64,000 nucleotides of DNA, taken from assembly GCA_026122225.1 (NCBI GenBank), contig JANEZZ010002202.1, positions 372,001 to 436,000 of the forward strand, read 5' to 3'. Shown here piece by piece: positions 1-64,000 of this stretch. Position numbers and translations under genes: made by a program. Numbering within the stretch: the first letter of the stretch is position 1; each line of letters starts with the position of its first letter. The notes beneath the pieces are model-generated. The model had not been told where the DNA came from. It saw only the letters and a list, made by a program, of their open reading frames with translations, and ran no database searches. This stretch comes from Heloderma charlesbogerti (lineage: Eukaryota > Chordata > Lepidosauria > Squamata > Helodermatidae).

Positions 1-758
1 GAATGGCATTGCCACTTGAACTGGTGTCGAAGCTTTGCATAAGCTTCAACACCATAAAAAGGAAAAACTAAACCCCTTGGTCACCTTTCTCTTTAAAAAT
101 ATGCCTGTAGCCCAGCTGAAAATTGCAAGAATTTGCCCACTCCAAAAGTCTTGACATTTTGGCCTAGCCTTAACTTAAGCTGAGCTGCTTCTGTTTAGAG
201 CAGCCATCACCGCCGCAGTTCTTCTTTCAAACAATTTCTTTTCCCCATATTTCATTAGGTTGGGAGAACCTTCAGGATTACTCTGTTGAGCTTCCCAGCT
301 GTGAAGAAGCTTTGAAGACATTTTAGCTCTTTTTATATAACAATCCCTCTTCAATATTGCTTAAGAATATGCCAGCTCCTTCTGTGTGATTTGAATATAC
401 AGTTGCCTCAAGAGCAGAATTATATCTTCACATTTTTTAGGAAATTAATCCTCACTGCCTGTATGATTCAGAAAATAGGTGTATAAATTGCCAGCAGACT
501 GTCTGACATTAGAGATTATGCTTGACTAGAGAGAACGAAAAGTAAAAAGCCCATGGAAGTATTCTGGGGGCATACCAAAGTGCCGCGATAGGGGCAACAT
601 ATATCTATAGAAATCCCCCACCCTCTGAAATTCTGCCCTTAACTTGAAGGGGGAAACTGGGCACCTGCAATAACATATAAGTCTAAAAAATGTCTTTGCA
701 TATGCCCAGTTCTCTCACAGTTATGCTTTAGCCACCTGACAGAGAATATGTCATAGGT
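1..758. other. AT-rich unique DNA, no gene seen
   Basis: No long open frame, no recognisable repeat family and no structured RNA was seen. The small open frames here are short and of random composition. Probably intergenic or intronic host DNA. Confidence 0.5.
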
Positions 759-894
759 CAGCCATCCCCAACCTGCTACCCACCAGGCGTTTTGGACTTC
801 AACTCCTAGCAGCCCCAGCCAGCATAGCCAAGGGTCATGAATTCTGGGAGCTGTAGTCCAAAACATCTGGAGGGAATTAGGTTAGGGAATGCTG
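759..894. repeat. Palindromic MITE-like repeat (CAGCC...GGCTG type)
   Basis: The left end CAGCCATCCCCAACCT mirrors the right end AGGTTAGGGAATGCTG. The interior also folds back: 'tttggacttcaactcc' on the left against 'ggagctgtagtccaaa' on the right. This is the layout of a short non-autonomous DNA transposon. A second copy lies at 16263-16398. No clean target duplication was found, so the superfamily is left open; hAT-like ends are possible. Confidence 0.6.
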
Positions 895-1010
895 TTGTAT
901 ATCTTCCCTTATTCCTAAGCTGATGAATGGGGTGACCATATATAATACAGAACTAAGCTCCTGTACCTTAATAGTTCGCTAGAAAGTAGAATTTCAGCAG
1001 ATACAGACCC

Positions 1011-1388
1011 TATTCAGGCGTTCTGAACCTGGTTAGGGCAAACACATGAGAAGAAGGAGTGCTCCAACCCTGCCCCTGTCCCTCATTGTGTCTGTTGCCC
1101 TCAACTCATGGAAAGTGTCTGAAGAGGAGAGACTCCTGTATCCATAGAGGCTTTCCATGTGAGCCAGAATGCTGGAAAATTTGCATTCTCTCTCAGGTGG
1201 AGAGCCTCTATGGATACAGGAGACTTTGCTCTTCTGACTGTCACCTTCCATGAGTTGAGGGTGACAAACACAAAAAGGGAGAGGGGCAGGGCTGGGCCAC
1301 TCCTTCTCCTCATGCATTTGTCCTAACCAGGGCTGGAGTGTTCCTTCACCTCACATGTTGATTTTAACCTTCTCTGAATGCCTGAATA
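1011..1388. repeat. Long foldback (inverted-repeat) element
   Basis: Two arms of about 130 bp face each other around a centre near 1180. Both contain 'ctcaactcatgga' and 'tcctgtatccatagaggct' in opposite orientations. The outer ends are TATTCAGGC (1011-1019) and GCCTGAATA (1380-1388), a 9-bp terminal inverted repeat. The right arm has an extra stretch near its outer end that the left arm lacks. No coding capacity and no clear target duplication. Best read as a non-autonomous foldback DNA element of unknown superfamily. Confidence 0.6.
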
Positions 1389-1826
1389 CGGTTACAGTTG
1401 TCATGGCATAGGACTCAGATGAGGATGGGGTGTGGGGAGCAAAATCCTGACCTGTAACTGTGGGTCTTCTTTTCTTTTTAACATTTTTTATTTTATTTTG
1501 CCTCATCTTTGACAGTGGCAGCAGCAGCAAGAGACTTCACCTCTTGGCGGCCATGTGGCCATTTATATTTGTGGCCATTTTCATTACATCAGAATGCCCT
1601 GTATACACTATCATGGGTCTAGGAATTCAATTTAGGGCTTCCCAAATAATGATGCTGAAATACATGTTTGATTCCTTTAAAGGATGGGATAGGAGTTAAC
1701 CAGTATATTCCAGTTTTATCTTCAAATAAATGAATACCTAATAGACTGCCTTCCCCTATATATACCTAGCCAACCATTCAGAGCTTCAGAGGAGGCCTTG
1801 CTGATTGTTCTGTGATGAATAGAATG
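1389..1826. other. Unique DNA, no gene supported
   Basis: A hydrophobic 79-residue frame at 1460-1699 is T-rich and has no recognisable family. It is not taken as a gene. Nothing else is seen. Confidence 0.4.
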
Positions 1827-1936
1827 TAGGGATGTCAGAGAATTTCTCCACGAATCTCGGGGAAGCCGAATGCCAGCACATTCGGCCCCCCGAAATTGGT
1901 GGAGAAACGGTCTGCCCCCCCCACCCCCGGGATGGG

Positions 1937-1946
1937 ACTTACCTTG
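1937..1946 (-). promoter_or_regulatory. Outward splice-donor consensus, copy A left arm
   Basis: On the minus strand this reads CAAG|GTAAGT, about 115 bp inside the left end and pointing out of the element. It matches the vertebrate U1 donor consensus. Function is inferred. Confidence 0.45.
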
Positions 1947-2624
1947 TGCGAATGTCCCTGGAGGCGGTGGCTCCAGTGGTGGTTCGGCGGCGGTTTGGCG
2001 GCCGGTCTTCCGACCGGCTGCCACAGCCGCCATTTCCAAGTTAAAAAAAAAAAAGTGATAGGCTACGTAAAGATTTACGTCGCCTATCACGGCTAGATTT
2101 TTAAAAAACACCGTGATAGGCTACGTAAATGTTTACGTAGCCTATCACGGCTGAGTGAAAAAAACAACAACACACACACGCGTACGCAAATGGCGGCACC
2201 CATGGGCGCCGCCATTTGCGTTCCTTATTTTGGCACGTGTAGTTTACACGTGTAGCATTCCCCTTATTTTCACCGTAGTCTACGTAAATGTTTACATAGA
2301 CTACACGTGCCAAAATAAGGAACGCAAATGGCGGCGCCCATGGGCACCGCCATTTGCGTACGCGGGGTTTTTTTTTTCACTCAGCCATGATAGGCTACGT
2401 AAACATTTACGTAGCCTATCACAGCTGACTGCAGGGACGCAAACAGCGGCGGCTACGGCCACCGCCATTTGCATCCTGGCAGGACAGGATTTGCGGCGGT
2501 ATGGACGGGGCGCCTCCCCCCCGGCCAGAATTTCGGGGGAGGGACGGGGCGCCTCCCCCCCAGCCAGAATTTCAGGGGGGAGGGACGGGGCGCCTCCCCA
2601 CCACTGCGAATCAACTTTCGGGTT

Positions 2625-2632
2625 CAGGTAAG
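2625..2632 (+). promoter_or_regulatory. Outward splice-donor-like site, copy A right arm
   Basis: Reads CAG|GTAAG on the plus strand, about 24 bp inside the right end and pointing outward. Function is inferred. Confidence 0.4.
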
Positions 2633-2759
2633 GGACTTTCATACATCCCTAATGTCACCACGAAATATCTCGAAGGTAGGCATTCTCGGTGGTTTCACCC
2701 ACCCTCTGGAAAACCCTCCATTGTGCAGTTTGGGAGGCATAAAATATGGTATGTTTTAA

Positions 2760-2992
2760 ACACTTCCTAAAAACACACTTGCTCACCCAGGTTTTCTCTG
2801 GCTTATAATTACTTAATTGTAATTAATCATATGCTGCTCTGTCTTGCTGTTCCTGATATTGCTTTTATTGTTAATGAACTTGAAATTGTTTTATTAATGC
2901 ATTTAAAATGATTTTTGATATTTATATGTAAACTGCTTAGAGATTGTATTATATTAAATAGTATATAAGTATTTTTAATAATAAATAACTAA
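2760..2992 (+). repeat. L2-type LINE 3' end remnant
   Basis: The AT-rich run ends 'tgtaaactgcttagagatt...gtatataagtatttttaataataaataa'. This resembles the 3' UTR and short-repeat tail of L2-clade LINEs; a fuller tail is at 39660-39801. Too short to hold coding sequence. Confidence 0.55.
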
Positions 2993-3472
2993 ATATGTGC
3001 ACAAATAAAACGGTGTCAGATGGGCATAGATGAAGCATTTCCTAGATTTTGAAGCTTTAAAGGTCAAATTAAAGATGTACTAAATTATGTATGGTGTGGA
3101 GAATGTGGATAGGGAGACATTTCTCTCTGTCTTGTAATATTAGAATGCAGGGTCATCCCATGAAACTGAATGGAGAGAGATTCAGGATAAATAAAAGGAG
3201 GTAGTGGATTTCTCACACATCCCTAATTTTAACATTGAAAGGAATTCACAGATGTGGGGAGACAACCTCTTCCCACTCTCCTGGCTTCCCTCCCAGTAGT
3301 CCATGGGCCCAGACACATTTCTCCCAGTTTGGCTGTCTTCTGGTATCATAATGATTGGCTCCATTCTTATGTATTGTTGCTTAAAAAAAAGGTTGCTGTT
3401 AAATTGTTTTAAACTTTGTATTGTACACTACCTCGAGGGCCTATCAGCTGAAGGACAGTATGAAAATATTTC
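2993..3472. other. Unique DNA, nothing recognised
   Basis: No supported gene or repeat family. A 60-codon minus-strand frame (3182-3364) is short and without family features. Confidence 0.4.
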
Positions 3473-3521
3473 CAATGAATGAATGAATGAATGAGGGAGG
3501 GAGGGAGGGAGGGAGGGAGGG
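3473..3521. repeat. (AATG)n(AGGG)n compound microsatellite
   Basis: About five AATG units run directly into about seven AGGG units. Confidence 0.9.
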
Positions 3522-6087
3522 CTGGAGTGATAGACCATGGGAGTGTCATGCCTGGAGTGATGGACCATGAAGAATAAGCGTGGGGAGGGGAGAATTCAGT
3601 TTCCCTCCTCAACTATATGCTACTCTTGATGTCGAAATTAGACTACCAGTCTCTGCTTTATATGTGAATGGAGCAGACATGTGAGCAACAAAACTGGCTG
3701 AATGCAGATATTTTCACAGCAAGAGAGAATAATTAGCACATCTCAAAATGAATGTTAACACAGGGACTCAGACACAGCTCTGCTGAAATGTATGTGTAGA
3801 AAAAGCGTTTAATCTGTCCAGATGAATAAGCAAAGTTCTTTTTATCCCAGGGTTCCATGTTCCAGTATCATTAATGCACCATGAAGCCTTCTGGAAATGT
3901 TCAGATGGGACAGATATTTTTTGCTATGGCTAAAATCCCTATATGCCACAGTGTTGCAATTGCCAAAAACCACAGTGTGTGAAAGTGTGCCAGCTATTTT
4001 CAGAACCATGGCAAAGCGGCAGTGAAAAGAGAAAAAAAGCACCCACCAGGCTAGGGTCACATTGAGGTTACCTTGAAGTAGTTAATAAAATCTGTAAGAC
4101 TGTAAGTGACCAGTCAAAAACATTTGAAAATGACTGTGAATGAGATTGACTCTTTCCACTCTCTCTATGTTATTAGCACTGTACTGAATTTGAGCATGTG
4201 GCAATTGCAATAAAATTTTCAAATCATCATGTTCTTACTACTTAATTTGAACTATATAATACTGTAGCAACCACAGCCTTTGTGGCTCATTTACACCACA
4301 GGCCTACAGTGGGTATCTGTGTAGATGTAAGTCCCATTACAGCCTTAATTCTTGGGGGTTGTGTCAAAAATGATGTGAAGCAAATTAGAGCTATTTTAAC
4401 AAAAGAAATGATGGGGTACCAATGGCCTGATGCAATATCTTTCTTGGTCAGTAGATAATCTCTGGGGGCATGGGGAAGGGAAATTTAATTTTGGATAGAA
4501 TGCCATTTCCCCTGAGGTTTTCCCAAGTATTTACTAAAAATAGGAAAATCCAGATCATTAATATACTAATAAACGGTGCTGATACAGAGTTTTCAATTGG
4601 TTTTAACCAAATTGGTTTTGATTAAACTTTAGTTTTGCTGTGATCTTGTCAATGTATTTTAAATTAAAAGCATCAGGGGCACGGGGAAAACCCCTTCAAC
4701 CCGAAAGTACAAATTTCACAGCCTACTTAGTCCTGTATAAAGCTGAGGGAGACACTTCCAAAGAATCGTCTAGTTGCACACATATTCAACTTTTCAGGAT
4801 TGAACTGACGTAAGAGGTATACTAGGCCTAGTCAAGATACATCTCTCTTCTTGGGAATCCTATCCAGTTGTCTTTGAGTCCCATGTTACTTTAAATTGGG
4901 GAATCTCTCCACGATATTTTGTTGCTATTATGTCTATATCTATATCTGGTGTGTGTGTGTATGTGATTTAACCTGCAATTTTCATGTTTTACAGCTATAA
5001 TGTCCCACCCACAACACCCCACAAGCTCACCTATATAGATGGTTCAATGAGAAAAACATAGTATCCTGTTGTCTTAAAAAACACACACCCTGTTTAATTA
5101 AGAATCTATTAAAAATCAATTTTAAACAATGTTCCCCCAAAGCAAAAAGGAAACTGCCTCTCTAAAACATATGCCTCAAATTACTTTATTTCTGGGACTG
5201 ACATCTTGTGGGGTGACTGGTTTTGTTGCTCCCTGGAGTAGTCATTTAAAGCAACTTATACCAAGTTTCTACAGAGTGCTTGTTTTTAACTCTACTAAAT
5301 TTAATGGAGAGTTTGCTTGAACACTTAGAGGTAAACACACACACCCAACTATCAACTTGGGACTTTATGATGAAGTTATACCCTCTGGAAATAAAATAAA
5401 AAATAATCAGAGACTGTAAATTTGTCAGACTCCCAAATATAACAGCACATGTGAGGGCAAGCTTTATAACAGAACTACTGAAACTAAAAGAAAATAGTAT
5501 TGGAGAGAAGAAGACTGAAAGGAGCATTCTACTTGGTAATAGAACTCATGTACAATAACCTTTCTCAGCGTTCTAAAATATCTGTGTTAGGTATCTACTT
5601 AATTTTTCTGTCTGACAAAAAAGAAATAGCACTGAAAAAATAAAAGTACAGCAGTAAGATTTCTGGTAAGATACTTACCCATCAGTTCTTCTTCAGATGC
5701 ATTATGTTGTCCACAGGAATATGACTGAAAATGGCATAACCATGTTGACTTATCCCGCCAACATGCACAGAGAGCCTTACTCTGTGGATGGCTGCCATCT
5801 TGTTGTGCGTCCACACTTCTGCTCCAATTCAGTGCAGCCACAGACGGGGGAGTAAAGACTTTCCATGTAACAGCAGAATACGATCTTCAAAGAAGAAAGT
5901 CCTGGGAAGAACATGCCACGGAATGCTGCTTGGTGGCATCTCCATGGACAGAAAAATCTGTGCTCTAGCTCTCCATTTTCATTGGTACTACATAAAAGTC
6001 AGGAATGCCAGAAAAAGAAGATGGAAGAATGCGTGAAGAAAATTCCATTTGGCACCATCATGTTTGCCAAGGCTTTCAAAAGGAAAC
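3522..6087. other. Unique AT-rich DNA, no gene supported
   Basis: Several short open frames occur but none has a family signature. A short GT run lies near 4951-4965. The minus-strand frame at 5599-5841 is followed by a GTAAGT-like donor (plus-strand 'acttacccatcag'), but no acceptor or conserved protein could be recognised. Confidence 0.4.
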
Positions 6088-9000
6088 TTGTTGTTGTTGT
6101 TCAGTCGTTAAGTCGTGTCCGACTCTTTGAGACCCCATGGACCATAGCACGCCAGGCCTTCCTGTCCTCCACTCTCTCTCCAAGTGTGCTCAAGCTCATA
6201 TTCATTGCATCAGTGATGCTATCGAGCCGTCTCATCCTCGGCCGTCCCCTTCTCCTTTTGCCTTCAATCTTTCCCAGCATCAGAGTCTTTTCCAGAGAGT
6301 TTTCTCTTCACATTAGGTGGACAAAATATTTGAGCTTCAACTTCAGTATCTATCCTTCCAATGAGCACTCAGGGTTGATTTCCTTTAGGATTGACTGATT
6401 TGACCTCCTTGCAGTCCAGGGGACTCGTAAGAGTCTTCTCCAGCACCACAGTTCGAAAGCATCAATTCTTCGGCGCTCAGCCTTCCTTATAGTCCAGCTC
6501 TCACAGCCATACATTACTACTGGGAAAACCATAGCTTTGATTAGACGGACCTTTGTCGTCAAGGTGATGTCTCTGCTTCTTACTATGCTGTCTAGGTTTG
6601 CCATAGCTTTCCTCCCAAGGAGCAAGCGTCTTTTAATTTCATGGCTACGGTCACTGTCTGCGGTGATCTTGGAGCCCAAGAAAGTAAAATCTGTCACTGC
6701 TTCCATTTCTTCCCCTTCTATATGCCAGGAAGTGATAGGGCCAGATGCCATGATCTTAGTTTTTTTAATGTTGAGTTTCAAACCAGCTTTTGCACTCTCC
6801 TCTTTCACTCTCAACAAGAGGCTCTTGAGATCCTCTTCGCTTTCTGCCATTAGGGTGGTATCGTCTGCATATCGGAGGTTGTTGATAATTCTCCCAGCAA
6901 TCTTAATTCCGATCTCTTATTCATCCAACCCGGCATTTCTTATGATGTACTCTGCATATAAGTTAAATAAGCAGGGTGACAATATGCAGCCTTGTCGTAC
7001 TCCTTTCCCAATTTTGAACCACTTGGTTGTTCCATGTCTGGTTCTTACTGTTGCTTCTTGACCCTCGTACAGGTTTCTCAGGAGACAGGTAAGGTGGTCT
7101 GGTACTCCCATCACTTTCAGAATTTGCCACAGTTTGTTGTGATCCACACAATCAAAGGCTTTAGTGTAGTCAATGAAGCAGAAATAGACGTTTTTCTGGA
7201 ATTCTCTTGCTTTCTCCATGATGCAGCGAATGTTGGCGATTTGATCTCTAGTTCCTCTGCCTCTTCGAAACCCAGCTTGTACTTCTGGTAGTTCTCGATT
7301 CGCATACTGCTGAAGCCTAGCTTGTAGGATTTTGAGCATCACCTTGCTGGCATGTGAAATGAGTGCAATTGTGCGGTAGTTTGAACACTCTTTGGCGTTG
7401 CCCTTCTTTGGAATTGGAATGTAAACTGACCTTTTCCAGTCTTGTGGCCATTGTTGAGTGTTCCACCTTTGTTGGCATATTGAATGCAGCACTTTAACAG
7501 CATCATCTTTTAGGATTTTAAATAGCTCAGCTGGAATACTGTCATCTCCGGTAGCTTTGTTGTTACTAATGCTTCCTAAGGCTCACTTGACTTCACTCTC
7601 AAGGATGTCCGGCTCAAGTTCAGTGACCGCACTATCATGGCTATCAAGGACATTCAGATCTTTCCTGTATAGTTCTTCTGTGTATTCTTTCCACCTCTTC
7701 TTAATCTCATCTGCTTCTGTTAGGTCCCTGCCTTCTTTGTCCTTTATCATGCCCGTCTTTGCACAAAATGTTCCCTTGCGATCCCAAATTTTCTTGAAGA
7801 GATCTCTAGTCTTTCCCATTCTGTTGTTTTACTCCATTTCTTTGCATTGTTCATTTAAGAAGGCCTTCTTGTCTCTCCTGGCTATTCTCTGGAACTCTGC
7901 ATTCAGTTGGATATATCTTCCCCTTTCTCCCTTGCTTTTCGCCTCCCTTCTTTCCTCAGCTACTTGTAAAGCCTCATCAGACAGCCACTTGGCTTTCTTG
8001 CATTTCTTTTTCTTTGGGATGGATTTCGTTGCTGCCTCCTGAACAATGTTATGGACCTCCGTCCATAGTTCCTCAGGCACTCTGTCTATCAGGTCTAATC
8101 CCTGAAATCTATTCCTCACCTCCACTGTATATTCATCAGGGATATGATTTAGGTCATACCTGAATGGTTTAGTGGTTTCCCCTACATTCTTCAATTTCAG
8201 CCGAAATTTTGCAACAAGAAGCTCATGATCTGAGCCACAGTCAGCTCCAGGTCTTGTTTTGACTGACTGTATGGAGCTTCTCCATCTCTGGCTGCAAAGT
8301 ACATAATCAATCTGATTTCGATATTGACCATCTGGTGATGTCCATGTGTAGAGTCGTCTCTTGTGCTGTTGGAAAAGAGTGTTTGCTATGATCAGCGTGT
8401 TCTCTTGGCAAAACTCTATTAGCTTTTGTCCTGCTTCATTTTGTACACCAAGGCCATGCCTGCCTGTTATCCCAGTGATTTCTTGACTTCCTACTTTAGC
8501 ATTCCAATCCCCTATGATGAAGAGGACATTTTTTTTGGTGTTAGTTCTAGAAGGTGTTGTAGGTCTTCATAGAACCGATCAACCTCAGCTTCTTCAGCAT
8601 CAGTGGTTGGGGCATAGACTTGAATTACTGTGATGTTGAATGGTTTGCCTTGGATTTGTACTGAGATCATTCTATCGTTTTTGAGATTGTACCCCAGTAC
8701 TGCTTTTCCCACCCTTTTGTTGACTATGAGTGCTACTCCATTTCTTCTAAGGGATTCTTGCCCACAATAGTAGATATGATCGTCACCTGAATTAAATTCG
8801 CCCATGCCTGTCCATTTTAGTTCACTGATTCCCAAGATGTCAATGTTCAATCTTGCCATCTCATGTTTGACCACCTCCAGCTTACCTTGATTCATTGATC
8901 TGACATTCCAGGTTCCTAAACAATATTGTTCTTTACAGCATCGGATTTTCTTTTCACCACCAGACACATCCACAGCTGAGTGTCCTTTCGGGTTTGGCCC

Positions 9001-9304
9001 AGCCGCTTCACTCTTTCTGGTGCTACTTGGAAATACCCTCTGCTCTTCCCCAGTAGTATATTGGACACCTTCCAACCTGAGGGGCTCATCTTCCGGCATC
9101 ATATCTTTTAGCCTTGTGATACGTTCCATGGGGTTTTCTTGGCAAGAATACTGGAGTGGGTTGCCATTTCCTTCTCCAGTGGACCACATTTTGTCAGAAC
9201 TCTCTGCCATGACCTGTCCATCTTGGGTGGCCCTGCACGGCATAGCTTATGGCTTCACTGAGTTACGCAAGCCCCTTCGCCACAACAAGGCAGTGATCCA
9301 TGAA
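6088..9304 (-). mobile_element. BovB (RTE-clade) LINE, copy 1, full length but decayed
   Basis: RTE-BovB non-LTR retrotransposon on the minus strand. Its 3' end is at 6088, with the family's short (CAA)n-type tail and the sequence also used by Sauria SINEs. Its 5' end is at 9304, collinear with copy 2. BovB encodes one large protein with an apurinic-like endonuclease and a reverse transcriptase for target-primed insertion. Compared with copy 2 the body is complete, but the reading frame is broken in several places. No target duplication was found. It is older than copy 2. Confidence 0.93.
6103..9243 (-). pseudogene. BovB endonuclease/reverse transcriptase, disrupted
   Basis: The frame opens with MPCRATQDGQ at 9243. 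Endonuclease motifs (LGTWNVRSM, ISELKWTG) lie in the first block (8512-9243). A one-base loss in a T run near 8528-8536 shifts the frame; copy 2 has one more base there. In the downstream frame, stops fall near 7829, 7580, 6914 and 6347. Between them the reverse transcriptase blocks survive: FIDYTKAFDC and GVRQGCILSP in 6917-7492, then the C-terminal domain with SWTIRKAERRR in 6350-6850. That gives one frameshift and four stops in about 3.1 kb, so it cannot make a full protein. Confidence 0.9.
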
Positions 9305-9306
9305 GG

Positions 9307-9346
9307 GGTAGGTCCACATAAGGTACATGAGGTAGGTCCACATAAG
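9307..9346 (+). repeat. Short tandem duplication (24-bp period)
   Basis: The 16-mer GGTAGGTCCACATAAG occurs at 9307-9322 and again at 9331-9346, right beside the 5' end of BovB copy 1. It may be a by-product of integration or local slippage. Confidence 0.7.
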
Positions 9347-11190
9347 AGTGAGGGCTTCCCCACACCAGGCTTTTCATTCTGCAATTTACCAGGGCTTCTG
9401 CTTCCGAATTCTATGTGGGATTAAAGATTGGCTCCTTACATGGAGTTCTCCACAGCCTGTGGGGTGGAGAGCAAGAAAGCAAGCCGTGAATCAGTGGGTC
9501 TTCTAACAGATCCAAGTATGTATCTCTATGTGTGTGAGTGTGTGTGAAGTGGTGCAGTGCTTCCGAAAGTTGCTGTCATCTCTTTACATGGGAGGGGCAT
9601 GTTCTTCTTCCTCCCCCCACCATCTCCATGGTCACTTTGAGCCTCTCCTAGCTTGGCCAATAAAATACTCCTGCCAGTCCAGGTCAACAGGCAGACATGC
9701 TTGGGGGGGGGGGAGTTTTCCTGTTCCTCTGCATTCACTACATTTAGCTTCTTCCCAGGCTGTGCTTATAGTGAAACTGCACAATTACACACAACCATTA
9801 AAGTGGATTTACATTTAATTGGTGCATTATCTCTGATCTTCTTAAATGTGGGAAAAAGTTCAAAACCTGCTGGATGTACCCTGGAGGTTGACAAGGTCGT
9901 GTAAAGGGCGTGACCAATCATGAGTATGCAATAAAAGCCTTGTGTAGAAATGCTCCAAATCTCCTAGTTCTTGATGTTTTTAAAATGAGTTTGTTTTTCT
10001 TGAGCAGTCTCCTCCAGATTTATATGAGGCAAATTTGTGTAACATTTCTAGAGCCATGTGAATCCCACCTAAGAAACTTACATAATATTACTGACAGTCT
10101 TTCAACTTCCCTCAAAAGACCTAAAGATGCTTTTCACCTGAGTAGGATCCTCCAGATTTGTCTCCAATGCCATGAGGTGAAGTAAATTCAGCCACAAGTC
10201 TAGTTAAAAACCTTCCTCAGAGTTGCAAGAAGTCCTTTTCTTCATTAGGAAGTCAAGTCCACACTGGTGCTTCACATGGGGGGGGGGTTGATTACCAAGG
10301 GCAATCCACCATGTTTGGGAGTGCATGTCAATGCGAGCCATCAATCTCTGGGCAGAGGATTCAGACCCATTAAATCATCCATTCCAGAGCTGAGCATATC
10401 ACTTGTGAGTATTTTTGAACTGTCTGAATATTATAGCCCCCTGCCTGGGACTGCGACAGAATGGGAATATGCAATTCCTATTGATTCACTTTACCAATTC
10501 ATTAGTTTGAATGGTTAGTTCAAAGGAGAGGTGGTTTTCAAAGTCAGATTTGTATTGATTTCTGTATCCAGGATATAAACTTTCATTTCAAAGGATTAGA
10601 AAAAGAAAGGATTGGGGTGGGGGGAGGTGGGGGGGAGGGAATCATCGAGACATATGAAACAGCATTTCACATTAATATATACAATCCAACAGACCTTCAT
10701 TTGCTGTAAATAATGCTGCCAGCATAATTTCCTACTAGGGATTATGGGGTTTATAGTATAAGTTTGTGGTCCCTGGTGACAAAATCACTTGTTTGAAGGA
10801 GGGGAACCCACTGGGCTTCTCCTTTCTTCTTTGGAACCCTATTCCAGCTTCTACCCAGTTTCTCTTCCCCATAAGTGTGGGGTTTTTTTCCCTTGAGGGA
10901 GGGGACAAGGTGGAAACCAGAGGAGTCTTGGGATGTGACCAGAATCAAAGTGACGGCCTGGTCAAACTGTGCTGTCTTCAAATTCTCATGTCACCTCTAT
11001 TGCCTGCCTGATCTGACCCAGACAGGGAGCCACTTCTGAGCATGCCTTTGTGTATTCTTGGCATCAGATGGAATATAATAGGACTTCCAGAGCAATGAAA
11101 GGAATCTCACAGACTGATATGAGCAGGCATATTCTCAAAGCTTCTCAGGCCCCAGGCTCTTCATTCACAGAACTCAACTGATTTCATTGC
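9347..11190. other. Unique DNA, nothing recognised
   Basis: Mixed-composition DNA with G runs near 9701, 10277 and 10616-10640. Short frames only, none with family features. Confidence 0.4.
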
Positions 11191-11197
11191 TACTTAG

Positions 11198-11384
11198 AAA
11201 GATTGGAAACTGCCTTATACCGAGTGCAACCTTTGGCCCATCTAGATCAGTCTTGTCTGCACTGACTGTCAGAGTCTCTCCTGGGTCAGGAGTCTTCCCA
11301 ACCCTCCCTGCAGCGGAAGGAGTTGAACCTGGGACATTCTGCATGCAAAACAGGTGCTCTGCCACTGAGCTATGCCCTTTCCAA
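11198..11384 (-). repeat. tRNA-derived SINE (minus strand)
   Basis: On the minus strand the head carries a pol III A box, TAGCTCAGTGG (complement of 11362-11372), and a B box, GGTTCAACTCC (complement of 11319-11329), with tRNA-like spacing. The body runs to a 'ctcggtataaggcagtttcc' end at about 11198. A second copy is at 12628-12828. The exact family name is not claimed. Confidence 0.75.
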
Positions 11385-11780
11385 GGAGTCTCAGGCGGTA
11401 AAAAGGAGCAGAGCCACACATGTCTCCAGATTTCAGGAATATTCTGGTTGAGTCAAGGAGCCTCTCCTATATCCTACCCTGTTTATTACATGCAATATTC
11501 ATGCCTCAGGTCCCTGGAGCAATTTCCTATTTCAGGAACAAGACCGTGCCTGGAACAAGAATAAGTGCTGCCAAGCCAGCTGGTTTTGTTGTGGAAGTTT
11601 ATAGTCTGATTGGTTTTAGATAACATATAGTCATCAGGAAGGATTATTGTTGGCAGAAAAAAGCTGGCCTCATTCAAAAACATTCAGGAGCAGATCTCTA
11701 CCCATATCTGTTATAATTACAGGCAATCTTCCACATTAAGGAAATGTGGGAAACTGATGGTGTTAAAGGTACTTACTTCC

Positions 11781-11975
11781 TAGAGAGGCCGTGTGGTTTC
11801 GTGGGACTAGGACTGAGAAGACCCAAGTTCAAACCCCCATTCAGCCATGAAGCTCACTGGATGACCTTGGGCCAGGCACTGTTCCCAGGCCTACTCTACC
11901 TCACAGGGTCGTTGTGAGGAAAAATATGGCCGGGAGGAAGAATGAACCATATACACCACCTTGTCCTTGAGGCCC
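11781..11975 (+). repeat. MIR/CORE-SINE-like element
   Basis: The order is a tRNA-like B box (AGTTCAAACCCC near 11826), 'ggatgaccttgggccag', then 'ctcacagggtcgttgtgagga' and a degenerate L2-like tail. This is the layout of MIR-type SINEs. Confidence 0.7.
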
Positions 11976-11997
11976 ATTCCATACTGGGTAGCCAGAA

Positions 11998-12442
11998 TAG
12001 GGATGTGCATACAAGCAAAACTCGAACATATCCAAGTTCTCCAAATTCCACCTTGAAGGTCGTTCCATCTCGTGTCTATACCATATTGTGATCTTTGTTT
12101 TTGGGGGGGTTTTGTATGAAAAGTCATGTGTATTTTCATGTGTATTTTTCTAAATGTATGCATCAATTGTGTGCATCTCTGGAATATATGCATTCTTCTT
12201 CCATTAATTAAGGCTTGTTTGTAAGCATTTTTCGAAAGTATGTGTTTTTCATGTGCGTTTTTAAAAAGTACACATGTTGTCAAGCACATATTTTTTGGTC
12301 CGCATTTCACACAGCAAGCTCAGAAATGTACGAACTTTGAACACAGATTACGTTTGAGTCTGTCTGTGTTCAGTTCAGTAGGTGTGAACTGGAGTAAATC
12401 CTGATCAGAACGGAACTGAAAGAAATTTATCATACATTCCTA
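11998..12442. mobile_element. hAT-like MITE, TAGGGATGTGCA end
   Basis: The left end TAGGGATGTGCA is hAT-type. The right end is less certain ('catacattccta' at 12431-12442). The interior is AT-rich with mirrored 'tgtgt/tgcat' runs. The 8-bp flanks (agccagaa / aaccgtcc) do not match, so the right boundary is tentative. Confidence 0.45.
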
Positions 12443-12627
12443 AACCGTCCAGCCTGATGCAATGTCTTATTGGATTTTTAGCTTTGCTTCTCTCTGTATA
12501 CATACACTAGAGATGGGTGGTGCAAAATACTATTGGCAGAGGTCATACTGTGCCACGCCAATTAATTTTTCTTTGTAAGCCACTAGTTGGAAGTCCTTTT
12601 TTCTGGCAAACTATGTCAAGGTAACAT

Positions 12628-12828
12628 TAGGAACATAGCAACATAGGAACATAGCAACTTCTACTGGGTCAGACCATTGGTCCATCTAGCCCAGTATCAT
12701 CGACACTGACTGGCAGCAGCTCTCCAAGGTTTCAGACAGAAGGTTTTCCTGCCCTACCTGGAGATGCTGGGGATCAAACCTGGGACCTTCTACATGCAAA
12801 GCAGGTGTTCTGTCAATGAGCTGCAGCT
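12628..12828 (-). repeat. tRNA-derived SINE (minus strand), second copy
   Basis: B box GGTTTGATCCC (complement of 12770-12780) and degenerate A box AGCTCATTGAC (complement of 12812-12822). The 3' side ends in a duplicated 'ggaacatagcaa' motif. Same family as 11198-11384 but more complete at the 3' end. Confidence 0.75.
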
Positions 12829-13168
12829 TTGTGTGAACCAAGCATTCCAAAGCTGTCCCATTGGGAGACATCACTGCTCCCGCTCTGACCCCACCACCTC
12901 TCACTGTTTATGCTTAAATATTCCAGTCTATGGGAAGGAGATAGACAGACAGAGAGGACAATGAGGTTGAGTCCCGTACAAAGGAGAGGATGAAGGCTTC
13001 TGTGTTCATCTTGCCCCACATGTTCCTGCCTCAAGCTTTCCCTCCCTCCTTATTCTAAATTCAAGCTGTTCTGGGAATTTTGGGCTAGTTCCAAAAATGG
13101 CCTGTGGGAAGATTGGAGAGAAGGAAGAAATGGGTGAATATGAAAGAAGGAGTGAAGTCTTTCTACTC
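12829..13168. other. Unique DNA, nothing recognised
   Basis: No supported feature. Confidence 0.4.
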
Positions 13169-13176
13169 ATTGGGGC

Positions 13177-13667
13177 TAGGGATGTCGCAGGTGTCTGGCT
13201 GAGGATTGAGGCTTGGTGACTGGCTCAGCCCACTGGATGCCAGTCTGCAATTCCCCATGCTTGCCCAACTGGGTACGCACCATGTCGGGCAAGTGCAGGG
13301 ATCCCTGATCCCCCACTGGTCCACAAAATGGCAGCTTGACTGTTTTCTTAAAGGCTGATTTTATACAAATTGTGGCTGCAAAGTGCCCATTTATGGAAGA
13401 TTACAGGCATAAATGGCCATTTATGTCTGTAAGCTCACATTAATGGCCACTTTACAGCCACCATTTGCATAAAATTGGCTTTTACAAAAAAGATTGAACC
13501 ACCATTTTTATGCAAAATGGAAACTCGGTGGGGGATCAGGCAGCCGCATATCACTTGCTGGGCACTCACGGACAACACAGTGCCTCACCCCACGTGCGGA
13601 GCAGGGGTGGTGGGTGGGGGTGGCGAGTGGCACGTGACCTTGTCCATGGTGAGTTCACCCATCCCTA
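13177..13667 (-). mobile_element. hAT MITE (family 2) with perfect 8-bp TSD
   Basis: Starts TAGGGATG and ends CACCCATCCCTA, flanked by attggggc at 13169-13176 and again at 13668-13675 (8/8). Read on the minus strand it begins TAGGGATGGGTGAACTCACC. That is the left end of 19618-20011, 28758-29710 and 35224-36031, so this copy is inverted relative to them. The interior has mirrored 'ataaatggcc' stretches. No coding capacity. Confidence 0.88.
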
Positions 13668-13675
13668 ATTGGGGC

Positions 13676-14334
13676 ACTCCTTTCTCAGGGCCAGACACTT
13701 CAGACATTTCAAAAAGCTTCTCTCCACATAAGCTGTTTTTATATGGAGAATGTAGTATGTGTCCTAGTGTAGTCAAAGCTTTCCAGAGAACACTCCCATG
13801 ATTCTATTGGATGAAAAATATGCTGCTGCCATCCCAGAAGTCACCACCAGGAAACTGCATGTGTGGTATTTCCCCATTATTTTATCTATATGACTGCATA
13901 CCCGGAAATAATTGGGTGTGTTTTGTTGAAGAACTTTTTAAAAAATGTGTGAACTGACCTGTGGCTTAAGTGACATATATGAAATTCTGTTATTTTTTCC
14001 TTGACTGTTTTACTTGTACGGTTAAGTAGCTGTGACTCTCTGAGATGAGGAAATGTGCAGAGAGGCTGCTTAACCTTTTTCATTCAGTCTTTTTCCAGCT
14101 TAACATTACCCTGCTTTTTTGCTCTTGGAGAGAAAAGGTATGAGATTCTCCAGTCTTTTCACTATGGCCGGGGGATAAAATTGTCCAGTTCACACTTTAA
14201 TGCAAATTTAATTTAACATTTTCAAACCAATATGTGAACTGAAACTCAATTATCCTTTGAAATTTCCACTTCTCTGAACTTTGCAATAAAATTCATACAA
14301 AAGTCTATATATATATTGGGGGGAATAACATTCA
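13676..14334. other. Unique DNA, nothing recognised
   Basis: No supported gene or repeat. Confidence 0.4.
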
Positions 14335-14460
14335 AAATTTATTTATTTACAATATTTATATGCTGCTCCACATCAAAAGATTTCGGTATGGTGAACAGCA
14401 AAGATAAAAGAATACAACACCATGTTAAAACAATTAGAACATTTTAAAAACAAACAAGTT
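14335..14460 (-). repeat. L2-type LINE 3' tail (minus strand)
   Basis: Begins with an (ATTT)n run and 'atatgctgctccacatc', the reverse of an L2 3' UTR and tail. Confidence 0.45.
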
Positions 14461-14479
14461 CTGCATTATATTAGGAAAA

Positions 14480-14697
14480 CTGCTTGCTAATATGTGTATG
14501 TTAGGCAAAAATGTATACAAAAATACATATATTTGGAGAAATGTGCACAAAAATGCTTGTGAATGCATTTTTTTAAAAACCTCAAAGTTTTGGATGAACT
14601 GAACTGAAGACTGGATAAATTCTCAAAGTTCAAAGTTCAAGACTGGGAAAATGAGAAACTGAGAGAAATCAAAATTGACAGATTCACCCCTCCCTAC
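14480..14697. mobile_element. hAT-like MITE remnant
   Basis: Ends GATTCACCCCTCCCTA and contains 'aaatgtgcacaaaaatgc', resembling the interiors of 11998-12442 and 40302-40678. The left terminus is not identifiable. Confidence 0.35.
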
Positions 14698-16262
14698 TTT
14701 TCATCCTGTGGGTGAAAAGTCAGCTTGGGGTGGGCAATCTCAAACTAAAAAATGACCAGAAGGGAAAAAGTTGCCACTTTCTTCTGCTCAGATGCAAAGC
14801 CTCACAGAAAACCATATAATGTGAGCCTCACCTTCCCTAGTATATCGAGACACTTCAGGCAGGGTTAAGATGTGGGAGTGAAAGAGGACTCTGGCAACTA
14901 AGAATCTTGGCAACATTCCTGGGGAAGCCAGGAGCACTGGCTTGCCAAGGCCAGTTTAAGTTCATTGTATTCCCTTTTCTTGGTTCCTGTCACAATGAAG
15001 CAGCAATTGTGAGAGGTGCGGATACTCTGTAAGTGAATAAAGAAGGTACTTAAGGTGAAGGACACTCTTTGAGATAACTCCAGGTCTATAAGCAGCTAAA
15101 TAGTTATTAAATGCTGAGGAGGAGTTTCTGTAGCTAGCAAGTTATGATTACTTAGCTCTTTTTAATGCATATGCAAACATTCTTTTTTTGCATGCATATA
15201 ATATATAATATATATCTTTCTAGAGTACTACAGCCAGTATTTTGGCTGTTAGATACCTTTTCCACTCTGCAAGGAATGCTCACAGCCTCATGCTGTGCAT
15301 GTTTACTTGGAAGTTAGAACATATGAAGAGCCCTGTGGAATCAGACCAAAGGACTAGCAATAGGGCTGGCTCAAGACAATTTGCGGAATGGCTCCCTCGT
15401 TCATTCTGCGGTGGATGAACTGGGGCCACTCACTAGGATTGCTGTGCACTCTGGGAAGGAAAAGAGGAGGAACTGCAGCTTAACCTTATGAGGTGGCTGA
15501 GGGTTTTCCATGTTTTCCTTGCTTTTTTTTTTTTTAACTGAAAACAAAAAGCCCTGCACTGCTCACCACTGGCCACACTTCCCAGAATGCCTTGCAAGCA
15601 ACATGATGCAACATGATATGGCATCACTCCCATAGCATTTATGCAGCCAGCAGCGAGCTGCAGAGAGAGACGCATGTTGCTGGCAGGCTTTTTAACCCAT
15701 TAGGTTAAATAAGGTAAGCAGCTGCTATCTCCGCCATCATTGAAATTTCAGAGAAATATCTTCCCGGTCTTTTTGGAGGGGGTAGTTTAATTTCATGCAC
15801 CCAACAAATGCCACTCCCCTTTGCAATGAGGGGCAGCTCTAGCTGCAACCACTGCTGCTTTCAAGATGACTCCTGCCAGAGCAAACAAGAAATGGCTTCT
15901 TTGCAAAGATAGTTGCAAGTGGTGATGACTTTCTGATGAATGTGGGGTGGTGGATAGCTTATCCTTGTTTTCCTTCCTGGAGAAAGGGGAAGGTGGGCGA
16001 AGGTCACAATCCTGTGCACAGTTACACAGGAGGAAGCACCACAGAACACAGTGGAACTTACTAGAATTGGATTGTAACCAAGTAGTCTCACACACACTCT
16101 CTATGGTTCTTTCGCCTCCCGCATATGGCATTTATGGGAGGCTTCATGGCCACAAACACAATTTATAAGGTACATCTGTAAGGAGCCAGGGATAAAGGTA
16201 TCTGAACGACTGCCTTATCCCAGAAGAACCTGCCCTTTTACCAAGGCTGCATTCATCTGCAC
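14698..16262. other. Mostly unique DNA
   Basis: A 45-bp SINE 3' scrap lies at about 15310-15355 ('ttagaacatatgaagagccc'). A T11-12 run near 15523 and otherwise unrecognised sequence. No gene supported. Confidence 0.4.
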
Positions 16263-16398
16263 TAGCCTTCCCAAATGTGGTGCCCTCTATAAGTTTTTGA
16301 GTATAGCCCCTGTCAGTCCCAGCCAGCATACCCAATGGTCAGGGATGATGGGACTTATAGTCCAAAACATATGGAGAGCACCAGCTTTGGGGAGGCTA
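16263..16398. repeat. Palindromic MITE-like repeat, second copy
   Basis: Same family as 759-894: AGCCTTCCCAAA at the left against GGGGAGGCT at the right, with 'gtccaaaacatatggagagcacc' features of the right arm. Confidence 0.6.
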
Positions 16399-16469
16399 CT
16401 ACACACACTGATCTGAGAGCACGCCCCATTGAACACCAGGGGTGTCACCAGGCAAGTCAATATTCATCA

Positions 16470-16820
16470 CATTTCACTGTAACATCTTCATCAGAGGCTC
16501 TGCTCTGGGTACCCCCATCTTCTGAGGTTTAATGGAGACAAAGCCTTCTCAGATGGGGCAATGTGAGCTCAGAACAATCATCCCCAAGAAGGTGTGCCTA
16601 GTGCCTATGCTGCTGGTCTCCTGTAGATGCCAGGTAAAAATACTTTATTTTCCTTTTCCTTTCTTAATTGAGTTTTCTTGCTACTGTTTTTATAACTATT
16701 AAAAGTTAGTCTTAGACTGTAGTTTTTATCTTTATGGGGTTTTTTATGATTGTATTTTAATGTTAGCTGCCTTGGACATTTACTTGGAAAAGTGGGAAAA
16801 ATATATCAAATCAAGATTAA
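16470..16820 (+). pseudogene. L2 LINE 3' remnant
   Basis: The segment 'ggagacaaagccttctcagat...gaaggtgtgcctagtgcct' corresponds to the conserved L2 C-terminal block (RAFSVVAPTLWNSLP in the intact frame at 38352-39659), but is frame-broken here. It is followed by an AT-rich 3' UTR with 'agctgccttggacatttact'. Confidence 0.6.
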
Positions 16821-17017
16821 AAATGACAACCTTGAAAACAAGTATAAAGATATGCACATTAAGAATTACAAAATTGTCTCACAATGAATAACTGTGAGAA
16901 TAAAGAATAATTGTGAGAATAAATTGCGAGAATAAAGTCTCACAATGTCAGGGTTGAATGTTTATGTTGATTTCATGGCAATAGATTTGCTCCGCTAATC
17001 ACTTGAATAAAAAGTTA

Positions 17018-17236
17018 CTAAGGGCGCAATCCTATGCATGTTTAGACAGAGAAAAGGCCTACAATTCCCAGCATTCCCTAGCCAGGGGAATGCTGGGGGC
17101 TGTAGGCCTTTTATCTGTCTAAACATGCATAGGATTGCGCCCTAAAGGGGCAACCTGGGGATTGGTTGGCTGGGGAATGCTGGGAGTTGTAGGCCTTTTC
17201 TCTGTCTAAACATGCATCGGATTGCACCCTTCTTCA
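17018..17236. repeat. Three-armed foldback repeat
   Basis: An almost perfect inverted repeat: GGGCGCAATCCTATGCATG at about 17025 mirrors CATGCATAGGATTGCGCCC at about 17138, around a centre at 'tagcca'. A third arm (17153-17234) repeats the right arm in the same orientation and ends GCATCGGATTGCACCCTT. Related fragments are at 37790-37880 and 61312-61400. Confidence 0.75.
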
Positions 17237-17474
17237 GTCCCTTCTGAAGTAGAAAATAAACATCCAGTTGCATTTCACAATGCATTAAATATTATGGATC
17301 AAGGTTTCTATTCTTAAAGGTACTGTGACTGCCTTTACAAGAGACTGTTAAATCTGGGTTCGTATTTTGGGTATCTGCATTATGATGTCAAAAAACAGCA
17401 TACGTCAAATCAGCATATGAACATTCATATGTTAACATCTGGATGTGGTTGCACGTGCGTAGCTTGGGGGATGC

Positions 17475-17811
17475 TCATCCAACTCCAGGCACCATCAAGA
17501 GGGCATTCCCACTCGGTCTTAATATCTGGGCAGGCACATAAGGGTGAAGGCGCTCCATCAGGTAATTGGGTTCTAAGCCATTTAGGGCTTCACATGTCAG
17601 CATAAGCACCTTGAACTTGGCTTGGTAGCTTATCGGCAGGCAGTGCAATTCTTTCGGAACTGGTGTAATATGTTCCTGGTGGGCTGTCCCACACTGCAGT
17701 GTAGCCATGGTGTTTTGCGGTAGCTGAAGCTTCCAGGCCAAATTTAGGCACCTCATGTGAAGTGTACTGCAGACAGTAGTTCAATCTTGGAGTTACCAGT
17801 GCATGGATCAC
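17475..17811 (-). pseudogene. L2 LINE C-terminal remnant
   Basis: Minus-strand frames show HITPVPKELHCLPISYQAKF and a KFKVLMLTCEALNGLEP-like run. They are clearly homologous to the C-terminal region of the L2 frame at 38352-39659 (HITPVLKELHWLP, FKVLVLTFKTLYGSGP). The upstream 'MIHALVTPRLNYC' is in another frame, so at least one frameshift has occurred. Fragment only. Confidence 0.8.
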
Positions 17812-18134
17812 TGTGGCCAGGCTATCCCAGACTGCTCATGCTATAGCTGGTATATCTACCGAAGCTGGGGAAAAGCTCCCTTTGCTGTGCAGGCCATTTG
17901 TGCCTCCATGGACAGTTACTGTTTTCACACACTTTGAAATACATTCATCATCATTTTCTGGCATGGGGGTGACCACCAAACCTGGTTATTTCATAGGTGT
18001 GGGCAGATGAGGTGTCCCTAATCTACTCTGGAAATAATCTGTGGGAAGCCACTTTAATTCCCCCAGATGTCCTCTGGCTACCCAAAAATACCTGGACCAG
18101 TTCAAGCCCATAGACCCTATTGTGTGGTAATTTC

Positions 18135-18260
18135 CACATTTATTTATTTAAGGAATTTCTTGCCCATTTTTTATTATAAAATACTCTCAAAGTGGGGTAC
18201 AAACTATAAAACCCTGTAAAATAATAGAGCATTGACTAAAAAAAATATTCAAACAGGGAG
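18135..18260 (-). repeat. L2-type 3' tail (minus strand)
   Basis: 'atttatttatttaaggaatttcttgcccattttttattataaaatactctcaaagtggggtac' is the reverse of an L2-like 3' UTR. Confidence 0.45.
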
Positions 18261-18308
18261 AACAGGCAACTTCCCTAATTCCATACTTGGGAACCACCTA
18301 TCCACAGT

Positions 18309-18688
18309 TAGGGATGTCAGAGAAATACACAATGGAATGAAATGAGTTTGGATTTCTATGAATCTGACCCCCGTCCCCGATTTTGCAGTGCACTGTTTTT
18401 TTCCGAGATGCATGGATTTCCTGGACATGTGGACTGTTTTTTTAAAAAAACTTTCTGGAATTTTACACAAATTTAGTCATAAAAATATATTAAAATAAAA
18501 ACCACTGGCTGAAACTGTGCATTTTCCCCCTAGTCTAAAGCATGAAATTATTCACTGGGGGGGATTTACTCATTTGGGGGAGGGGATTTGTGCGAATTCA
18601 GGAAACTGGAAAAAATCCAGTTCCATCATTAAGCAGATGATGGAATGAATGGCACCCGACAATCCATGAAATGCAGATTGAACAGATG
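18309..18688 (+). mobile_element. hAT MITE (family 3), right terminus lost
   Basis: The left end is TAGGGATGTCAGAGAAA. The body matches 36452-36856 ('atgag[ct]ttggatttct', 'gattttgcagtgca', 'atggaatgaatggcacc[ct]gac'). The left flank tccacagt (18301-18308) recurs as tccacaat at 18689-18696 (7/8), although the right CATCCCTA is missing. Confidence 0.65.
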
Positions 18689-18696
18689 TCCACAAT

Positions 18697-19609
18697 GTAT
18701 CCATCTTGTCAGGTGTCACCCTCAGCTTATTGGCCCTCCATGGGAGGACTGCCCCTTCTAATGAGTCATGCAACACTGTGGTGAACCAGCATAGGTGGTG
18801 AAGATGTAGCAATGATATGAAGTCATGCAGGCCTATCAGGGGCATCGTCGGGATTCATTGTGGTCTGGACAATCTGAGATCCTATGTATTTATGGGAAGC
18901 TGCCCCCACCCCCCATACGTTATCTGGAGTCCCTACTCTGATTTAGAATTTGCTGACAACTCTGTTAGAATTCTGTGTTTCTTTATGGCTAAAATAGTGA
19001 TTGGGGCCTAGGATGCACTTTGTAAATATTTTAAGTCCCATCTGTTCACAGGAGCAGGAGAATGTTCATCCAATAAATCATTTGAACACATAGCCCTGAG
19101 AAATAAGGCTATCACCTCAATTTTAAATAATTCTCATATTGCAGCTGTGTCAAACATAAAATACCATTCTTGCTGCCATTTGTGAAACTGTCCTTTGGCT
19201 ACCACTTACACAATGAATAAGTAGATGTTATTTTCAGTTTTGGAGCTACATCAAAATTTACAGATCAATGATCTATATGAAAGTCAAATATTTTATACTA
19301 AGGAGATAGGTATGGATAGAGCCATTCAAACTAAATAATCCCCTCTGGCTATTAATTGTATAACTATATTAGCAGAAAAAGGGGCATAAATGAAAAGGAA
19401 ATAAGAGGAAAGTAGCATGAGGAAGAGGGGGAAAGTGCTTAGCTGTAATGTCCCTTTTTTCCTGATTCTGTTCTCATAATGAGTCTACCTACCCTTCAGT
19501 ACGTGGGAGCTACATTGCTGAATAAGAGTAGAGATATTCAGCCGGTAAAGTTTCTCTTTACCATGTAGATTCAGGATTGATTGAGAGAAAACAGCCATGC
19601 ATCCTGAAC
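18697..19609. other. Unique DNA, nothing recognised
   Basis: No supported gene or repeat. Confidence 0.4.
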
Positions 19610-19617
19610 ATTGACAT

Positions 19618-20011
19618 TAGGGATGGGCGGACTCACCTCCATCTGGTCCCTTTAGGTGATCGCCAAGCCGCTGTCACTGCCCGCTCACATGAGCTGTGCT
19701 GCAGGAGCTAAAGGACAGCTTGGTGGCTGCCCCAGAAGTGCTGAGAGGCTGTCCGTCCCCTTACCAAGCTGCAGTTGTGTGCACAACTGCAGGTCTTGAT
19801 TACTTTCGCATATCTAAAGTTGCATCTATGGCTGCCTTAAAGGGACAATGACTCAAGTTTACAGGCGTAAGATTACAGGCATAAAGCGCTTCCTGCCGGT
19901 TGCTGAGCTGGCAAGTGAGCCCCCACAGCCCAGCAAGCAGGGTCCAGGTGGCTGGGGGTGGGGGGAGCCTGTTGGATGCCACCCCCTGCTTAGACTCCCA
20001 CACCATCCCTA
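19618..20011 (+). mobile_element. hAT MITE (family 2), 7/8 TSD
   Basis: Starts TAGGGATGGGCGGACTCACC and ends CACACCATCCCTA. Flanks are attgacat (19610-19617) and attgacag (20012-20019). The interior contains 'gattacaggcataaagcg', as in 13177-13667. No coding capacity. Confidence 0.82.
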
Positions 20012-20284
20012 ATTGACAGTTCTCTCTCAAAGGCCTTGGGTGTAGGCCTGTATTTGCTTTACTGTGGCCATTTATGAATCACCAAAAAAGAAGAAATGAA
20101 TCACTCACAAAAAAGAGAACAAAACAGGGCACAGATTTGCATAAAATTTTCATATGCTAATGTATATGTATAGATACACATTTAGAAATAATTATTATAA
20201 TTGGAATACATTACATCTCACCATAGTGTGGAAGGCTGTGACCAGATGGTCTGCGTGGCTGCCTGCCACCCAGGTGCTGTTAAT

Positions 20285-20400
20285 GGGAAACAGTTTATTT
20301 TATTTATTTATTTATGATTACATTTAAATCCTGCCTGTTTTCTTGTGGCTAACCTTTAAGCCCAAATTAGACAGGACACCTTGTCAAATAGATAACTGCC
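20285..20400 (-). repeat. L2-type 3' tail (minus strand)
   Basis: (TTTA)n followed by 'tgattacatttaaatcctgcc', the reverse of an L2-like 3' UTR. Confidence 0.45.
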
Positions 20401-20608
20401 TTCTATAAAAGAGGACACATGGCCACCCTATAATATAGATAGCTCCCATCTAAAATAGCTACTCAGTAGCAAACACACAGCTAGGGATGGCAGAGAATTC
20501 CACCACAGATTCCAGTGAGGCCTAATGCACTGGCATTCAGCCCCCCAGAATCCATGGCGGAATGGCCTCCTGCCCCCCCGCCCGTCCTGCGGAACCCCCC
20601 GGGACGAA

Positions 20609-20617
20609 GCTTACCTG
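20609..20617 (-). promoter_or_regulatory. Outward splice donor, copy B left arm
   Basis: Minus strand reads CAG|GTAAGC, pointing out of the element about 133 bp from the end. Function inferred. Confidence 0.45.
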
Positions 20618-21423
20618 TGGCGGATGTGACGGCTTCGGCGGTGGCACGGTGGCAGCGCGGTGCTGGCGGAAGGTGCAGCGGCAGAAGGTGTGGCAGCGGG
20701 GGCGGCGACGGTGGGGGCGGCAGGTGGGGCGGGGGCGGGGGTGGTGGAAAGGGCGTCAGCGGCAGAAGGGGCAGCAGCGGGGGTGGCAGCAGGGGTGGTG
20801 GTGGGGCAGCGGGGGTGGAGGCAGGAGGTGTGGCGGCAGCAGGCGGTGGCGGAAGGTGCGGCGGAACGGGCAGCGATGGCAGGTGCAGTGCCAGGGGCGG
20901 CAGGGGTGGCTCCGGCGCCGGGGGCGGGGGTGGCAGGTGCGGTAGGGGCGGCGGCAGGGGCGGCTGCTGCTGGGCGCAGTGAACGCAAATGGCGAGGGCT
21001 ACGGCAGCTGCCATTTGCGTTTGCTATTTTTAGCCATTCTAGCCTACGTAAATATTTACATAGGCTAGAACGGCTAAAAATAGTGAATGCAAATGGCGGC
21101 GGCCATAGCCGCCACCATTTGCGTATGAGTTTTTTTTTTTTACTTTGCCATGATAGGCTACGTAAATATTTACGTAGCCTATCACAGTTAAGTACAGGGA
21201 CGCAAACAGCGGCAGCTACGGCCGCCGCCATTTGCATCCCTGCTGCCCAGCGGCCAGATGTCCAGCTGCGGGTGGAGCCGGCCGGCGGCTCTGCAGAATC
21301 CCCGTGGAGCGGAGCCGGCTGGGCAGGATCCGGGGGGGAGGGACGGAGCGCCTCCTCCCCATCGAGGATTCTGTGGGGAGGGACGGAGCGCCTCCCGCCC
21401 CCACTGCAAAGCAGATCTGCGAA

Positions 21424-21432
21424 ATGGTAAGT
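21424..21432 (+). promoter_or_regulatory. Outward splice donor, copy B right arm
   Basis: Reads ATG|GTAAGT, 24 bp from the right end, pointing outward. Function inferred. Confidence 0.4.
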
Positions 21433-21458
21433 GGCTTTCGTACATCCCTACCACAGCA

Positions 21459-22150
21459 CATAACAAGGATATAAACATGAGGACCAGACCCAGATGCAGC
21501 TTTATCCCCACATCTACTCTGGAAACACTGGTAACCCACAATATTAGGGACTCATACAGTTGCTCTTCTTCCAATGTTATGCAGGCCATCTTCTATCAGC
21601 AATGCCCAGCTGCATTCTATGCAAGGCAAACAGGGCAGTTCCTAAAGAAAAGAAGAAATGGACACAAATCCGACATCAGAAATGGCAATATTCAGAAACC
21701 AGTGGGAGAACACTTTGGCCTCCCAAGACAATCTGTCACCAACCTTAAAGTAGTCATTATGGAGCAAAGGAACTTCAAAGGGAGATTAGAGCCAGAGACT
21801 GAGGATAATGGATTTTTATCATACTACATGTGCGAACTGGCTTACCTAGTGCTGGGATGTTTGTTATCAGCAACAACTGAACCATAAATGACCACTGTTG
21901 ATAATGTGATTGTCACCACCAGCACATTCTGCATTTAATTTCCTTCTGGTGTCACTGTTTACTATTCTCCCCAACACACATACATACATACAAACACACA
22001 CACGTGCGTGCACACGCCTATATGTACTGTATAAAAAGCTGACGCTCTCCATATTACCCCATGTATCCAATGAACTGGACTATAGTCCACAAAAGCTTAT
22101 ACCAGGATAAATTTGTCAGTCTTTAAGGTGCCACAAGACTCTTTGTTGTT
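21459..22150 (+). pseudogene. Penelope-like element 3' remnant (GIY-YIG end)
   Basis: The frame through 21600-21790 reads RQTGQFLKKRRNGHKSDI followed by KPVGEHFGLPRQSVTNL. This matches the second half of the GIY-YIG nuclease module at the C-terminus of PLE proteins (ETG-x-L-x-x-R-x-x-x-H, then KPV-x-x-HF). Reverse transcriptase blocks are not visible. It continues into a 3' region, 'aaagcttataccaggataaatttgtcag', ending near a TTGTTGTTT tail. Copy B abuts its 5' side. Inactive fragment; a different PLE lineage from the one at 33-37.6 kb. Confidence 0.65.
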
Positions 22151-22896
22151 TCAGTTTCATAGAATTGTTTTTTTGTGAATGGGCATTCCCCATGTCAGCC
22201 ATTTGTGACAGCAACCATGACACTTTCTCAAATTCCAGATGTGCCCACTGACCCCCAAAGAATGGAGACCCCTGGTTTAATGCATTGTTTTCCTTTAAAA
22301 AGTTTCCAGAGTATAATTGTGTGCTACAGATAAGATGGATGTGGCATGCTGGCTGCCACAGAAAACACTGGAGAATAATCTCTTGGGTGCTGCAGCTGAG
22401 GGCTGCCCAAGATTCAGAACTACTAGTTATGGTTTTCCCATTAGGTCAGTGTTCTTTACTGCAAGGCCTGTGGGCCACTGGTGGCTTCCAAACACCCCAC
22501 TGGTGTGTCCCCCCCCCCATGCTGTGGCTGCTGCCACTTTGCTTCCTGAGCAGGGAGAGTGCTTTGCAAGAGCAGGGCATGCTGGTTGTCAGCCGGGGCC
22601 CCTGCATGTGCAAAGGTCCTTCTCTCCCTGCAGAGGTGGCTGCTGCTGCTGGGGGAGGAAATACTGCAAGCTGGAGTTTCCAGTGCTGCAAGCTGGAAAG
22701 GGGCTTTTCTGAAGTTCTGAGGGCTTTAGAAAGGATGCTCTTCACAACACAAGCTTCCAGATGACACTGATCAGCTGGCAGGAGGCAAGGTGAGGGAAAG
22801 AGAAATAAGTCTAGCAGGGGGAGATGGAGAGATGAGCATGGAGATGGACAGAGTGGAAGGAAGGTGGAGGAAGGAAAAAACGGGGTGGAGAGGACA
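22151..22896. other. Unique DNA, no gene supported
   Basis: Moderately GC-rich, with overlapping open frames on both strands at 22285-22764. None shows a family signature and there are no clear splice signals. Confidence 0.35.
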
Positions 22897-22922
22897 GGCG
22901 GGAGTAGGGGTACACGAAAGCC

Positions 22923-22932
22923 ACTTACCTGG
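22923..22932 (-). promoter_or_regulatory. Outward splice donor, copy C left arm
   Basis: Minus strand reads CCAG|GTAAGT, 24 bp from the end, a perfect consensus. Function inferred. Confidence 0.5.
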
Positions 22933-23693
22933 TCTTGCAGCTTTTTGCAGTGGGGGGAGGCGCTTCGCTGCTCTCCCCCCGAAGTTCAGACTGGGGGGGG
23001 AGGCTTCCCGCCTCCCCCAGCTGAAATTCAGGCCGGGGAGGAGGCTTCCCGTCTCGCCCGGCCGCAAAATAAAAAGTTAAAAAAAAAAACACCCCCGTGA
23101 TAGTCTACGTGACGATTAACGTAGCCTATCACGGCTAGATCTGCAAAGTCAGCCGTGATAGGCTACGTAAATCGTCACGTAGCCTATCACGGGTGACTTA
23201 AAAAAAAAAAAAAAGTGCGTACGGCTAATGGCGGCCCCCATAGGGAGCCGCCATTCACGTTCCTTATTTGGTCGCTGTAGTCTACGTAAATCTTTACGCA
23301 GACTACGGCGAAAATAAGGGCAATGCAAATAGTGTTGCCCTTATTTTCGCCGTAGTCTACGTAATCTTTACGTAGACTACAGCGACCAAATAAGGAACGG
23401 GAATAGTGGCTCCCTATGGGGGCCGCCATTAGCTGTACGCACTTTTTTTTCCCCCACAGTCACCCGTGATAGGCTACGTGATGATTTACGTAACCTATCA
23501 CGGCTGACTTTGCAGATCTAGCCATGATGGGCTACGTTAATCGTCACGTAGCCTATCACGGGGGCGTTTTTTTTTTTTAGTTTTATTGGAATGGCAGCGT
23601 TGGCAGCTGGTCAAAAGATTGGCTGCCGCCCCCGCCCCTGATGAAGACCCGACGAACCGCCGCCGGGACCCGCCGCCGGGAGGGACATTCGGG

Positions 23694-23703
23694 AAAGGTA
23701 AGT
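23694..23703 (+). promoter_or_regulatory. Outward splice donor, copy C right arm
   Basis: Reads AAAG|GTAAGT about 133 bp inside the right end, pointing outward. Function inferred. Confidence 0.45.
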
Positions 23704-23965
23704 CCCATCCCGGGGGGGTGCGGGGTGTGGGGGGAGTGTGGAGAATGTCTCCCTGAAACTTCTTCGGGGGGCCAAACACGTTGGCGCTCGGCCCCCCGAA
23801 GTTTCGGGGAGAAATTCTCCGCCAACCCTAGGCGAGAGAGCCAACGTGGGTGGATGGAGGAAAGAGCTAACTATACCTCTGAGATACCTTCTAAATTATA
23901 TAACACTGACTGAGGCTGAGTTCAAAGATGGTCACTTGGGCCCAGCAACCAAAGCAACAGCAAGG

Positions 23966-24729
23966 TAGGGATGTCAGAGAATTCCGCGACGGATCTCGGT
24001 GAGGCCCCCCGAAATCCATTGTGGAACAAAGCCCCCACCTCCCCCAACCCACAAAAGTCGGGCGGGACGAAGCCCCTGCCCCCCCAACCCATGAAAGTCG
24101 CACGAAACAGAGCACGTACCTGCTCCCGTCGGCGCTGACTTGCGAATGGCAGCCGCCCTGCGGCTGCCATTCGCTTCTTCTTCACGGCCGTGATAGGCTA
24201 CATAAATACATACGTAACCTATCACGGCTAACACAGGGATGCCTTTTGCGTCCCTGCGGAGGCTGTGATAGGCTACATAAGTATTTACATAGCCTATCAT
24301 GGCAGGCCGCCATTTGCGTTCTGTATTTTTCGCCGTTTTAGCCTACATAAATATTTACGTAGGCAATTACGGCCAAAAAGAGGGGAATGCAAATGGCACC
24401 CACTACGTCATTTGCATTCCCCTTTATTTCGCAGTAATAGAATGGCGAAATAAAATGGCGGAAAATACAGAACGCAAATGGCGGCCACCATAGCTGCCGC
24501 CATTTCTGTAAGCTTTTTTTTTTTAAAGCCTGCCGTGATAGGCTACGTAAATACTTACGTAGCCTATCACGGCTCACTACATTTGCATCCCTGCTGCCCA
24601 GCAGCCAGATGTCCGGCTGCGGGCAGAGCCGGCTGGCGGCTCTGCGGAATTGCTGCGGAGCGGAGCCGGCCGTGCAGGATTCCGGGGGGGTTGACAGGAG
24701 CGCCTCCCCCCCGTCGAGGATTCCGGAGG
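23966..24729 (+). mobile_element. Palindromic hAT element, copy D (right end lost)
   Basis: Type-1 left end TAGGGATGTCAGAGAATTCC, flank cagcaagg. Donor-like GTACGT (24114-24122, minus strand). The core has GTGATAGGCTACATAAATAC-type hairpins (24188-24226, 24265-24302, 24534-24572) and CAAATGGCGGCC hairpins. The type-2 arm is interrupted at 24730 by copy E and its terminus is missing. Closely related in layout to copy L. Confidence 0.75.
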
Positions 24730-25451
24730 TAGGGTTGGTGGAGAATTTCTCCACGAATCTTCGGGAGGCCGAGTGCTGACGCATTCGCCCCCCCGAAAGT
24801 GTTGGGGAAATTTTCCGCTGGCCCCCGCCCCCCCGGGATGGGACCTACCTTCGGCGAATGTCCCTCTCGGCGGCGGGTCCCAGCGGTGGTTTGGCAGCGT
24901 TTCGTCGGGGGCGGGGGCGGCGGCCGGTCTCCCGACTGGCTGCTGCCGCCGCCATTGCAAATAAAAAAAAGTAAAGTAAAAAAACAACAACACACCCCTG
25001 ATAGGCTACGGAATGATTTACGTAGCCTATCACGGCTAGATTTCCAAAGTAAGCCATGATAGGCTACGTAAATCATCATGTAGCCTATCACAGGTGACTT
25101 GGGGGGAAAAAAAAGCGCATATGCAAATGGCGGCAGCCCATGGGCCGCCATTTGCGTTCCTTATTTGGTCCCTGTAGTCTACGTAAAGATTTACGTAGAC
25201 TACGGCGAAAATAAGGGAACGCTATTTGCGTTGCCCTTATTTTCGCCATAGTCTACGTAAATCTTTACGTAGACTAGACGTGCCAAAATAAGGAATGCAA
25301 ATGGCGGTCCCCATGGGAGCCGCCATTTGCATACGAGCTTTTTTTTTTTTTTTTTCAAAGTCACCCGTGATAGGCTACGTGACGATTTACATAGCCTATC
25401 ACGGCTGACTTTGGAAATCTAGCCGTGATAGGCTATGTAAATCGTTACGTA
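24730..25451 (+). mobile_element. Palindromic hAT element, copy E, inside D and truncated
   Basis: Type-1 start TAGGGTTGGTGGAGAATTTC. The donor-like site on the minus strand at 24843-24851 reads AAG|GTAGGT. The core has outer GTGATAGGCTACG hairpins, A and T runs, ATGGCGGC hairpins and GTCTACGTAAAGATTTACGT hairpins. It stops within the second right-hand hairpin at 25451 and is followed by 'caaggcaagcaaag'. The 'caagg' there may be the remnant of D's flank cagcaagg, so one deletion could have removed the right ends of both D and E. Confidence 0.75.
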
Positions 25452-26559
25452 GCCTATGACAAGGCAAGCAAAGTAGCAAGCAAGTCTAGGGGGGTAAAAT
25501 AGGCAGGTAGATGGAATCCAAAGGAAGGGCAGCAACAAGCAGGCTTAATAAGGGCCTTGGTTCAAGACAGGTCTAGTCAAGATTTCTAGCTAGTCTTTCA
25601 TAAGACCACTGAAGTATAAGAAAACCAGAACTGCTATAGGAGGCAGTTATCCATCACTGGTGCCTGAGAATGAAGTGATCCCAAACTCAGTGGCCATTAA
25701 TCTAGTTTCTAGGAACATTTGACTCTATATAATTCCCTTCCCTTGTTTGTTGCGTAGGAACTCCATAATTGGCATTTCTATATGCCATGAGTATATTTGA
25801 GTTTAAGAAAGCTGTACTGTCTGTGAGACACATCTAAGGTAATTCTATTTGTATTATGGTGACTGGTTGTGTGAAAGCTTTGACTTTCACAGACAAATAG
25901 TAAGATTACAATGTATCCCCATAAAGGTCATGTTTCATCGGAATTCAGGCAGACAAGTTAGGGTTTCTATGGGCTAAATTATATGGGATGAGGAATATCC
26001 ATGATTAGGATCTTCCACATATTTTAAAAGGATAAACTGCAGCCCAAAGTGCCCTAAACTGGATTAGGACCATGGCACTGGGGGAGGAGGTTTTTTTTTT
26101 TTAACCCTGTATCCCATCATTTTCCCAGTTAAAATAACCCCCAAAACTGCCCTTGCAAACTTGCATGAATGACAAATAGCTGCTTAGAGTGTGTGGGGTG
26201 GTGGTGGGATGGGGTCGGGAGTGTGGGGAGAGGAGATTTTAATTGGAATGGCATGGCATGGTGGGAAGCATCAAAATGGAAGGTGGAAAGGGTTAAAACT
26301 CCTCCCACCATGCCATGATTCCAGTCCGATTCAGTGCCAACTCCCATAGTTGCTGTTAATTTTTTAAAGAACTGTGGGTGATATGGATCACAGTTCTCCC
26401 CCATGCAACTAGTTATCTCCTACGCTACACCAGGACAATCAGCCACGTAGATACCATCTCCAAAATAAAAATAAAAGCCACTTCTAAAAACAACAACAAT
26501 GCCATTTAAGCATGTAAAGAAAACAGGGCAGTGGAAGTGAAAATGGAATTCAAGAATTA
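25452..26559. other. Unique DNA, nothing recognised
   Basis: No supported gene or repeat. Confidence 0.4.
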
Positions 26560-26760
26560 TGTGGGGAAAGTTTATTTATTTAGTTGCAATGCACAAATAT
26601 TTATTTATTTAAGATGCTGCCTTTTAGCCCCAAAATGGGTTCATGGGGCAGACAGTTTACTAAAGTTGCAAAATGCTACATCCTATTAAAAATGTAAGAT
26701 ACCCTCCCCAAGACACCATAGAGGAAAAGTTTAGCTTCTTGAATAAAGTCTTAAATCTTT
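26560..26760 (-). repeat. L2-type 3' tail (minus strand)
   Basis: Two TTTATTTATTTA runs followed by 'agatgctgccttttagccc', the reverse of an L2-like 3' UTR. Confidence 0.45.
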
Positions 26761-27680
26761 AAGTGACAGACTGTATGCATCATAACAATGTACAGTAACC
26801 CCTTCAAGATATACTTTAGTGGAAAACCCAGAATTAATGCAATTGCATGACCTTTATTATGCACACAAAAAATTATTCACGTCTACAAACACAGAATGTG
26901 CTTCCCAATGAATAAATATTTATCTAATTGCGTAGCAATTGTTAATGACGATTATTCAATTCAATTTCCTTGCCTAAGGATCAGCCAGTTAGCTAACTCA
27001 CACTTGTTTGTTTGACCAAACAGAGGCTAATGTTTGTCTCAAATAATATAACTTCCCCTAGTAAATTTTCTCTAGTAAAACTGATGATACATTTTATCTG
27101 AACTGCAACAATTGCATAGAAGGTTTTCATTAGTGTGAGTCCATTTTACATAGGCGGGCTCACCAAAACTTCAGCTGAGTTTGTGATGCGACAGATATCC
27201 TCAGCTCAATTGGATCAGTTTTTACAAGCTTTCTCAGTGAGTGTTCAGAAAAAGTTAACCTGTTTTCCAAGAGTTTTCACCCTACTCATAAAGTCGGTGC
27301 ATTATGAGCTGAACAACTTTGTATTCCGAAGCAGATAATTACAAACTTTGGTAAGAACACAAATTTGAGTTAAAACTTCAAACTTCTGTGATTTGTATAG
27401 AAGAGTGAGGAAAGCCTATCTTTCGAGCACTCTTTCTTCTCTTGATTACATTAATAGATATCATTTTTGCACGGAGTGTGTATGGGATTATTAGGAAACA
27501 GGTTCTTTTTGGGGGGTGTTAATACTAGTTGATTTTTCTGCCTTTGTTCCAACTCTAATGAATGTCATCAGTATTTTCCAGCAGGTCACAATGTGGTTGG
27601 GGAGTTGGACATGGATGTGGAAAAATGTGATTTCAAATACTGGCTCAATTCTGGTCACTTGGGATGCGTTGGGTAAGTCA
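26761..27680. other. Unique AT-rich DNA, nothing recognised
   Basis: Short frames only. No repeat family recognised. Confidence 0.4.
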
Positions 27681-27689
27681 TTGACTGGG

Positions 27690-27905
27690 TACACACAACA
27701 TGATAACCCACACTAAAGGTTGAGTATGGCAGTGGCTTGAGTGTGGGTTATCATTGAGCCATGGGTTGTTGTTGAAATGTGGGTTGTTGTGTTATCCGAA
27801 CCTAGCTGTGAAAATAAATCATGATTTGTTAACCACAAAGAACCCATAATTCACAACTCAGCAACAAACTATGGGTTCTCTTCATGGGTTGTTCGTGGTT
27901 ATCAC
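27690..27905. repeat. MITE-like repeat with GGGTTGT/AACCCA inverted motifs
   Basis: Repeated TGGGTTGTT and AACCCAC/AACCCAT words in both orientations, with 'taacccacac' near the left and 'gggttgttcgtggtta' near the right. Boundaries uncertain. Confidence 0.4.
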
Positions 27906-28757
27906 AAATATCCCTCTACATGTACAGTGTTCAAAATAAAGGAACTGAGCACCATCATCTAAGGGCCAAACTAAATATTTGTCTAATCAGGCATAGTGGA
28001 ACTACGCATGGAAGTTCAATTTACCTTCATGTAAGCATGTGTGGCCCCAATTCAGATAGGGACCATGGCACTCTGGGCGGGTGGGTTAAACCTACCTCAT
28101 TCACTTTTGTCTCAAAATTCCACCCCCTATGGGTTTTTTTTTTAAAAAAAAATCTCCATTAACTCCAATGGAGGATTCCCCCCCCCTTTAACCTTCCATG
28201 GGTGTGTGTGGAATTTTGGGATAAAAATTGGTGAGGAGAGGATCCCCCCCGAGCACAATGGTACCAATCTGAATCAGATGCCAACTAAAACTTGAAATTA
28301 GGTTTTAAAACTCAACATTTAAAGATGTCAGGGAGAGAGGCTCTTCAACTAGTATCTTTGTCACAAGACCGAGGTTCTGGGGACTCAAACTTTTATGTCA
28401 GTTCCCCCAACTCCATTCTGTGCTTCTCATGAGCACTGAGAGGCCCAAATGGCACCAGATAACCAAAATTTTAGTACATTTCTAATGAGAATAAATCTTT
28501 CAGTTATTTCTTTAGCTCTGGTGGGCTATTTACGCCTGTAATCCCATGTGTATCAGCCATTCATGGTGCAATTTTCTGTAAGATTAGACAGGCGCATATT
28601 TGCGATTGCCATTCTCTTTTGCAAAATGGCACTCATGGCGGGGTCCAGAGTGAGTGCAGGCGGCTCGGCAAGCACAGGGGGACTCTAGTGGCAGCAGGGG
28701 TTTGGTGGGCGCAGCTCAGGGACATGGGGGGGGGGGAATCTGCCAGACTCCTGGACC

Positions 28758-29710
28758 TAGGGACGGATGAACTCATTGCAGTCTGAGCTCGGTGGTCACT
28801 CGAGCAGCCATTGCTGCTGCCCGCCCGCATGAGCCAAGCTGCATGAGCCTCTGAAGAGCTCTGCGACCTGCCCAGGAGTGTGCCGCAGCTGTCCACTCCT
28901 CTAAATGCGCCACCATCTTTTACGCAAGATGGGGCTCTATTTTTGTAGGTTTATTGTTGCACACAATGGTGGCTGGAAAGGGCCATTTCCACAACATTAA
29001 GAAGCTTCTAATGTTGTAGAACTGGCCCTTTCTGTCCATGTTTTGCACAACATTAAATCTACAAAAATATAGAGCTCCATGTTGTGTAAAAGGAGCTTAT
29101 ATTTGTACTGGGGTGGGGGTGGGGGAAGCATTGCTCCTGTCTCCCTCTCCCATCCCTGGCAAGTGGCTTGACAGAATGAGGAAGGTGAGAAGAACTTCCC
29201 TCTCGCCTTCCTCCTCCTGTCAAGCCACTGCTTTTGCGTAGCTGGGATGAGAGGAGCAGAGCGGATCATTCCAGTCTCCCCCTCCCATCCCAGGGCAGCT
29301 ACACAGGGGCAGCAGCTTGACAGGATGAGGAAGGCGAGAGGGAAGCTCCTCTTGCCTTCCTCCTCTTGTCAAACTCCTGCTGCCACATAGCTGACCTGGA
29401 CTGGGAGGGGGAGACTGGAATGATCTATGGGCACATTGACTTATACGCAAGATTCACTGCACTATTTTGCGTATATGTCTGTAGGCACATACTGCCGATC
29501 ACCATGTTTTTTTAAAAAAACATGGTGATTGGCATGGAGGCGGACAGGTCAGGGTAAGTAGTGGGCTAGATCCTGAGTATGGGAGGGTGGTCCGGGGGCA
29601 GCCTGGGGACCAGCGAGCAGGGAGGAGGGCTCAGGGGCACAGCTCGGGGAGTGTGGGCACCAGTGGTCCAGTGATTTTGCAGACTGAAACGGGCGCCTGC
29701 ACCATCCCTA
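28758..29710 (+). mobile_element. hAT MITE (family 2), long copy, 7/8 TSD
   Basis: Left end TAGGGACGGATGAACTCATT; right end CTGCACCATCCCTA. Flanks are cctggacc (28750-28757) and cccggacc (29711-29718). The interior has mirrored 'acaacatta' arms near 29000 and 29045 and two copies of a 'gtcaagc...cttgacagg' GC segment. It lies inside the remains of another hAT-type element whose CACCATCCCTA end is split by BovB copy 2 (29732-29742 / 32963-32974). Confidence 0.8.
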
Positions 29711-29731
29711 CCCGGACCCAATTGGGCACCT

Positions 29732-29742
29732 GCACCATCCCT
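29732..29742. repeat. Target-site duplication of BovB copy 2 (left)
   Basis: GCACCATCCCT, identical to 32963-32973. Confidence 0.9.
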
Positions 29743-32700
29743 TGTTGTTGTTGTTGTTCAGTCGTTCAGTCGTGTCCGACTCTTCGTGACCCCATGGACC
29801 ATAGCATGCCAGGCCTTCCTGTCCTCCGCTCTCTCCCGGAGCGTGCTCAAGTTCATATTCATTGCATCCGTGATGCTATCGAGCCATCTCATCCTCTGCC
29901 GTCCCCTTCTCCTTTTGCCTTCAGTCTTTCCCAGCATCAGGGTCTTTTCCAGGGAGTTTTCTCTTCGCATTAGGTGGCCAAAATATTTGAGCTTCAGCTT
30001 CAGTATCTGTCCTTCCAATGAGCAGTCAGGGTTGATTTCCTTTAGGATGGACTGATTTGACCTCCTTGCAGTCCAGGGGACTCGTAAGAGTCTTCTCCAG
30101 CACCACAGTTCGAAAGCATCAATTCTTCGGCGCTCAGCCTTCCTTATAGTCCAGCTCTCACAGCCATACATTACTACTGGGAAAACCATAGCTTTGATTA
30201 GACGGACCTTTGTCGGCAAGGTGATGTCTCTGTTTCTTACTATGCTGTCTAGGTTTGCCATAGCTTTCCTCCCAAGGAGCAAGCGTCTTTTAATTTCATG
30301 GCTTCAGTCACCGTCTGCGGTGATCTTGGAGCCCAAGAAAGTAAAATCTGTCACTGCTTCCATTTCTTCCCCTTCTATATGCCAGGAAGTGATAGGGCCA
30401 GATGACATGATCTTAGTTTTTTTAATGTTGAGTTTCAAACCAGCTTTTGCACTCTCCTCTTTCACCCTCAACAAGAGGCTCTTGAGATCCTCTTCGCTTT
30501 CTGCCATTAGGGTGGTATCGTCTGCATATCGGAGGTTGTTGATAATTCTCCCAGCAATCTTAATTCCGACCTCTGATTCATCCAATCCGGCATTTCTCAT
30601 GATGTACTCTGCATATAAGTTAAATAAGCAGGGTGACAATATGCAGCCTTGTCGTACTCCTTTCCCAATTTTGAACCACTTGGTTGTTCCATGTCTGGTT
30701 CTTACTGTTGCTTCTTGACCCTCATACAGGTTTCTCAGGAGACAGGTAAGGTGGTCTGGTACTCCCATCACTTTCAGAATTTGCCACAGTTTGTTGTGAT
30801 CCACACAATCAAAGGCTTTAGTGTAGTCAATAAAGCAGAAATAGACGTTTTTCTGGAATTCTCTTGCTTTCTCCATGATGCAGCAAATGTTGGCGATTTG
30901 ATCTCTAGTTCCTCTGCCTCTTATAAACCCAGCTTGTACTTCCGGTAGTTCTCGGTTTGCATACTGCTGAAGCCTAGCTTGTAGGATTTTGAGCATCACC
31001 TTGCTGGCATGTGAAATGAGCGCAATTGTGCGGTAGTTTGAACACTCTTTGGTGTTGCCCTTCTTTGGAAATGGAATGTAAACTGACCTTTTCCAGTCTT
31101 GTGGCCACTGTTGAGTGTTCCAGATTTGTTGGCATATTGAATGCAGCACTTTAACAGCATCATCTTTTAGGATTTTAAATAGCTTGGCTGGAATACTGTC
31201 ATCTCCGCAAGCTTTGTTGTTACTAATGCTTCCTAAGGCCCACTTGACTTCACTCTCTAGGATGTCCGGCTCAAGTTCAGTGACCGCACTATCATGGCTA
31301 TCAGGGACATTCAGATCTTTCCTGTATAGTCCTTCTGTGTATTCTTGCCACCTCTTCTTAATCTCATCTGCTTCTGTTAGGTCCCTGCCTTCTTTGTCCT
31401 TTATCATGCCCGTCTTTGCACAAAACGTTCCCTTGAGATCTCCAATTTTCTTGAAGAGATCTCTAGTCTTTCCCATTCTGTTGTTTTCCTCGATTTCTTT
31501 GCATTGTTCACTTAAGAAGGCCTTCTTGTCTCTCCTTGCTATTCTCTGGAACTCTGCATTCAGTTGGGTATATCTTCCCCTTTCTCCCTTGCTTTTCGCT
31601 TCCCTTCTTTCGTGAGCTACTTGTAAAGCCTCATCAGACAGCCACTTTGCTTTCTTGCATTTCTTTTTCTTTGGGATGGATTTCGTTGCTGCCTCCTGAA
31701 CAATGTTACGGACCTCCGTCCATAGTTCCTCAGGCACTCTGTCTATCAGGTCTAATCCCTGAAATCTATTCCTCACCTCCACTGTATATTCATCAGGGAT
31801 ATGATTTAGGTCATACCTGAATGGTTTAGTGGTTTTCCCGACGTTCTTCAATTTAAGCCGAAATTTTGCAAGAAGCAGCTCATGATCTGAGCCACAGTCA
31901 GCTCCAGGTCTTGTTTTTACTGACTGTATGGAGCTTCTCCATCGTTGGCTGCAAAGGACATAATCAATCTGATTTCGATTTTGACCATCTGGTGACGTCC
32001 ATGTGTAGAGTCGCCTCTTGTGCTGTTGGAAAAGAGTGTTTGCTATGATCAGCATGTTCTCTTGGCAAAACTCTATTAGCTTTTGTCCTGCTTCATTTTG
32101 TACACCAAGGCCATACCTGCCTGTTATCCTGGTGATTTCTTGACTTCCTACTTTAGCATTCCAATCCCCTATGATGAAGAGGACATCTTTTTTTGGTGTT
32201 AGTTCTAGAAGGTGTTGTAGGTCTTCATAGAACCGATCAACCTCAGCTTCTTCGGCCTCAGTGGTTGGGGCATAGACTTGAATTACTGTGATGTTGAATG
32301 GTTTGCCTTGGATTCGTACTGAGATCATTCTATCATTTTTAAGATTGTACCCCAGTACGGCTTTTCCCACCCTTTTGTTGACTATGAGTGCTACTCCATT
32401 TCTTCTAAGGGATTCTTGCCCACAATAGTAGATATGATGGTCCCCTGATTTAAATTCGCCCATGCCTGTCCATTTTAGTTCGCTGATTCCCAAGATGTTG
32501 ATGTTCAATCTTGCCATCTCATGTTTGACCACCTCCAGCTTACCTTGATTCATTGATCTGACATTCCAGGTTCCTAAACAATATTGCTCTTTACAGCATC
32601 GGATTTTCTTTTCACCGCCAGACACATCCACAGCTGAGTGTCCTTTCGGGTTTGGCCCAGCCGCTTCACTCTTTCTGGCGCTACTTGGAAATACCCTCTG

Positions 32701-32962
32701 CTCTTCCCCAGTAGCATATTGGACACCTTCCGACCTGAGGGGCTCATCTTCCGGCGTCATCTGTTTTAGCCTTGTGATACGTTCCATGGGGTTTTCTTGG
32801 CAAGAATACTGGAGTGGGTTGCCATTTCCTTCTCCAGTGGACCACATTTTGTCAGAACTCTCTGCCATGACCTGTCCGTCTTGGGTGGCCCTGCACGGCA
32901 TAGCTTACGGCTTCACTGAGTTACGCAAGCCCCTTCGCCACAACAAGGCAGTGATCCATGAA
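29743..32962 (-). mobile_element. BovB (RTE-clade) LINE, copy 2, full length and young
   Basis: A complete 3.2-kb BovB on the minus strand. The 3' end is (CAA)n at 29743 and the 5' end is at 32962. It is bounded by an exact 11-bp duplication (GCACCATCCCT). The duplicated site is the terminal inverted repeat of a hAT-like element, so BovB landed there after that element had inserted. One in-frame stop is the only lesion seen in the protein. Collinear with copy 1 but far better preserved. Confidence 0.96.
29758..32901 (-). pseudogene. BovB endonuclease/reverse transcriptase, one in-frame stop
   Basis: The frame starts MPCRATQDGQ at 32901 and runs 865 codons to a TGA at 30304-30306. It then continues in the same frame to 29758 (about 1047 codons in all). 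Endonuclease: LGTWNVRSM at about residue 109, ISELKWTG about 139, IGDWNAKVG about 244, GSDHELL about 337. Reverse transcriptase: FIDYTKAFDC about 690, GVRQGCILSP about 749, YADD 792-795. The C-terminal part after the stop has SWTIRKAERRR and FELWCWRRL. Copy 1 has an arginine codon (CGT) at the stop position, so the stop is probably a CpG-type decay (CGA to TGA). Endonuclease, palm and catalytic residues lie upstream of the stop. The truncated protein would lack the C-terminal domain. Confidence 0.93.
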
Positions 32963-32973
32963 GCACCATCCCT
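32963..32973. repeat. Target-site duplication of BovB copy 2 (right)
   Basis: GCACCATCCCT, matching 29732-29742 exactly. Confidence 0.9.
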
Positions 32974-32981
32974 ACTGATTG

Positions 32982-33122
32982 TTAATCCATGTTCCCTCAC
33001 TGAGGCTTCACCTGTTCCTGACTGGATCTGGCTCAGCTTGAATGGTATTGTAGCATACTCTTCTCTGTGACTGAAGCTGGCATTTTATTCCAAAATGTTG
33101 CACGTGTTAAAATCTGTTTACG
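32982..33122 (+). repeat. PLE pseudo-LTR, upstream copy
   Basis: Shares TTCACCTGTTCCTGA, TCTGGCTCAGCTT, 'gactgaagctgg' and 'gttaaaatct' in order with 37511-37649, and is likewise followed by a CA/GT microsatellite. Confidence 0.85.
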
Positions 33123-34170
33123 CGCGCACACACACACACACACACACAATATGTAAGTTTTAAAATTAAAAAATGTTAAAATCTATAAATTTAAAATCTG
33201 TATAAACTGGATGCGCTCCTGGTGGTCATTCACTTTGTTTTGGAGAGCTGTATCATGTGCATCACATCACCGACGTATCGGTTGATTCAGAGTTTTGTGT
33301 TTGAACAACTTTGAACAACTTGCAAAGATGGAATGTTTGTACAAGTTCCTGTTACAGTATCATCAAGAAAGGATTATACCACAGTTTATTGATCAGCAGA
33401 CCAAGCATTTGTTCAATAAGAACAAATAGATTAACCACCAGGTTCATACCGTGCAGCGTAGCCTGTTGAACTGTGAGCTTAATAAGAAAAAGCGATATGG
33501 GTACTTCTCTTCGAAGTAAAAGGATAGATGCTATTAAGGAACCCAAAGATCACCTTCAGGCAGCAGGTGCAGAAAAGAGTGTGGAATAAGATCATGAACC
33601 ACTTGAAGACCTGGCTTGCATTGACCCACAGGACAATGAGTCATAAGACTGAGCAAATCTTTGGAACAGGCTGTAATGTACAACGGGAAGAAAAAGGTGG
33701 GGGAAGCAAAGTGTACAGTAATCGGAGATGCAGTGGTGAAAGATAATATCAGGCACTTACTTGATTTAAGACAATCATTTGCTCCAAGATTAAAAACGAA
33801 TGAGCCCACCTGAATGGAGCTGCACGTGGGGATATGTTGCCTGGCTAATCAGCTGAAATGGAGGGAGGTTGTGCCTCTTGAGGAGGACTGTTCTCAAAAA
33901 CACCTGGAAAAGTGCTGTCCTTTTCAGAAAGTGCAAACTATGACAGCCTGAGTCTCTCAAGATATTGATCATCTCATGATTGTGGTAGCTGACGAAATGA
34001 ACACATTATTTGATGTTGAGAAAATGTGTCAGAGACAGAGAGATAATTTGTTAAAAGAACAAAGAATTGCACTGAGGCAATTAAAAGCAGTCCAAGACAA
34101 GGCCACCTTAAGAATATCTGTGAGTGATAATGGAGGAGATTTTGTTAGAATGAGTCAAGAGCTAGAGCAA

Positions 34171-34641
34171 GGCTGGGTTCAGACAAAAGGCTAAGCCATG
34201 GTGGGTAAGTATCCTGAGCTGCCCATGATGGCCTAGCATGTCATGTGGGGGGCATTTTTCCCAACCATGATTAAGCCACCCTCAGAACCCATGCTCTGCA
34301 GTAAGGGTTATTTTACCTATGGTGGGTTAATGTGTTGTCTGTCACGCCAGTGTGGGTTACGGAGATCACCTATGGAGCTGCTCAGCAAGAGCGGCCAAAA
34401 ATGCTGCCATCACTCGGCTCCTCTCAAGCGATCTCTATTCCTGCTGCAAAGGAAGTTGGGATACCTGCCCGGCTGCGTGGGAGGACTACAGGAGGGGGAG
34501 GTGTGAGGGAGGTGAAATAAACAACTCTTGTGTATCTTGTTTGCCTGATTGTCTGATGGGAGCACAGTAGGTGGTTTGCATAATCACATACCCAGCGTAG
34601 CTTGCTACCTACCATGGGTTAGCGTGACATGTGAACAGCCC
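34171..34641. mobile_element. MITE-like insertion in the PLE
   Basis: Starts GGCTGGGTTCAGACA and ends ACATGTGAACAGCCC, roughly inverse ends, with TAAGCCATGGTGGG / CCTACCATGGGTTAG mirrored inside. It separates PLE coding blocks that are contiguous in related elements. No target duplication could be fixed. Confidence 0.5.
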
Positions 34642-35223
34642 CAAAGAAAAAGCTTTGTTACATCTATCTGACTGCGGGACATATACTCTTGCACTGGTGA
34701 CTGAAGGGAGTGAGAGAAATCTAAGGATGGTTTGGAAAAGCACTTATGAAAGGTGGAAGGTTAATAACAATTTACAGCAATTGTTGAACAATAACAATCC
34801 TTGTTGCCAGGTTTTCTACTTCCTGTTAAAAAAACACATAAGACTGAGGAATGCATGATAAACAGCACAGATGTGAAGACATTTAAAGTAAGACTTATTA
34901 TCTCTGGCTGCAATGGGACAGCTGACTGAGTTAGTTGGCTGATTACAACTGTGTTAACCCCTCTGTTAAATTGTGTCTCAGCTCATTTGCAAAAGGCTAA
35001 GCAACTATTAGATGAGTTACATTGGATGAAGTTTGTGGACACAATGCATATGGAGACCCTTGATGTTGAAGCACTGTACACCAATGTGGATAATGAAGGC
35101 ACAAGGTCCACTTTGATAGAACTTTTAAAAGAAAAATACTGTTTGATTAATTGTTAGGGCTTCAGTATTGAGGACATTGATGGACTGGTAGCTGCATGTA
35201 GTATCTTTCACTTTACTGGTGAA

Positions 35224-36031
35224 TAAGGATGGACGAACTCATTAGAGTCCATGCTTAGTGGGTGCTTGAGTAGCCACTGCTGCTGCCTGCACGAGCCAGG
35301 CTGTGCAAACCCCTGGAGGGCTTAGAGAGCTGTCCAAGAGCGAGCCGCAGCTGCCCACTACTTATGCGAGCCACCGTCTTTTATGCAAGATGGGGCTGTA
35401 TTTTTTTGTAGATTTATTATTGAGCACAATGGTGGCCAGAAAGGGCCATTTCCACAACATTAAGAGGCCTCTAATGTTGTAGAACTGGCACTTTCCAGCC
35501 ACCACTGTGCACAACAATAAATCTATGAAAATATAGAGCCCTATTTTGCATAAAAGGGGCTCTATCTTTTTGTCTATGGGTAGCTGAGAGTAGGGGAAGG
35601 ATCGTTCCTTTCTCTCCTTCCCATCCTGAGCCAGCTATGTGGAGGCAGTGGCTTGATGGGAGGAGGGTGGCAAGAGGGGCTTCCCTCTCACCTCCCTCCT
35701 TCTGTCAGACGCTGCCTTCATGGGAGGTAGGTGGGAGGGGGAGAAAGGATTGCTCCCCCCTGCTGAGCCATATGCCCACAGCAACAGTTTTTTAAATAAT
35801 TAAATCTTGTGCACAATGGCCAGCTGGAAAGTGCCAGGCATTGTGTGCAAGAATTCATTTACGAAAAATACCAAGTTGCCATTTGCAACTTGGCTGACGG
35901 TGCTGGCAGGAGGGACAGTTGTGCAGCTTGTGCAGCTTGGCAGGCGGGGGCTCAGCCAGCTGAGTCTGGGGGGCCAAGCAGGGGGTGTCTGTCAGACTCC
36001 ATGTCCTGCACAGACACTCGTGACATCTCTA
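35224..36031 (+). mobile_element. hAT MITE (family 2) inside the PLE, 7/8 TSD
   Basis: Left end TAAGGATGGACGAACTCATT; right end GACATCTCTA. Flanks are ctggtgaa (35216-35223) and ctagtgaa (36032-36039). The interior matches 28758-29710 (mirrored 'ccacaacatta' arms, 'tatgcaagatggggct'). It splits the PLE reverse transcriptase between motifs A and B. Confidence 0.85.
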
Positions 36032-36451
36032 CTAGTGAATATTTTTCACAGAAATTTGGCTTAGCAATGGGAAATTGATTGGTACCATTATTGGCCATTT
36101 CATATATAAATTCAGTTGAAAGATGCTGTATTAATCGTGACATCCTCCTGTATCACTGATACATATGATATTATAAAGATAATATGTACAGCGATAGCAG
36201 CGGATAAAGAGCTTGATGCAATGAATGGGGTGGATGGTATAAAATTAACACTGGAGCAGACAACTGTAGATGGTTGGCTTTGGTTCTTGGATGTTGAATT
36301 AAAGATCTGTAATGGGCACTTTGAAACAAGGTGGTATAGGAAACCTGTGAAAAGGGATATATTATTGAATTGCAACTCCACACACCCTGTGCTACTGGGA
36401 AGGCAGGTAGTTCAGAAAGAATGTGGTTCAGAAAGCTGTTGGGGTGTCTAG

Positions 36452-36856
36452 TAGGGATGCTGGAGAAATTTGAAATGGACTAAAATGAGCTTGGATTTCT
36501 AAGAATCCAACCTGTGGAATCCACTGTGGCGTGACCCCCTCAGGCTGCGTGGAGTCTGTGCACTTTTGGATGATTTTTTTAATTTCCCAAAATTTACAGA
36601 TATAAATTCGTAGGAAATATGCAAGTTTCTGCTGAAGAAACGTTGAATGGAATGGGGGACATTATGCTAAATGTTACGTATTAAGGTAAATTATGTAAAT
36701 ACTTACATAAATACTTACATAATTATTTGTGTATCTTTCTGCATGATGAAAAAGATTATTCTCATCCATCTGTGGGTGGACGATGGAACAAAAGGCACCT
36801 GACATTAATCTATGAAACACAGACAGAGCAGATTTTACACAGTCCGTACATCCCTA
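36452..36856 (+). mobile_element. hAT MITE (family 3) inside the PLE, 6/8 TSD
   Basis: Left end TAGGGATGCTGGAGAAAT; right end GTACATCCCTA. Flanks are gtgtctag (36444-36451) and gtgtccac (36857-36864). Same family as 18309-18688. It contains 'aaatacttacataaatacttacat', a short duplication. Confidence 0.75.
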
Positions 36857-37480
36857 GTGTCCACAATTACTTATGATGAGGAATCAAAACAAAAGGCAGT
36901 AAAACTGGCTGAGGATAATGGCTATAGGTTACCAGTTCCAGCTGTTAGGAGCATGAGGCATACCAGAGGACAGCCTATTTTGAAAATCCCATTTGTGACT
37001 GACAGATTTGTATGGGAAGCCCAAAAGATCCTTGAATGCCATAACATCCTTGATGGCCGTAATGTTGTTTGTACTGGCCTGATGACACTGAAACAACATC
37101 TTGTGAAGTCTCGGCTGTGTGACAAGAAATGGGAATACCCTCTCTGTGTGTACAGTAAGGGGGAGTGTACTGTTTATGCAGTGGAGAGTTTGGAATGTGA
37201 TTCCTTTTACATTGGTGAAACTGGAAGGCCTCTTCTAAAAAGATATAAGGAGCACTTGGCAGATATTCAGCATAGTGAAAAACGTGCTAGACCTTGGTCC
37301 CTTCACATGAGGGAGAAACATGCTGGCAGAGCAGCTCTAGTGGAGATCTCTGTGCTAGCAGTTGAACAGAGCCTCCAAAGGAGAAAGATTAAGGAGGCAA
37401 TGTTTATTGATGAGCTGAAGCCTGATACCACTGCAAAGGATGAGATGATGAAACTAGTCGTGATGTTTCTTAATGCAGCT
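36857..37480 (+). pseudogene. PLE C-terminal GIY-YIG endonuclease module
   Basis: An open frame runs through this block; its apparent N-terminus (from 36812) lies inside the neighbouring MITE and is accidental. It encodes YDEESKQKAVKLAEDNGYR, then a linker with a CVYSKGEC-type cysteine pair. The nuclease core follows: SFYIGETGR, LLKRYKEHL, and RRKIKEAMFIDELKP with the expected catalytic glutamate. This is the GIY-YIG nuclease that PLEs use in target cleavage. The block is well preserved and stop-free, but detached from a working reverse transcriptase. Confidence 0.85.
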
Positions 37481-37510
37481 TGGTTGGCTGCTGAACACAG
37501 GTGCTGGCTG

Positions 37511-37649
37511 GTAATCCATGATCCCCCACTGAGGTTTCACCTGTTCCTGATTGGTTCTGGCTCAGCTTATAAGTGGTATTGTACCATACTCTCATTTGTG
37601 GCTGAAGCTGGTGTTTTACATGGCAACGTTTCACATGTTAAAATCTCTC
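37511..37649 (+). repeat. PLE pseudo-LTR, downstream copy
   Basis: Direct repeat of 32982-33122, starting 'gtaatccatg' and ending 'gttaaaatctc'. Confidence 0.85.
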
Positions 37650-37740
37650 TGTGTGTGTGTATGCATATATATATATATATGTGTGTGCATGTGTGTGTGT
37701 ATACACACGACAACACACACGCACACACACACACACAGCA
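37650..37740. repeat. Compound (TG)n(TA)n(CA)n microsatellite
   Basis: Runs of TG, TA, TG and CA in series next to the PLE 3' repeat. Confidence 0.85.
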
Positions 37741-37789
37741 TGACAACATCTGTGGGTCTGCCATCTCAAGCAGCTAAGGGTAGCTGCCT

Positions 37790-37880
37790 TAGGTTGCAAT
37801 CTTATGTACACTTTCCTGGGAGTAAGTCCCATTCAACTCAATGGGGCTTACTTTTGAGGAGACAGGTATCAACTTGCACA
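37790..37880. repeat. GCAATC-type MITE fragment
   Basis: 'gttgcaatcttatgtacact...gggagtaagtcccattcaact' matches the family at 17018-17236 and 61312-61400, with an internal AGTAAGTCCCATT / AATGGGGCTTACT inverted pair. Confidence 0.5.
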
Positions 37881-38096
37881 GTCAAATAGAATGAAGTACA
37901 ATACAATCTATTGAAGTACAATAGAACAATAGAATGAAGTACTATTCATGTTCAGTTAAAACCTCTAATCCTTAGTTGATCTTGACTTAGCAGCTATGTC
38001 TCCAGACTTTTCATTACCAACATGAAGAAGTGAATTAAAGAAAATAATCAGATAATAAAATTACATATGGTTATGATTAGGGGTGTATGAAACCCC

Positions 38097-38106
38097 ACTT
38101 ACCTGG
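38097..38106 (-). promoter_or_regulatory. Outward splice donor, copy F left arm
   Basis: Minus strand reads CCAG|GTAAGT, 25 bp from the end. Function inferred. Confidence 0.5.
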
Positions 38107-38351
38107 CTCTTCTGGGTCTGTGGGGGGGATCCAGTCCTCCCCCCCGGAAACCTGCCTGGCCGGCTCCGCTCCGTGGCCAGTCTGCGGAGCCGCCAGCTGG
38201 GCCAATCCGCAGTGGGGCCTCCATCTGCTGCCGGGCTGCTGCGGACGCAAATGGCGTCCTGAGTAGGGGACGCCATTTGTGTCCCTACACTAGGCCGTGA
38301 TAGGCTACATAAATATTTACGTAGCCTATCACGGCTAAAGCAGGGACACAA

Positions 38352-39659
38352 ATGCTTTTGGGCAAGGTGATTGAGCGGGTGGTGGCGGTGCAGTTGAAGG
38401 CACACTTGGAAGAAACTGATTATCTAGACCCATTTCAGTCGGGCTTCAGGCCTGGGCATGGGACAGAAACGGCCTTGGTCGCCTTCGTGGATGATATGAG
38501 GAGGGCTCTGGATAGGGGTGAATGCTCCTTTCTTGTTCTCCTCGACCTCTCAGCGGCTTTTGATACCGTTGACCACGGTATCCTCCTGGACCGCCTGGAG
38601 GGGTTGGGCATTGGAGACACTGTATTGCGGTGGTTCCGGTCCTTCCTCTCCGGCAGGTACCAGAGGGTAGCACTGGGAGAGGAGGTTTCGGACCCGTGGC
38701 CACTTACTCGTGCGGTGCCACAGGGTTCCATCCTCTCCCCGATGCTTTTTAACATCTATGTGAAGCCGCTGGGGGCTATCATCAGGAGGTTTGGGGTGCA
38801 GTGTCATCAATATGTGGATGACACGCAGCTCTACCTCTCATTCAAATCTTCACCAAGGTTGGCCGTAGAATTCCTGTCCAAATGTCTGGAGACGGTGAGT
38901 GGCTGGATGGGGAGGAATAAGCTGAAGCTCAACCCTGACAAGACAGAGGTACTTGTGGTGGGAGACAAGAGGAGGCTGGGGGATGTTGACCTGGTGTTGA
39001 ATGGGGTACGGCTACCCTTGAAAGACCAGGTCCGCAGCCTGGGGGTCATTTTGGATTCCCAGCTGTCCATGGAGGCTCAGGTGTCAGCTGTGAGCCGGAC
39101 AGCACTGTATCAACTCCATCTGATACGGCGGCTGCGCCCCTTCCTTCCCAACCATCTGCTCCCATCGGTAGTACATGCCCTGGTCTCCTCTCGTTTAGAC
39201 TACTGTAATGCACTCTATGTGGGGTTACCCTTGAAGACGGTTCGGAAGCTGCAGCTGGTACAGAACGTGGCGGCTCACCTGATTAAAGGCAGCCGCCGGC
39301 GAGATCACATCACTCCAGTGCTGAAGGAGTTGCACTGGTTACCAGTTGTTTTCAGGGCCAAATTCAAGGTGTTGGTTTTGACCTTTAAAACCTTATATGG
39401 TTCCGGCCCAGCCTATCTTAAGGAGCGCCTCCAGCAACACCAGACAGGCCGCTTAACAAGATCAGCCTCGGATGGCCTTCTCTCTGTCCCATCAGCCAGG
39501 ACAGCTAGACTGGTGGGGACGAGGGAGAGGGCCTTCTCTGTGGTGGCCCCCACTCTGTGGAACTCCCTCCCTAGGGAACTCTGTCATGCCCCCTCTTTAA
39601 TGAGCTTCCGTCGTGCATTAAAAACGTGGTTGTTCAGGCAGGCATTTGGGGTGGGTTAG
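38352..39659 (+). CDS. L2 reverse transcriptase C-terminal frame (435 codons, truncated)
   Basis: The frame has no stop for 435 codons. Reverse transcriptase motifs: DLSAAFDTVDH about residues 65-75, VPQGSILSPMLFN 122-134, YVDD 154-157, then LKLNPDKTEVLVVGDK. The C-terminal L2 block follows: HALVSSRLDYCNALYVGLP, HITPVLKELHWLP, FSVVAPTLWNSLP. L2 proteins normally begin with an endonuclease and upstream palm-finger region, which are missing. The first ATG (38352) comes from the target-site copy of the host hAT element, not from L2. Catalytic aspartates are present, but the protein is probably non-functional alone. Confidence 0.85.
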   Translation: MLLGKVIERVVAVQLKAHLEETDYLDPFQSGFRPGHGTETALVAFVDDMRRALDRGECSFLVLLDLSAAFDTVDHGILLDRLEGLGIGDTVLRWFRSFLSGRYQRVALGEEVSDPWPLTRAVPQGSILSPMLFNIYVKPLGAIIRRFGVQCHQYVDDTQLYLSFKSSPRLAVEFLSKCLETVSGWMGRNKLKLNPDKTEVLVVGDKRRLGDVDLVLNGVRLPLKDQVRSLGVILDSQLSMEAQVSAVSRTALYQLHLIRRLRPFLPNHLLPSVVHALVSSRLDYCNALYVGLPLKTVRKLQLVQNVAAHLIKGSRRRDHITPVLKELHWLPVVFRAKFKVLVLTFKTLYGSGPAYLKERLQQHQTGRLTRSASDGLLSVPSARTARLVGTRERAFSVVAPTLWNSLPRELCHAPSLMSFRRALKTWLFRQAFGVG

Positions 39660-39801
39660 GGTATTTTTTTAAAAAAAATTATGGTAAAATTTTATTGTTT
39701 TAAATTGTTTTATGGTGGGTTGTACATCGCCCAGAGTGGCTGGGTGACCAGTCAGATGGGCGATTAATAAATTTAATAAATAAATAAATAAATAAATAAA
39801 T
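38355..39801 (+). mobile_element. L2-clade LINE, 5'-truncated, long ORF, inside copy F
   Basis: The body runs from 38355 to an (AAAT)n tail ending at 39801. AAATG flanks both sides (38350-38354 and 39802-39806), a short, partly ambiguous duplication. It is 5'-truncated within the reverse transcriptase, losing the endonuclease. The 3' UTR is 'gtacatcgcccagagtggctgg...gggcgattaataaat'. Confidence 0.88.
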
Positions 39802-40002
39802 AAATGGCGGCCGCTATGCCATTTGCATCCCTGTCTTTAGCCGTGATAGGCTACGTAAATATTTACATAGCCTATCACGGCTAAAATGGGGACGCAAATG
39901 GCAGCCGCTATGATGGCAGCCATTTGCGGCTGCAGCAGCCCGGAAGACAATCTGGAGCCTCTGCTGGAGTTGCTGCCGGAGCCGCTGCTGCTGAAGCCGC
40001 CG

Positions 40003-40012
40003 CCAGGTAGGT
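40003..40012 (+). promoter_or_regulatory. Outward splice donor, copy F right arm
   Basis: Reads CCAG|GTAGGT, about 127 bp inside the right end, pointing outward. Function inferred. Confidence 0.4.
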
Positions 40013-40217
40013 CCATTCTGGGGATTTCGGGGGGTGGCGGGGGGGTAGTCCATTCCACCATGGTCTCTGGGGGGCCGGATTCTAAAGAATCCGGCCTCAC
40101 TGGAGTCCATGGCGGAATTCTCCAACATTCCTAGTTATGATCAACCAATATGTAGGCAATGTGATGCGCATGATATAGCACTCCAGAACAAATAAATGGC
40201 CACCAGTAGCACATCCA

Positions 40218-40218
40218 G

Positions 40219-40274
<56 letters not shown>

Positions 40275-40280
40275 GCACAG
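40218..40280. repeat. (TA)n(CA)n microsatellite
   Basis: About 16 TA units followed by about 11 CA/CG units. Confidence 0.9.
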
Positions 40281-40301
40281 ATGTTGTTTCTTAGGCACAG
40301 G

Positions 40302-40678
40302 TAGCGATGGGAGAATCAGGGCTGCTCCAGTTTGCTGAGATTCTCCGAACTCCACTTCATAGCTTGGTTCATTTCACTCTCTTTTTATTCACAACCTGAT
40401 TTTCTTTTCAGTTTGACAGGAGAAGTGCACATTTATGTGTGCATTTTTTAAAAAGTGTGCACTTTTCCCTCATTGACTGAAGTGTGAAATGTGTAATTTC
40501 TTTTTTTTTAATGTGTATTTTAAAGTGCATATTACTCAAAATACACATTTTTCAAGGATGATTACAACTTCAAGAATTTGTAAACTTTCTCCCCGAAAAG
40601 ATTAATTAATGTTCGGGATTGTGAATCGGGCAAGTGCAAATTATCTGCAATCTGAAATGAAATTCTTGTACATCCCTA
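40302..40678. mobile_element. hAT-like MITE
   Basis: Left TAGCGATGGGAGAA, right TTCTTGTACATCCCTA. The interior has mirrored 'gtgtgcatttttt / aaaagtgcat' runs. Flanks ggcacagg and ggtgtaag match at 4/8, and every mismatch is a transition. Boundaries moderately secure. Confidence 0.5.
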
Positions 40679-40686
40679 GGTGTAAG

Positions 40687-41143
40687 AAATAGAGAAGAAC
40701 ACCAAGAACCACACTGTTGATAGTTTTAACGGAGCTCTTTTTAGCTGAAGGCTCTGGCTGCTCCTTACAGGGGAGACCACTCTTCCCCATTCAGTCTCTG
40801 GGTTGTATCCAGTGGCGTTGTTCCAGAAGCAGTTCTGTAAGTGGAAGCAGGAGGGGTATGATTCTCCTTCCCCCGTCACCCCCTCAAAATCTGCACTGGA
40901 GGGCTGAAAAATCCTCTGGAGCAGATTTTCAGGTGGGCTGCAGGGCTGCAGCGGGGAGGAGAAAGTCCCATTGTACTAGTGGGTGTCTGCAAGCACAATG
41001 CTGGATTTGACCCTCTCCCTTTCTCCCTCCCTGCACCTGTAAACATCTAGTCTAAGGAAGAGTTTTACATATTGAAAGGGAGCTCTTGTCCTCCTTGATC
41101 CAGGTGTCTTGTGCTGTAGGACAAGTGTTGCTATTAAGGGTTT
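40687..41143. other. Unique DNA, nothing recognised
   Basis: No supported gene or repeat. Confidence 0.4.
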
Positions 41144-41255
41144 GATTTACATAGGGATGTCAGAGAATTTTGCCACGAATCTCGGGGAGGCTGAATGCCA
41201 GCGTATTCGGCCCCCCGAAATCAGTGGCGGAACGGTCTGCCCCCCCCGGGACGGG

Positions 41256-41265
41256 ACTTACCTTG
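41256..41265 (-). promoter_or_regulatory. Outward splice donor, copy G left arm
   Basis: Minus strand reads CAAG|GTAAGT, about 110 bp inside the end. Function inferred. Confidence 0.45.
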
Positions 41266-41950
41266 GGCAGATCTTCCTGGCGGTGGTGGCGGCTCCGGCG
41301 GCGGTTCGGCGGCGGTTTGGCGGCCGGTCTTCTGACCGGCTGCCGCCGCCACCATTTCCAGTTAAAAACAAAACAAAAAAACGTGATAGGCTATGTAAAG
41401 ATTTATGTAGCCTATCACGGCTAGGTTTTTAAAAAACACCGTGATAGGCTACGTAAATGTTTACGTAGCCTATCACGGCTGATTTAAAAGAAAAAAAACC
41501 CCCGCGCATATGCAAATGGCGGTGCCCATGGGCGCCGCCATTTGCGTTCCTTATTTTGGCACGTCTTAGTCTATGTAAACATTTACGTAGACTAAGATGG
41601 CATTCCCCTTATTTTCGCTGTCTTAGTCTACCAAGACGTGCCAAAATAAGGAACGCAAATGGCGGTGCCTATGGGCGCCGCCATTTGCATACGCGCATTT
41701 ATTTTCTTTTAAATCAGCTGTGATAGGCTACGTAAACATTTATGTAGCCTATCACAGCTGACTGCAGGGACGCAAACGGCGGCGGCTATGGCCATTTGCG
41801 TCCCTGCTAGCCAGCGGCCGGATGTCCGGCTGCTGGCGGAGCCGGCCGGCGTCTCTGCAGAGTTCCTGTGGAGCGGAGCCGGCCGGCCGGCCAGAATTTC
41901 AGGGGGGAGGGATGGAGCGCCTCCTCCCCATCGCAAATGTCACCATTCCA

Positions 41951-41960
41951 AAAGGTAAGT
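41951..41960 (+). promoter_or_regulatory. Outward splice donor, copy G right arm
   Basis: Reads AAAG|GTAAGT, 24 bp from the right end. Function inferred. Confidence 0.45.
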
Positions 41961-41986
41961 GACTTTCGTACATCCCTAGATTTACA

Positions 41987-43519
41987 CTGAATACTGAATT
42001 GGGCACCGTGTCCTGGGGGCTGTAGAATTGTGTTGGAAAACCATTCCTGACACCGGAGCCCTCATTTTGTCCCCGCCCACCCACTGCTGAGGTTTCAACA
42101 GTGGCTCCCTCTGGGGCTGTCAGTGGACAGGGAAGGAGTGGTTGAGGCTCTGAGGGATCCTAAGCCCTTCTGGCTCTTGACCACACACATCTATCCTTAG
42201 AAAACATTTAGCTGCACTCAAGTGGGTGTGTAACCTTTTCAAGTGGGTGTGTAAACATTGCATTTTTGTGTGTGTCCACATGCACAGAGGAAAAATACTG
42301 TAAGCCACACCTGTTGACTCCCACCCTGTTGGCAAGAGCCAATCTTTGGACGCTCCATTGAGAGCATAATATTGCTCTCTAAGGGGTGATGGGTTATAAT
42401 AAAAACAATGATGATGGAGACTGAATATGTGGGTGACATCAAATAAATATCTTCAAAACTCTCCCCAACTTTGTGGGCTACAATTTGGTTCTAATGGGCA
42501 CAAAGCACACCCAGCAGCCACCACTGAGAAATCTGAGTTAAAACATTGAAATCGTTTCTAGTAAAATTAAATAGTCTGCTAGTATAATAATGATTGTTCT
42601 CTGATTTTCTTCCTTTTTTGACTTCCAAAGACCCTGTGAGGCCTGACTGGTACTGGAGACAGAGACATGCCTTACTACTAGTTTTCATATTTCTAAGCAT
42701 ACACATATATTTTTGAGCTACTGTATAACTTGAAATCTTACAATCATGGTTTAATTGTCTGCTTTGACTCATTCTTTCTGTCTGGCAACAAAAAGTGCAA
42801 ATACTGCTGGGTGCAAGCCATATTGGTGAAAGCTTCCTGTATCCTGCAAGATGGAGTTTTAAACACTAGTGTGTTCCAATAAAAAAATAAGACAGTGTAT
42901 TGTGTCACTTGCTCTGTGCTTCTTTTTAAATTGTGGATGGTTCAGTTTTAATTAACCGGGCACAGTTACGTTGATTCTTTTGTCTGTGACTGTAATGATT
43001 TTAATTACAAGGCCACCACCGCCACCATTATTGTCAGCACTGCTCTTGTCTGTGGACTTCTGCCCAGGAAGACCTACTGTGGACTTCTGCCGGGCAGACA
43101 CCCATTCCCTCCAGGACCAGGCCCCTGGGTATTGAACCAGCTGTAGCTGACCACCTCCACTGTCCCTTCTTGGAAGGAGCTATATAAGCTGGCTGGCTGA
43201 GGTGGCAGGCCTGCCACCGGTGGGGTTGCCACCAAAGGGGGCACACTCCTTTGGGTTGTTCCTTCGGCGAGTGGCGAGGGCACCACTTCCTTTCTCGAGC
43301 AACTGTGTGAGTGTGCATGTTTTGGGTGAGTGGGCTATCCGAGGGTGAGAGTATGGGATAGTTGGGGAGGCTGAATTCCAACCACCTCTTAGGTGAGAGC
43401 TGAGGGGTAGGGGCAATTGGCTAGGGTGAGAGGCTAGCCACAGCCTGGATGACAGCCTGATGCGATTGTATAAGTTTGGTGTGCTTGAGGGGGGAGGGTT
43501 TGCCTTTGTTCCGTCCCTC
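41987..43519. other. Unique DNA, no gene supported
   Basis: Small direct repeats only: CAAGTGGGTGTGTAA at about 42219 and 42240, and GTGGACTTCTGCC at about 43053 and 43079. The 43.1-43.5 kb stretch is GC-richer with short frames on both strands, none of a known family. Confidence 0.4.
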
Positions 43520-44873
43520 CTCATGGAATCCTCAACAGGGGGGGAGGCAATCTGATCCTCCCCCCCGGAATCCTCGACGGCCAGCTCTGCTCCACGGCCA
43601 GGCCACTGAGCAGCCGGCCAGGGCTGTCCGCAGCTGGATTTCTGGCCACGGATGGCCTAGTGCGGATGCAAGTGGCGGCCGCAGTAGCGGCCGACATTTG
43701 CTTCCAGCTAGACAGCCGTGATAGGCTACGTAAGAATTTACGTAGCCTATCACAGCTAACGTCAAAAGAGCAAAACAACACAGCATACGCAAAAGGCGGC
43801 AGCTACAGTGGCCGCCATTTGCGTGGCCTATTTTTCGCTTACTTATCTTATATAAATATTTACGTAAGGCAAAACAGCGAAAAAAAAGGGGAACCCAAAT
43901 AGCGTAGTGGACGCTATTTGCGTTCCTTTATTTTTCGCCGTTCTGGCCTACGTAAATATTTACGTAGGCTAGAATGGCGAAAAATAAAGGAACGCAAATA
44001 GCATCCACTACGCTATTTGCATTCCCCTTTTTTTTGCCATTTTATCTTACGTAAATATTTACATAAGATAAGTCAGCGAAAAATAGAGAGCTTTGGCTAT
44101 TGGGCGGTATAGAAATTAATTAATTAATTAATTAAATAAATAAATAAAATAGGCCAAGCAAATGGCGGCCGCCGTAGCCGCTGCCATTTGCGTACGCTGT
44201 GTGTTGTTGTTGTTGTTTTTATGTTAGCCGTGATAGGCTACATAAATTTTTACGTAGCCTGTCATGGTCAAGGACAGCGATGGTGGCGACAGCAGCCCTG
44301 CTGTGGCCGGCCAGGAGACCAGCCGCTGCCGCCGAATCCGCTGCCGAATCCGCCCCAGGTAAGTGCCATCCCGAGGGGATTCCGCAGGGAGCGGGGGGCA
44401 GGAGGCCGTTCTGCCACGGATTCTGGGGGGCCGGATTCTAAAGAATCCCACCCCCTGGAGTCCGTGGAGGAATGGACTACCCCCCTGCCATCCCCCAAAA
44501 TCCCTCCTGGAATGGACCTACCTGGCAGCGGCAGTGATGGCTCTGGCAGTGGCTCCGGCAGCAGGTCTGGGACGTCTTCTGGCCGTTGCTGGGCTGCTAC
44601 GGCCACAAATGGCAGCTGTTGTAGCAGCCACCATTTGCATCCCTGCCAAGCTGTGGTAGGCTATGTAAGTATCTACATAGCCTATCATGGCAAAAGTCAG
44701 GGACACAAATGGTGGCCACATTTGCAGCTGCAGCCCAGCAGCAGCCGGAAATCCGGCTGCAGCTGGCCCCAGCCAGCAGCTCTGCAGCCGGAGAGGATTC
44801 TGGGAGGGAGGGACGGATTGCCTCCCCCCCACTGCAGACTGCTGGCTGGAACGGGGTATTTCGCACACCCCTA
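43520..44873. mobile_element. Palindromic hAT elements, copy H: two elements fused (H1 + H2)
   Basis: H1 (about 43520-44484) begins inside a type-2 arm whose terminus is lost, passes a core with CTACGTAAATATTTACGTAG hairpins, and ends in a type-1 arm with donor CCAG|GTAAGT at 44355-44364. H2 (about 44472-44873) starts in a type-1 arm (minus-strand donor CCAG|GTAGGT at 44516-44525) and ends TTCGCACACCCCTA, type 2. The two type-1 arms meet head to head at a shared GGAAT near 44470, with both outer tips missing. Right flank gtctcctc lies in CR1; no matching left flank is present. The H2 type-2 arm lacks the usual donor. Confidence 0.75.
44086..44145 (+). mobile_element. Tiny L2 3'-end insertion in copy H
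   Basis: 'gagctttggctattgggcggtatagaaatt' plus (AATT)n(AAAT)n interrupts the hairpin stem. The stem reads AAAAATA on both sides of the insert, so an AAAATA-type duplication is plausible. Confidence 0.7.
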
Positions 44874-45108
44874 GTCTCCTCTTCTCAAAGCTAAACATGC
44901 CCAGTTCTTTCAGTCTCTCTTCATAGGGCTTTGTTTCCAGTCCCCTGATCATCTTTGTTGCCCCCCTCTGAACCCTCTCCAGCTTGTCTGCATCCTTCTT
45001 AAAGTGTGGTGCCCAGAACTGGACACAGTACTCCAGATGAGGCTTAACCAGTGCTGAGTACAGGGGAACTAGTACTTCCTGGGATTTGGAAGCTATGCTT
45101 CTATTAAT

Positions 45109-45480
45109 TGGGGATGTTACAGAATTCCACCATGGATCCCAGGGGGGGCCTAATTCCAGTGAATTCGCTTTAGCCGTGATAGGCTTTGTAAATATTTACA
45201 TAGCCTATCACAGGCTACCATAGGGACACAAATGGCGTCCCCTACTCAGGACGCCATTTGCATCCGCAGCAGCCCGGCAGCGGCTGGAGGCCCCGCTGCG
45301 GGTTGGCCTGGCCAGCGGCTCCGTGGCCTGGCTGCAGAGCGGAGCTGGCCAGGCAGGATTCCGGGGCGGGGGACGGATCGCCTCCCCCCCCCGTCGAGGA
45401 TTCCGGGGGGAGGAACAGATCGCCCCCCCCCAACCTGCGGAACCTGGCGGAGCCAGGTAAGCAGGGTTTCATACACCCCT
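45109..45480 (+). mobile_element. Palindromic hAT element, copy I, miniature, perfect TSD
   Basis: Left TGGGGATGTTACAGAATTCC (type 1), right GTTTCATACACCCCTA (type 2), 372 bp. Flanks ctattaat at 45101-45108 and 45481-45488 are identical, inside CR1. It keeps one GTGATAGGCT hairpin (45176-45213) and one CAAATGGCGTCC hairpin. The type-1 donor block is deleted; the type-2 donor CCAG|GTAAG is at 45452-45460. Confidence 0.93.
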
Positions 45481-46292
45481 ACTATTAATGCAGCCCAAAA
45501 TAACATTTGCCTTTTTTGCAGCCACATCTTATTCATATTCATATTCAGCTTGTGATCTACAACAATTCCAGCATCCTCCTCGTTTGTAGTGTTGTTGAGC
45601 CACGTATCTCGCATCGTGTAACTGGGCATTTGGTTTCTTTTTCCTAGGTGCAGAACTTGGCATTTATCCCTATTAAATGTCATTCTATTGTTTTCTCTCC
45701 AGTACTCCAATCTATCAAGATCACTTTGAATTTTGTTTCTGTCTTCCAAAGTATTAGCTATCCCGCCCAATGTTGTGTCATCTGCAAATTTGATCAGCAT
45801 TCCCTGCACCTCCTCCTCCAAGTCATTAATAAAAATGTTGAAGAGCACTGGGCCCAGGACTGAGCCCTACGGTACCATGCTGGTTACCTCTCCCCAGTTT
45901 GAGAAAATCCCATTGATAAGCACTCTTTGAGTCCGATTCTGTAGCTAACTGTGGATCACTGGATCGTTGTTTCATCTAGCCCACTTTGAGCTAATATCAG
46001 GATATCGTGGGGCACTTTGTCGAAACTTTGCTGAAGTTGAGGTATATTATGTCCACAGCATTCCCACAGTGCTCAAGGGAGGTTGCTTGATCAAAAAATG
46101 AGATCAGATTCGTCTGTCAGGATTTGTTCTTCACAAATCCATGTTGGCTTCAGGTAATCACTGCATTGTTTTCAAGGTGCTTCCAGATCGATTGCTTTAT
46201 CATCTGCTGCAGAATTTTCCCAGGGATTGATGTCAGACTGACTGGTCTGTAGTTCCCATGTTCCTCCTTTTTACTAGGAATGTACGAAAGGC

Positions 46293-46302
46293 ACTTACCT
46301 GG
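46293..46302 (-). promoter_or_regulatory. Outward splice donor, copy J left arm
   Basis: Minus strand CCAG|GTAAGT, 24 bp from the end. Function inferred. Confidence 0.5.
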
Positions 46303-46961
46303 TCCCGCAGATTGCTTCGCGGGTGGGGGGGAGGCGCTTCGGTTCTCCCCCCGAAGTTCAGGCTGGGGGGGGAGGCGCCCCGCCTCGCCCGGCCGAAATT
46401 CAGGCCAGGGAGAAGTGCCCCGTCTCCCCGGCTGCAAAATACAAAAGTGAAAAAAAACCCACCCGTGATAGGCTACGTAACGATTTACGTAGCCTATCAC
46501 GGCTAGATTCCCAAAGTCAGCCATGATAGGCTACGTAAATCGTTACGTAGCCTATCACAGGTGACTTTGAAAAAAAAAAAAACCCGTACACAAATGGCGG
46601 CGCCCATGGGCGCCGCCATTTGCGTTCCTTATTTGGTCCCAGTAGTCTACATAAAGATTTACGTAGACTACGGCGAAAATAAGAGCAACGCTATTTGCGT
46701 ACGCGCTTTTTTTTTCCCCCAAAGTCACCCGTGATAGGCTACGTAATGATTTACGTAGCCTATGACAGCTGACTTTGGGAATCTAGCCGTGATAGGCTAC
46801 GTAAATCGTTACGTAGCCTATCCGAGGTGTTTTTTGTTTTTTTTTACTTTATTTTGTAATGGCGGCGGCGGCAGCCAGTCGGAAGACCAGCCGCCGCCCC
46901 CACCCCCAACGAACCGCCGCCAAACTCCCGCCGGGACCCGCCGCCGAGAGGGACATTCGAG

Positions 46962-46971
46962 GGAGGTAAGT
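46962..46971 (+). promoter_or_regulatory. Outward splice donor, copy J right arm
   Basis: GGAG|GTAAGT about 117 bp inside the right end. Function inferred. Confidence 0.45.
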
Positions 46972-47814
46972 CCCATCCCGGGTGGGGCAGGGGGCGGAGA
47001 ATTTCACCAACAATTTCGGGGGGCTGAATGCGTTGGCATTCGGCCTTCCCAAGATTCGTAGAGAAATTCTCTGACATCCCTACTTTTTACCCTTTTTGAA
47101 GATAGGGACAACATTAGGCCTCCTCCAGTCATCTGGCACTTCACCTGTCCTCCATGATTTCTCAAAGGGAATAGACAGTGTTCTGAGGGTTCTTCTGCCA
47201 GTTCCTTTATTACTCTAGGATGCAGTTCATCTGGCCCTGGAGATTTGAACTCATTCAAAGTAATTAGGTGTTCTGTCCTTGACCATATGCTTATCGATCT
47301 CAAGGTGCAATCCTGCCCCTTCAGCCTGTACTTTGCCTTTGCCAGGGGGGTCATAGACCCTCTTTTGGGAGAAGACTGAGCCAAAGTAGGAATTGAGCAC
47401 ATCTGCCTTTTCTTTGTCCTCTGTTATCATTTTGCCATCCTTATTTAATAGCTGAACCACCATTTCTTTCCTCTGTCTTTTACTTTGCACATAGCTGAAG
47501 AAAGCCTTTTTGTCGCTTTTAGCATCCCTCGCTAACCTCAGCTCGTTCTCAGCTTTAGCCTTCCTGATGCCATCCCTATAATTCTGTGCTACCTGCCTTC
47601 ACTCTTCCTTTGTTGTTTGGCCTTCTTTCCACTTCCTATATGTATGCTTTTTTGTTTTCAGGTCATCTCCAAGCTTTTTGTGAAGCCACATTGGCTTCTT
47701 CTGTTGTCTTCCACCTTTTCTTCTTGTGGGAAATTTTTGTAATTGTGCCTTGAGAATTTCTTTTTTTAAAAGCTCCCACCCATCTTGGACTCCTTTTCTC
47801 GTTAGAGTCGCTTG

Positions 47815-48586
47815 TAGGGATGGGAGAGAATTTCTCGCCGAAACTTCGGGGGGCCGAGTGCCAACGTATTCGGCCCCCTGAAGTAGTTTCGGGGAGAAAT
47901 TCTCCACCCCCCCACCCCCCCTGGGATGTCGATTTGCAAAGTCAGCCATGATAGGCTACGTTAATCGTCTCATAGCCTATCACGGGTGACTTAAAAAAAA
48001 AAAAAAAGCACGTACGGCTAATGGCAGCCCCCATAGGGAGCCGCCATTCGCGTTCCTTATTTGGTCGCTGTAGTCTACGTAAAGATTACGTAGACTACGG
48101 CGAAAATAAGGGCAACGCTATTTGCGTTGCCCTTATTTTCGCCGTAGTCTACGTAAAGATTTACGTAGACTACAGCAACCAAATAAGGAACGCGAATGGC
48201 GGCTCCCTATGGGGGCCGCCATTAGCCGTATGCACTTTTTTTTTTTTTAAGTCACCCGTGATAGGCTACGTGACGATTAACATAGCCTATCACGGCTGAC
48301 TTTGCAGATCTAGCCATGATAGGCTACATAAATCATCACGTAGCCTATCACGGGGGCGTTGTTTTTTTTTTAACTTTTTATTTCGCGGCTGGGTGAGGCG
48401 AGGCGCCTCCTCCCCGGCCTGAATTTCGGCCGGACGAGGCAGGAAGCCTCCCCCCCAGCCTGAATTTCGGCTGGGCGAGGAGGGAAGCCTCCCCCCCCGG
48501 CCTGAACTTCGGGGGGAGCAGCAAAGCGCCTCCCCCCACCGCGAAGCAAGCTGCGAGACCAGGTAAGTGACTTTCGTGCACCCCTA
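47815..48586 (+). mobile_element. Palindromic hAT element, copy K, perfect TSD
   Basis: Left TAGGGATGGGAGAGAATTTC (type 1), right CTTTCGTGCACCCCTA (type 2). Flanks gtcgcttg at 47807-47814 and 48587-48594 are identical, inside CR1. The type-1 arm is shortened and has lost its donor and the first outer hairpin. The remaining core closely matches copy C, including 'gtacggctaatgg' and a centre 'gcaacgctatttgcgttgc'. The type-2 donor CCAG|GTAAGT is at 48559-48568. Confidence 0.94.
48559..48568 (+). promoter_or_regulatory. Outward splice donor, copy K right arm
   Basis: CCAG|GTAAGT, 24 bp from the right end. Function inferred. Confidence 0.5.
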
Positions 48587-51500
48587 GTCGCTTGCCATGG
48601 GACCTTACTGATCATTGTTCTGAATTTATTAAAATCAGCTTTCCTAAAACCCAGGGTACGCGTTTGACTACACTCAGCTTTTGCTTCCCTTAGAACCAAG
48701 AACTCAAGTACAACATGGTCGCTTTCCCCCAGAGTTCCTGTAACTGCTACTTTATCCACTAAGTCATCTCTGTTGGTTAGGATCATGTCAAGGATAGCCA
48801 ATCCTCTAGTTCCTTCCTCTACTTTCTGTAGGAGGAAGTTATCTGCCACACAAGTCAGGAATTTCCTGGAGGGGCCATGTTCTGCAGAATTTGTCTCCCA
48901 ACAAATATCGGGGAAATTGAAGTCCCCATAACTACTATATCATGGTTCCTTGAAACATTGACTATTTGCTTTTGGAAAGTTTCATCCTCATCTTCTCCTT
49001 GATTGGTTGGCCGGTAGTAGACTCCGACCACCAGATTCCTTTTATTCTTTGCTCCATTTATTTTGATCCAGATGCTGTCTCAGCTTTGTCCACCAGGGTA
49101 CTTAGTGCAGCACCAACCTAGATTGGAGGGTTGGGGGGGGGGAGGAATTGCTGTCATCCATAAGGATTCAATCTCCCTCACGAGGAAACCCATCCATTCT
49201 AGCACCAGTTTTGAGGGCCTGTAGGTTGTGTTGGTCAAAAGAGGCAGAACATATATGCTGCCGGTGTACCGCCCACACTGCTGCCCAGCAGTCTCCCTGC
49301 CTGAGCTGGCTGAGATGGTCTTGGAGGTGGTGTTGGAGAACCCTAGGACGGTGGTTCTGGGGGACTTCAACATCCACGCTGAGGCTATCCTGACAGGGCC
49401 TGCTCAGGACTTCATGGCAACCATGACAACTATGGGGCTGTCTCAGTGCATCACTGACCCAACACATGTAGCAGGACATGCCCTAGACCTGGTTTTTGCT
49501 GTTGGGCGGATGAGGGATGATCTGGTTTTGGGGGGTGTTTCAACAACCCTGTTGTCATGGTCAGATCATTTCCTTGTGAAGTTTGGATTGGCAGTAGCAG
49601 ATCCTCCCTGCAGGGGTGGGGGACCAATTAAGATGGTCTGCCCCCAGAGACTTATGGAATCCTATGGATTCCTGAATGCTGGTGACACCCCACCCCAGAA
49701 CTCCTAATGACCTCTCCCAATGGGGGATTTTCCGGCTGATAGGGCTGGTGATTCGGGCAAGGCTGTGTTCTTACTATGGAATGGTGAGATGGGAAGGACC
49801 ATTGATACAGTTACTCCCAAGTGCCCTCTCTGGTGCGGTGGCGCCTGTAATTTACCTTGGTTTACAGAAAATCTACGGGCAATGAAACAGGCCGGATGAT
49901 GGCTAGAGTGCAGGTGGCGCAGGTCTTGGAGTGAATGAGCGATGATTAGCAAAGACTCTTGGATGTGCCTGTTATGCGGCAGTGAAGATGGCAAAAAAAA
50001 AATCTTACTATGCATCTATTATTTCATCCTCAAAATGTCACCCAGCAGAATTGTTCCGAGTAGTGAAGGGCCTGTTGGGATCTTGCTCAGGCTCAGAGAA
50101 ACTGGGATTGGAACCCTCGGCCATCTGCTGTGATATGTTTGCTAGGCACTTCGAGGAGAAAGTCACTCATATTTGCTCAGAACTTGACAGCACCGTTATT
50201 GCAGACTCTGGGGAGGTGTCCAGTGTTCCATCTGGTTGTGTTTCCTGGGATCATTTTCAGTTTTTGCAGCCTGATGATATGGACAAGACACTTGAATCAG
50301 TCTGGCCCACCACCTGTAAGCTTGACCCTTGCCCATCTTGGTTTATATGATCTAACAGGGGTGGATTGGCTGGGTGGGTCCAGGGATTGGTAAGTGCTTC
50401 GCTCTGTCAGGGCAGGGGGTGGTTCCTGCTGCCTTGAAAGAGGCTGTAATGTGCAGTCTCCTGAAGAGACCCTCCCTGGACCCAGAAGTGTGTGAGAACT
50501 ATCGCCCTATTGCCAGTATCCCCTTTTGGGGCAAGGTGCTTGAGCGTGTGGTGGCTGGGCAGCTTCAGGTGTTCTTGGAGGACACAGATTATTTGGACCC
50601 ATTTCAGTCTGGTTTCAGGCCAGGGTACGGCACTGAAATGGCCTTGGTTGCTCTTGCTGATGACCTACTCCAGGTGAAAGACAGGGGAAGTGCCACCCTG
50701 TTGATCTTCCAGGATCTCTCAGCGGCTTTTGACACCATTGATCATGGTGTCTTACTGGATCGGCTCTGCAGGATGGGAGTTGGGGTACTGTGCTACAGTG
50801 GTTTTGCTTCTACCTGCAGGGCCGATCCCAGAGAGTGATATTGGGGGATTCCTGTTCTACCCCATGGCTTTTAAGTTGTGGGGTGCCACAGGGTTCTATT
50901 CTATCCCACATGCTGTTCAACATCTATATGAAGCCATTGGGAGAGGTCATTAGGAGTTCTGGGGTGGGGTGTCACCAGTACGCTGATGATACTCAGCTCT
51001 ATTTCTCCTTGTCGTCGGAGTCAGCTGGGGTGGTGAAGGTGCTGGACCAGTGCCTGAAGGCTGTAATGGGCTAGATGAGGGCCAATAAATTGAAGCTGAA
51101 TCCTGACAAGACAGCTTGTCCTGGATGGGGTTGCACTCCCCCTGAAGGAGCAGGTGCATAGCTTGGGAGTACTCCTAGATCCATCCCTGTCACTGGAGCC
51201 CCAGGTGGATTCCGTAGACAGGAGTACTTGGGGCCAGTTTTGGCTGATCCGCCAGCTATGGCCTTTCCTGGATAGGGATAACCTAGCCACAGTAGTGCAT
51301 GCACTGGTAACTTCCCGATTAGACTACTGCAATGCATTTTATGTGGGGCTGCCCATGAAGACGACTTGGAAGTTGCAGCTAGTGCAAAATGCAGCAGCTA
51401 GACTGCTGACCGGAACACCCCGTAAAAACCATATAACACTGGTTTTAAAGGAATTGCACTGGCTGTCAATACGCTTCCAGCTGGAGTTCAAGGTTTTGGT

Positions 51501-51602
51501 GATGACATTTAAAGCCCTAAGTGGCTTGGGGCCTTGATATTTGAGGGAGCGCCTCTCTCTATATATACATATGCCTGCCTGAGAACTGAGATCTGTTGGA
51601 GG

Positions 51603-52304
51603 TAGGGATGTCAGAGAATTCCGCGACGGATCTCGGTGAGGCCGAATGCCAGTGCATTCAGCCCCCTGAAAACCATCGTGGAACGACACCCCCGCCCCCC
51701 CCAACATATGAAAGGCGCGCGGGACGAAGTGCCTGCTGCCCCCACCCCATGAAAGGCTCGCGAAATGGAGCACTTACCTGCTCCCATCCGCGCTGCTGTG
51801 CAAATGGCAGCCGTCCTGTGGCTGCCATTCGCTTGCTCCTCTTCAGCCGTGATAGGCTACGTAAATACTTACGTAACCTATCACGGCTAACGCAGGGACA
51901 CCATTTGCATCCCTATGGAGGCCATGATAGGCTACGTAAGTATTTATGTAGCCTATCACGGCGGGGGGGGGGAACCCAGCATATGCAAATGGCGGCAGCT
52001 ACCGCCATTTGCGTACGCTGGTTTCCCCCCCCCAGCCGTGATAGGCTATGTAAATTTTTATGTAGCCTATCACAGTGAAAGAAAGGGATGCAAATGACGG
52101 TGGCTACGACAGCCGCCATTTGCGTCCCTGCAGGGCTGCCCAGCAGCCAGATGTCCAGCTGTGGGTGGCCGGAGCCGGCTGGCAGCTCTGCAGCTTGGCT
52201 GCAGAGCGGAGCCGGCCAGCCAGGATTCCGGGGGGAGGGATGGAGTGCCTCCCCCCACAGCGGAACCCGGCGGAGCCAGATAAGTGGGGTTTCGTACACC
52301 TCTA
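51603..52304 (+). mobile_element. Palindromic hAT element, copy L, perfect TSD
   Basis: Left TAGGGATGTCAGAGAATTCC (type 1), right TTCGTACACCTCTA (type 2). Flanks gttggagg at 51595-51602 and 52305-52312 are identical, inside the L2. Core hairpins of the GTGATAGGCTACGTAA class at 51848-51886, 51925-51961 and 52038-52075, with CAAATGGCGGC hairpins between. The left donor on the minus strand is CAG|GTAAGT (51772-51780). At the right arm the motif reads CCAGATAAGT, so the donor GT is lost. Layout like copy D. Confidence 0.95.
51772..51780 (-). promoter_or_regulatory. Outward splice donor, copy L left arm
   Basis: Minus strand CAG|GTAAGT about 175 bp from the end. Function inferred. Confidence 0.45.
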
Positions 52305-52705
52305 GTTGGAGGGGCCGTCCTCTGCATCCCACCAGTATGAGACATACGCTATGGTGGGTTGTGGAGAGAGCCTTCTCTGCTGTGGCACCCCGGTTGTGGA
52401 ATGTCGTCCACTTGGAGGCCCGATTGGCACAGACATTGGTCTCGTTTCGGTGCCAAGTAAAAATGTGGCTTTTTACCAAAGCCTTTGAGGGCTAAATGCA
52501 TTCCCTAGCACACTGTTTGCACAATCTAACTGTTTTAGATTTTAACTGGTTTTAGCGTGTTTAATAGTTTAATATGTTTTTAGGTGTTTACATTATTTAT
52601 TGTTTTATACTGTTTACATTGATTTTATCTGTATGCCGCTCTGAGATCTTAATGATACAGGGTGGGATATCAATGTTTTAAATAAATACATAAGTAAAAT
52701 AATAA

Positions 52706-54864
52706 CTTGAAACTGAGTTCAGGAAATTAAATATTAAACTCACTTACTCCATTCAAAATTATTGATTTATATATCTATGTAGGTCTAGTTCATTTTTAGA
52801 CAGCAATGTACATTCTATGTTAAATTGCAGTATAGGTACTGCTGTGCTGGTTTCCTTGATCTCATAAATGGCTATGTCGTTCTGGTTTTGCAGAAGGATT
52901 AGCATAGCATTCAGGTGGACCTGCCCAGAGGAGAGAGAGATGGGGGTCGGGCAGGGGAGAGAGAAAAAGAAATTCACTTGACTCCCTCTCTTTTGTGGTA
53001 AAACTTTGTATTTAAGCAGGCTTTTGGAGAAGTACTAACTTTCTCAGTCTGCTATTATTCCGCATCTGCTTGTTTTTGATGCTGTTCTGTGACTTCTTAA
53101 AAATGGGGAAAACACTCCTATGCTACCTCGACAGCATCTGGGTGACATAAGATTGTTTTGTTTCCTGGCTATGAGGTTGGAAATAGGGCTCCAACCTTGG
53201 AGCCAGGGAACCGCATTCCCTCCTTACCCCATCCCCTTGTAGCTGGCCCAGAGAGAACCACACCAGCTACCTCTCTGTGCTTGGAAAACAGAGTGTGAAT
53301 ACAGGGAAAAGGGGGAGTTCCCAGGGGCAGGGAGGGGAGGAGATTAGGGCAGCAGCCATATGAGACACCCTATGGCCACCCCAGCATCCTTCCCTCCTCT
53401 TCCTCTCTGAAGCCTCTGCTAGACAGGTGAAATTGCCAGTCTAGCTAAAATGCAGAGTGGGAGGCACAAGGCTATGAGTTTGGAGGCATATGCTTACCAA
53501 GGGCACATCCCATAAGATTGCGCCCTGAGTGTCTTTGGTCAAAGTCACTGTGTTTTAATTGTGTGACATGTTTCATTCCTGGATTTTATAGGTTTGATAG
53601 CCACCTTGAATATTCTTGTAATAGAAAGGTAGGATAGAGATGTTTAATATAAGTTAACAAGTAAGTACATGTCTTTATCTTTAATTAAACCTTTTCTTCC
53701 TCTGTATTTTTCAGAAAATAATCCAGAGACTATCACACTAATAGAAGTCACTTCCTGTTGCAGCATTCAAGTTCTAAACTTCATTTCTAGAATCTTACTA
53801 CGTAGTCAAGAATGTCCAATTAAAGAAGGGTATGGAGATAAGACGGGCCATCTGCTCAACAGACCTTCAATATAAGAACACACACACACACACAGCAACA
53901 GTCACATCTGCCACAGGCAGCCCCAACGTGCATCATCTCAGGAAGTAAGTGCTATGCTTATCTTCCTGTACTTCTAATGTGTTTCCAGAATCTGCACAGT
54001 TCAGCATTGATTTTCTAATTTATCAGGTGTTAGTCAGGTGCTTTCTGTGTGGCTTTTCTCATTTGAGCTGAATTTCACTGTGCTTTTAGTTACAAATGAT
54101 GGGATCTTTTATATTAATATCATGCACACAATTAAAAGGCAATATGAAAGCTCTTTTCATGTACCACTGAAATACAGATAAAATTTATAAGGTGCAACTG
54201 ACTTTTATATCTGTTTGCCTCCAAATTAGAAAAGTGAACTGATAAAAGTATAACCAGAAAATAAACAAATCCCAGCATCGTTAAAGTAATAACAAGTCTG
54301 GAAGGCTCTGAGTCTCTTCAGCATTATATTGTCTCCAGTCAAGTAACTCTGTTCACGGTGATAAGCATAGTGCTTTCTGTTCCGATATCCTAGATATCCG
54401 GCTTATTTGTCCTTTTTACTTCACCAAACATCTTCAGGGCTGATCTGTGAAACAGCAGTGAAGGAGAGGTAGATGTGAATCAAGTGTTTATGCATAAACT
54501 AACTGCAGAACCTTCAGGGGTTATGGTTTTGAGCAGGCCTATTTTGTTCCTGTTTGAAAACTAACCAACTCCCATCCACATAGTTACCTGAATGGGAACC
54601 ATGAATAGCATATGTGCATCACCTCCAAGAGTACGAGTTAGTATAAGATGTGGTGGCCAGTAAGTGTATGCAGTTGCTATGTGGCATTATTCATTCTGCT
54701 CTGCGTGTCACAACATATACACTACTCATGTGATCCTGTTGTGTGTGTCAGTGTATGTTGAGAGCTGCTGATAATATATCACTAGAAAGCACCCTATATA
54801 CATACATGCACCTCAGAAAATCAGATAATGATCTGATTTTCCCATTTTAGCAGGGAATGTACAA
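52706..54864. other. Mostly unique DNA
   Basis: A weak L2-like 3' scrap lies at about 53540-53665 ('agccaccttgaatattcttg...ggtaggatagagatgtttaatat'). A 68-codon frame at 53669-53875 has no family signature. Nothing else recognised. Confidence 0.4.

Positions 54865-54906
<42 letters not shown>
54865..54906. repeat. (CA)n microsatellite
   Basis: About 21 uninterrupted CA units. Confidence 0.95.
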
Positions 54907-54908
<2 letters not shown>

Positions 54909-55280
54909 TTAATAGATTTATATACCCCTTACAATATTTAAGAAATGTCTCTAAGTGCCTTACACAAAAATGCATTAAATACATTAAAATAGGACATTTA
55001 TAAAATCATTAAAATGAAGTGCTTACAGTGCCATAATTAGCAAGCAAATTGGGCAGCAGAATCAATCAGGGAAAGTTTGGGTAAAGAGATGGGTCTTTAA
55101 TTAGTGCCTAAAGCACACCAGAGTTGGCACCTCCTGAGTACCAGGGTGGAAAGCAGTCCATAGGGTGGGTGCCACCACCAAGAAGGCCCACTTCTGTGTT
55201 GCTGCAAGTTGGCAATCTGAAGGTTGCAGTACAGCCAGCAAGGCCTCCTCCAATGATCTTCATGATTGCACAGGTGTATT
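54907..55280 (-). repeat. Old LINE-like repeat fragment
   Basis: AT-rich tail-like start ('aatttaatagatttatatacccctta') followed by 'gtctttaattagtgcctaaagcacac' and 'aagaaggcccacttctgtgttgctg'. It resembles antisense LINE 3' sequence common in reptiles; the family is not resolved. Confidence 0.4.
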
Positions 55281-57247
55281 CACACACATACACAGCACTT
55301 TATAAAGAGAAAATAATTGTATGACATGCCAAATATTTTAAAAACTCCATGCCCTTAACCTGTAGCTTTACAATAAAATAAACTAGGCAAGGAGATTTCT
55401 TCAGTCTGTATGGATGGAGAGGTAAGCGAAACCCAAGTGAACGTCTAGTTTATCCCTACCATTTTCTAGGTGTGAACCTTCCACTTAATGGACACGATTG
55501 TGGCCCTCTAGGGCTCACAGCCGTTTCTTCTACCCCATGCTTCTACATGTCCCAGGCTGTATAGCTTTGGGGTGGGGGTGGGGAAGTCATTCCATGATGT
55601 ACCTCCAGTGTTTCCGTCCTGAGCTCTGAAATCAACAATCCAAGGAGCAAAATTCTGTAATAGGATTTCTAAAGTAGAAACAAAACTGTCCTTGAAATAT
55701 TCTGAGTCGTCTTGTATTGCTTGATGACCTCTTCATTCTGGTCACAGTGTAGGTAACCACTGCTCTGTGAGAAGTCCATGGTCCCCAATTGTCCCTTTCA
55801 AATACAAGGATGGGGCCGATTCTCCCCTAGTCACCACTTCTGTGCATTCTAAAAGAGCAAGTGGCAAATTATATATGCGTGTACCCTTTACAACTGACAT
55901 GGCACATTCTGTACTTCGCAGGGAATTTGTCCCTAAGTACGACATGTCTCATGAGAATTTTATTATGGACTTTTAGTTTTTGAAATATTTTACACTGCCT
56001 TTCAGCCACAAAATCAGGTTCCCAAGGTAGCTCACAAGAACAAAACATTAATACACCCTCCCTGCAAACACACACACACTTACCTGTTGGCTATTTTAAC
56101 AAAAATGAACAAGCAAGGAAAATGTGAAAGTGACATTTTGTCCACCAACCCTTCCCCATTTTTGCATGAAACACTGAGACTAATGGGCTCTTTTGTGGTA
56201 GCATGTACTGCTCCAGTCCACACTGTGCTGATTCTCTTAACAGGTGAGCAGTTTTTACAACCAATAAAATCATCAGTAAAATTACAAAAAAGGGTGACAT
56301 TGGTGAATGAGTAACCAATTTGGATTTATGAACACTGAAGAGAATGCTTCAATTTCCTCCTTCAAACAATGTGTTGACATACAACGTTCAAATCAGGGAG
56401 CAATGCCTTACATGCGTCTTATGTTCAATCTCTTTAGATTGAGAACTTGGCAAAGTTTTTTTTTTGTCATAATCCTAACAGAAATCACTCTCCTTGGTCC
56501 CATTGACTGTTGTCTTCCATTTAAATCACAGCAACTGCCACCAAAGCAAACAAACAGCAAACCTCACAGCTGTCAAGAATTACTAGACATCCTTCATTCC
56601 CAGTGGTTTTGCAAGAGAACCCAGTGCGTAGAATTCCACAGCGCTAGACATATTGCTAAAGGAAGAGTCATGCTTACGTTACCTCAGTAGCAGCCAAATT
56701 TGAACAGCTGGGGGGGGCATGAATGGGATATGAAGCAATCACTCATCTGCCCTTGACATCTGATTTTGCCAGAAGTACACACATATGCACATACTTATAC
56801 AAATGAGCTGCTGTTATAGCCCACAGACCTTAAATTAATTCTAATTCACTGAAAGTAGCTCTAATGTCAAACAAAAGTATAGAGAACATACTTGATGATG
56901 TTGTCAACTTCTCCAAGTCTTTTCCTTCTTGACAGATCCAGGGGTCTATGTGATATGTTTTGAGCTGCTGATGGTAAAACTACAGCTACTAAGTGCTTGC
57001 TTTTTTATGGCGAGAAGTCTTTCTCAAGCTTGAACTCCCACTAGTTTTCGCAGATACTCTGGCCCAGGATCTAGCAAAAGGAAGAGCTGTATTTGCAAAG
57101 GGCAACAGCAACACAGAAACCCCAATCTATGGCTATTCACATCTTTAGTCTTCTGACATAATTGTCCTCAGAGCCCAACACTTGGATTCAATGCTGGCCT
57201 GTTTTGCTAATATATTGACTTAGAGGGTTACGGAAGGAGAGGCAAAC
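55281..57247. other. Unique DNA, no gene supported
   Basis: Several short frames (for example 56307-56690, 127 codons) with no family signature and no convincing splice context. Confidence 0.4.
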
Positions 57248-57527
57248 ACTTAAGCCAGTGGTTCTCAACCTTCCTAATGCCGCGACCCTTTAATACAGTT
57301 CCTCATGTTGTGGTGACCCCCAACCATAAAATTATTTTCGTTGCTACTTCATAACTAAATTTGCTACTGTTATGAATCGTAATGTAAATATCTGATATGC
57401 AGGATGTATTTTCATTGTTACAAATTGAACATAATTAAAGCATAGTGATTAATCACAAAAACAATATGTAATTATATATTGTGAAATATTTATTTCTAAT
57501 TACAAATAATTTCTAATTACAAACTCT

Positions 57528-57632
57528 CCTCTTTCACCCTCAACAAAAGGCTCTTTAGGTCCTCTTTGCTTTCTGCCATTAGGGTGGTATCTGCGTATCT
57601 GAGGTTGTTGATAATTCTCCCAGCAATCTTGA
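57528..57632 (-). pseudogene. 105-bp BovB fragment, truncated at both ends
   Basis: Matches the minus-strand BovB segment around 30455-30562 (complement of the LMAESEEDLKSLL coding region). It joins SPIN sequence on its left and CR1 on its right with no duplication. Confidence 0.85.
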
Positions 57633-58104
57633 TTTGGAAGCTATGCATCTATTAATGCAGCCCAAAACAGCATTTGCCTTTTTTGCAGCCACATCACATT
57701 GCTGGCTCATATTCAGCTTGTGATCTACAGCAATTCCAAGATCCTTCTCGCTTGTAGTCTTGTTGAGCCAAGTATCCCCCACCCTGTACCTGTGCATTTG
57801 GTTTCATTTTCCGAGGTGCAGAACTGGGCATTTATCCCTATTAAATCTAAATGTCATTCTGTTGTTTTCTGCCCAGCGCTCCAGCCTATCAAGATCACTT
57901 TGAATTCTGTTTCTGTCTTCCAGGGCATTAGCTATCCCGCCCAATGTTGTGTCATCTGCAAACTTTGATCAGCATTCCCTGCACCTCTTCTTCCAAGTCA
58001 TTAGTAAAAATGTTGAAGAGCACTGGGCCCAGGACTGAGCCCTGCAGTACCCCACTCATTACCTCTCCCCAGTTTGAGAAGATCCCATTGATAAGCTTTG
58101 ACTT

Positions 58105-58177
58105 AGATTCCTGCATTGAGCAGGAGGTTGGACTTGATGGTCCTATAGGCCCCTTCCAACCCTACTATTCTATGATT
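58105..58177 (+). repeat. CR1-tail / SINE 3' fragment
   Basis: 'cctgcattgagcaggaggttggac...ccttccaaccctactattctatgattct' is the CR1-type 3' end with its ATTCTATG-like octamer. It is shared with the tail of the 5S SINE at 58951-59120 and lies in the opposite orientation to the host CR1. Confidence 0.75.
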
Positions 58178-58950
58178 CTAAGCACTCTTTGTGTCCGATT
58201 CTGTAGGCAACGGTGGATCCACCTGATCGTTGTTTCATCTAGCCCACTTTTAGCAAGTTTGCTAATCAGGATATCATGGGGCACTTTGTTGAAAGCTTTG
58301 CTGAAGTCAAGGTATATTATGTCCACAGCATTCCCACAGTCCACAAGGGAGGTTACCTGATCAAAAGAAGAGATCAGATTAGTCTGGCAGGATTTGTTCT
58401 TGACAAATCCATGTTGGCTTCAAGTAATCACTGTGTTGTTTTCAAGGTGCTTACGGATTAATATCTGTTTAATAATCTGCTCCAGAATTTTCCCAGGGAC
58501 TGATGTCAGACTGACTGGTCTGTAGTTCCCAGGTTCCTCCTTTTTGCCTTTTGTGAAGATAGGGACAACATTAGCCCTCCTCCAGTCATCTGGCACTTCC
58601 CCCGTCTGCCATGATTTCGCAAAGAGAATAGACGGCGGTTCTGAGAGCTCTTCTGCCAGTTCCTTTATTACTCTAGGATGCAGTTCATCTGGCCCTGGAG
58701 ATTTGAACTCATTCAAAGTAGTTAGATGATCCTTGACCATATGCCTATCGATCTCAAGCTGCAATCCTGCCCCTTCAGCCTGTACTTCCCCTTTGCCAGG
58801 GGGCTCATAGACCCTCTTTTGTGAGAAGACTGAGCCAAAGTAGGAATTGAGCACTTCTGCCTTTTCTTTGTCATCTGTCATCATTTTGCCATCCTTATTT
58901 AATAGCTGAACCACCATTTCTTTCCTCTGTCTTTTACTATGCACATATCT

Positions 58951-59120
58951 GCTCTTAACATGGACTGGATGTGCCTGATCTTGTCTGATCTTGTAAGCTG
59001 AACAGGGTCAGCCCTGGTTAGTACTTAAATGGGATTCTGCCTGGGAATCAGGCTTCCTGCATTGAGCAGGGGGTTGGACCCGATAGTCTTGTAGGCCCTT
59101 TCCAACCCTATGACTCTATG
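58951..59120 (+). repeat. 5S rRNA-derived SINE with CR1-type tail
   Basis: The head (58951-59050) matches vertebrate 5S rRNA: CTGATCTTGTCTGATCTTG, 'aagctgaacagggtcagccctggttagtactt' (internal A box region, about 58995-59008), and 'atgggattctgcctgggaat' (C box region). It then switches to 'cctgcattgagcagggggttggac...tccaaccctatgactctatg', a CR1-type 3' end. Too diverged and chimeric to be a real 5S gene. Inserted in a CR1 in the opposite orientation. Confidence 0.85.
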
Positions 59121-59399
59121 AAAGCTTTTTTGTTGCTTTTAGCATCCCCCACTAACCTCAGCTTGTTCTCAGCTTCAGTCTTCCTGATCCCATCCCTGCA
59201 ATTCTGTGCCACCTGCCTGTACTCTTCCTCTGTAGCTTGGCCTTCCTTCCACTTCCTGTATGAGTCCGTTGTTGTTCTCAGGTCATCTCTAAGCTTTTGT
59301 GAAGCCACATTGGCTTCTTCTGTTGTCTTCCACCATTTTTTCTTGTTGGAATTATTTGTAATTGTGCCTTTAGAATTCCCTTTTTTAAAAACTCCCAAT

Positions 59400-59545
59400 T
59401 TTTTTATTGAATATGTTCTGATCGGTTTTTATTGCACCTGTTTTGCATGTCTTCTTAAACAAATCTTGTATGCTGCCTTGAGAGGGTTCCACCCTGAAAG
59501 GCAGCCTAAAGATAATTTTAAATGAAGAATAAAAACAACATAACA
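59400..59545 (+). repeat. L2-type 3' tail inside the SPIN element
   Basis: 'cttgtatgctgccttgagagggttccaccctgaaaggcagcc...ataattttaaatgaagaataaaaac' has the L2 3' UTR layout. Confidence 0.55.
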
Positions 59546-60710
59546 TTTTGTCTGGCCAGTCATGGGGGGTGGCTTCTGCCAGGCATACCTCGCATCCCCC
59601 GCCAGGCACACAGGCCAGGAAAGGTCCCCCCGCCCGCGTTGAAGCCAAGATGTTCAACCGGTGGCAAAATGAACCACGCAAGGATGCTTTGGAGGGGTGG
59701 GGAGGAAGCGGCCCCGTTCATTTCTGCTTGGCAGGCGGGTGTTCAGGCGTAGGGGTGAGCTGGGGGAAAACAGTCCTTCTGCAAGGACCACGACGGCCCC
59801 GAGCCCGACGCTTGTTGCTGCGGCGCCACTGCTCTGTCAGGCAGGAAGGTCCATTTGCTTGGTGGACCCCCATGACTGCAACCGCGGGGAGGGCCCCGCT
59901 CAGGGCCGGGGCTGATACACCCCCCACGGCGCGTTTGACGGATCGACAAAGCGCTGCGTCGATGTGCGCCCCGCAATGGGCCTTATCGAGCATTACAGCC
60001 CTCGGCTTAATTCGCTCCCTGGGTGGCTGCGTCCTGGTGGTGGGGGCCTGCATTACAACGTGTGGGGGCACTCCCGCACACCATGACCTGGCAGAGAGAG
60101 CGCCACCTCCGCGTCCTGTCGAAAACCCACCACACCGGCATGCTTTGGACGCCTCCCCCAACCCGCCCCCTTGGGCTGCAGCTCCTGGGCTGGGGAAGGC
60201 TTCTTTAGGGTTTTAAGGAGCCACCACACAGCCCTGCGGGTGGCTGTGGCAGGATTCGACACTGGGCCACAGGAAGCAAGCATGCGCAGAGTGCCTTTCC
60301 CACACCGCTGAGCAACCGCTACACATCCCCACGCCTCCTGCGGTCCTCTAATAAGCCTCCCCGGCCCCATCTGTGCATTGCGGTGCTTTTCGGGTGGGCT
60401 TGATCGCCTTTCTGCTTGGGAGTCGCGTTCCCATTCTTTTCGATGGGGCTTCTGCGAGGCCCCTTCCCAGTGAACGGGGCTCCATGGGTTCCCTGGGAGA
60501 GGCCCGCCTGCCCGCTGGAGCGCCAGATGGCTCTGCTTTGGGTGGCTGCTGTGCCTTCAACATCGCCAGGCCCCGGGCCCGATGAACACCCCACCCCGAG
60601 GTCTCCGTGCGCGTGCGGTTTGCTCATTCTTGCGCCGTGTCACGGGCGGCACGGTCTTCAGGGCCGCATCCACAGCCATTCTCGCGCTTCGTTTCTCCAC
60701 CTAGACTCTA
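59546..60710. other. CpG-rich block inside the SPIN element
   Basis: About 1.15 kb with dense CpG (for example 'cggcgcgtttgacggatcgac', 'gcgctgcgtcgatgtgcgcc'), sharply unlike the AT-rich flanks. Overlapping frames (for example 222 codons at 59548-60216) exist on both strands, as expected of stop-poor GC-rich DNA; none matches a family I recognise. It could be a captured CpG-island promoter or first exon, or an unrecognised repeat. Confidence 0.6.
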
Positions 60711-60722
60711 AGTCTTAGGTTG

Positions 60723-60761
60723 CTAAGACCATCGGAAATATGTGTTTTCCGATGGTCTTAG
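60723..60761. repeat. Perfect 16-bp-arm hairpin at the SPIN inner junction
   Basis: CTAAGACCATCGGAAA (60723-60738) mirrors TTTCCGATGGTCTTAG (60746-60761) with a 7-nt loop. Confidence 0.85.
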
Positions 60762-60834
60762 GCGACCCCTGTGAAAGGGTCGTTCGACCCCCAAAGGGGT
60801 CGCGACCCACAGGTTGAGAACTGCTGACTTAAGC

Positions 60835-63800
60835 CATTTGAATTTATATGCATTGCGATGTCCATTGCCAGATCCTGGTGGAGTGGCATTTGGCATGCCA
60901 TGTGCCATGAATGATCTGTTGTGTGCTGGAATGACTGTACTGAACTCCCTCACTTGCTGCAACACTAGAGATGCTTACGTCAAAATCAGATAGCCTTTTT
61001 GTGATCCTGCTCACGTGGGTCAAGGAGGGAAGATGGGTTCAGCAGAGGCAGTGTAGGCAACACAGGGGATGAGTAAAATCAACATAGGAACCCCTGTATT
61101 TACCATTATGCAGTTCCATTGCATATAACCCAATGAAAAGCTGAATTTATTGTATGGTGCTGTATAGTTATATTGTGCATGAATGTATATTTGCAAATAT
61201 ATTTAACTTATACACCTGACATATAATCAGCTGAGAACTAACCTATCTCTCATGTAATTCTTTGTCACTAGACTGCATACTACAAGTAATCCCTTGTTCA
61301 TGTGGTGAAGTCCAATGCATGTTTTACTCAGAGAGAAGCCCTATTGGGTTCAGCAGGGCTCCCTAGACAGTGTGTTTAGCATTGCAGCAGCAGCCCAGTC
61401 TTTGTTGTTGTTGTTGACAGGTACAGCCAGAAATAGGTATGTTTGATTTCAGCTGCATGTGTCAAATACCTATCTGCCAAGAAGATATTTGCATTAGTCA
61501 AAATGTTGAGCACTTGTAAGACCTGAAACAGACAGTGTAGAAGGAAGTAAAATGCTCAGTTAAAATTACTGCTGCTTTGCACAAAAATCAAATGTCAACA
61601 TTTAACCAAATATATTTTCCTGTTTAAGATATTTCCAGTTTTGTTGATGCTTCTTTCTTTACAGTACACCTGAGTCAGCAGCTGTCTAGAGGACACACTT
61701 GCCCAGAATTTCAGTTTTTTGAAAGTGCTTTGAAAACAAGACAGATCTGTTTTAGAGATATGCAAAACACTTCTAAGAAATTTTGCTAGTCTTATCAAAA
61801 CTCCTTTCAGCATCCGTTCAGATTTCTCAAATGTTTATTTTGAGCAGGAACCTTCAAATACACCTTGAATGTGCTTTGGATGGAGTTCAGTAGCAACCTA
61901 TGGATGTGCGGAATGTAGTGATAACTAATTTGCAATTCAGCTGGGAAAACCAGATTACCATGGGACAGTCTAAAAATTATTTTTTTCCTAGATTAATCAC
62001 AAATTGGATAAGACATCACCAACTTTCATAAATCCTTAGAACATCAAAGGGCTGAGACATCCCACCCCTGTGTCATTCCAATTCATCCTCCTGTGGGTTC
62101 AGGGTCACATAAATCCTCTAGGCTTGTTTCAGTGTCCAGCAATTACTATGCCCCTCCAAAACTGTCTTAGGTCCTCTTTGTTTCCTTCCCCCATCAATTT
62201 ATTTATTTAGATATTTTTATATTGCCTTTCATCCATAAACGTAGACAGTCAAAACGATCTGAGTTGCAGGACAGTTTGGTAAACAAAGTTCCTCATCATC
62301 ACATGTGAAATGAGAGGTTTCCAATTAATGCAGTAGAATCTGCTGGCTTGATTCTAATTTTCTGTGCTAGCACAGCAGTGAACTGCCAAAGTTATGTTAA
62401 TTAACCAACTGACTAAAGTCTGTAGTGGATTAAAGTGTCCAACTGTCTGATCCAATCAATTGCTCTCTTAGTAAAGCTGATAATGGGACAGGGCAGCAGA
62501 AATTGGAGCCCAGCCCCAAACTAATGAAACAGCAGCAGCCAGGATGCCTATCTGCACGCCGTTTCTTTCAGATCCCAAAGTGTCACTGCAGGACATGTGG
62601 TGTGGCATCTAGTAGGCCTTTCAGGATCATCAGACATCCACTGAATTCAAATCTAAACTAATTTAATTGTCACTGGTTTCCTTCAAGGGACCTTGTAGTT
62701 CTACGATGGGACTAAGAACTTCCAGCCAAGAATCTTTAACAACCTTACAAATCTACAATTTTCTGGGTTGCTTGAGGGAAACCATAGCAACTTAACTGTT
62801 TTAAAATCAAGCTTATAGTTGTGCAGATGCACACACAGTTATCAGAATAGTATTTGGATAAGTTTGATTTTAATTATCCACCTTGTTTGGCTTTTAGGAA
62901 GAAGTAGGGTTGCCACCAGTTTCTCTGCTTTAATAACTGTAAGTGTGGAAATTGATTTGCAAGTGTAAACATTTCATGTCTCAGGAATGCCTTGGTGGAA
63001 ACATGTTTATTCCCTCTGGGCAGGGCCATCTTTGATGACCGGCAGGAGGGGGAGGTGGGGCCACGTCACACAGAGAGTCAGGACGAACATTACACTGATG
63101 TTTAGGGTGTGGATGGGGTCTCACCTTATTTAAGGTGGGTCTGCCCCCATGCCAGCCCTCTTTCCATTCAGCGGTTTCCCACCCACCCCAGTTTCTATGT
63201 AGGATTTGCTGGTTGCCTATTTAGGAGCTGAGTCGAGTAGGAATTGTTTTGCTCACCAACTGACTGCCCTGGATTGCAGGTTGTTGTTGTTTTACCTGCT
63301 TTTCATGGACATCTTGGGGAGTTATTTCTTGTTTGGAAGTTGTTAGTGGAATTTCTGGTTAGGCAAGTTGGTTTGGTCACATTTGGCTGGGATGTTGGGT
63401 TGGGTCAGGATAGGGATATGATTAGGTGAGCACCCTGAGGCACTTTAAGGTGACTGGCCATGCCTGAAGCTTGCTGCTCTAGGGCTGTGGGACCTGGGGG
63501 TGGTGGAGGGGAAGGGTACGGATGGCCTTTGGGCTAATCTGCCTAATTCACTCGGAGGTGTGAGGTATCAAGAGGGAACGATGCCAAAAAGACATTCTCC
63601 ACACCTGCAGAGATCAGCCTTAGAGGCTGGGTGGGAATTTCAGCCCCTCACCTCTCACTGGGCAGGGTGAAGCAAGAGACATTAGGCTAGTCACCTGTAG
63701 GACCCTGGGTTTGGTTAAATCCCAGACATTCATACCCCCTGCAGATCCTTTGATTCAGATCAACAAATGTGGTCCTTCTTTAATCCAGCAATTGTGTCTT

Positions 63801-64000
63801 GTCTCTTTCTTCTGGCTCAGTCTGCCGGATATCCTTTCCCTATTCAGTCTTTGCAGACATACTGGCATTTTCTATCATAAGGAAAACAGATGGCAACATT
63901 TCAGAGTAGATCAACAACATACACTTGATTTTGCATCATGCAGTGAAAGTACATGAGCCACAGTTAAAGGCTGTGTTACTAAATGCAACTGTGAAGAGGC
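60835..64000. other. Mostly unique DNA, no gene supported
   Basis: Contains a GCAATC-type MITE fragment (about 61312-61400, 'atgcatgttttactcagaga') and an antisense L2-type tail (about 62195-62300, 'atttatttatttagatatttttatattgcc'). A small palindrome CACCTTATTTAAGGTGGG sits near 63122. The 63.0-63.7 kb part is GC-richer but without a recognisable protein. Confidence 0.4.

Follow-up and report, generated by a model that had tools for sequence, protein, structure and literature searches.

Outward-facing splice donors in the two arms of a candidate hAT family of Heloderma charlesbogerti: a possible first exon and a possible transposase contact

Twelve related elements (A-L) in a 64-kb window of the Heloderma charlesbogerti genome, the whole stretch of DNA analysed here, carry splice donors that point out of the element in both of their arms, and these donors bear the mark of constraint in the source lineages of the copies. 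The two arm types differ in layout: a sense ATGGCGGC-like motif stands shortly upstream of the donor in type-1 arms and not in type-2 arms. Two distinct roles are tentatively favoured here, at somewhat less than even confidence, in which the type-1 donor may end an outward first exon while the type-2 donor may be mainly a transposase contact and an incidental donor.

The elements and their outward donors

The elements were bounded through their TAGGGRTG-type ends within the window, and 13 pieces were counted (Table 1). They are proposed to be non-autonomous hAT transposons built of serial hairpins. Members of the hAT class end in a short terminal inverted repeat of the TAGGG/CAGGG type, and the ends found here agree with this class consensus. 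Comparison of the flanking 8-mers in the nine two-ended copies points to the 8-bp target-site duplication of hATs, with full identity in F, G, I, J, K and L, near identity in C and little agreement in A and B; one end is absent in each of D, E and H. A Pfam scan of eight of the 51 listed ORFs revealed no hAT transposase and found an RVT_1 domain in the ORF that interrupts element F, which is presumably LINE-like. A protein search with one translated stretch of element L gave no match at E <= 1e-5, and no viral contig contained an exact match to one core pattern of the hairpin family.

The first-pass annotation had placed the type-2 donor 24-25 bp from the end, and it is indeed found at 24 bp in A, B, C, G, J and K and at 25 bp in F and I, that is, in 8 of 10 arms, L having changed GT to AT and H having lost the site. 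Its description as mostly CCAG|GTAAGT holds exactly for four of the eight (C, F, J, K), the remainder reading CCAG|GTAAGC (I), TCAG|GTAAGG (A), AATG|GTAAGT (B) and AAAG|GTAAGT (G). The type-1 donor was likewise recovered 110-175 bp inside A, B, C, D, E, F, G, J and L, and also in H1 and H2, which carry it though they have no free end; thus 11 of 13 arms possess it, I and K being without the segment itself. In L and D the donor lies deeper, and in both 20-24 bp are tandemly repeated just outside it. The type-1 core is kept, as had been claimed, at AG|GTA and at +5, and is variable at base +4 (GTAGGT in E, F and H2; GTACGT in D). Positions and strands bear out the outward orientation of all donors of both arm types. 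Two relatives match about 90 bp of the type-1 tip and have no donor at the corresponding place; relatives with the same type-1 tip may use a different transposase.

Table 1. Elements, donors and example motifs, in positions of the 64-kb window
Feature	Position	Strand	Remarks
Element A	1827..2651	.	type-1 arm left, type-2 arm right; flanks 3/8
Element B	20482..21450	.	type-1 left, type-2 right; flanks 1/8 in register
Element C	22905..23830	.	type-2 left, type-1 right; flanks 7/8
Element D	23966..24729	.	type-1 left; right end absent where E starts
Element E	24730..25460	.	type-1 left; right end absent, right limit approximate
Element F	38078..40133	.	type-2 left, type-1 right; split by presumed LINE-like ORF; flanks GTTATGAT 8/8
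Element G	41152..41978	.	type-1 left, type-2 right; flanks GATTTACA 8/8
Element H	43530..44873	.	apparently two pieces (H1, H2) fused via type-1 arms; left end approximate, truncated
Element I	45109..45481	.	short; type-2 donor only, type-1 donor segment absent; flanks CTATTAAT 8/8
Element J	46275..47082	.	type-2 left, type-1 right; flanks CTTTTTAC 8/8
Element K	47815..48586	.	type-1 left without donor segment, type-2 right; flanks GTCGCTTG 8/8
Element L	51603..52304	.	type-1 left, type-2 right with donor GT>AT; flanks GTTGGAGG 8/8
Type-2 donor A	2625..2633	+	CAG|GTAAGG, 24 bp from end
Type-2 donor B	21424..21432	+	ATG|GTAAGT, 24 bp from end
Type-2 donor C	22923..22931	-	CAG|GTAAGT, 24 bp from end
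Type-2 donor F	38097..38105	-	CAG|GTAAGT, 25 bp from end
Type-2 donor G	41952..41960	+	AAG|GTAAGT, 24 bp from end
Type-2 donor I	45454..45462	+	CAG|GTAAGC, 25 bp from end
Type-2 donor J	46293..46301	-	CAG|GTAAGT, 24 bp from end
Type-2 donor K	48560..48568	+	CAG|GTAAGT, 24 bp from end
Lost type-2 donor position, H	44846..44854	+	CTGGAACGG
Broken type-2 donor, L	52277..52285	+	CAG|ATAAGT
Type-1 donor A	1937..1945	-	AAG|GTAAGT, 116 bp from end
Type-1 donor B	20609..20617	-	CAG|GTAAGC, 133 bp from end
Type-1 donor C	23695..23703	+	AAG|GTAAGT, 133 bp from end
Type-1 donor D	24114..24122	-	CAG|GTACGT, 154 bp from end
Type-1 donor E	24843..24851	-	AAG|GTAGGT, 119 bp from end
Type-1 donor F	40004..40012	+	CAG|GTAGGT, 127 bp from end
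Type-1 donor G	41256..41264	-	AAG|GTAAGT, 110 bp from end
Type-1 donor H1	44356..44364	+	CAG|GTAAGT
Type-1 donor H2	44516..44524	-	CAG|GTAGGT
Type-1 donor J	46963..46971	+	GAG|GTAAGT, 117 bp from end
Type-1 donor L	51772..51780	-	CAG|GTAAGT, 175 bp from end
ATGGCGGC motif, type-1 arm A	2026..2033	-	91 nt upstream of donor; example
ATGGCGGC motif, type-1 arm J	46859..46866	+	107 nt upstream of donor; example

The donors were scored by a donor matrix and compared with 300 dinucleotide shuffles per arm, covering the outer 230 bp of type-1 arms (fewer in H1, H2 and I) and the outer 100 bp of type-2 arms. They stood up to this comparison: in each of the 19 donor-bearing arms, at most 4% of shuffles match the donor. 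By the same matrix the 13 pieces hold 19 sites of at least 9 bits, every one at the outward places described above; a strong outward 5' splice site is what a gene trap would need. Weaker sites (7-8.2) occur elsewhere in the pieces, some facing inward; across 23 arm stretches the best inward score is 7.8 against 9.6-12.7 outward, and the inward maximum is 8.2 when whole elements are scanned. In the 13 pieces CAGGTAAG is found nine times where shuffles give 0.33, and because the copies share ancestry such donor occurrences are not independent events. Local unpairedness is above average at type-1 donors (mean percentile 0.78) and not at type-2 donors (0.47).

Conservation of the donors among copies

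The 11 rows of the type-1 column tests were identified through their donor, arms I and K being left out because the donor segment is absent. The type-2 tests cover ten arms with the broken L and H included, D and E having no type-2 end. Among the window copies, fewer changes fall on donor columns than on other arm columns, so the claim that the donor is kept was not refuted, the type-2 all-branch total being not significant. The nine type-1 donor columns together need 6 steps, fewer than random columns do (p 0.007; internal branches p 0.04). Columns -2, -1, +1, +2, +3 and +5 show no change across the 11 segment-bearing arms, where other columns average 1.7 steps, and none of 20,000 random six-column draws was as low, these six having been picked after the data were seen. 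Of the four columns that carry least information in the donor matrix, -3, +4 and +6 are the ones that vary, and -2 is invariant. On internal branches the type-2 donor columns show no change, where each other column has 0.70 on average (p 0.001). The all-branch total of the type-2 donor, 10 steps (p 0.09), is not significant, since decay in dead copies proceeds as it does in ordinary columns, with 1.11 steps per column on terminal branches against 1.08 elsewhere.

It could be argued that a few related source copies merely happened to bear these 9-mers and that the donors are neutral. The lineages are indeed few, and the terminal decay, the two broken donors and the non-significant type-2 total all agree with mere inheritance. 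Moreover, 16 of 170 contiguous nine-column windows in type-1 arms and 23 of 106 in type-2 arms are equally conserved, so the donor is one among several conserved blocks. However, the unchanged type-1 core and the unchanged type-2 internal branches speak against such neutrality, which we regard as unlikely. Only a gap-free test ranked the donor first among the nine-column windows of type-1 arms and equal first among those of type-2 arms, a rank lost in the gap-aware test.

Beyond the 9-mer the flanks of type-1 and type-2 donors have no detectable similarity, save for one of 22 comparisons (0.01). This dissimilarity, together with the uniform outward direction of the 19 strong sites and the type-2 constraint on internal branches, would accord with selection of both donors for outward splicing, the element then being, as the first-pass annotation proposed, a mobile first exon or gene trap that works in both directions. 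Origin of the type-1 donor from an internalised terminal repeat was also considered and is unsupported: downstream of the donor the two arm types resemble each other no better than single-base shuffles do (0.08 being the smallest of 11 values), and upstream of it they exceed shuffles in one of 11 only (G, 0.01).

The upstream motif and marks of a possible type-1 exon

Over a motif-donor range of 51-113 nt, which was taken from the data themselves, a sense ATGGCGGC-like motif lies at most 113 nt upstream of the donor in 10 of 11 type-1 arms and 0 of 10 type-2 arms. Within 200 nt the counts are 10/11 and 1/10, compared with a motif in 16% of random element stretches; within 330 nt the motif is also present in sense in 5/10 type-2 arms. 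An antisense ATGGCGGC partner also lies within 113 nt in three type-1 arms. Since the arms share ancestry, counts of 10/11 and 11/11 represent few independent events. ATGGCGGC corresponds to positions 5-12 of the 12-base TISU consensus, the first positions of which are incompletely matched in Heloderma. Positions 5-12 of TISU are required for transcription and bind YY1 (PMC2518114).

The paucity of this motif in type-2 arms, together with the two dead donors among ten and the fixed tip spacing, tells against a two-way exon, which seems quite improbable. The claim of a selected two-way first exon is plausible for type-1, with its upstream motif and invariant core, and weak for type-2, where the donor adjoins the terminal repeat.

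Several further marks of an exon were considered and set aside. Read from the ATG of the motif, the frame meets no stop before the donor in nine of ten type-1 arms (C has one), and ends in phases 0, 1 and 2, so that no frame is kept. Runs of G can mark introns, and GGG runs increase past the type-1 donor in 11/11 arms, from 0-4 over the preceding 60 nt to 5-15 over the following 64 nt; this was downgraded, as the rise at the donor is only at the 51st-94th percentile along the same arms and does not mark it sharply. A protected CpG island was rejected: in six copies private transitions reach 15.8% at CpG against 3.4% elsewhere, 4.7 times faster, so the CpG-rich core lacks the protection that an active island would have.

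Possible transposase contact and known systems

The first-pass annotation cautioned that the fixed type-2 spacing might reflect a transposase-binding block, and this caution is well founded. The Hermes BED-domain motif is AAG(T/C), finally an AAGT core, clustered at the tips; Tol2 has AAGTACTT directly past its terminal repeat; and several hATs require some 100-200 bp of terminal sequence (PMC10368747). The Heloderma tips are alike in having AAGT nearby, type-2 tips of G and K showing AAGTCACTT just inside the repeat. AAG(T/C) is present at the type-2 donor in 8/10 arms and stands inward at bp 14-17 in 5/10 (A, B, C, G, K). Transposase binding is more likely for the type-2 donor because this adjoins the terminal repeat, a place at which AAGT sites are present in Hermes and Tol2. 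Hermes carries five AAG(T/C) per end within the first 55 bp (PMC10368747), whereas most Heloderma arms have fewer.

A transposase-binding subterminal repeat could in principle account for both arms, its two copies facing outward because the element ends are mutually inverted, with the U1 match coincidental. The Hermes and Tol2 precedents are in keeping with this, and AAGT exceeds shuffles in both arm sets (19 against 9.3, range 2-16; 18 against 6.4, range 1-12). Yet unlike Hermes and Tol2, 4 of 11 type-1 blocks have lost AAG(T/C) and retain the donor; the AAG(T/C) class is unenriched in type-1 (31 against 31.1 shuffled) and within shuffle range in type-2 (34 against 24.9, range 11-35); and the same-tip relatives lack the block. 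An AT-rich stretch must also follow AAGT according to PMC10368747, and by eye none is apparent in the donor blocks. A quasi-palindromic transposase site, visible by eye at the type-2 tips of G and K, is at chance level: at every one of 17 tips it is equalled by at least 30% of 500 shuffles, and the 5+5 quasi-palindromes at type-2 tips do not surpass those of shuffles. Binding in both arms appears somewhat unlikely. Overall, the invariant core, the loss of AAG(T/C), the upstream ATGGCGGC-like motif and the donor-free relatives make type-1 first-exon-like; for these arms transposase contact has less in its favour, and a first exon more.

Under the favoured scheme of two outward donor sets with different roles, transcription would start near the ATGGCGGC (YY1/TISU-like) motif that borders the hairpin core, and a short type-1 exon would run 51-113 nt from this start to AG|GTAAGT, its 3' end. 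The G-rich outer arm and host DNA would form the intron, and the donor could be spliced to an acceptor in the host DNA downstream. The type-2 donor beside the terminal repeat would be mainly a subterminal BED-domain transposase contact, whose AGGTAAGT would coincidentally be a near-perfect U1 match and hence a usable yet incidental donor. As a conjecture, AAGT, the hAT transposase core, within the donor GTAAGT could help explain donors in hAT ends.

Engineered gene traps and promoter-donor insertional mutagens, which are artificial, carry a promoter, a short exon and a splice donor facing outward, and share the layout proposed here. Maize Ds tips are TAGGGATG-like and resemble those of Heloderma. 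Splice donors in hAT ends are already known from maize Ac/Ds and Ds1, within tens of bases of the terminus; Ds1 donors lie at 12, 22 and 33 bp, two being identical to Ds donors functional by RT-PCR, according to PMC5432752. Those donors serve transcripts entering the element, whereas the Heloderma donors face out in both arms, type-2 at 24-25 bp and, unlike Ds1, one set 110-175 bp inside. Outward splice donors in a hAT family did not appear in the titles and abstract openings of the matches listed, which cover few subscription papers.

It is improbable, in our estimation, that source copies were selected for an outward first exon with a YY1/TISU-like initiator, a short exon and a U1-perfect donor, while the donor at the opposite tip served both transposase binding and splicing; if true, with each insertion the host would gain an alternative first exon, ready for use, in both directions. 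Outward donors with a promoter-like motif would differ from maize Ds donors, which act on transcripts running into the element. If the outward donors work, new copies would offer a first exon to their neighbours, providing a direct path from transposition to new transcripts.

Outward donors in the twelve palindromic copies

Outward 5' splice sites, pointing from the element into flanking DNA, were placed in 11 of 13 type-1 arms, 110-175 bp inside where the arm has a free end, and in 8 of 10 type-2 arms, type-1 and type-2 being the two differing ends of the copies A to L. A donor-matrix scan of the 13 element pieces, which total 9,646 bp once the LINE insert of F is excluded, gave 19 sites of at least 9 bits, every one at the type-1 or type-2 donor places; the donor of H2, one of two type-1 arms within H, is counted as outward, since it is listed inward only through the fused, double structure of H. 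Weaker sites, scoring 7 to 8.2 bits, also turn up in other parts of the elements; B, E and J hold eight that face inward. For each of the 19 donor-bearing arms at most 4% of its own shuffles match it, and the four donor-less arms (type-1 of I and K, type-2 of H and L) score like shuffles. The first-pass annotation had claimed conserved outward donors in both arms; its list of arms is correct, and the observation is real and above chance. The donors are present as described but less uniform in consensus than claimed (AGGTAAGT, with the type-1 variants GTAGGT in E, F and H2 and GTACGT in D).

TAGGGRTG-type ends delimit the twelve copies as one transposon family in the 64-kb window, whose LINE types suggest vertebrate and probably squamate DNA. 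The 8-bp flanks are identical in six of nine two-ended copies and agree at 7/8 positions in one, with no match in A (3/8) or B (1/8); taken together, the flank matches and the ends are a signature of hAT elements. Hairpin chains of ACGTAAATATTTACGT and ATGGCGGC units make up the interior of the copies: in the 13 pieces TACGTA is counted 108 times over the two strands (54 sites) against 1.7 in shuffles, and ATGGCGGC 29 against 0.7, with none in the remaining 54 kb of the window. Several copies have further structural peculiarities (see table), and the D/E junction has the look of an insertion of E with subsequent loss of the remainder by deletion.

Constraint on the donor block and the transposase alternative

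The alignments used to assess conservation were gap-aware, and the trees came from the arms with the donor left out. The six type-1 core columns, chosen after the copies, few and related, had been seen, show no changes across 11 arms, which none of 20,000 random draws of six other columns equals. All nine type-1 donor columns together require 6 steps, with p 0.007, or p 0.04 when only internal branches are counted. The nine type-2 columns have no internal-branch changes (p 0.001) and 1.11 steps per column on terminal branches versus 1.08 for other columns; with all branches together their conservation is not significant (p 0.09). Such a pattern would be expected if source copies were under selection, for whatever function, and dead copies then decayed neutrally. 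Contiguous windows as conserved as the donor number 16 of 170 in type-1 and 23 of 106 in type-2 arms, so the donor is only one among several kept blocks.

The function could be transposase contact, an explanation that is possible for the type-2 arms and a poorer fit to type-1. PMC10368747 describes the Hermes BED domain as binding AAGT and then an AT-rich stretch, AAGC alone being weak, and places AAGTACTT of Tol2 immediately after the terminal repeat. AAGT is contained in the donor GTAAGT and the type-2 block sits 24-25 bp from the tip, although the type-2 quasi-palindrome visible by eye is not above chance. In type-1 arms, however, AAG(T/C) is lost in 4 of 11 (D, E, F and H2) while the donor is kept in all four, B carries the weak AAGC and yet keeps its donor, and the relatives at 36452-36856 and 18309 share the type-1 tip without a donor at that place. 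The type-2 donor may be read more simply as a transposase contact that matches U1 by accident.

Layout of the type-1 arms

Type-1 arms are built like a putative outward first exon. A sense ATGGCGGC-like motif begins 51-113 nt upstream of the donor, a range read off the data, in 10 of 11 type-1 arms (B is the exception). Within 113, 150 and 200 nt the motif is found in 10, 10 and 10 of 11 type-1 arms versus 0, 1 and 1 of 10 type-2 arms, so the contrast is not tied to the 113-nt range; within 330 nt type-2 rises to 5 of 10, and about 16% of random stretches of the elements carry such a motif. ATGGCGGC corresponds to positions 5-12 of the TISU consensus. In PMC2518114, TISU positions 5-12 are required for transcription and bound by YY1, and the distance of TISU from start sites is up to +30.

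In each of the 11 arms the 64 nt downstream of the type-1 donor hold more GGG runs than the 60 nt upstream, but the rise is not sharp there: the donor ranks between the 51st and 94th percentiles of positions along the arms. CAGG heads each of the tandem repeats in L and D (by eye) and the inner one alone continues as a donor; one of two donors may therefore have been lost in these copies. Against the first-exon reading, no reading frame in the putative exon is fixed across type-1 arms, and the CpGs are decaying in the copies. The two-way first exon or gene trap originally proposed is partly supported: the type-1 side retains its first-exon build, whereas the type-2 side gives way to the simpler transposase contact.

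Other elements and the nearest known case

Tip-near outward donors are neither confined to this family nor general among the hAT-like elements of the window, and strong donors in the other hAT-like elements are not restricted to tips. ATGGCGGC is absent from all of these other elements and from both relatives bearing the type-1 tip.

Features of the window beside the donor-bearing arms
Feature	Position	Observation
LINE copy	6088-9305	same LINE as 30304-32901
LINE copy	30304-32901	865-aa ORF encoding endonuclease and reverse transcriptase domains
LINE-like reverse transcriptase ORF (RVT_1)	38352-39659	within F
C	22905-23830	T-rich tracts at hairpin-core edges, before arms
J	46275-47082	as C
K	47815-48586	as C
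D/E	23966-25460	E begins exactly at D's end; right ends absent in both
H	43530-44873	apparently two pieces fused via type-1 arms, a double element
D, type-1	24000-24122	20-24 bp stretch just outside donor tandemly repeated
L, type-1	51640-51780	as D
hAT-like	11998-12442	no donor site of at least 7 bits
hAT-like	40300-40678	no donor site of at least 7 bits
hAT-like	13177-13667	outward GTGAGT at 13649, 19 bp from one tip, score 9.9
hAT-like	19618-20011	outward GTGAGT at 19636, 19 bp from one tip, score 11.2
Second hairpin-rich hAT-like family, first copy	28758-29710	AGG/GTAAGT at 29554, facing right end, 157 bp from it; another strong donor deep inside at 29185, score 10.5; no donor at left tip
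Its truncated relative	35224-35775	donor sites 9.3 and 9.7, opposite directions
AT-rich relative	36452-36856	flanks 6/8; ~90 bp of type-1 tip in common; unrelated AAG/GTAAAT at 36686, 9.3 bits, 171 bp from right end; two 7.8-bit sites, 255 and 267 bp from left end
AT-rich relative	18309-18500	~90 bp of type-1 tip in common; no donor site of at least 7 bits
ORF with GIY-YIG domain, presumably Penelope-like	36812-37777	overlaps right end of 36452-36856

Maize Ds/Ds1 offers the nearest known parallel: according to PMC5432752, its ends provide splice donors for transcripts entering the element, whereas the donors of the A to L family face outward. Should RNA confirm them, this outward direction and the promoter-like motif would be new.
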